Below are positions 1 to 20,488 of a stretch of DNA of 20,488 nucleotides, one piece after another. Each line of letters starts with the position of its first letter. Position 1 is the stretch's first letter. The position numbers were made by a program, and so were the translations under genes. A model generated the notes under the pieces. The model did not search any database, was not told where the DNA came from, and worked only from the letters and a program-made list of their open reading frames with translations. The DNA is from Boothiomyces macroporosus (Eukaryota; Chytridiomycota; Chytridiomycetes; Rhizophydiales; Terramycetaceae): positions 1 to 20,488 of the forward strand of contig JADGKB010000178.1 of the NCBI GenBank assembly GCA_027604185.1, read 5' to 3'.

Positions 1-1134
1 GAATGTGAAGTTATCAAAAAGATTGCCGAGATTAATAGTAGTTTGTCAGAGGCAGCACCAAGCAAAGAAGAGGAAAGTGATAGCAAGCGGCTATCTAGAT
101 GGGCAGGTGTCGGATTAGCAGCAGTAGGTGGAGGGCTCCTAATTGGAGTAACTGGGGGTCTGGCTACTCCGCTTATTGCTGCTGGATTGGGAACACTGGG
201 AACGAGTCTGGGAGTTGCTGGTGCCGCTGCTAGTTTTACTGCTTTGGGGTCAGTAACCGGAGCAGCTATTGTAGGAACATTGTTTGGAGTATCTGGGGCA
301 GGACTAGCAGGCTACAAAATCAATAGGCGCTTAAAAGATCTGGAAGAGTTCTTCTTTACTCCAATCAACGATGTTCCTCCAGGGTTGTCGTACTACATTG
401 CAATCTCTGGATGGCTTACCGACATCAATGACAGCACTAACCAATGGGCACATTTATCTGACTGGAATCCAATGGTAGAAATCCTGACTTTGAGTTTCGA
501 CAGGCAATGTTTGGTGGACCTCACAAAGGCAGCTACGGAATACGCAAAGCAGATTTTGATAGATAATGGTATACAGGGAGTTGCAGCATTAACTGCGGCT
601 TCGACTTTGGCGTTTGCATTGGGTTGGCCAGTTGCAATGATACAGCTCGCGTCAATGTTGGATAACCCATGGAACATGGCACTGGATAAAGCTGAGCAAG
701 CAGGCAGGCACTTGGCTAGATCTGTATTGGCAACTCATGTTGGTGGAAAACGACCAGTGACTTTGATTGGACATGGAATGGGTGCAAGAGTTATAGTATA
801 CTGTCTATTGGAACTATACGCAATGACTGATATCGAATGTGATATATACAGTATGATTGACAGTGTCTACCTTTTTGGCGGAGTTGCAGCTCTAAGCCCA
901 GATCAATGGACCAAAATTAGAAGCATTGTCGCTGGCCGGTTTGTCAATTGTTATTCCACAAATGACTGGTTCCTCAAATTGCTATTTAGACTCAGTGTTA
1001 ATTCCGCAGCTGGCTCTGCCCCAATAGAATGTAGACACATAGAAAATATCGATGCATCAGAATTGATTAAAGCCCATGGAGAATACACTATGAAATTAGA
1101 AGAGCTCCTTCAACTAGTAGAATTTGAACGATAG
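1..1134 (+). CDS. TMCO4/DUF726-family membrane hydrolase-like protein, 5'-partial
   Basis: The frame is open from base 1, so the N-terminus lies outside the window; 377 codons are seen, with no intron needed. A Gly/Ala-rich hydrophobic stretch (about bases 100-320) is the membrane segment typical of the DUF726/TMCO4 family. It is followed by an LEEFFFTP-like motif and an alpha/beta-hydrolase half carrying RPVTLIGHGMGARVI. In family members I know, this elbow reads G-x-S-x-G. Here the nucleophile position is Gly (GHGMG), so the protein is probably catalytically inactive or diverged. The family C-terminal motif is present in the form HIENIDASELIKAHGEYTMKL. Yeast and animal relatives are Golgi/ER-associated proteins of poorly known function. 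The last 21 bases overlap the 3' end of the parvin gene on the other strand. The family call is strong; the function is unknown. Confidence 0.88.
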   Translation, partial: ECEVIKKIAEINSSLSEAAPSKEEESDSKRLSRWAGVGLAAVGGGLLIGVTGGLATPLIAAGLGTLGTSLGVAGAAASFTALGSVTGAAIVGTLFGVSGAGLAGYKINRRLKDLEEFFFTPINDVPPGLSYYIAISGWLTDINDSTNQWAHLSDWNPMVEILTLSFDRQCLVDLTKAATEYAKQILIDNGIQGVAALTAASTLAFALGWPVAMIQLASMLDNPWNMALDKAEQAGRHLARSVLATHVGGKRPVTLIGHGMGARVIVYCLLELYAMTDIECDIYSMIDSVYLFGGVAALSPDQWTKIRSIVAGRFVNCYSTNDWFLKLLFRLSVNSAAGSAPIECRHIENIDASELIKAHGEYTMKLEELLQLVEFER

Positions 1135-2169
1135 AAATAGATCTTTATTGATATTGTTGTAATAAAAAACTAAAATTAACGATTGGTACATAATCCGGGC
1201 TATGGTTTTTGCATCGCCTTCCAAAACATCTTTGATCTCAATTCTCTTTGTATTTATTCCCATACTCACTAGTAATTCTATCGCGACTTCTACATTAATC
1301 TGTTTCTGCTCCTCCGAAGGATTCAAAAAGAACTTGTTTAAAGGTACATAAAACCGCCCAATTGACCCAATCAACAGAATCAACTTTCCGCCATCAGCCA
1401 AATCTTTCATACTTTGAATCGCCAATTGGAAATCTTGGAGGATTCCATTAACAAATTCCAATAGTAGCTAGATTAGTTTTAACCAACTATTTCAACTTCA
1501 GCCAACTTTTCCGGATTTTCTATCAGTTCTTCAAAAACCTCTCCAACATCCTTTTCGTCTGGAGGTGCTTCAACAACTGGTTCCTCAGCATAGTTAATCT
1601 CTGCCTCTGTTATTTGAAATTTGTTTGTTTTTGATACTTTTGCTCCTTTCACGATGGTGTTGCATGTAACAGCAAGTTTGACATCTGTTGGGATTGGGAA
1701 TTGGCAATCAAATAATAGTGCCAAATCAACCAAGAATGAAAGCAGAGAAGAATAATCACCCGCAATTATACCTTTGACAGTCCACCTGGAAGAATTATCG
1801 CCCCTAATAAGAAACTTTTCCACAAATTGCACTAATTTTGTCATAATTAGCTGGTAGTCTTTAGCTGTACACGCCATGAATGGTTCTGCGTTAAAACTAC
1901 ATACTTAGGTCTATTATTTCTTCTCCAGTTTTATCCACTAGATCAGCCATCACTTACTGAGAAATGATGCAAGCACAATCGCGAGCACGTAGTCTTTGTA
2001 AATATCGTTAATCACTATATTCGTGGAGTTTGAGTTGAGCCAGAGCGTAAGGGACTAGATTAGAAAGATCCAACTTGAACTAAACGCCGATAATTCGGAT
2101 TGCCTATTATTAGACTATTTTACTCGTAGTGGAAGGGTGGAGCTCATACGTAACCTTTTCCTCCTCCAT
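1114..2169 (-). CDS. Parvin (two CH domains), six exons
   Basis: Exons 5'->3': 2169-2124, 2103-2075, 2054-1958, 1937-1905, 1885-1488, 1467-1114; introns of 20, 20, 20, 19 and 20 nt; 318 aa. Parvins carry two calponin-homology domains and bind integrin-linked kinase and PINCH at adhesion sites linked to actin. The spliced product follows the parvin CH1 pattern: LVQSLTLWLN, then INDIYKDYVLA, GEEIIDL and WTVKGIIAGDYSSLLSFLV. An acidic linker follows, then CH2 with LLEFVNGIL, DLADGGKLILLIG and FYVPLNKFFLNP. Each intron removes a stop or frameshift exactly where the parvin alignment needs continuity. Two donors are GTTGG rather than GTAAG. The start is the first ATG upstream of the CH1 helix, 51 bp from the divergent LRR gene start. 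The 3' end overlaps the preceding gene. The family call comes from motif order, not from a database search. Confidence 0.87.
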
Positions 2170-2220
2170 TGTCGCGGCTTTTATTCTCAAACTTCAACCT
2201 CAAATATTTTTGTTATTTTC

Positions 2221-4002
2221 ATGACAAAGGCGTTGTACAGTTTGCTAGATGAAATGCACCAAACACATAGATCTACGACTGCACTTTTTGTAAAACATAT
2301 GGAGCAGCTCTATGCTTGTGAACAGTTACTTTATGGCGAGGAACGGCTGGTGCTAGATCAAGAAACTTGCACCCCGGTTGCAATAGCCGCTATGACAAAC
2401 AACAAATCAGTTAAAGAGCTGCAGCTGTATTGTGATTGCATAGGGAGAGACGAATTCCCCATGTTTGCGCGGATGCTTCACAGAAATACAACTTTGCAAA
2501 TCCTAGGGTTTGAAGGTACATTTGAATAACATTCAGGGTTTTCCTCTAGCTGCGAACTGCTGCTTAGTGTTGACTGGTCCTTAGTCTCTATTAGAGATCT
2601 TTATATTGTGGGATCGTTTCAAGACAGTGATGGATTGAAACAATTTTTCAAAGCTTTAACTTGCAACAAAACTATCAAGAAACTGTGTATATATGATTGT
2701 GGACTAGAAGATGATATGGCTGAAGATCTGTGTAGAATTATTAGAAATGGAAGTCTTCAGGAGCTGGATTTAACTATCAATAACTTTACAGCAGATGGAA
2801 TTGAGTCAATTGTTGAAGCAATCAAACATTCTAATGTAATAGACTTTGACATATCACATAATCCAATTGGGGATTGTGGAGTTGAGCGGATCTCTGATTT
2901 GTTTACGATGAAAGTGAAAAATCTCAACATTGGGGATATTTCAATCCAGAATGAGAGCTTTGATGTATTTTCCTATTGTTTAGCTCATAGCAGTCATATC
3001 GAGAGCATATTTTTTCAAAAAGTTGAATTTTCGAGCCCAGCAAAGCTTTTCATGGCAGCAAGTATGGCTAAAACTCTGACCAAGCTTTCGTTTATTGATT
3101 GCGCCATTGATTGCTCGAATGTGGTTGAATTGGCCAAACTGGTATCTAGTGGACAGCTGGAATTACTTGATTTAGGGTCGAACAATATCGGAGGCAAAGG
3201 AATGTTGCTGCTTCACAACGCAATCCTAGCAAGCAAACGCATACAGGATTTCACACTATCAGACAATCCCTTGGGACTGGATGGAATCAAATTACTATCA
3301 AATCTTTTGTCAAACGAAAATTGCCCACTAAAATATCTTACGGTAGATGCTCTGCTTGTAGATCAAACTTCCATGGAAATTCTTTCTGCTGGATTGGCTG
3401 TAAACAAGTCACTGATATCCTTTTCAATGGAATATACAGAATTTGACGCGCGATTGTTCAAGTACCTTTTTGCTGCGCTTCATAAAAATAGGCATTTGCA
3501 AGAGCTGTATGTAGATGGACCTAGAATAGACAACTTTCTAGGCAGTGAAGATGAACCTAATGAATATTTTGAATACTTGCAAAGACTTTTTATGAATAAT
3601 AGGTCCATTGTCAAAATGAGCTGCCCAATGATAGCTACAATAGAAGTTCCTATAGTTTTGGCTGGCCTTTTGCACAACTACACTCTAGAATGGCTGGGAA
3701 ATGTCAACGAAGAATATCGTGGAAGTTCTAAAACGCACGGACCTGAAATTGAACATGAAGATATCAAAGAAATTGCAAAACGAAACAAGAGTATCAAGCA
3801 GGTGAAATTAGCTGAATCCGTTCTTGCTTCCAGAGCCCTCTTAATGCTGGAATTGCCTTTGGAACTGCTCCATCTCATTCAAAACTACCTAACTGATTAT
3901 GCCATGATCCCTCTGCATTTAAAGGCTAAATATAGCCGTACATTACTTAAACAAGAACTAATAGGGAAGCTGTTTACAAAAGATAATGTGAATATATTTT
4001 AA
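2221..4002 (+). CDS. RNI-like leucine-rich-repeat protein
   Basis: Exons 2221-2515 and 2537-4002, with a 21-nt intron; 586 aa. Splicing joins LQILGFEG to FSSSCELLLSVDW and removes an in-frame TAA. The body is a series of ribonuclease-inhibitor-type repeats of about 28 residues, for example SLQELDLTINNFTADGIESI and LELLDLGSNNIGGKGMLLL. Such proteins are protein-protein interaction scaffolds. Near the C-terminus LELPLELLHLIQNYLTD resembles an F-box-like or ankyrin-capping helix, but I cannot assign it. The ATG at 2221 was chosen because it is the first Met of the open frame and is preceded by a T-rich stretch; the frame stays open upstream to about 2137 without an ATG. No partner or pathway is visible. 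Confidence 0.85.
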
Positions 4003-4102
4003 TAATTTATTCCAGAGTCAATACAACTTGCACATATCATTAATAACCCGACAATCTTGTCTTTATAGTTTTTGGTTCAATCAACAGTCATCAAACTTTT
4101 GA

Positions 4103-4110
4103 TTACGTAA
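4103..4110. promoter_or_regulatory. TTACGTAA palindrome upstream of MET2
   Basis: A perfect 8-bp palindrome of the C/EBP-PAR bZIP type lies 65 bp upstream of the MET2 start codon. bZIP factors control amino-acid biosynthesis in fungi, so a role in MET2 control is possible. A chance match cannot be excluded from sequence alone. Confidence 0.3.
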
Positions 4111-4174
4111 GCAAGTCCAATGGCGCAATGGTTGATCAACATCACCAAATCAAAAATCAGAAAAAAGTTTACTG

Positions 4175-5472
4175 ATGACAGCAAAAACCAAATATTCGGA
4201 ATTAGTTCAAGGCCAAAGCATAACAACCCTCGACAAATTTGTGTTAGAGTCTGGCAAAGTATTAAAAAATGTTCCAGTGGCTTACAAAACTTGGGGAAAA
4301 TTGAATGCAGAAAAGTCTAATGTTTTGGTATTGTGTCATGCTTTATCTGGATCTTGCGATGTTGAAGATTGGTGGGGACCATTAATTGGACCTGGCCGCA
4401 CTTTTGACACTACTCGATTCTTTATATTCTGTGGAAATGTATTTGGATCTCCTTACGGAACAGCTTCCCCAATTACCATAGATCCAGCGACTAACAAACC
4501 ATACGGACCAAACTTTCCCCAAACCACTATAAGAGACGACGTTAGGGTACACAGGCGCATTCTGGATAGTCTGGGGGTTGAATATGTTCGTTTCGTTATC
4601 GGTGGATCAATGGGTGGAATGCAAGTATTAGAATGGGCATTCTTTGGCGACTATGTAAAGAATATTATTCCGATTGCTACTTCGGGTAGACGTAATTTCT
4701 TTTTTAATGTAGACTCTGCATGGTGTATCAGTTGGGGAGAAGCACAACGCCAATCTATTTACAGTGACCCTAAATATCTAGATGGCACCTATGAAATGTC
4801 TGATCCTCCAGTGTCTGGCTTGAGCGCTGCCAGAATGGCTGCAATGTTGACGTATAGATCTCGCAACTCTTTTGAACAGCGATTCGGACGTAAAGTCATG
4901 CCAACAAAGAGTGTTGATGACCATGAAGAGGTCCATAAACTACAGCACAACGAAGGCAACAAATATAGTTTGCACATTCCTGGCAAAGCAATAGAAAAGA
5001 ACGATAAAGAGTTTTCGGTGTATTCTGCGCAATCGTACCTCAGATATAAAGGAGACGCGTTTGTGAATAGGTTTGATGCAAATTGTTATATTGCAATAAC
5101 AAGAAAATTGGATACACATGATATTTCAAGGGGTAGAGGTAGTTACCAGGAAGCACTTGCGCAAATTCAACAACCTACACTAGTGATTGGTGTAGATAGC
5201 GATGGATTATTCACTGTCGATGAGCAGTATGAATTGGGAAATGGAATTCCAAACTCGCAAGTAGTGATTATACAATCTGGAGAAGGTAATAACAATTAAT
5301 AATAGGTCATGATGGATTCTTGCTTGAATTTCAACAAATGCGAGATTTACTGACTAGTTTCATTAAAGATCGTGCACCTGAATTACTGGAACAAGAGCCA
5401 ATTGAAATTAAAGTGCAAGAATCAAAAGCGAGTGTATTTGGAGAAGCGGAGGGAGATATGTTGATGTGGTAA
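4175..5472 (+). CDS. MET2: Homoserine O-acetyltransferase
   Basis: Exons 4175-4691, 4713-5285 and 5306-5472; introns of 21 and 20 nt; 418 aa. The enzyme transfers acetyl from acetyl-CoA to L-homoserine, the first committed step to methionine/homocysteine by the sulfhydrylation route of fungi and bacteria. It is an alpha/beta hydrolase. Visible are VAYKTWGKLN, HALSGS, DWWGPLIGPGR, the nucleophile motif GGSMGGMQ, SAWCISWGEAQRQSI, GLSAARM, the acid-region VIGVDSDGLF and the catalytic His in GEGHDGFLLEF. The first intron is a multiple of three without a stop, so the unspliced frame looks open; removing it restores TSGRHSAWC. The second intron splits the Gly codon just before the catalytic His. 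An out-of-frame ATG at 4120 could act as an upstream start. Confidence 0.95.
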
Positions 5473-5476
5473 TAAA

Positions 5477-5614
5477 TAAGACTATTCAATTCCGTGAGTT
5501 TGTAAGATTCTATTCTGACTGTTTGTAAGACTATTCAATTCCGTGAGTTTGTAAGATTCTATTCTGACTGTTTCTAAGATTCTATTCTGACTGTTTGTAA
5601 GATTATTCAATTCC
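5477..5614 (+). repeat. Short tandem repeat, 49-bp unit with partial copies
   Basis: Two near-perfect 49-bp copies (5477-5525 and 5526-5574) differ only at the last base. A 23-bp copy of the unit's second half follows (5575-5597), then a 17-bp partial copy of its first half ending about 5614. Within the unit, TAAGA-TTC phrases recur, so it may itself derive from a shorter duplication. It fills most of the gap between the MET2 stop and the next gene. Confidence 0.9.
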
Positions 5615-5644
5615 CTTTTCTAATTTTGTTTTTTCCAAATCAAA

Positions 5645-6422
5645 ATGCAAAAACTAATCTCATGCCAGGATCAGATTCAATGCGCTGATGAAAAGGACGG
5701 AATAATTCTAGTTTCAACAAAGAGCGAACTCCGCATCTACGAAGACAACAAACTAAAAACCTTTTTTAAAACCGGTCAAGAAGCTCTCCAAGTGAAAATC
5801 CATGATTACTACTATGCACTATTCTCTGATAAACTAGTTAAATATGATAACAGCACTTATACAACCGCATTCAATATACAAGCAAATGCATTTGATATTG
5901 ATACTTTTACTGGGTTTATCACAGATACTAGTATTCAAATCTATGATGAAGAATTGATTCTCGAGTATCCAATCAAATACCGCGGAGTAGCAATTAAATT
6001 CAATCCAAATAAGCCAGATCAGTTTATATATGGACTAGTCAACGGCACTATACAAATAATGAACATTAATATGGAAATCGTTCATTCAATCTACTACCCA
6101 GGAATTCTATATTCTCTAGATTGGAATGCTGGATTGATTGGAGTGATTATTGATCAAAAATGGTTGATTTACGACTATAAGCAAAACACACCAATTCACA
6201 GTGATAATATAAATGGAAGTTTGTTTAAATTCAACAAGAACAGAAGTGGAATGTTTTGCATCTTGTCTCCAAACAAACTCTATTTATACAGCTCAGGATA
6301 CACAAGAGGTATTTCATATTAACACAGTGCCAAATACATTTAATGTAAAGAATAGTAAATTCTTGACGTGGGAGAATGAGTTGAAAGTCTGTCATACCCG
6401 CTTTGTTTCTCTTGTTCAATAA
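5645..6422 (+). CDS. Beta-propeller (WD40-like) protein, unassigned
   Basis: Exons 5645-6308 and 6328-6422, with a 19-nt intron; 252 aa. The protein is a run of short beta-strands ending in aromatic-Asp pairs (ELRIYEDNK, KLVKYDN, SIQIYDE, KWLIYDYKQ, KLYLYSSG), a pattern typical of diverged WD40 repeats. The intron joins SSGYTR to VPNTF and removes an in-frame TAA; without it the protein would be 225 aa. The ending KVCHTRFVSLVQ is short for a closed seven-blade propeller, so this may be an incomplete propeller that pairs with a partner, as some nucleoporin-type proteins do. I do not recognise the family. The ATG at 5645 follows an A-rich stretch. Confidence 0.7.
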
Positions 6423-6517
6423 AGCGTTTTTAATTGCCATCTTAAAACCAAAGAATAAATCCTTAATCCAGGCACAATAACGATTAAATCCAATAAGAAT
6501 CCATTATCCAATTACAT

Positions 6518-6704
6518 TTATTTCTTTTGTTCGTTAAATAAGACATGTTGATTCACTAGTGGATCATATTTCATTAATTGCAACTTTGGTAAAGCTCTCT
6601 TTCTTTTAGTGATATAGAAAAATCCTGTTCCAGCAGAAGAAACCAGCCGAACTATAACAGTCCTACATTAATCAAGAGTACTTTGCTTTTTGTTTGACAG
6701 ACAT
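6518..6704 (-). CDS. Mitochondrial ribosomal protein bL33m
   Basis: Exons 6704-6682 and 6662-6518, with a 19-nt intron; 55 aa, the usual length for bacterial-type L33. It is a large-subunit protein of the mitochondrial ribosome. The spliced protein reads [20 protein letters not shown], then [19 protein letters not shown], matching the hallmark AGTGFFY and KYDP-V-HVLF motifs of L33. The N-terminus MSVKQKAK comes from the tiny first exon, and the intron splits a Lys codon. Only 20 bp separate its start codon from that of the divergent SPF27 gene. The N-terminus is basic and may serve for mitochondrial import. Confidence 0.93.
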
Positions 6705-6724
6705 TTTTTCGATTTGAAAAAAAA

Positions 6725-7211
6725 ATGGAATTAGATTCTCTAGTGTACATCGACAACTATGACTTGACTGAAGCGGAAAAGTTGATTAAACGAGAAGCCC
6801 AGGTATCCGCAAACAAATTTCAACTTGAACGACCAGAAAAGACTGATGCGATCGACCTAAAGAGATTCCAACTAAACGAGATCAACTTGGATAATATCAA
6901 AGCCCAGATAGAATACCAGGAAAACAGATCCATCAATTTAGAATTATTTAGTAAATATGGAAACAACCAATGGAAATTACACAATTACCAAATGGAGCAA
7001 ATAAACAAGAATCTGGAAAAGGAACTGGAAACTCTTTTATCTCAAATTGAAAGTGTAAATTTAAAGCGAAAGCAAGAGCAAGTAAGACCAAGTTAATTAG
7101 GAATTTTGTTTTACCAAATTAAAGAATTTGAAAGAGAAACAGAGAGAGCTGATTGATAGGATTGTGCAAGTGAGAATGGCTAACGATCAACTGCAAGCTA
7201 AACTTGAATAA
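6725..7211 (+). CDS. Pre-mRNA-splicing factor SPF27/BCAS2-like
   Basis: Exons 6725-7081 and 7101-7211, with a 19-nt intron; 155 aa. SPF27 is a core subunit of the Prp19 (NineTeen) complex, which activates the spliceosome. Family landmarks are in order: an N-terminal DSLVYIDNYDLT segment (compare the conserved D-LPY-D start), DLKRFQLNE, then RSINLELFSKYGNNQWKLHN, the most conserved block, followed by a coiled coil (QINKNLEKELETLLSQIES, then KLKNLKEKQRELIDRI). The intron restores the coiled coil after QEQ. The protein is shorter than metazoan BCAS2 (about 225 aa), mainly in the N-terminal and C-terminal parts. It shares an ultra-short intergenic region with bL33m. Confidence 0.88.
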
Positions 7212-7377
7212 ATACTGAATTTTGTTATTGATTCAATGTTTTATAATTGACAATGTTGGGATAACAACTTTTCAAAAGTTAATTCGATATCCGATAGCTT
7301 AATACCCGAAAACCTTAATTATATCCCAGATAACCTTATTAGAAACCTGCGGAAAATTCAAATTGTTGACTCACAGA

Positions 7378-7794
7378 ATGGAATCTGAAAAACCATGCAA
7401 TGTATGTACGGATTTTAGAAAGCTACGAAAAAAGAACAAGAAGCTATTAAAAGAGATGCCATGCCCACTCGATAAATCTACACTGGGCAACTACACTTGG
7501 GGATTTCTTCATACAATGGCTGCCTATTATCCAGAAACACCTTCACAAGCAGACCAGCAAATGATGAAGAATTTTATTACTGGATTAGCAAGGTTTTATC
7601 CATGTTCCTATTGTGCTGATCATTTACAAAAAGAAATTGTTTCTAATCCGCCGGATGTAAAGAATAATTATACACTAAGCATGTGGTTTTGTAATATTCA
7701 TAATGAAGTTAATGAGAGGTTGGGTAAACCGATATTTGACTGTTCAAGAGTGTTTGAAAGATGGAGAGACGGAAACAAGAACTGTTTTGAATAA
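7378..7794 (+). CDS. ERV1: FAD-linked sulfhydryl oxidase Erv1/ALR
   Basis: 138 aa, no intron. Erv1 works with Mia40 in the mitochondrial intermembrane space, reoxidising Mia40 and passing electrons to cytochrome c or oxygen. Family motifs appear in order: CNVC at the N-terminus, CPLDKSTLGNYTWGFLHTMAAYYP (FAD-binding), the active-site YPCSYCADHL (CxxC), the FAD-contacting NxHNxVN motif seen as CNIHNEVNERLGKP, and the C-terminal FDCSRVFERWRDG. The start at 7378 is the first ATG of the frame. The N-terminal shuttle segment is short compared with yeast Erv1. Upstream, 7212-7377 is AT-rich with no feature I can identify. Confidence 0.96.
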   Translation: MESEKPCNVCTDFRKLRKKNKKLLKEMPCPLDKSTLGNYTWGFLHTMAAYYPETPSQADQQMMKNFITGLARFYPCSYCADHLQKEIVSNPPDVKNNYTLSMWFCNIHNEVNERLGKPIFDCSRVFERWRDGNKNCFE

Positions 7795-7930
7795 ATTATA
7801 GGCATTTCATTATTTGCAAGTATTTTCTGGACAAGTGATTCCAAATGGTGTTCTTGATGTTAATTCCTAAACGAGAGTGGGTCAGAGGTACCGCCCCTTT
7901 CGTGAATTGTTTGTTTATTTTTTTCATAGA

Positions 7931-9201
7931 ATGGGTAAGCTGATTTACCTTGAAGCTATCAGAGGGCTGGCAGCACTCATAGTTGCTCTCCACCACTTTG
8001 ATTTAGCACTAACAGAAAAGAACAACTACCTCTATCAGTTGAAAAACGAATATCCGATACTCAAATTTTTGACAGATGGAAACTTGGCAGTAACAACATT
8101 CTTTATATTATCCGGAAGAGTATTAACACTGTCGTTCTTGAAGAGAGAACTGTCCCTGCAGTCTTTTGAAAATTTATCTTCAGGTGTCTTCAAGCGAAGT
8201 TTCAGATTGGTTCTGCCTGTGCTTGCTGTTCTCTTTATTTCGCAACTGCTTGGATATTTCCATTTACATGATAGCGTTAGAGTTGCCAACGGTATTGCTG
8301 GTACTACTGGATGGTACCAACCACCGACAGAGTTTCAGTCATTCAAGGAGTTTGTGGTGTTCTTTATCAACATATTTACAAACACTTTCTATGTACCAAA
8401 CAACGGCTACTTTCCTTTTGAAATAAGTAATGATAGATTAACTTAGTGTGGACTATACCCTTGGAATTGTATGGCAGTTGGGTAATGTACTTGGTTGCTA
8501 TTGTTACCGTGACTTTATCTTTTAGGATTCTATTTCTTACCATTCTAGTATTACTAAATTGGTACTCTGGGACTTGGTCTTTTGCCTTTATTTTAGGAAT
8601 GTTGATTACAGAACTGTCAGTTCAAGGACATATTAAAAAGATGCAACCGTCTTATTTTTGGGCGTTTAGAGTACTGCTATTTGTATTCTTTTACATTTCT
8701 TACCAGCAGTGCTATGTTGGAGGTGAAACTTGGGGATATCTCTTTTACAAGTACAGTAGAGATCTCTATCAAACGTCCTCAGGAAGTATAAACAACCCAG
8801 GTGATTTATGGTACCAGCCGCAAGACCCTAGGATATTCATGGCTGCATGTATGATTATGCTTGTTGAACTGACACCAACTATGCAAACAATACTAAACAC
8901 GATGATATTTGATTTCTTGGGAAAGATCTCATTTGGATTATACTTGGCGCATGGTGTAGTTTTATCTGCTGTAGTTTCCAAAGTATTTGTTGCCTTAGTG
9001 TCATCAGGACGTTCTATCGAATTTGCTCAAACTGTATCCTTTTTTGTGTTTTGGGCAGTGTCTATTACTTGCGGATGGCTGATTTTCAAGTATATTGATA
9101 TGCCATCAGTCAGATTATCGAAACGATTACGAGCGCTGTTTATTCGCAGAGTCCCTGCACCATTAGAACAAATTGTAGTTCCTACTAATTTACCCGAATA
9201 A
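7931..9201 (+). CDS. Acyltransferase-3 (OafA/YrhL type) membrane protein
   Basis: Exons 7931-8426 and 8447-9201, with a 20-nt intron; 416 aa. Family members are multi-pass membrane enzymes that transfer acetyl or other acyl groups to sugars or lipids. The protein starts with the family signature YLEAIRGLAALIVALHHF, including the conserved Arg and His. Then come FILSGRVLTLSF, GYFPFEI joined by splicing to MWTIPLELYGSWVMYL, many hydrophobic helices, and the late motif FDFLGKISFGLYLAHGVVL. The intron removes an in-frame TAG and splits a Met codon. The substrate is unknown. A 21-nt GT...AG string right after the ATG (7935-7955) is not an intron, since it encodes part of the signature. Confidence 0.92.
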
Positions 9202-9577
9202 TAAAACGTTTTTGAACTACAAAGTTTTGGAATGGCTTTATCATTGATTTTTTATTGTTGAAGGGTCAATAATGAGGTTTTGTAAGATCCCACTGAAAAT
9301 ACACTATTTCCATTTTGGCTGATTCAAGAGGTAAAACCACTCAAGTAATAGTGTCTACCCATTTACCAACGATTTCTTTAACCTCGCAGAAGATAATCGA
9401 TGGTGCTGCGGTTATGTGCTAGCAAAGGAAACAGGAAATTGACGGCACCATATTTAGATTTCTTCCGTTCAATGACTTGAAAATGTTTCAAACAACTCTT
9501 TGCTGAGTCGATTATCAAAAGTTACACAAAGTGACTCTGCTGAACACGTCATGTTAGTCATTTGAACTTTTTTTTCA
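9202..9577. other. Intergenic region upstream of U2 snRNA
   Basis: No gene could be supported. On the plus strand an exon-like run (about 9308-9480) would read ISLTSQKIIDGAAVMK then LTAPYLDFFRSMT if 21-nt and 19-nt GT-AG segments were removed, but no start exon was found. The opposite strand also has exon-like stretches here, so neither is convincing. It may be partly U2 promoter. Confidence 0.35.
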
Positions 9578-9585
9578 TATAAATA
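9578..9585 (+). promoter_or_regulatory. TATA box of the U2 snRNA gene
   Basis: TATAAATA lies 27 bp before the inferred U2 5' end, the normal spacing for a TATA element. A run of eight or more T residues lies just upstream. Confidence 0.6.
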
Positions 9586-9604
9586 CCAAACATTTTCACA
9601 CAGG

Positions 9605-9791
9605 ATTTATCTTCTCAGCCCTATTGGCTAAGATCAAGTGTAGTATCTGTTCTTTTCAGTGTGACTTCTGAAATTCTACCCTAAGGTAGATAAGTCAAAC
9701 TAATTTTTGTTATTAAGTGAATTGGATGGTGCATGCATCATCAAAGTCACACAGGTTTCCTCTGTATCGCACTATATCAGAGTGAAGCCTA
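9605..9791 (+). ncRNA. U2 spliceosomal snRNA
   Basis: U2 snRNA pairs with the intron branch site and with U6 in the spliceosome. The core TTGGCTAAGATCAAGTGTAG and the following TATCTGTTCTTTTCAG are near-identical to yeast and animal U2. The branch-recognition GTAGTA is at 9640-9645. Stem I is TCTCAGCC/GGCTAAGA. Stem IIa is TTTCAG/CTGAAA (9654-9673). Stem IIb is TCTACC-CTAA-GGTAGA (9675-9690). The Sm site AATTTTTG is at 9702-9709. A stem-III-like hairpin GATG...CATC spans 9725-9742. Stem IV runs from 9753 to 9790 with a CTCTG/CAGAG tip and loop TATCGCACTATAT, resembling the U2B''-binding loop. The length of about 187 nt is close to human U2. The 5' and 3' ends are estimates. Confidence 0.95.
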
Positions 9792-9955
9792 TATATTTGA
9801 TTAAAATGAAATATTTTCTTTGGTTTGAAAGCAAACACTAACAATCAAGCGATTCAGTTAAAACTCAGACTGCATATTGAGTGCATAGGTGGATCAAAAA
9901 TTGTCAATTTCCTATGAATGCTCAACAATCAGCATAATTACAGAAAATAAATATA

Positions 9956-12121
9956 TTAAAAAACGAGAGGATTGATTTCAAAGGATAAATCAACTTTATC
10001 TTTACGGATGGTAAAGGTCTTTTCCTCTTCATCTACATTAGAAAATAACTTACTAATTAGGTAGGGTTTAGGTAACGGCTTTGGTCTCCTCGTCTTTCTT
10101 TTTGGCTTTTGCAAAGTCCCTGTTTTATTTACAGTTTTTGTAAGAGTTACAGATTTGTTTCCCATCTTTGTCAATGTTCCATTCCTGGGACCAGTTTTGG
10201 TTAAAGTGCCAGATTTACCAACAATCTTTTCCTTTTTATCAATACTGTAGACTTTTTTCTGTGGAGGATGGATTGATATTGTGCTAGGTTTAGGTGGCAA
10301 ATCTGGCTTTGGAGGCTTGGTTTTAACTCTTCGAGCTGTTCTTGGTGGAGGTACTGGCCCACTCTCTTCAGGAGACGTGATTGCATATTCCAAGAGACCA
10401 AATGCTTTATCCATAATATAGCCAAGATTTGCAGACGGTTTATGTACAGTGTCGCATTCGGTTATATTATGTCGACTCTTTTCAACTATATTTGACTTTG
10501 GCTTTTCTTGAATTTGCATATTATCTAGCCCATCAAGTAAATCGCCAAAACCATTCCGGTTGATTTCATTATTCCACATCTTTTGTGATGGGCTGAGACA
10601 TTCGTCAAGTATTACAGATTGTTCTGCAAGGTTTCTATACCTATCTTCTGCACCAGTGTATTCATTTGGCTGCATAACAATCTTTCTTGGTTGAGGTTTT
10701 ACGACACTTGGTGCTGGTTCACTATTTCTTCTTTTCTGGGGTGGTTCAATTGGCCTCATATCAGTTTCTTCCCAAGGCAGTCTTCTCGCAGCATTACGAT
10801 CGAGAGATCTGAAATTGTCAGAAGCATTAAAATTGAACTCCTCGTACTCGTCAATACCACACAAAGGAGGTAAAACTGGGGCTTTTGGAGGGTTTAAAGA
10901 AGCAGGATGGCATACTTTCAACGGAAATTCAATGTTTAAATCCTTGGCAAATAGTCCTGGCATCGACAACCCGACGACTACCCTGCACACTAGTTCTGAC
11001 AAACTGGTTTTGCGAATGGTATAGAAATCGGTCTATGTTAGTAAATATTACTGGAACTGTCAGATGCAAGGTAGTGCGGCGAACCTCATTTGGCTCAAAG
11101 TAATAATTCTTGTCATTGAAATTAAGCGTTTTGACATTAAGATATTTCACTTTGATTTCGTCATTCTCTTTTCCACTTTCAATTGCAGGGCAGATCATCA
11201 GCAGTTTCTTCATAAAAGATACTTTGACTCCCGATACCTACATTAGTTTGTTTCTACTTTTCTTTTTGTGTTGTTGGTTACTTTAATTTCAATTGAAATT
11301 GTGTTTCCAGATGATACAAATGAATTAAGCAAACAGCCTTCGAGATGGACTACGCCAGGTCCTCCCATGAATACAGGCTTTGAGTTTACTGCAGTAACTG
11401 AAGTATCCAAGCTTTTCTCTAACGCAAGATCCCATTGATCAACTACAGTGGCATGCTTTGTAATAAAAGCGGTATCGGTTTGATCTCCATATTTAAAAGA
11501 GACTAATCTAACTGTTAGTATGTCAAGTACCCGGTCACAGAGTAGATCAGCCTCGAACAGTTTGCAACTTCAAATGAAGCAGGAACATCCTTTGGCAGTT
11601 CAAACGAAAACTCGAAAATCTAGGATTAATTATAGATACTGTCTTTCCTTTAATAGCAGAATAATAACCGCCTTCTCTAATTGGACCGCTTACAGCTTGA
11701 GACGGTGGACAGCGGTCTCCTTGGTACATTATTTTTGATTTCAAGAACGACTGACTTTGTTTAAAGCTTGGACGCAATATTTCTGATTTAAACCCCAAAT
11801 ACCTTCTATTCCATTTAACTGAACAGAGATTTCACCCAAAAGCAAGTATTTGCTAGTACTTGAAACTACTTCCAGTCTTCCGTTAATAGATCCTCCAGCT
11901 ACGTGCAAAGAAGAGTCAAAAACAACGTTGATTTTAAGTTTCGAACACTTTCCTGAAGTCGATGGTATAGGATTAAATTTTACATTTGAAGTAGGTTGAA
12001 TAGGATCATTGTGCAACAACGGTGGCAAACGCGGGAGTGAAGATGTTTGAGAATAGTCTGAAAACGGTGAGGTTGATCTCGATTTATCTATTATTGTACA
12101 GGTATTGTTTTGAGTATCCAT
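9956..12121 (-). CDS. Arrestin-domain (ART-like) adaptor with basic, proline-rich repeat tail
   Basis: Exons 5'->3': 12121-11803, 11782-11640, 11619-11531, 11507-11258, 11237-11052, 11032-9956; introns of 20, 20, 23, 20 and 19 nt; 687 aa. Arrestin-fold proteins are cargo adaptors, often linking membrane proteins to ubiquitin ligases. After a Ser/Pro-rich N-terminus comes the arrestin-N pattern: VAGGSINGRLEVVSSTSKYL, ISVQLNGIEE, then FEFSFELPKDVPASFEVANC. Arrestin-C follows: GNTISIEIKVTNNTKRKVSG, EVRRTTLHLTVPTDFYTI, LSELVCRVVVGLSMPG and LNIEFPLKVCHP. The long tail is disordered with PxxP motifs (PVPPPR, KPPKPDLPPKP, KPLPKP) and four 10-residue repeats. I see no PPxY motif, so a link to a Rsp5/Nedd4 ligase is not shown. 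The 23-nt intron contains an earlier AG at 19 nt that would give a stop. Confidence 0.87.
10094..10213 (-). repeat. Four coding tandem repeats of 30 bp in the arrestin tail
   Basis: The decoded repeats are SGTLTKTGPR, NGTLTKMGNK, SVTLTKTVNK and TGTLQKPKRK. The core (G/V)TL(T/Q)K recurs every 10 residues. The repeat is basic and Thr-rich, suggesting a disordered segment that could be phosphorylated or bind acidic partners. The DNA copies are diverged, so the array is not recent. Confidence 0.8.
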
Positions 12122-12433
12122 ATTCAGTTTGATCAATATTAAAATAATTAACACGGGTTTTAATATATGGTTTGTCCCTGCGCATGTCTCTCCCCTCGCA
12201 CAAAAGATGGAGAATCTACCAAAGAGCAAACACCAAAGAATTATCAATTGCCAATGGATATTCCAATCCGCAATTACGAGATAAGCAATAACTTGCCATT
12301 CCAGACATGCCAAATCGTTTTCAAAGTAACCAAGAGTTTAAATTTGACAAAAATGTCTGTTACGTGTCACCCAGTATATATACACCTATCTATGACTCGA
12401 ACATAAAGAGTCATCAATTAAATAAAATCCGAT
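12122..12433. other. Gap between arrestin start and FYV7 end, gene content unclear
   Basis: This should hold the arrestin promoter; TATATATA occurs at about 12376. On the plus strand an ORF starting at 12167 can be extended by removing a 20-nt GT-AG segment (12316-12335) to read LPFQTCQI then FKFDKNVCYVSPSIYTPIY, but I recognise no family and its end would run into FYV7. A perfect inverted repeat ATGACTC/GAGTCAT (12392-12398 and 12408-12414) could form a small hairpin. Confidence 0.35.
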
Positions 12434-13005
12434 TTATTCTTTATTCTTTTTTATCTTATCAAGCAGGTGATTGATTACATTTGACATTACAGGCTGCCCC
12501 TTTTTTGTTTTCTTGGATAACTTTGCATGGATTTCCGTCCGCTAATGTTACGATATATTACCTTTTCCCTACTCTGCTTTAATTTCTCTTGTTTCTCTTC
12601 CTTTTGCTTTAAAATTTCCTTTGATTAACCCTAATGTACCTAGGGTTACCTTTAATTACATTTCGCTTGGCAGTTTTCTCATTCTTTTTGTCAGTGATTG
12701 CTTTCTGCGCTTTGGCGAATGGATTGACTTTTCTACTGTTAATTGAAATTTACTTTTTCTGGACAACCTGATTAGACTGCTTGCTACCTTCTAGGGTTAG
12801 AGTATAGTACTTTTTCACTCTATGATTAATATCAATTACCGGTGTGGTATCTAGTCCCTCTTCCTTGAGCAATTTTGATAAATTCTTTTTCATCTTATAC
12901 CTGCGCTGCATTTCCTGCTCCTTGGCTTTCTTTCTCGCTGTAATTAGAACGAATCCTGCCTGCAATTGCCTCTGTCGAATTCCCAAATTGTTTCTTTTCC
13001 TTCAT
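12434..13005 (-). CDS. FYV7: rRNA-processing protein FYV7 (CCDC59/TAP26 family)
   Basis: Exons 5'->3': 13005-12960, 12937-12754, 12735-12660, 12618-12562, 12541-12434; 156 aa. Fyv7 is a small basic nucleolar protein needed for 18S rRNA processing. Diagnostic segments are NLSKLLKEEGLDTTP (compare the LK-EG motif), KVNPFAKAQKA, the long charged helix EILKQKEEKQEKLKQSREKR, and the C-terminal KKTKKGQPVMSNVINHLLDK, matching the conserved GQP-M-----LLDKI ending. Introns 2 to 4 are 18, 41 and 20 nt. The first is uncertain: a 22-nt GC-AG intron (12938-12959) or a 13-nt GT-AG one both restore the frame. The 41-nt intron could be two abutting introns. The start codon is 18 bp from that of VFA1. Confidence 0.86.
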
Positions 13006-13023
13006 AATATTTTTTGTCAAAAA

Positions 13024-13427
13024 ATGCAAGTTGTGTACGAAAAAAAGATTGGTTTGGTTTGATTAATTCCAGCAACTAGAGAAGGACTGTGTTTTGTATG
13101 CAATAAATTCTCTACATGCGTCTTGAAATCTGCCAACGACTGGTTCTATGTATGTGTGAATCACCTATCAGATCGCTCATTTTGCAAACCCCAGATAGAG
13201 CCTCAGCCAGAGAAAGCAGAAATAAAACCGGAACCGAATTCAAAGGAGGAAAAGGATGTAAAGCCAGTGCCAGCACCAGAACCAACCAAATTCGTTTTGG
13301 CTTCAAACTTTACATGTATGATGGGCTAACAATAGATTTACGGGAATCTCAGCAAAAACAAAAGCAGCGCGCTACTGCTACGAAAAATATTCAATTCCCT
13401 AGTGTCCCTAATAGTAAAATATTGTAG
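13024..13427 (+). CDS. VFA1: VPS4-associated protein Vfa1
   Basis: Exons 13024-13051, 13073-13315, 13336-13427; introns of 21 and 20 nt; 120 aa. Vfa1 binds the ESCRT ATPase Vps4 at endosomes and regulates it. The N-terminal zinc-binding region is seen as EGLCFVCNKFSTCVLKSAND followed by WFYVCVNHLSDRSFCKP, with the Cys/His spacing of the family. A Pro/Glu-rich linker follows, then the C-terminal NFTYLRESQQKQKQRA helix and FPSVPNSK, matching the family's FPSVP ending, a likely Vps4-MIT-binding tail. The first intron removes an in-frame TGA; the second removes a TAA. The protein is shorter than yeast Vfa1 in the linker. Confidence 0.9.
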
Positions 13428-13488
13428 TTTGTATTCCTTTTTTAATTTTCGCCACGCCTTGTTTTTTTGATTGCTTTCACTAACACAA

Positions 13489-14765
13489 ATGGCAGATTAT
13501 CGCAAGGAAGTGATGGAATTGGCTCAACTGCCAGAAAACAAAGTCTGTATCGATTGCGGTAATATACATTAATACTAGGAGCCCATACACCTCAAGTATT
13601 TGGAGTTAATTGTAGTGGGCAAGTGTAACATTTGGAACGTTCTTTTGCTTGGAGTGTTCAGGAGTGCATCGCAGTCTAGTAATCAATATTCTTATAACAA
13701 GGGAGTTCACATTACTTTTGTGAGATCAGTAACAATGGATAAGTGGTCGGATGTTCAAGCAAAGAGGATGCAGCTGGGTGGTAATAAGAATGCTCTGGAA
13801 TTTTTCAAATCACATCCTGGTAAACGATTTCTCACAAAGATTACCGTGAAAAGATGAGTATTCCTGAAAAATATAATTCAGAATTCGCGATATTTTACAA
13901 GGAAAAGGTACAGTTGATGATTGAATTTAGCTGACTGCGTTATGTAACGGAGAGGAATGGACCATGCCGCCGATTGGATCAAAAAGACCTTCAGTTACGC
14001 CATCATCAACCCCATCCACTACACAATATTCCCTCCCAACAAAGGAACAAAATGAAACTTATTTTGCTGTATAGTATAGCTAATGCCAGGCTAAAGGAGA
14101 AGAGAATAGAAACAGGCCCGACAGTTTACCTCCAAGTGCGGGTGGGAAATACGGAGGATTTGGAAATTCATATGAGCCTCCAAAGAAAGAACTCAATCCA
14201 CTAGACGATCCAGTGGCTACATTATCCAAAGGTTGGAGCATGTTTTCTTCATTTGCAGTCCAAGGTGCTAAGCTTGCTGTGAGTGGAGCAGAAACTCTTG
14301 GCAAGACTGTAACTGAACAAGTAATTCATTTTAATTCAGGTCATCAAGCCTACTACTGCAGCTGTCAGAGATCCAGAATTCAACAACAATATATCATCCT
14401 ATGTCAGTACAATCGGCCAGAAATTTACTGAAGTAGGATCAAAAGGGCTGGCTATTGCAAGTGAAACTGCTGCCAAAGGATTTGATCTTGCCCAAAACGT
14501 AACCAAACAAACAATTTCCCAGGTAAATGGATACTCTGCTGTTCCTCACGATCAGTATGAAGAAAGAGGTGCCAACGATGCTTATGATCCTTGGACACCC
14601 AAAGAAAAGAAATCAGAGCCAAAATCAGAATGGGACGACTGGGACAAACCGTCATATGAAAATGTTGAACCAACCCCAGCCAAAGAATTCACCCAAGAGC
14701 CAGCAAGAGTTGTAAACGTGCAGCACCCAGCTCCAAAGGCTACAGATGAATGGGAAGATTTTTGA
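13489..14765 (+). CDS. GCS1: ArfGAP1/Gcs1-type Arf GTPase-activating protein
   Basis: Exons 13489-13558, 13579-13595, 13616-13678, 13702-13819, 13840-13907, 13931-14068, 14090-14320, 14340-14765; introns of 20, 20, 23, 20, 23, 21 and 19 nt; 376 aa. It stimulates GTP hydrolysis by Arf1 in COPI transport at the Golgi. The ArfGAP zinc finger CIDC-x16-CLEC is complete after splicing, followed by SGVHRSLGVHITFVRSVTMD with the arginine finger in HRSLG, MQLGGNKNALEFF and LTALCNGEEW. Further on, YGGFGNSY, DPVATLSKGWSMF and an amphipathic, Ser/Thr-rich stretch resemble the curvature-sensing ALPS region of ArfGAP1. The C-terminus WDDWDK...EWEDF is the aromatic-acidic type that binds coatomer. Exon 2 is only 17 nt. 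Confidence 0.95.
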
Positions 14766-14786
14766 ATAAAAACAATTGTAAAAACT

Positions 14787-15110
14787 TTATTCCGAGTGAA
14801 CCCTATCTCCACCAATATGATATTCTTTAACGTCCAAGGTCTTGTCGAAATACCCAAGCGGACCTAAATCACAATCCGCACAAATCAAATACTGTATTCC
14901 AGCTTCATTAATATTTGAAAAGCCAATATTTTCAAAGGTCATCATGTTCTGAACTGTCCAGTAAAATTCTGGGACTTGATCTTGATCGTTTGCTTTTAGG
15001 ATACTCTTTAGCGGTACTGTTTGAACTGTTCGCTGCGCTGTATTTTGCAGCAGTATTACACATTTGCATCTGGGACAGGATATTTTCGGGTTTTGACGAC
15101 CATCAGTCAT
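14787..15110 (-). CDS. DSS4: Mss4/RABIF guanine-nucleotide-exchange-factor-like protein
   Basis: 107 aa, no intron. Mss4/Dss4 is a zinc protein that binds nucleotide-free exocytic Rab GTPases (Sec4, Rab8) as a chaperone or slow exchange factor. Two zinc-binding CxxC pairs are seen, SCPRCKC and LICADCDLGPLGYF, together with the Rab-contact block WTVQNMMTFENIGFSN. The start is the ATG encoding MTDGRQ at 15110; the frame extends five codons further but without an ATG. The stop is 21 bp from the stop of the convergent ArfGAP gene, and AATAAA-type signals of both strands overlap there. The SDR gene ends only 23 bp upstream on the same strand. Confidence 0.93.
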   Translation of the reverse strand: MTDGRQNPKISCPRCKCVILLQNTAQRTVQTVPLKSILKANDQDQVPEFYWTVQNMMTFENIGFSNINEAGIQYLICADCDLGPLGYFDKTLDVKEYHIGGDRVHSE

Positions 15111-15133
15111 TTTTAATTTTGGCAAGTTTTTTA

Positions 15134-15838
15134 TTACCAGTTTTCGGTTGATGGACGCAAGACCAATTCAAAAGTCCAGGTAGGTTTAGGCTGTCTATGG
15201 AGTTGAACATAATTCCAAGCGACTGCGTCAGGTTGAATGTAGTCGTCTGGATTGATGCTCCTTTTCCAGGCTCTTCCTTTGTCACTGTCAACGACACCAT
15301 CAATAATAACATGAGACACATGAACACCTTTTGGGCCGAATTCTCGCGCTAATGTTTCTGCTAATGCTCTGGTCGCAAACTTTGGAACAGCCAATGGTGC
15401 GAATCTGGCTGCTCCTCGTAGCGAAGCAGTAGCGCCTGTAATAATAACCGTACCTTTTTGTCGCTCTAGCATTCCTGGTAAAAGGTTTTGCAGCAAATGA
15501 ACAGTGCCGATTGTCTGCAAGTTGAAGGCTGCTTGCAGATCAACAGGATTGATTTCCAAGAACGGTTTCGGTGAAAATGCAGCACCTGCATTCATAACCG
15601 TAACTTCAACTGGCGGCAAATCTTTGATAATCTGTTGAGTAACGCTTTTAATGCTAGATTCGTTTGAAAGATCACAAGCAATCGCAGTTGCGTTTCCAAT
15701 CTCGTTTTGTACTTGATCAAGATACGCTTGGTTACGGGCTAGTAATGCAACATGATATCCCTCATTTGCGAACGCTTTGGCCAAAGAGAAACCTATCCCT
15801 GGCCCGACACCAGCAATTACCGCAGTTCGGAGAGCCAT
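15134..15838 (-). CDS. Short-chain dehydrogenase/reductase-fold protein with altered active site
   Basis: 234 aa, no intron. The Rossmann cofactor motif is AGVGPGIGFSLA (TGxxxGIG type), with DLSNE and NAGAAFSP (NNAG type) following, and the catalytic-region Ser in ITGATASLRG. The usual YxxxK is LAVPK in the block GAARFAPLAVPKFATRALAE: Lys is kept but Tyr is Leu. A known SDR subgroup with -FA-F--AKFGLR- and HVVIDG segments has the same loss, and here HVSHVIIDGVVDSD fits it. The substrate is unknown. Absence of introns in a gene-dense, intron-rich region and the bacterial-like subgroup would be compatible with transfer, but this is inference. Its start codon is 38 bp from that of the divergent DnaJ gene. 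Confidence 0.9.
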   Translation of the reverse strand: MALRTAVIAGVGPGIGFSLAKAFANEGYHVALLARNQAYLDQVQNEIGNATAIACDLSNESSIKSVTQQIIKDLPPVEVTVMNAGAAFSPKPFLEINPVDLQAAFNLQTIGTVHLLQNLLPGMLERQKGTVIITGATASLRGAARFAPLAVPKFATRALAETLAREFGPKGVHVSHVIIDGVVDSDKGRAWKRSINPDDYIQPDAVAWNYVQLHRQPKPTWTFELVLRPSTENW

Positions 15839-15876
15839 CTCAAGTCAAAAATTGCGGCTGAAAAACTTTTTGAAAA

Positions 15877-17195
15877 ATGTCCACTCCAAGCTATTACGAA
15901 GCACTGGGAGTAAATAGAGATGCAACCCAGGAAGAAATTAAAAAGGGATACAGAAAAATGGCTTTGAAATATCATCCGGACAAAGCAGGAACAAATGAAG
16001 AAGCAGCAGCCAAATTCGAACTGGTTGCAAAAGCTTATGACACTCTCAGTAACGAAAACACTAGAAAGATATATGACCAATATGTAAGTTGTATTAACAA
16101 TAGGGTGAGCGAGGGTTAGAAATGATGAAGCAAATGGGAGATATTACCATAATTCAGGAAGCGCTATTGAAGGCGAACCAGTATCTTATTGGACTAGGTG
16201 TGGTTACAGCATTACTGATTGTATTCCATTCTTTCCTGGTTGTGCGCATCGACGGAAAGACTTTATGGCCTTACTTTACTGTATTTATTCCATTGTTTAT
16301 CATTGATATCATGGCACTGGTTTATGTGGCAAGGGATATTGCTGCTGGAAAAGATGACCAAGATCCTGAAAGTTTGTCGGAAGAGGAAAAGAAAACCATT
16401 GCTGCCGTCAAACGCATGATATTGGTGTTCTTTTTTTTAGCGACTGCATTCCAAATTCTATTGTGCTTACAATTAGACGGTGTTACAACCATGTCCTGGT
16501 GGATAGTTTTTATTCCATGGTTCGTCATCGAAGCTGCCTTGCTAGTTCAAAAGTTCTTGATGACTGTAACGCAATGTATGGAACCAGTTTATGACACGGA
16601 GCCGCAAGAAGGGCTAGAACCGGTGCCTAGAAACTTGACTGTACTTGAAATTATTTTAGTGACATTCAGCAACTTTTACTTTTATGCAGTTAGATTGACT
16701 CAGATTGTTTTAATTATTCTTAAATTGAACGGGATGGCATCTGACTGGAGGCTAGTATTCTTCCCATCGTGGATTCTTGGGTTTTTGATGGCATTGCGCC
16801 TAGTTTTTGATACTTTACGGGTGAAATATGCAAAAACAGTCAAACCTGAAAATACTGGAAAAGTCATTTTTGATTGGATCGTATTTGTAATATGGGCAAT
16901 ACTATTCTACACCTTCATGGCTCTGCTGGTTTCAAGACTCACTAATGAAAATGGATCTCCAACTGCAGGAGTAATCTTTATTCCTATTTTCATTATCCTG
17001 GCTCTTTTGCAATGTTGTTTCTCTTGCTGCCTCCCATGTATGCTCCAAGGCGCAAAGATGGAATTTGAAAACCAAATGAGTATGGCACCCGATGAAGTTC
17101 AGCCAGAAGATGAAATGATTATTGCAATTGACAAAAGAATTGAAGAATCTGCAGTTCCGTCTTCATCTCTACAAACAATACAAGCATCAAGATAA
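15877..17195 (+). CDS. DnaJ (J-domain) protein fused to TMEM185-like membrane domain
   Basis: Exons 15877-16083 and 16104-17195, with a 20-nt intron; 432 aa. Residues 4-69 form a J domain with [20 protein letters not shown] and HPD in KYHPDKAG; J domains stimulate Hsp70 ATPase. Splicing joins IYDQY to GERGLEMM, as expected at the J-domain end. The rest has about seven hydrophobic helices in repeats of the form L(D/N)G...W...[40 protein letters not shown] and [18 protein letters not shown]. This is the pattern of the TMEM185/Fragile-X-F transmembrane family. The protein is probably in the ER or another endomembrane, with the J domain recruiting Hsp70. A Cys-rich segment ([14 protein letters not shown]) near the C-terminus may be lipidated. 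Confidence 0.9.
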
Positions 17196-17219
17196 AATCA
17201 ATAAATATTTTATACATAA

Positions 17220-17616
17220 TTATTGCGCTTTTGTAGGAGCACCTTGCTCTTCCTTGAAATTAATCCTTCGCTTCTGCTCTGTTTCAATAGTCAACTCTAC
17301 GACCAATTGCCAATCATCGTGATACCCTTCTGACATTAACTTTGATTACCCTTGATACATCTCTTGAATTCTTTTAATGCGCGCTCAGTTTCTCCCAAAT
17401 TCAAGTAACAATATCCAAGTAAATGCCTTCCAATGATTGTAGCGCCAGGTAACAACACATATTGCTGCAAACAAACCAAAGCTCTTGAAAACGAACCCAG
17501 TTGGTAAAAGTCTTTTGCAACCTTTGTTACAGCTGTCTTACTTGGTATACGTCAAACGCTTCTGGAGTGCGGTTTAACCTCTTTTGAAACCAGAGGTAGA
17601 TTTCCTCTTTTGACAT
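17220..17616 (-). CDS. TPR-repeat protein, unassigned; may start upstream at 17655
   Basis: Exons 17616-17542, 17521-17350, 17329-17220; introns of 20 and 20 nt; 118 aa from ATG 17616. An in-frame ATG at 17655 would add 13 residues (MNIFTDYETFKTT), and the frame stays open further upstream as LLQERLKFCEFFCLRE, so more N-terminal exons may exist. Two TPR-type helical pairs are visible: FYQLGSFSRALVCLQQYVLL and GRHLLGYCYLNLGETERALKEF. These mediate protein contacts. The C-terminus is charged (EQKRRINFKEEQ). The stop is 24 bp from the convergent DnaJ-fusion gene. The family is unrecognised. Confidence 0.75.
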
Positions 17617-17655
17617 TGTGGTTTTGAATGTTTCATAGTCTGTAAAGATATTCAT

Positions 17656-18217
17656 TTCGCGTAAACAAAAAAACTCACAGAATTTCAATCGTTCCTGCAG
17701 CAAGGCTCTTGGAACTGGTACATTGAAAAGACAATTTTACTCAGTTGTTGAAATGTATGAAAAAGAGAATACGGTTAAAGCAAGCGCTGAACCATCAACC
17801 TCTATTCCAGATAATCTTTGTCTGATACCTATAACTCAGTTTTGATTAATTACAAAACTGGCCTCAAACTGCAGACAGAAAATATGTTGACTTTTTTTTT
17901 CTGCTCCCAGCCACTTTACTGATTAGGGTTAAAGAACGCGTTAGACTTGCAATTTATTAAAGGAGTTTAGGGCTACCATTGATATTTCTTACCTTCTCAG
18001 TCAAGTGAGGGGGTTCCACAAAAACAGTTGCGAATTGCTTTGAAAAATCTTGGTCATCTACTGCTTAAAGTTGTCCATCTTCAAACGATCTTCTGGTTTA
18101 TATCAACAAAGCTATTTCTTCATAGGAGTGGCGAGTAGGTCGATGTGATCATTTATCTTTAAAAAGCCAATATTCGTAGATTGTAACAGCCAACAAAGGT
18201 TTGGAATATATTTCAAA
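17656..18217. other. Unresolved exon-like region
   Basis: No complete gene could be built. On the minus strand a 24-residue stretch, VDDQDFSKQFATVFVEPPHL followed by TEK (about 17989-18065), ends at a good 20-nt GT-AG segment (17973-17992), and the frame leading into the TPR gene is open. On the plus strand 17681-17844 reads SVVEMYEKENTVKASAEPST...LIPITQF* after a possible 20-nt intron (17661-17680). The strands conflict, so at least one set is a shadow. Decayed gene sequence next to the transposon is another possibility. Confidence 0.35.
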
Positions 18218-18272
18218 GGGATGGGGCGGGGAAATCTTCTCTATCCCCACCACACCCTCATATCCCCAGGAT
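18218..18272. repeat. G-rich/C-rich segment, possible left end of the mobile element
   Basis: A G-run block (GGGATGGGGCGGGG, 18220-18233) is followed closely by a C-run block (TATCCCCACCACACCC). Both are unlike the AT-rich surroundings. This lies just outside the orphan ORF and transposase region, where a terminal inverted repeat would be expected. The matching right end would be outside the window, so this is only a suggestion. Confidence 0.25.
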
Positions 18273-18307
18273 ATGTATTTATAAACTTGAACATTGAACG
18301 TTGTACT

Positions 18308-18958
18308 TTATTGTTGAAATATAAGCTTTGGAGAATTTGATTGATTTTGACTTACATCAAAATCTCTAATGGTGTAGACCATATTTCCACTACCAAACCC
18401 ATTGGTGAATGAATTTTGAATATTTCGTGCAATATATTTCGCAGGAATACGCTTTGATGATTTGAATTCAATTTCGAAATAATAATACATTGGTCCTACA
18501 TCAACATGCATTTGGATAAATCTTGGGACTATTACACCTTCATTCAATATAGGATTTTGAGTACGGTAAGATACTGGATAACAGTATAATCTACCAATGG
18601 AATCCTTTATGCTAATGTAGTATTTATCTCCAGTTTTTTCAATAAGGTTGTTAATAATCCCTTGGTATAGAGTTACTGAAATTGAATCCACTAACAATGA
18701 TTCATAACTAGGACTTTTACTTGCAATTACTTTGCGTCCAACACATCCTTCTTCTGATATCAAGCATTTGTCGTCAAGAAAGACCTCTTGACAGTAATCT
18801 TCTTGATAACTATCTTCAAATATTATATTGGTTGTTTCATTCCTAGGAACAACAACAGCTTCTGAGCTAATGTCTACTCTGATATTTTGATCCCAGAATT
18901 GTATAAATTGTGGATAATCTAGAGATAAAACTAAATGAGTAAAGAGTAAATACAACAT
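18308..18958 (-). CDS. Orphan secreted or membrane-anchored protein
   Basis: 216 aa from the ATG at 18958, no intron. The N-terminus MLYLLFTHLVLSLDYPQF looks like a signal peptide; the mature part has a Cys cluster (DYCQEVFLDDKCLISEEGC) that could form disulfides, and beta-rich segments such as MHVDVGPMYYYFEIEFKSS. The open frame extends upstream to 19075 without a stop, overlapping the transposase 5' end, but the signal peptide favours 18958. I recognise no family. Its TAA lies within an AATAAA signal. Its position 108 bp from the transposase start on the opposite strand raises the possibility that it is carried by the element. Confidence 0.7.
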   Translation of the reverse strand: MLYLLFTHLVLSLDYPQFIQFWDQNIRVDISSEAVVVPRNETTNIIFEDSYQEDYCQEVFLDDKCLISEEGCVGRKVIASKSPSYESLLVDSISVTLYQGIINNLIEKTGDKYYISIKDSIGRLYCYPVSYRTQNPILNEGVIVPRFIQMHVDVGPMYYYFEIEFKSSKRIPAKYIARNIQNSFTNGFGSGNMVYTIRDFDVSQNQSNSPKLIFQQ

Positions 18959-19066
18959 CTTGATATTTGCCGTTTTAGTCAAAAATGCAAAATTAGAGAG
19001 GTTGCGATTTTCAAATTTGTTTTGTGGCTTTTGCTTGTACAGTTGCAACTTCAAATTTTTCTTATC

Positions 19067-20110
19067 ATGAAACACTTTATTCGAAGAATCAAGTCGCGTA
19101 GACTTCTACTCTTATCTCTTCTAGAGAAAGATTATGATGAATCACCAACTCTAGTTGAGTGGACTCCAGATGGTTTTGGAGAAGACAGTTATCCTCAACA
19201 CTTCCGATTCACCAAAGCAGAAATAGTTGAATTGGTTTTGTTGTTGAAGATTCCCCCAAAAGTTATATTGGACAATGGAGCTGTGGTAGATAGTTTCACA
19301 GCACTTTGTATTTTATTAAAGAGATTTGCTTACCCATGTAGGCTTATTGATCTGCAGCATTTTTTTGGAATATCTTCACACAAACTGTCCAGGATAATCA
19401 ATTATATGATTGAACATATGTATAAATTTCAGGAACTGCTGGTTTGGGATGTTCGCAGATTAACTAGTGAGAAATTACAAGAATTCAGCAAGGCAATTTT
19501 CAATAGAGGGAGTCCAATTGACTGCTGTATTGGGTTCATTGATGGGACACTTAGACCAATATGCAGACCAACGAAATATCAGAAATCAACTTACAATGGA
19601 CACAAAAGTACTCACGGATTAAAATTCCAGTCAGTAAACACTCCAGATGGAATAATTACGCATTTTAGTGGTCCTTATGAGGGTCAAAGACATGATGTTA
19701 GGATGCTGGTAGAGAGCAATCTATTGCCAATTCTTCAGGAATCGCTACAAGTCGATGGAAAGACATACGTAATATATGGTGATCCTGCATATGGAATGAG
19801 GAAGAATATAGTTGCACCATTTAAAGGAACTCAACTGAATGATCAACAGCAACTTTTCAACAAAAGGATGAGTAGTGTAAGAGTTTCAGTAGAATGGTGT
19901 TTTGGTGGTGTAGTTAGCAATTGGAGTTTTGTTGATTTCAAAAAAAATCTCAAGATTTATCTTCAACCAATTGGAAAATACTATATCGTTGCCGTATTGC
20001 TTCAAAATCTTCTCACCTGTTACAGAGGGAATGTTTGTTCTTCTGCGTTTTCTTGCCAGCCGCCTACTGCTGCAGAATACTTGTTTACAGTTACATCAAA
20101 GATGCAATAA
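19067..20110 (+). CDS. PIF/Harbinger-type DDE transposase
   Basis: 347 aa, no intron, intact. This is a cut-and-paste DNA transposase of the DDE_Tnp_4 superfamily. An N-terminal helical part (FRFTKAEIVELVLLLKIP, then FGISSHKLSRIINYM, an HTH-like segment) precedes the RNase-H-like core. The catalytic Asp, Asp and Glu are visible in CIGFIDGTLRPI, VIYGDPAYGMR and SVEWCFGGV. GLKFQSVNTPDG and GPYEGQRHDVRML are typical of the superfamily. The ATG at 19067 (MKHFIRRIKSRR) is preferred; 15 upstream codons are open but lack a better start. The C-terminal coding end overlaps the convergent second ORF by 15 bp. Confidence 0.93.
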   Translation: MKHFIRRIKSRRLLLLSLLEKDYDESPTLVEWTPDGFGEDSYPQHFRFTKAEIVELVLLLKIPPKVILDNGAVVDSFTALCILLKRFAYPCRLIDLQHFFGISSHKLSRIINYMIEHMYKFQELLVWDVRRLTSEKLQEFSKAIFNRGSPIDCCIGFIDGTLRPICRPTKYQKSTYNGHKSTHGLKFQSVNTPDGIITHFSGPYEGQRHDVRMLVESNLLPILQESLQVDGKTYVIYGDPAYGMRKNIVAPFKGTQLNDQQQLFNKRMSSVRVSVEWCFGGVVSNWSFVDFKKNLKIYLQPIGKYYIVAVLLQNLLTCYRGNVCSSAFSCQPPTAAEYLFTVTSKMQ

Positions 20111-20488
20111 ATGAATGGCTTTACCACTTACTTTCTGAAGATACTCCAACATACTTTTTTGGGTATCGCCAAGGATTTGTATCATATTTCTCGGCCTCCA
20201 TCCTCTTACCTCCAATTCTTCTTTTCGTATTTTTATATCCTCTTCATGTTGCTGTGATTGTAATTTTAGTGACTGTCTGTCAAGTTCCAACATTTGCATG
20301 TGCAAGTTTGATTTTCTTTGATTAACAGATTTAGCAGAGGATGGGGTTGGGGTAGAAGGTGGCGAACAATTGAGATTAAGAATTGCAGCTTCTCTAATCT
20401 TTCCACCCTCAATATCAAGCTTAATTTCCTTTGCCTTTTTTTCCTTCCTGGTAACCTCCAGATTATCAATCATTTCAATCAATTCTGT
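20096..20488 (-). CDS. Second ORF of the Harbinger element (coiled-coil, Myb/SANT-type accessory protein?), partial
   Basis: The frame is open to the window edge, so the N-terminus is missing; about 130 residues are seen. It has a Ser/Pro linker (NCSPPSTPTPSSAKS) and a strongly charged coiled coil (MLELDRQSLKLQSQQHEEDI). PIF/Harbinger elements usually carry a second gene with an N-terminal Myb/SANT-like DNA-binding domain and a C-terminal coiled coil needed for nuclear import of the transposase; the position and coiled coil fit, but the Myb part lies outside the window. The gene is convergent with the transposase. Confidence 0.65.
   Translation of the reverse strand, partial: TELIEMIDNLEVTRKEKKAKEIKLDIEGGKIREAAILNLNCSPPSTPTPSSAKSVNQRKSNLHMQMLELDRQSLKLQSQQHEEDIKIRKEELEVRGWRPRNMIQILGDTQKSMLEYLQKVSGKAIHLLHL

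Follow-up and report, generated by a model that had tools for sequence, protein, structure and literature searches.

The window, by which we mean the whole 20,488-nucleotide stretch of DNA analysed, is one contig from the 15.2 Mb genome of a chytrid (Rhizophydiales), whose closest named protein matches come from Boothiomyces and Terramyces. In the window, 12 genes are interrupted by 34 introns of between 19 and 23 nt: five of 19 nt, 18 of 20 nt, seven of 21 nt, one of 22 nt and three of 23 nt. All but one have GT-AG ends (33 of 34); the exception, at 12938-12959, is GC-AG. After removal of the introns, all 12 coding sequences have a length divisible by three and are free of internal stops. A preliminary description of this DNA had reported 33 introns in 13 genes, 17 of them exactly 20 nt long. 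Its totals differ slightly from ours; its span of 1468..17541 starts and ends exactly with our lowest (1468-1487) and highest (17522-17541) introns. Its statements that almost all introns are GT-AG, and that every coding sequence becomes divisible by three, were also correct.

A parvin-like gene on the reverse strand contains five of the introns. The first, 20 nt long (1468..1487), was found by the splice model, and the junction falls where the CH domain aligns with alpha-parvin chain 2vzc. A 19-nt intron (1886..1904) is placed by frame and site match. Three further 20-nt introns (1938..1957, 2055..2074 and 2104..2123) were placed by hand from the frame, over a part with no family match. The parvin CH domains were said to be completed by removal. 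Only the second domain is matched, by the 2vzc alignment (Pfam 18.4 bits, cut-off 26); the first has no Pfam match.

Genes with one intron each lie on the forward strand. A leucine-rich-repeat gene has a 21-nt intron (2516..2536), supported by frame and found also when no motif is used. The 19-nt intron of a beta-propeller-like gene (6309..6327) is missed by the splice model; it was recognised by eye from frame and sites and then checked. In a BCAS2/SPF27-like gene (19 nt, 7082..7100) and an acyltransferase-3 gene (20 nt, 8427..8446) the junction is spanned by a Pfam match, to BCAS2 (26-154) and Acyl_transf_3 (5-378) respectively. On the same strand, MET2 (homoserine O-acetyltransferase) contains two introns. 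The splice model places a 21-nt, in-frame and stop-free intron at 4692..4712, and five of five aligned chytrid relatives lack its seven residues. Removal of the second (20 nt, 5286..5305) restores SGEGHDGFLLE, common to four of the five relatives, so that the GEGHDGF motif is completed as first proposed. The fifth relative, a Kappamyces record, is 8 residues longer at this junction.

An arrestin-like gene on the reverse strand has six introns, all found by the splice model: 10033..10053 (21 nt), 11033..11051 (19 nt), 11238..11257 (20 nt), 11508..11530 (23 nt), 11620..11639 (20 nt) and 11783..11802 (20 nt). The second and third are within an Arrestin_C match (249-372), and the last two within an Arrestin_N match (72-183) that is just under the cut-off. 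One model run preferred a 44-nt version of 11238..11257 with the acceptor unchanged. The Fyv7 (rRNA_processing) gene, also on the reverse strand, contains five introns, and its Pfam PF08524 match covers residues 2-153 of 155. The 22-nt GC-AG intron (12938..12959) was placed by hand and its junction is spanned by this match; a 21-nt intron (12733..12753) was found by the splice model, and a 20-nt intron (12542..12561) by hand, each with PF08524 in support. The remaining two form a back-to-back pair (12619-12659) with no exon between them. The first unit (20 nt, 12640..12659) was found by the splice model and by hand, and the second (21 nt, 12619..12639) by hand; the PF08524 match spans both. 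At 12619..12639 the splice model instead ended the gene.

The Vfa1 gene, on the forward strand, has a 21-nt intron (13052..13072), placed by hand and spanned by a Pfam Vfa1 match (6-73), and a 20-nt intron (13316..13335) placed by hand from the frame. An ArfGAP gene on the same strand contains seven introns. Five of these, at 13559..13578 (20 nt), 13596..13615 (20 nt, preceded by a 17-nt exon), 13679..13701 (23 nt), 13820..13839 (20 nt) and 13908..13930 (23 nt), are crossed by a gapless, 120-residue alignment to the solved ArfGAP1 chain 3dwd. The Pfam ArfGap score is 122.4 bits for the spliced protein, compared with 17.9 and 39.5 bits for two unspliced pieces. The junctions at 14069..14089 (21 nt) and 14321..14339 (19 nt) are gap-free in seven of eight and eight of eight relatives respectively. 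Some relatives' ArfGAP records show gaps at junctions: a Terramyces record is 5 residues short at 13679..13701 and one Kappamyces record stops at 13908..13930. We read these gaps as annotation faults.

Two genes complete the set. A DnaJ/TMEM185-like gene on the forward strand has a 20-nt intron (16084..16103) directly after the J domain, which is found also when no motif is used. Removal does not complete the end of the J domain, as had been suggested; the Pfam match already ends at residue 67 and the intron is at 69. Rather, splicing places a complete DnaJ match (5-67) and a Tmemb_185A match (116-282) in one reading frame. A TPR-like gene on the reverse strand has two 20-nt introns (17330..17349 and 17522..17541) from the splice model; its TPR matches are weak, most being below the cut-off.

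The genome-wide test used a sample of 260 kb in 25 stretches. Our gene model placed 301 introns there, 296 of them 18-24 nt long, with a mode of 20 nt; with false boundary pairs it placed few. Scaling from ~300 per 260 kb suggests ~17,000 introns per genome. A motif-free procedure was also run on this sample, in which GT..AG segments are removed under a flat length prior and a stiff or softer penalty, with ten false boundary pairs as decoys. With the stiff penalty, 37 introns of 18-23 nt were found, compared with 2-7 for decoys; with the softer penalty there were 73, compared with 4-12. No excess of GT-AG over decoys was detected at 30-120 nt in the same 260 kb. GC-AG alone was not above decoys in the sample, and six GC-AG introns were modelled in a further run. 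That run placed four of 306 introns above 24 nt; one is within a train (see below) and the others are 50, 54 and 90 nt. Together, the window recount and the sample confirm the original observation of tiny introns as genome-wide.

The introns share an internal arrangement. A YTAAY branch motif was recovered by EM without a position prior. Counting from the G of the donor GT, the branch A is at 14 (n=121), 15 (n=128) or 16 (n=18) in 267 of the 296 sampled introns; among 125 introns of 18-23 nt placed without use of a motif, 113 have it at 14 or 15. It lies mostly 5-7 nt before the intron end. The earlier figure of about 10 nt between donor and branch was too short; the measured distance is 13-14 nt. 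Given this spacing on both sides, donor, branch and acceptor sit in one fixed frame with little slack. The introns would be recognised by intron definition. These regularities bear on whether errors of assembly (indels) or frameshifts in pseudogenes could have produced the segments. The genome is a draft, yet length, donor, branch and acceptor are common to 296 segments and decoy boundaries lack them. The in-frame MET2 segment, absent from every aligned relative, argues the same way, and we consider errors of this kind extremely improbable.

From established knowledge of splicing, the GTAATT donor would be taken by U1 and then U6, and YTAAY would pair with U2. The window itself encodes a U2 snRNA (9607..9797, forward strand; Rfam RF00004, 135.4 bits, E 6e-28) with intact branch-recognition GTGTAGTA, which the YTAAY motif matches. 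Elsewhere in the genome, U4 and U6 snRNAs score above the gathering threshold and a U1 match is just below threshold; U5 was not found by an Rfam model search of the genome. Genes for SF1, Slu7, Prp18 and a METTL16-like protein are above cut-off elsewhere in the genome, where a U2AF2-like match falls below it. Loss of Slu7 and Prp18, which Stentor would suggest, is refuted by the presence of both. Excision from DNA, as with ciliate IES, or ribosomal bypassing would also take out short non-coding pieces. However, the GT/GC-AG ends, the U2-complementary branch motif, the snRNA genes and the fungal nature of the genome make either scarcely credible. The evidence supports, as the best explanation, that the segments predicted from sequence are U2-type spliceosomal introns close to the smallest size known. 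The ends, the match of YTAAY to U2, the U4, U6 and near-threshold U1 genes and the restored conserved proteins all agree with the preliminary description on this point.

Comparison with Stentor and nucleomorphs is also fair, the literature giving 15-16 nt and 18-21 nt respectively (PMC9505925, PMC10245619). As described for Stentor coeruleus, introns of 15-16 nt have the branch A at 10 or 11, all snRNAs are reported present, and Slu7 and Prp18 are reported as not found (PMC9505925). The chytrid resembles this account in its genome-wide tiny U2-type introns and nearly fixed branch A, but differs in intron length (19-23 nt), branch position (14-16) and the presence of Slu7 and Prp18. Mikrocytids are described with uniform introns of 16-17 nt and conserved sequence, much as here; conversely, the parasite Mikrocytos has 224 introns and a reduced spliceosome (PMC10245619), whereas the chytrid has ~300 introns in 260 kb and the protein factors searched for. 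Closest in length is the chlorarachniophyte nucleomorph (18-21 nt, as described in PMC10245619), although that is a relic endosymbiont nucleus and this a fungal genome. The chytrid thus has the narrow length range of ultra-short intron genomes, near 15-21 nt, although its introns slightly exceed those of the examples given. To the earlier hosts of tiny introns, namely ciliates, nucleomorphs and reduced parasites, it adds a chytrid fungus. Since Slu7, Prp18, SF1 and U2AF2-like genes are kept, neither endosymbiosis nor the loss of these factors is needed for extreme shortness.

The Fyv7 pair is one instance of an arrangement new to this analysis. Complete ~20-nt introns, from 2 to at least 8 in a row, abut at AG|GT (or AG|GC) joins with zero-length exons between them; such trains occur in PWWP, MATH, POB3, UBC-fold, TOP1 and PEX1 genes. 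The PWWP gene has an 8-unit train of 162 nt, across which the protein of a Terramyces relative continues directly; the others have trains of 3-4 units. Two whole-genome train patterns gave 33 + 21 = 54 matches, compared with 1 + 3 = 4 in reversed controls, and chains of at least three units were absent from shuffled or reversed sequence. At loose thresholds, two-unit motif chains did not outnumber those in reversed sequence (19 in the real and 36 in the reversed; 6 and 6); at the strict threshold they numbered 4 and 0. Hence, pairs rest on protein context rather than counts. In the longest train (on C24) one part does not parse into units.

Some trains contain recent duplicates. In one case two identical 19-nt units are side by side with a third close to both, and in another a two-intron dimer is repeated. 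Other units differ from one another as random intron pairs do (3000 pairs of sampled introns; mean score 11.4, maximum 17), with the signals kept in each. These 3000 pairs are also the comparison made with regard to introners, in which near-identical intron copies are scattered through a genome. This matters for the alternative that accepts the tiny introns but takes each train as one intron of ~40-170 nt, cut in one step, with the internal AG|GT as functionless relics of duplication. Every train does begin with a donor and end with an acceptor, recent duplicates exist, and the three model introns of 50-90 nt are without explanation. However, relics should lose their signals, and most units have diverged to the random-pair level yet keep GT/GC, branch and AG. 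One-step removal would also need donor-branch distances several times the nearly fixed 14-16 nt, and single introns are not in excess at 30-120 nt. We therefore regard it as unlikely.

Very probably, ordinary U2-type introns have shrunk genome-wide to 19-23 nt, and longer ones are trains predicted to be removed one by one. We infer that RNA is spliced at the predicted sites. The spliceosome would be confined to ~19-24 nt and, because the splicing frame accepts only this range, an intron could not simply lengthen. Growth would occur by tandem duplication of the whole intron, tolerated because every copy is an intron complete in itself, and would yield trains with AG|GT joins and between 2 and at least 8 units. 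Each unit would be removed by its own splicing event and in any order, since the join regains a donor or acceptor once one unit has been taken out. On balance we favour a hard size window of ~19-24 nt, growth in whole steps and separate splicing of units, a modular and length-quantised system of which we found no report in the literature searched.

Juxtaposed 3' and 5' splice sites, as in recursive splicing, are present at internal train joins. At Drosophila ratchet points acceptor and donor likewise abut across a zero-length exon, but these are described inside long introns (PMC8605326), whereas each chytrid step is a complete ~20-nt intron, in rows of up to eight or more. Stwintrons, the nested twin introns of fungi, are described as complex introns that need consecutive splicing (PMC9024468, PMC12403724), as is predicted for trains. 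Unlike stwintrons, in which one intron splits another's signal, the units of parsed trains are complete and side by side.

Trains make the lower and upper limits on intron length directly testable: if the spliceosome removes only ~20-nt units, longer interruptions must consist of whole units. The two identical adjacent 19-nt units come close to catching intron gain by tandem duplication in action. Gene predictors may misread genes with such introns; the Kappamyces and Terramyces records look faulty at sites of this type in MET2 and ArfGAP.

The main new finding of this analysis is the occurrence of trains, in which complete introns of about 20 nt stand back to back, joined AG|GT (or AG|GC), with exons of zero length between them. 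Among the matches listed in a largely open-access literature, titles and abstract openings gave no account of tiny chytrid introns or of tandem zero-exon trains. The genome comprises 15.2 Mb in 216 contigs, and the window is one entire contig (C178, 20,488 bases). The window's MET2 protein shares 94% identity with that of Boothiomyces sp. JEL0866 and 69% with those of Kappamyces and Globomyces, and the ArfGAP is 88% identical to that of Terramyces sp. JEL0728. These identities place the genome among the chytrid fungi of the order Rhizophydiales, probably in the Terramycetaceae, to which the Boothiomyces lineage belongs.

Gene modelling and hand checks gave 34 introns in 12 genes of the window. 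Hand placement, rather than the model, accounts for nine of them (three at the 5′ end of parvin, one in a beta-propeller gene, three in Fyv7 and two in Vfa1). Lengths were 19 nt (five introns), 20 nt (18), 21 nt (seven), 22 nt (one) and 23 nt (three), and a single intron was GC-AG. When five introns were removed from ArfGAP, 120 residues aligned without gaps to a solved ArfGAP1 chain. The remaining two junctions were gap-free in 7 of 8 and 8 of 8 chytrid relatives. Three relatives' records are gapped near sites of tiny introns: VHRSL is missing from Terramyces P0121 and the N-terminus from two Kappamyces records, one of which also lacks a stretch after FYKEK. We read these gaps as probable annotation faults. 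One ArfGAP exon (13579-13595) is only 17 nt long and lies between two 20-nt introns; exon definition is therefore unlikely at this site.

The 21-nt intron of MET2 is in frame and free of stops and, hence, not detectable by a frame argument; it is missing in all five relatives. The 20-nt intron (5286-5305) is clean in four of five. Here, the Kappamyces sp. JEL0829 record P0002 has 8 additional residues, which may represent a retained 24-nt intron. If so, tiny introns would reach another Rhizophydiales genus. The protein records of MET2 in Boothiomyces and of PWWP in Terramyces read as though tiny introns had been spliced, so either gene callers handled such introns or these genes are without them there. 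Behind MET2 (~5470-5600), a stretch of ~50 nt is, by eye, tandemly repeated.

For Fyv7, the Pfam rRNA_processing model covers residues 2-153 of 155 over five introns, including one back-to-back pair. Pfam matches above cut-off also span junctions in BCAS2, the acyltransferase, Arrestin_C and Vfa1; the Arrestin_N match does so with a score slightly under cut-off. According to the preliminary description, intron removal completes the CH domains of parvin and the end of a J domain. Of the CH domains, the second aligns to alpha-parvin, yet it scores only 18.4 bits in Pfam against a cut-off of 26. The J domain is complete beforehand, since the DnaJ intron lies two residues past it; removing this intron links the domain to a TMEM185-like part. 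Frame and motif are the main support in the LRR, beta-propeller and TPR genes, and for the 5′ parvin introns, the second Vfa1 intron and two arrestin introns. A candidate back-to-back pair at 14321-14361 was rejected because its second half codes.

Frequency was measured in a sample of 260,488 bases (1.7% of the genome), made up of the window and 24 stretches of 10 kb. Segments of the form GTA...CTAAY..AG peaked at 19-21 nt (35, 31 and 15, against 14, 5 and 6 in the reversed control). The first frame-threading model used no motif, a flat length prior, two penalties and ten decoy boundary pairs. It found 37 or 73 frame-restoring GT-AG introns of 18-23 nt against 2-7 or 4-12 for decoys, bearing out the proposal that such introns are used genome-wide. 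For GT-AG segments of 30-120 nt, the same motif-free model gave no excess in the sample (29 at one penalty and 68 at the other, with decoys at 35-43 and 93-123). Once motif and length had been learned, the model found 301 introns, 296 of them 18-24 nt long (19 nt, 73; 20 nt, 127; 21 nt, 65; 22 nt, 24). At 18-23 nt there were 295, compared with 20, 31 and 12 under three decoys. Permitting GC donors gave 306 introns, including 302 of 18-24 nt and 6 GC-AG; among the longer ones, three measure 50-90 nt. An apparent 38-nt intron in gamma-glutamyltransferase proved, on alignment with an E. coli-type chain, to comprise codons for six residues and a GC-AG intron of 20 nt. Taken together, we regard it as practically certain that the window, and the genome at large, contain tiny introns. 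Among 21-nt introns, retention would create an in-frame stop in 60 of 65, compared with 33 of 73 of 19 nt and 80 of 127 of 20 nt; the excess at 21 nt possibly reflects selection via mRNA decay, which we do not claim because the gene model detects stop-free 21-nt introns poorly.

The donor consensus is GTAATT (+3A 92%, +4A 61%, +5G only 18%, +6T 61%), and the branch motif YTAAY was recovered without a position prior. Of 296 introns, 267 have the branch A at position 14, 15 or 16 counted from the donor G, and in 255 it precedes the end of the intron by 5-7 nt. The donor-branch distance recurred in 113 of 125 introns from a motif-free search restricted to 15-30 nt and is thus not built in by the motif. 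Two classes of 5′ splice site, defined by exon −1G and +5G, were not apparent (no association among 296 introns; Fisher p 0.55). In yeasts, a +4A preference is reported to accompany METTL16 (PMC10581693). A METTL16-type gene is present here alongside the +4A preference; we infer the name with caution, because the family also matches in bacteria.

U2 snRNA was found within the window (9607-9797, 135.4 bits). U6 (62.2 bits) and U4 (58 bits) exceed their gathering scores, and U6, read on the reverse strand, carries ACAGAGA. U1 scores 68.8 bits against a gathering score of 69.5 and has the canonical 5′ start ATACTTACCTG. The Rfam model for U5 gave no match in the genome, although U2, U4, U6 and near-threshold U1 were found; this does not show absence. 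SF1, Slu7 and Prp18 all match above cut-off. A U2AF2-like gene matches part of the model with 230.7 bits, short of the 310 set as cut-off for the whole protein. In Stentor, Slu7 and Prp18 are reported as not found (PMC9505925), whereas the chytrid genome has both. Loss of Slu7 and Prp18 as a companion of short branch-acceptor distance is therefore refuted here.

The PWWP/TFIIS-helical-bundle gene of locus L018 contains 162 nt (C42:22430-22591; L018 2430-2591) between its WWPAK and IENEQ codons. These divide into eight units of 19-21 nt with zero bases between, and every unit begins with GT or GC, contains a branch-like motif and ends in AG. The PWWP match of the joined protein spans the site and scores 72.1 bits, whereas the unspliced piece reaches 30.8; the Terramyces protein is continuous here (WWPAKVETEQ). 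It is again continuous at a second site (L018 2919-2960), where there are two 21-nt GC-AG units. The Terramyces sp. JEL0728 record P0241 (608 residues) carries both PWWP and PF01328 domains, which belong to separate adjacent gene models in L018; the record looks like a gene-caller fusion. The window itself has a back-to-back pair at 12619-12659.

Neither five shuffles nor the reversed sample contained any motif-only chain of at least three units. Two-unit chains occurred 19 times at the loosest threshold, against 7.2 per shuffle and 36 reversed, and 4 times at the strictest, against none in either control. Since pairs also arise in controls, they were accepted only with protein support. A sequence model representing three introns joined together performed weakly (15 sample matches to E 5, three in the L018 train; best E 0.044).

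Across the genome, two patterns, each demanding two successive AG|GT joins, gave 33 and 21 matches; their reversed forms gave 1 and 3. These 54 are not a count of trains, as the patterns also pick up single introns by coincidence; merged by hand, they form 44 places. We inspected 19: 16 chosen non-randomly for strong or overlapping matches, and the three in the sample (C42, C80 and the window). After trimming of coding pieces, 14 had at least three units (L053 weakly), two had two units (L055, L056), L047 was ambiguous and two had no train. The latter are C80:17962, a single intron, and window 7312-7341, within no gene model. One predicted unit in TOP1 (L046) is coding by Pfam match, leaving three. 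One in TOP2 (L055) is also taken as coding, from a protein motif and with a Pfam match under cut-off, leaving two. Trains also lie in the MATH gene of C90 (L041) and the POB3 gene of C113 (L042). Ten joined pieces were searched in Pfam; above cut-off, PWWP, MATH_2, POB3_N, UQ_con, Topoisom_I_N and PEX-1N span joined sites, and four of ten had no match. The longest train (C24; L054/L057) has eight successive units, including a repeated two-intron dimer. A 44-nt piece, not divisible into two standard units, separates the eighth from the last three; a nested arrangement is conceivable. We are highly confident that trains are real structures.

Two 19-nt units of L052 are identical and a third is similar, and two neighbouring units of L045 are near-identical; units thus originate by tandem duplication. 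Similarity scores, which still include a few coding pieces, averaged 12.0 for 44 adjacent pairs, 10.6 for 50 non-adjacent pairs and 11.4 for random intron pairs; 3 of 44 adjacent pairs exceeded the 99th percentile of random. Most units have therefore diverged to random-pair level with donor, branch and acceptor retained, which points to selection on, and probable use of, every unit. The learned model placed six zero-length exons at three places among its 301 introns. Independent insertion (302 introns in 203,788 coding bases) predicts ~0.45 adjacent pairs in the sample, against 11 joins observed at five places (L011, L018 twice, L025 and the window). One-step removal of a whole train is possible. 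The retained signals and the excess of joins favour serial removal, in which a spliceosome that accepts only about 19-24 nt would take out units in turn; we consider this, with its hard size ceiling, fairly probable.

The same pattern match occurs at C10:146344 and C10:200000, and likewise at C1:393038 and C173:12120, probably in segmental duplicates or uncollapsed haplotypes. Near the end of the window, an ORF without introns (19067-20110) may encode a DDE transposase.
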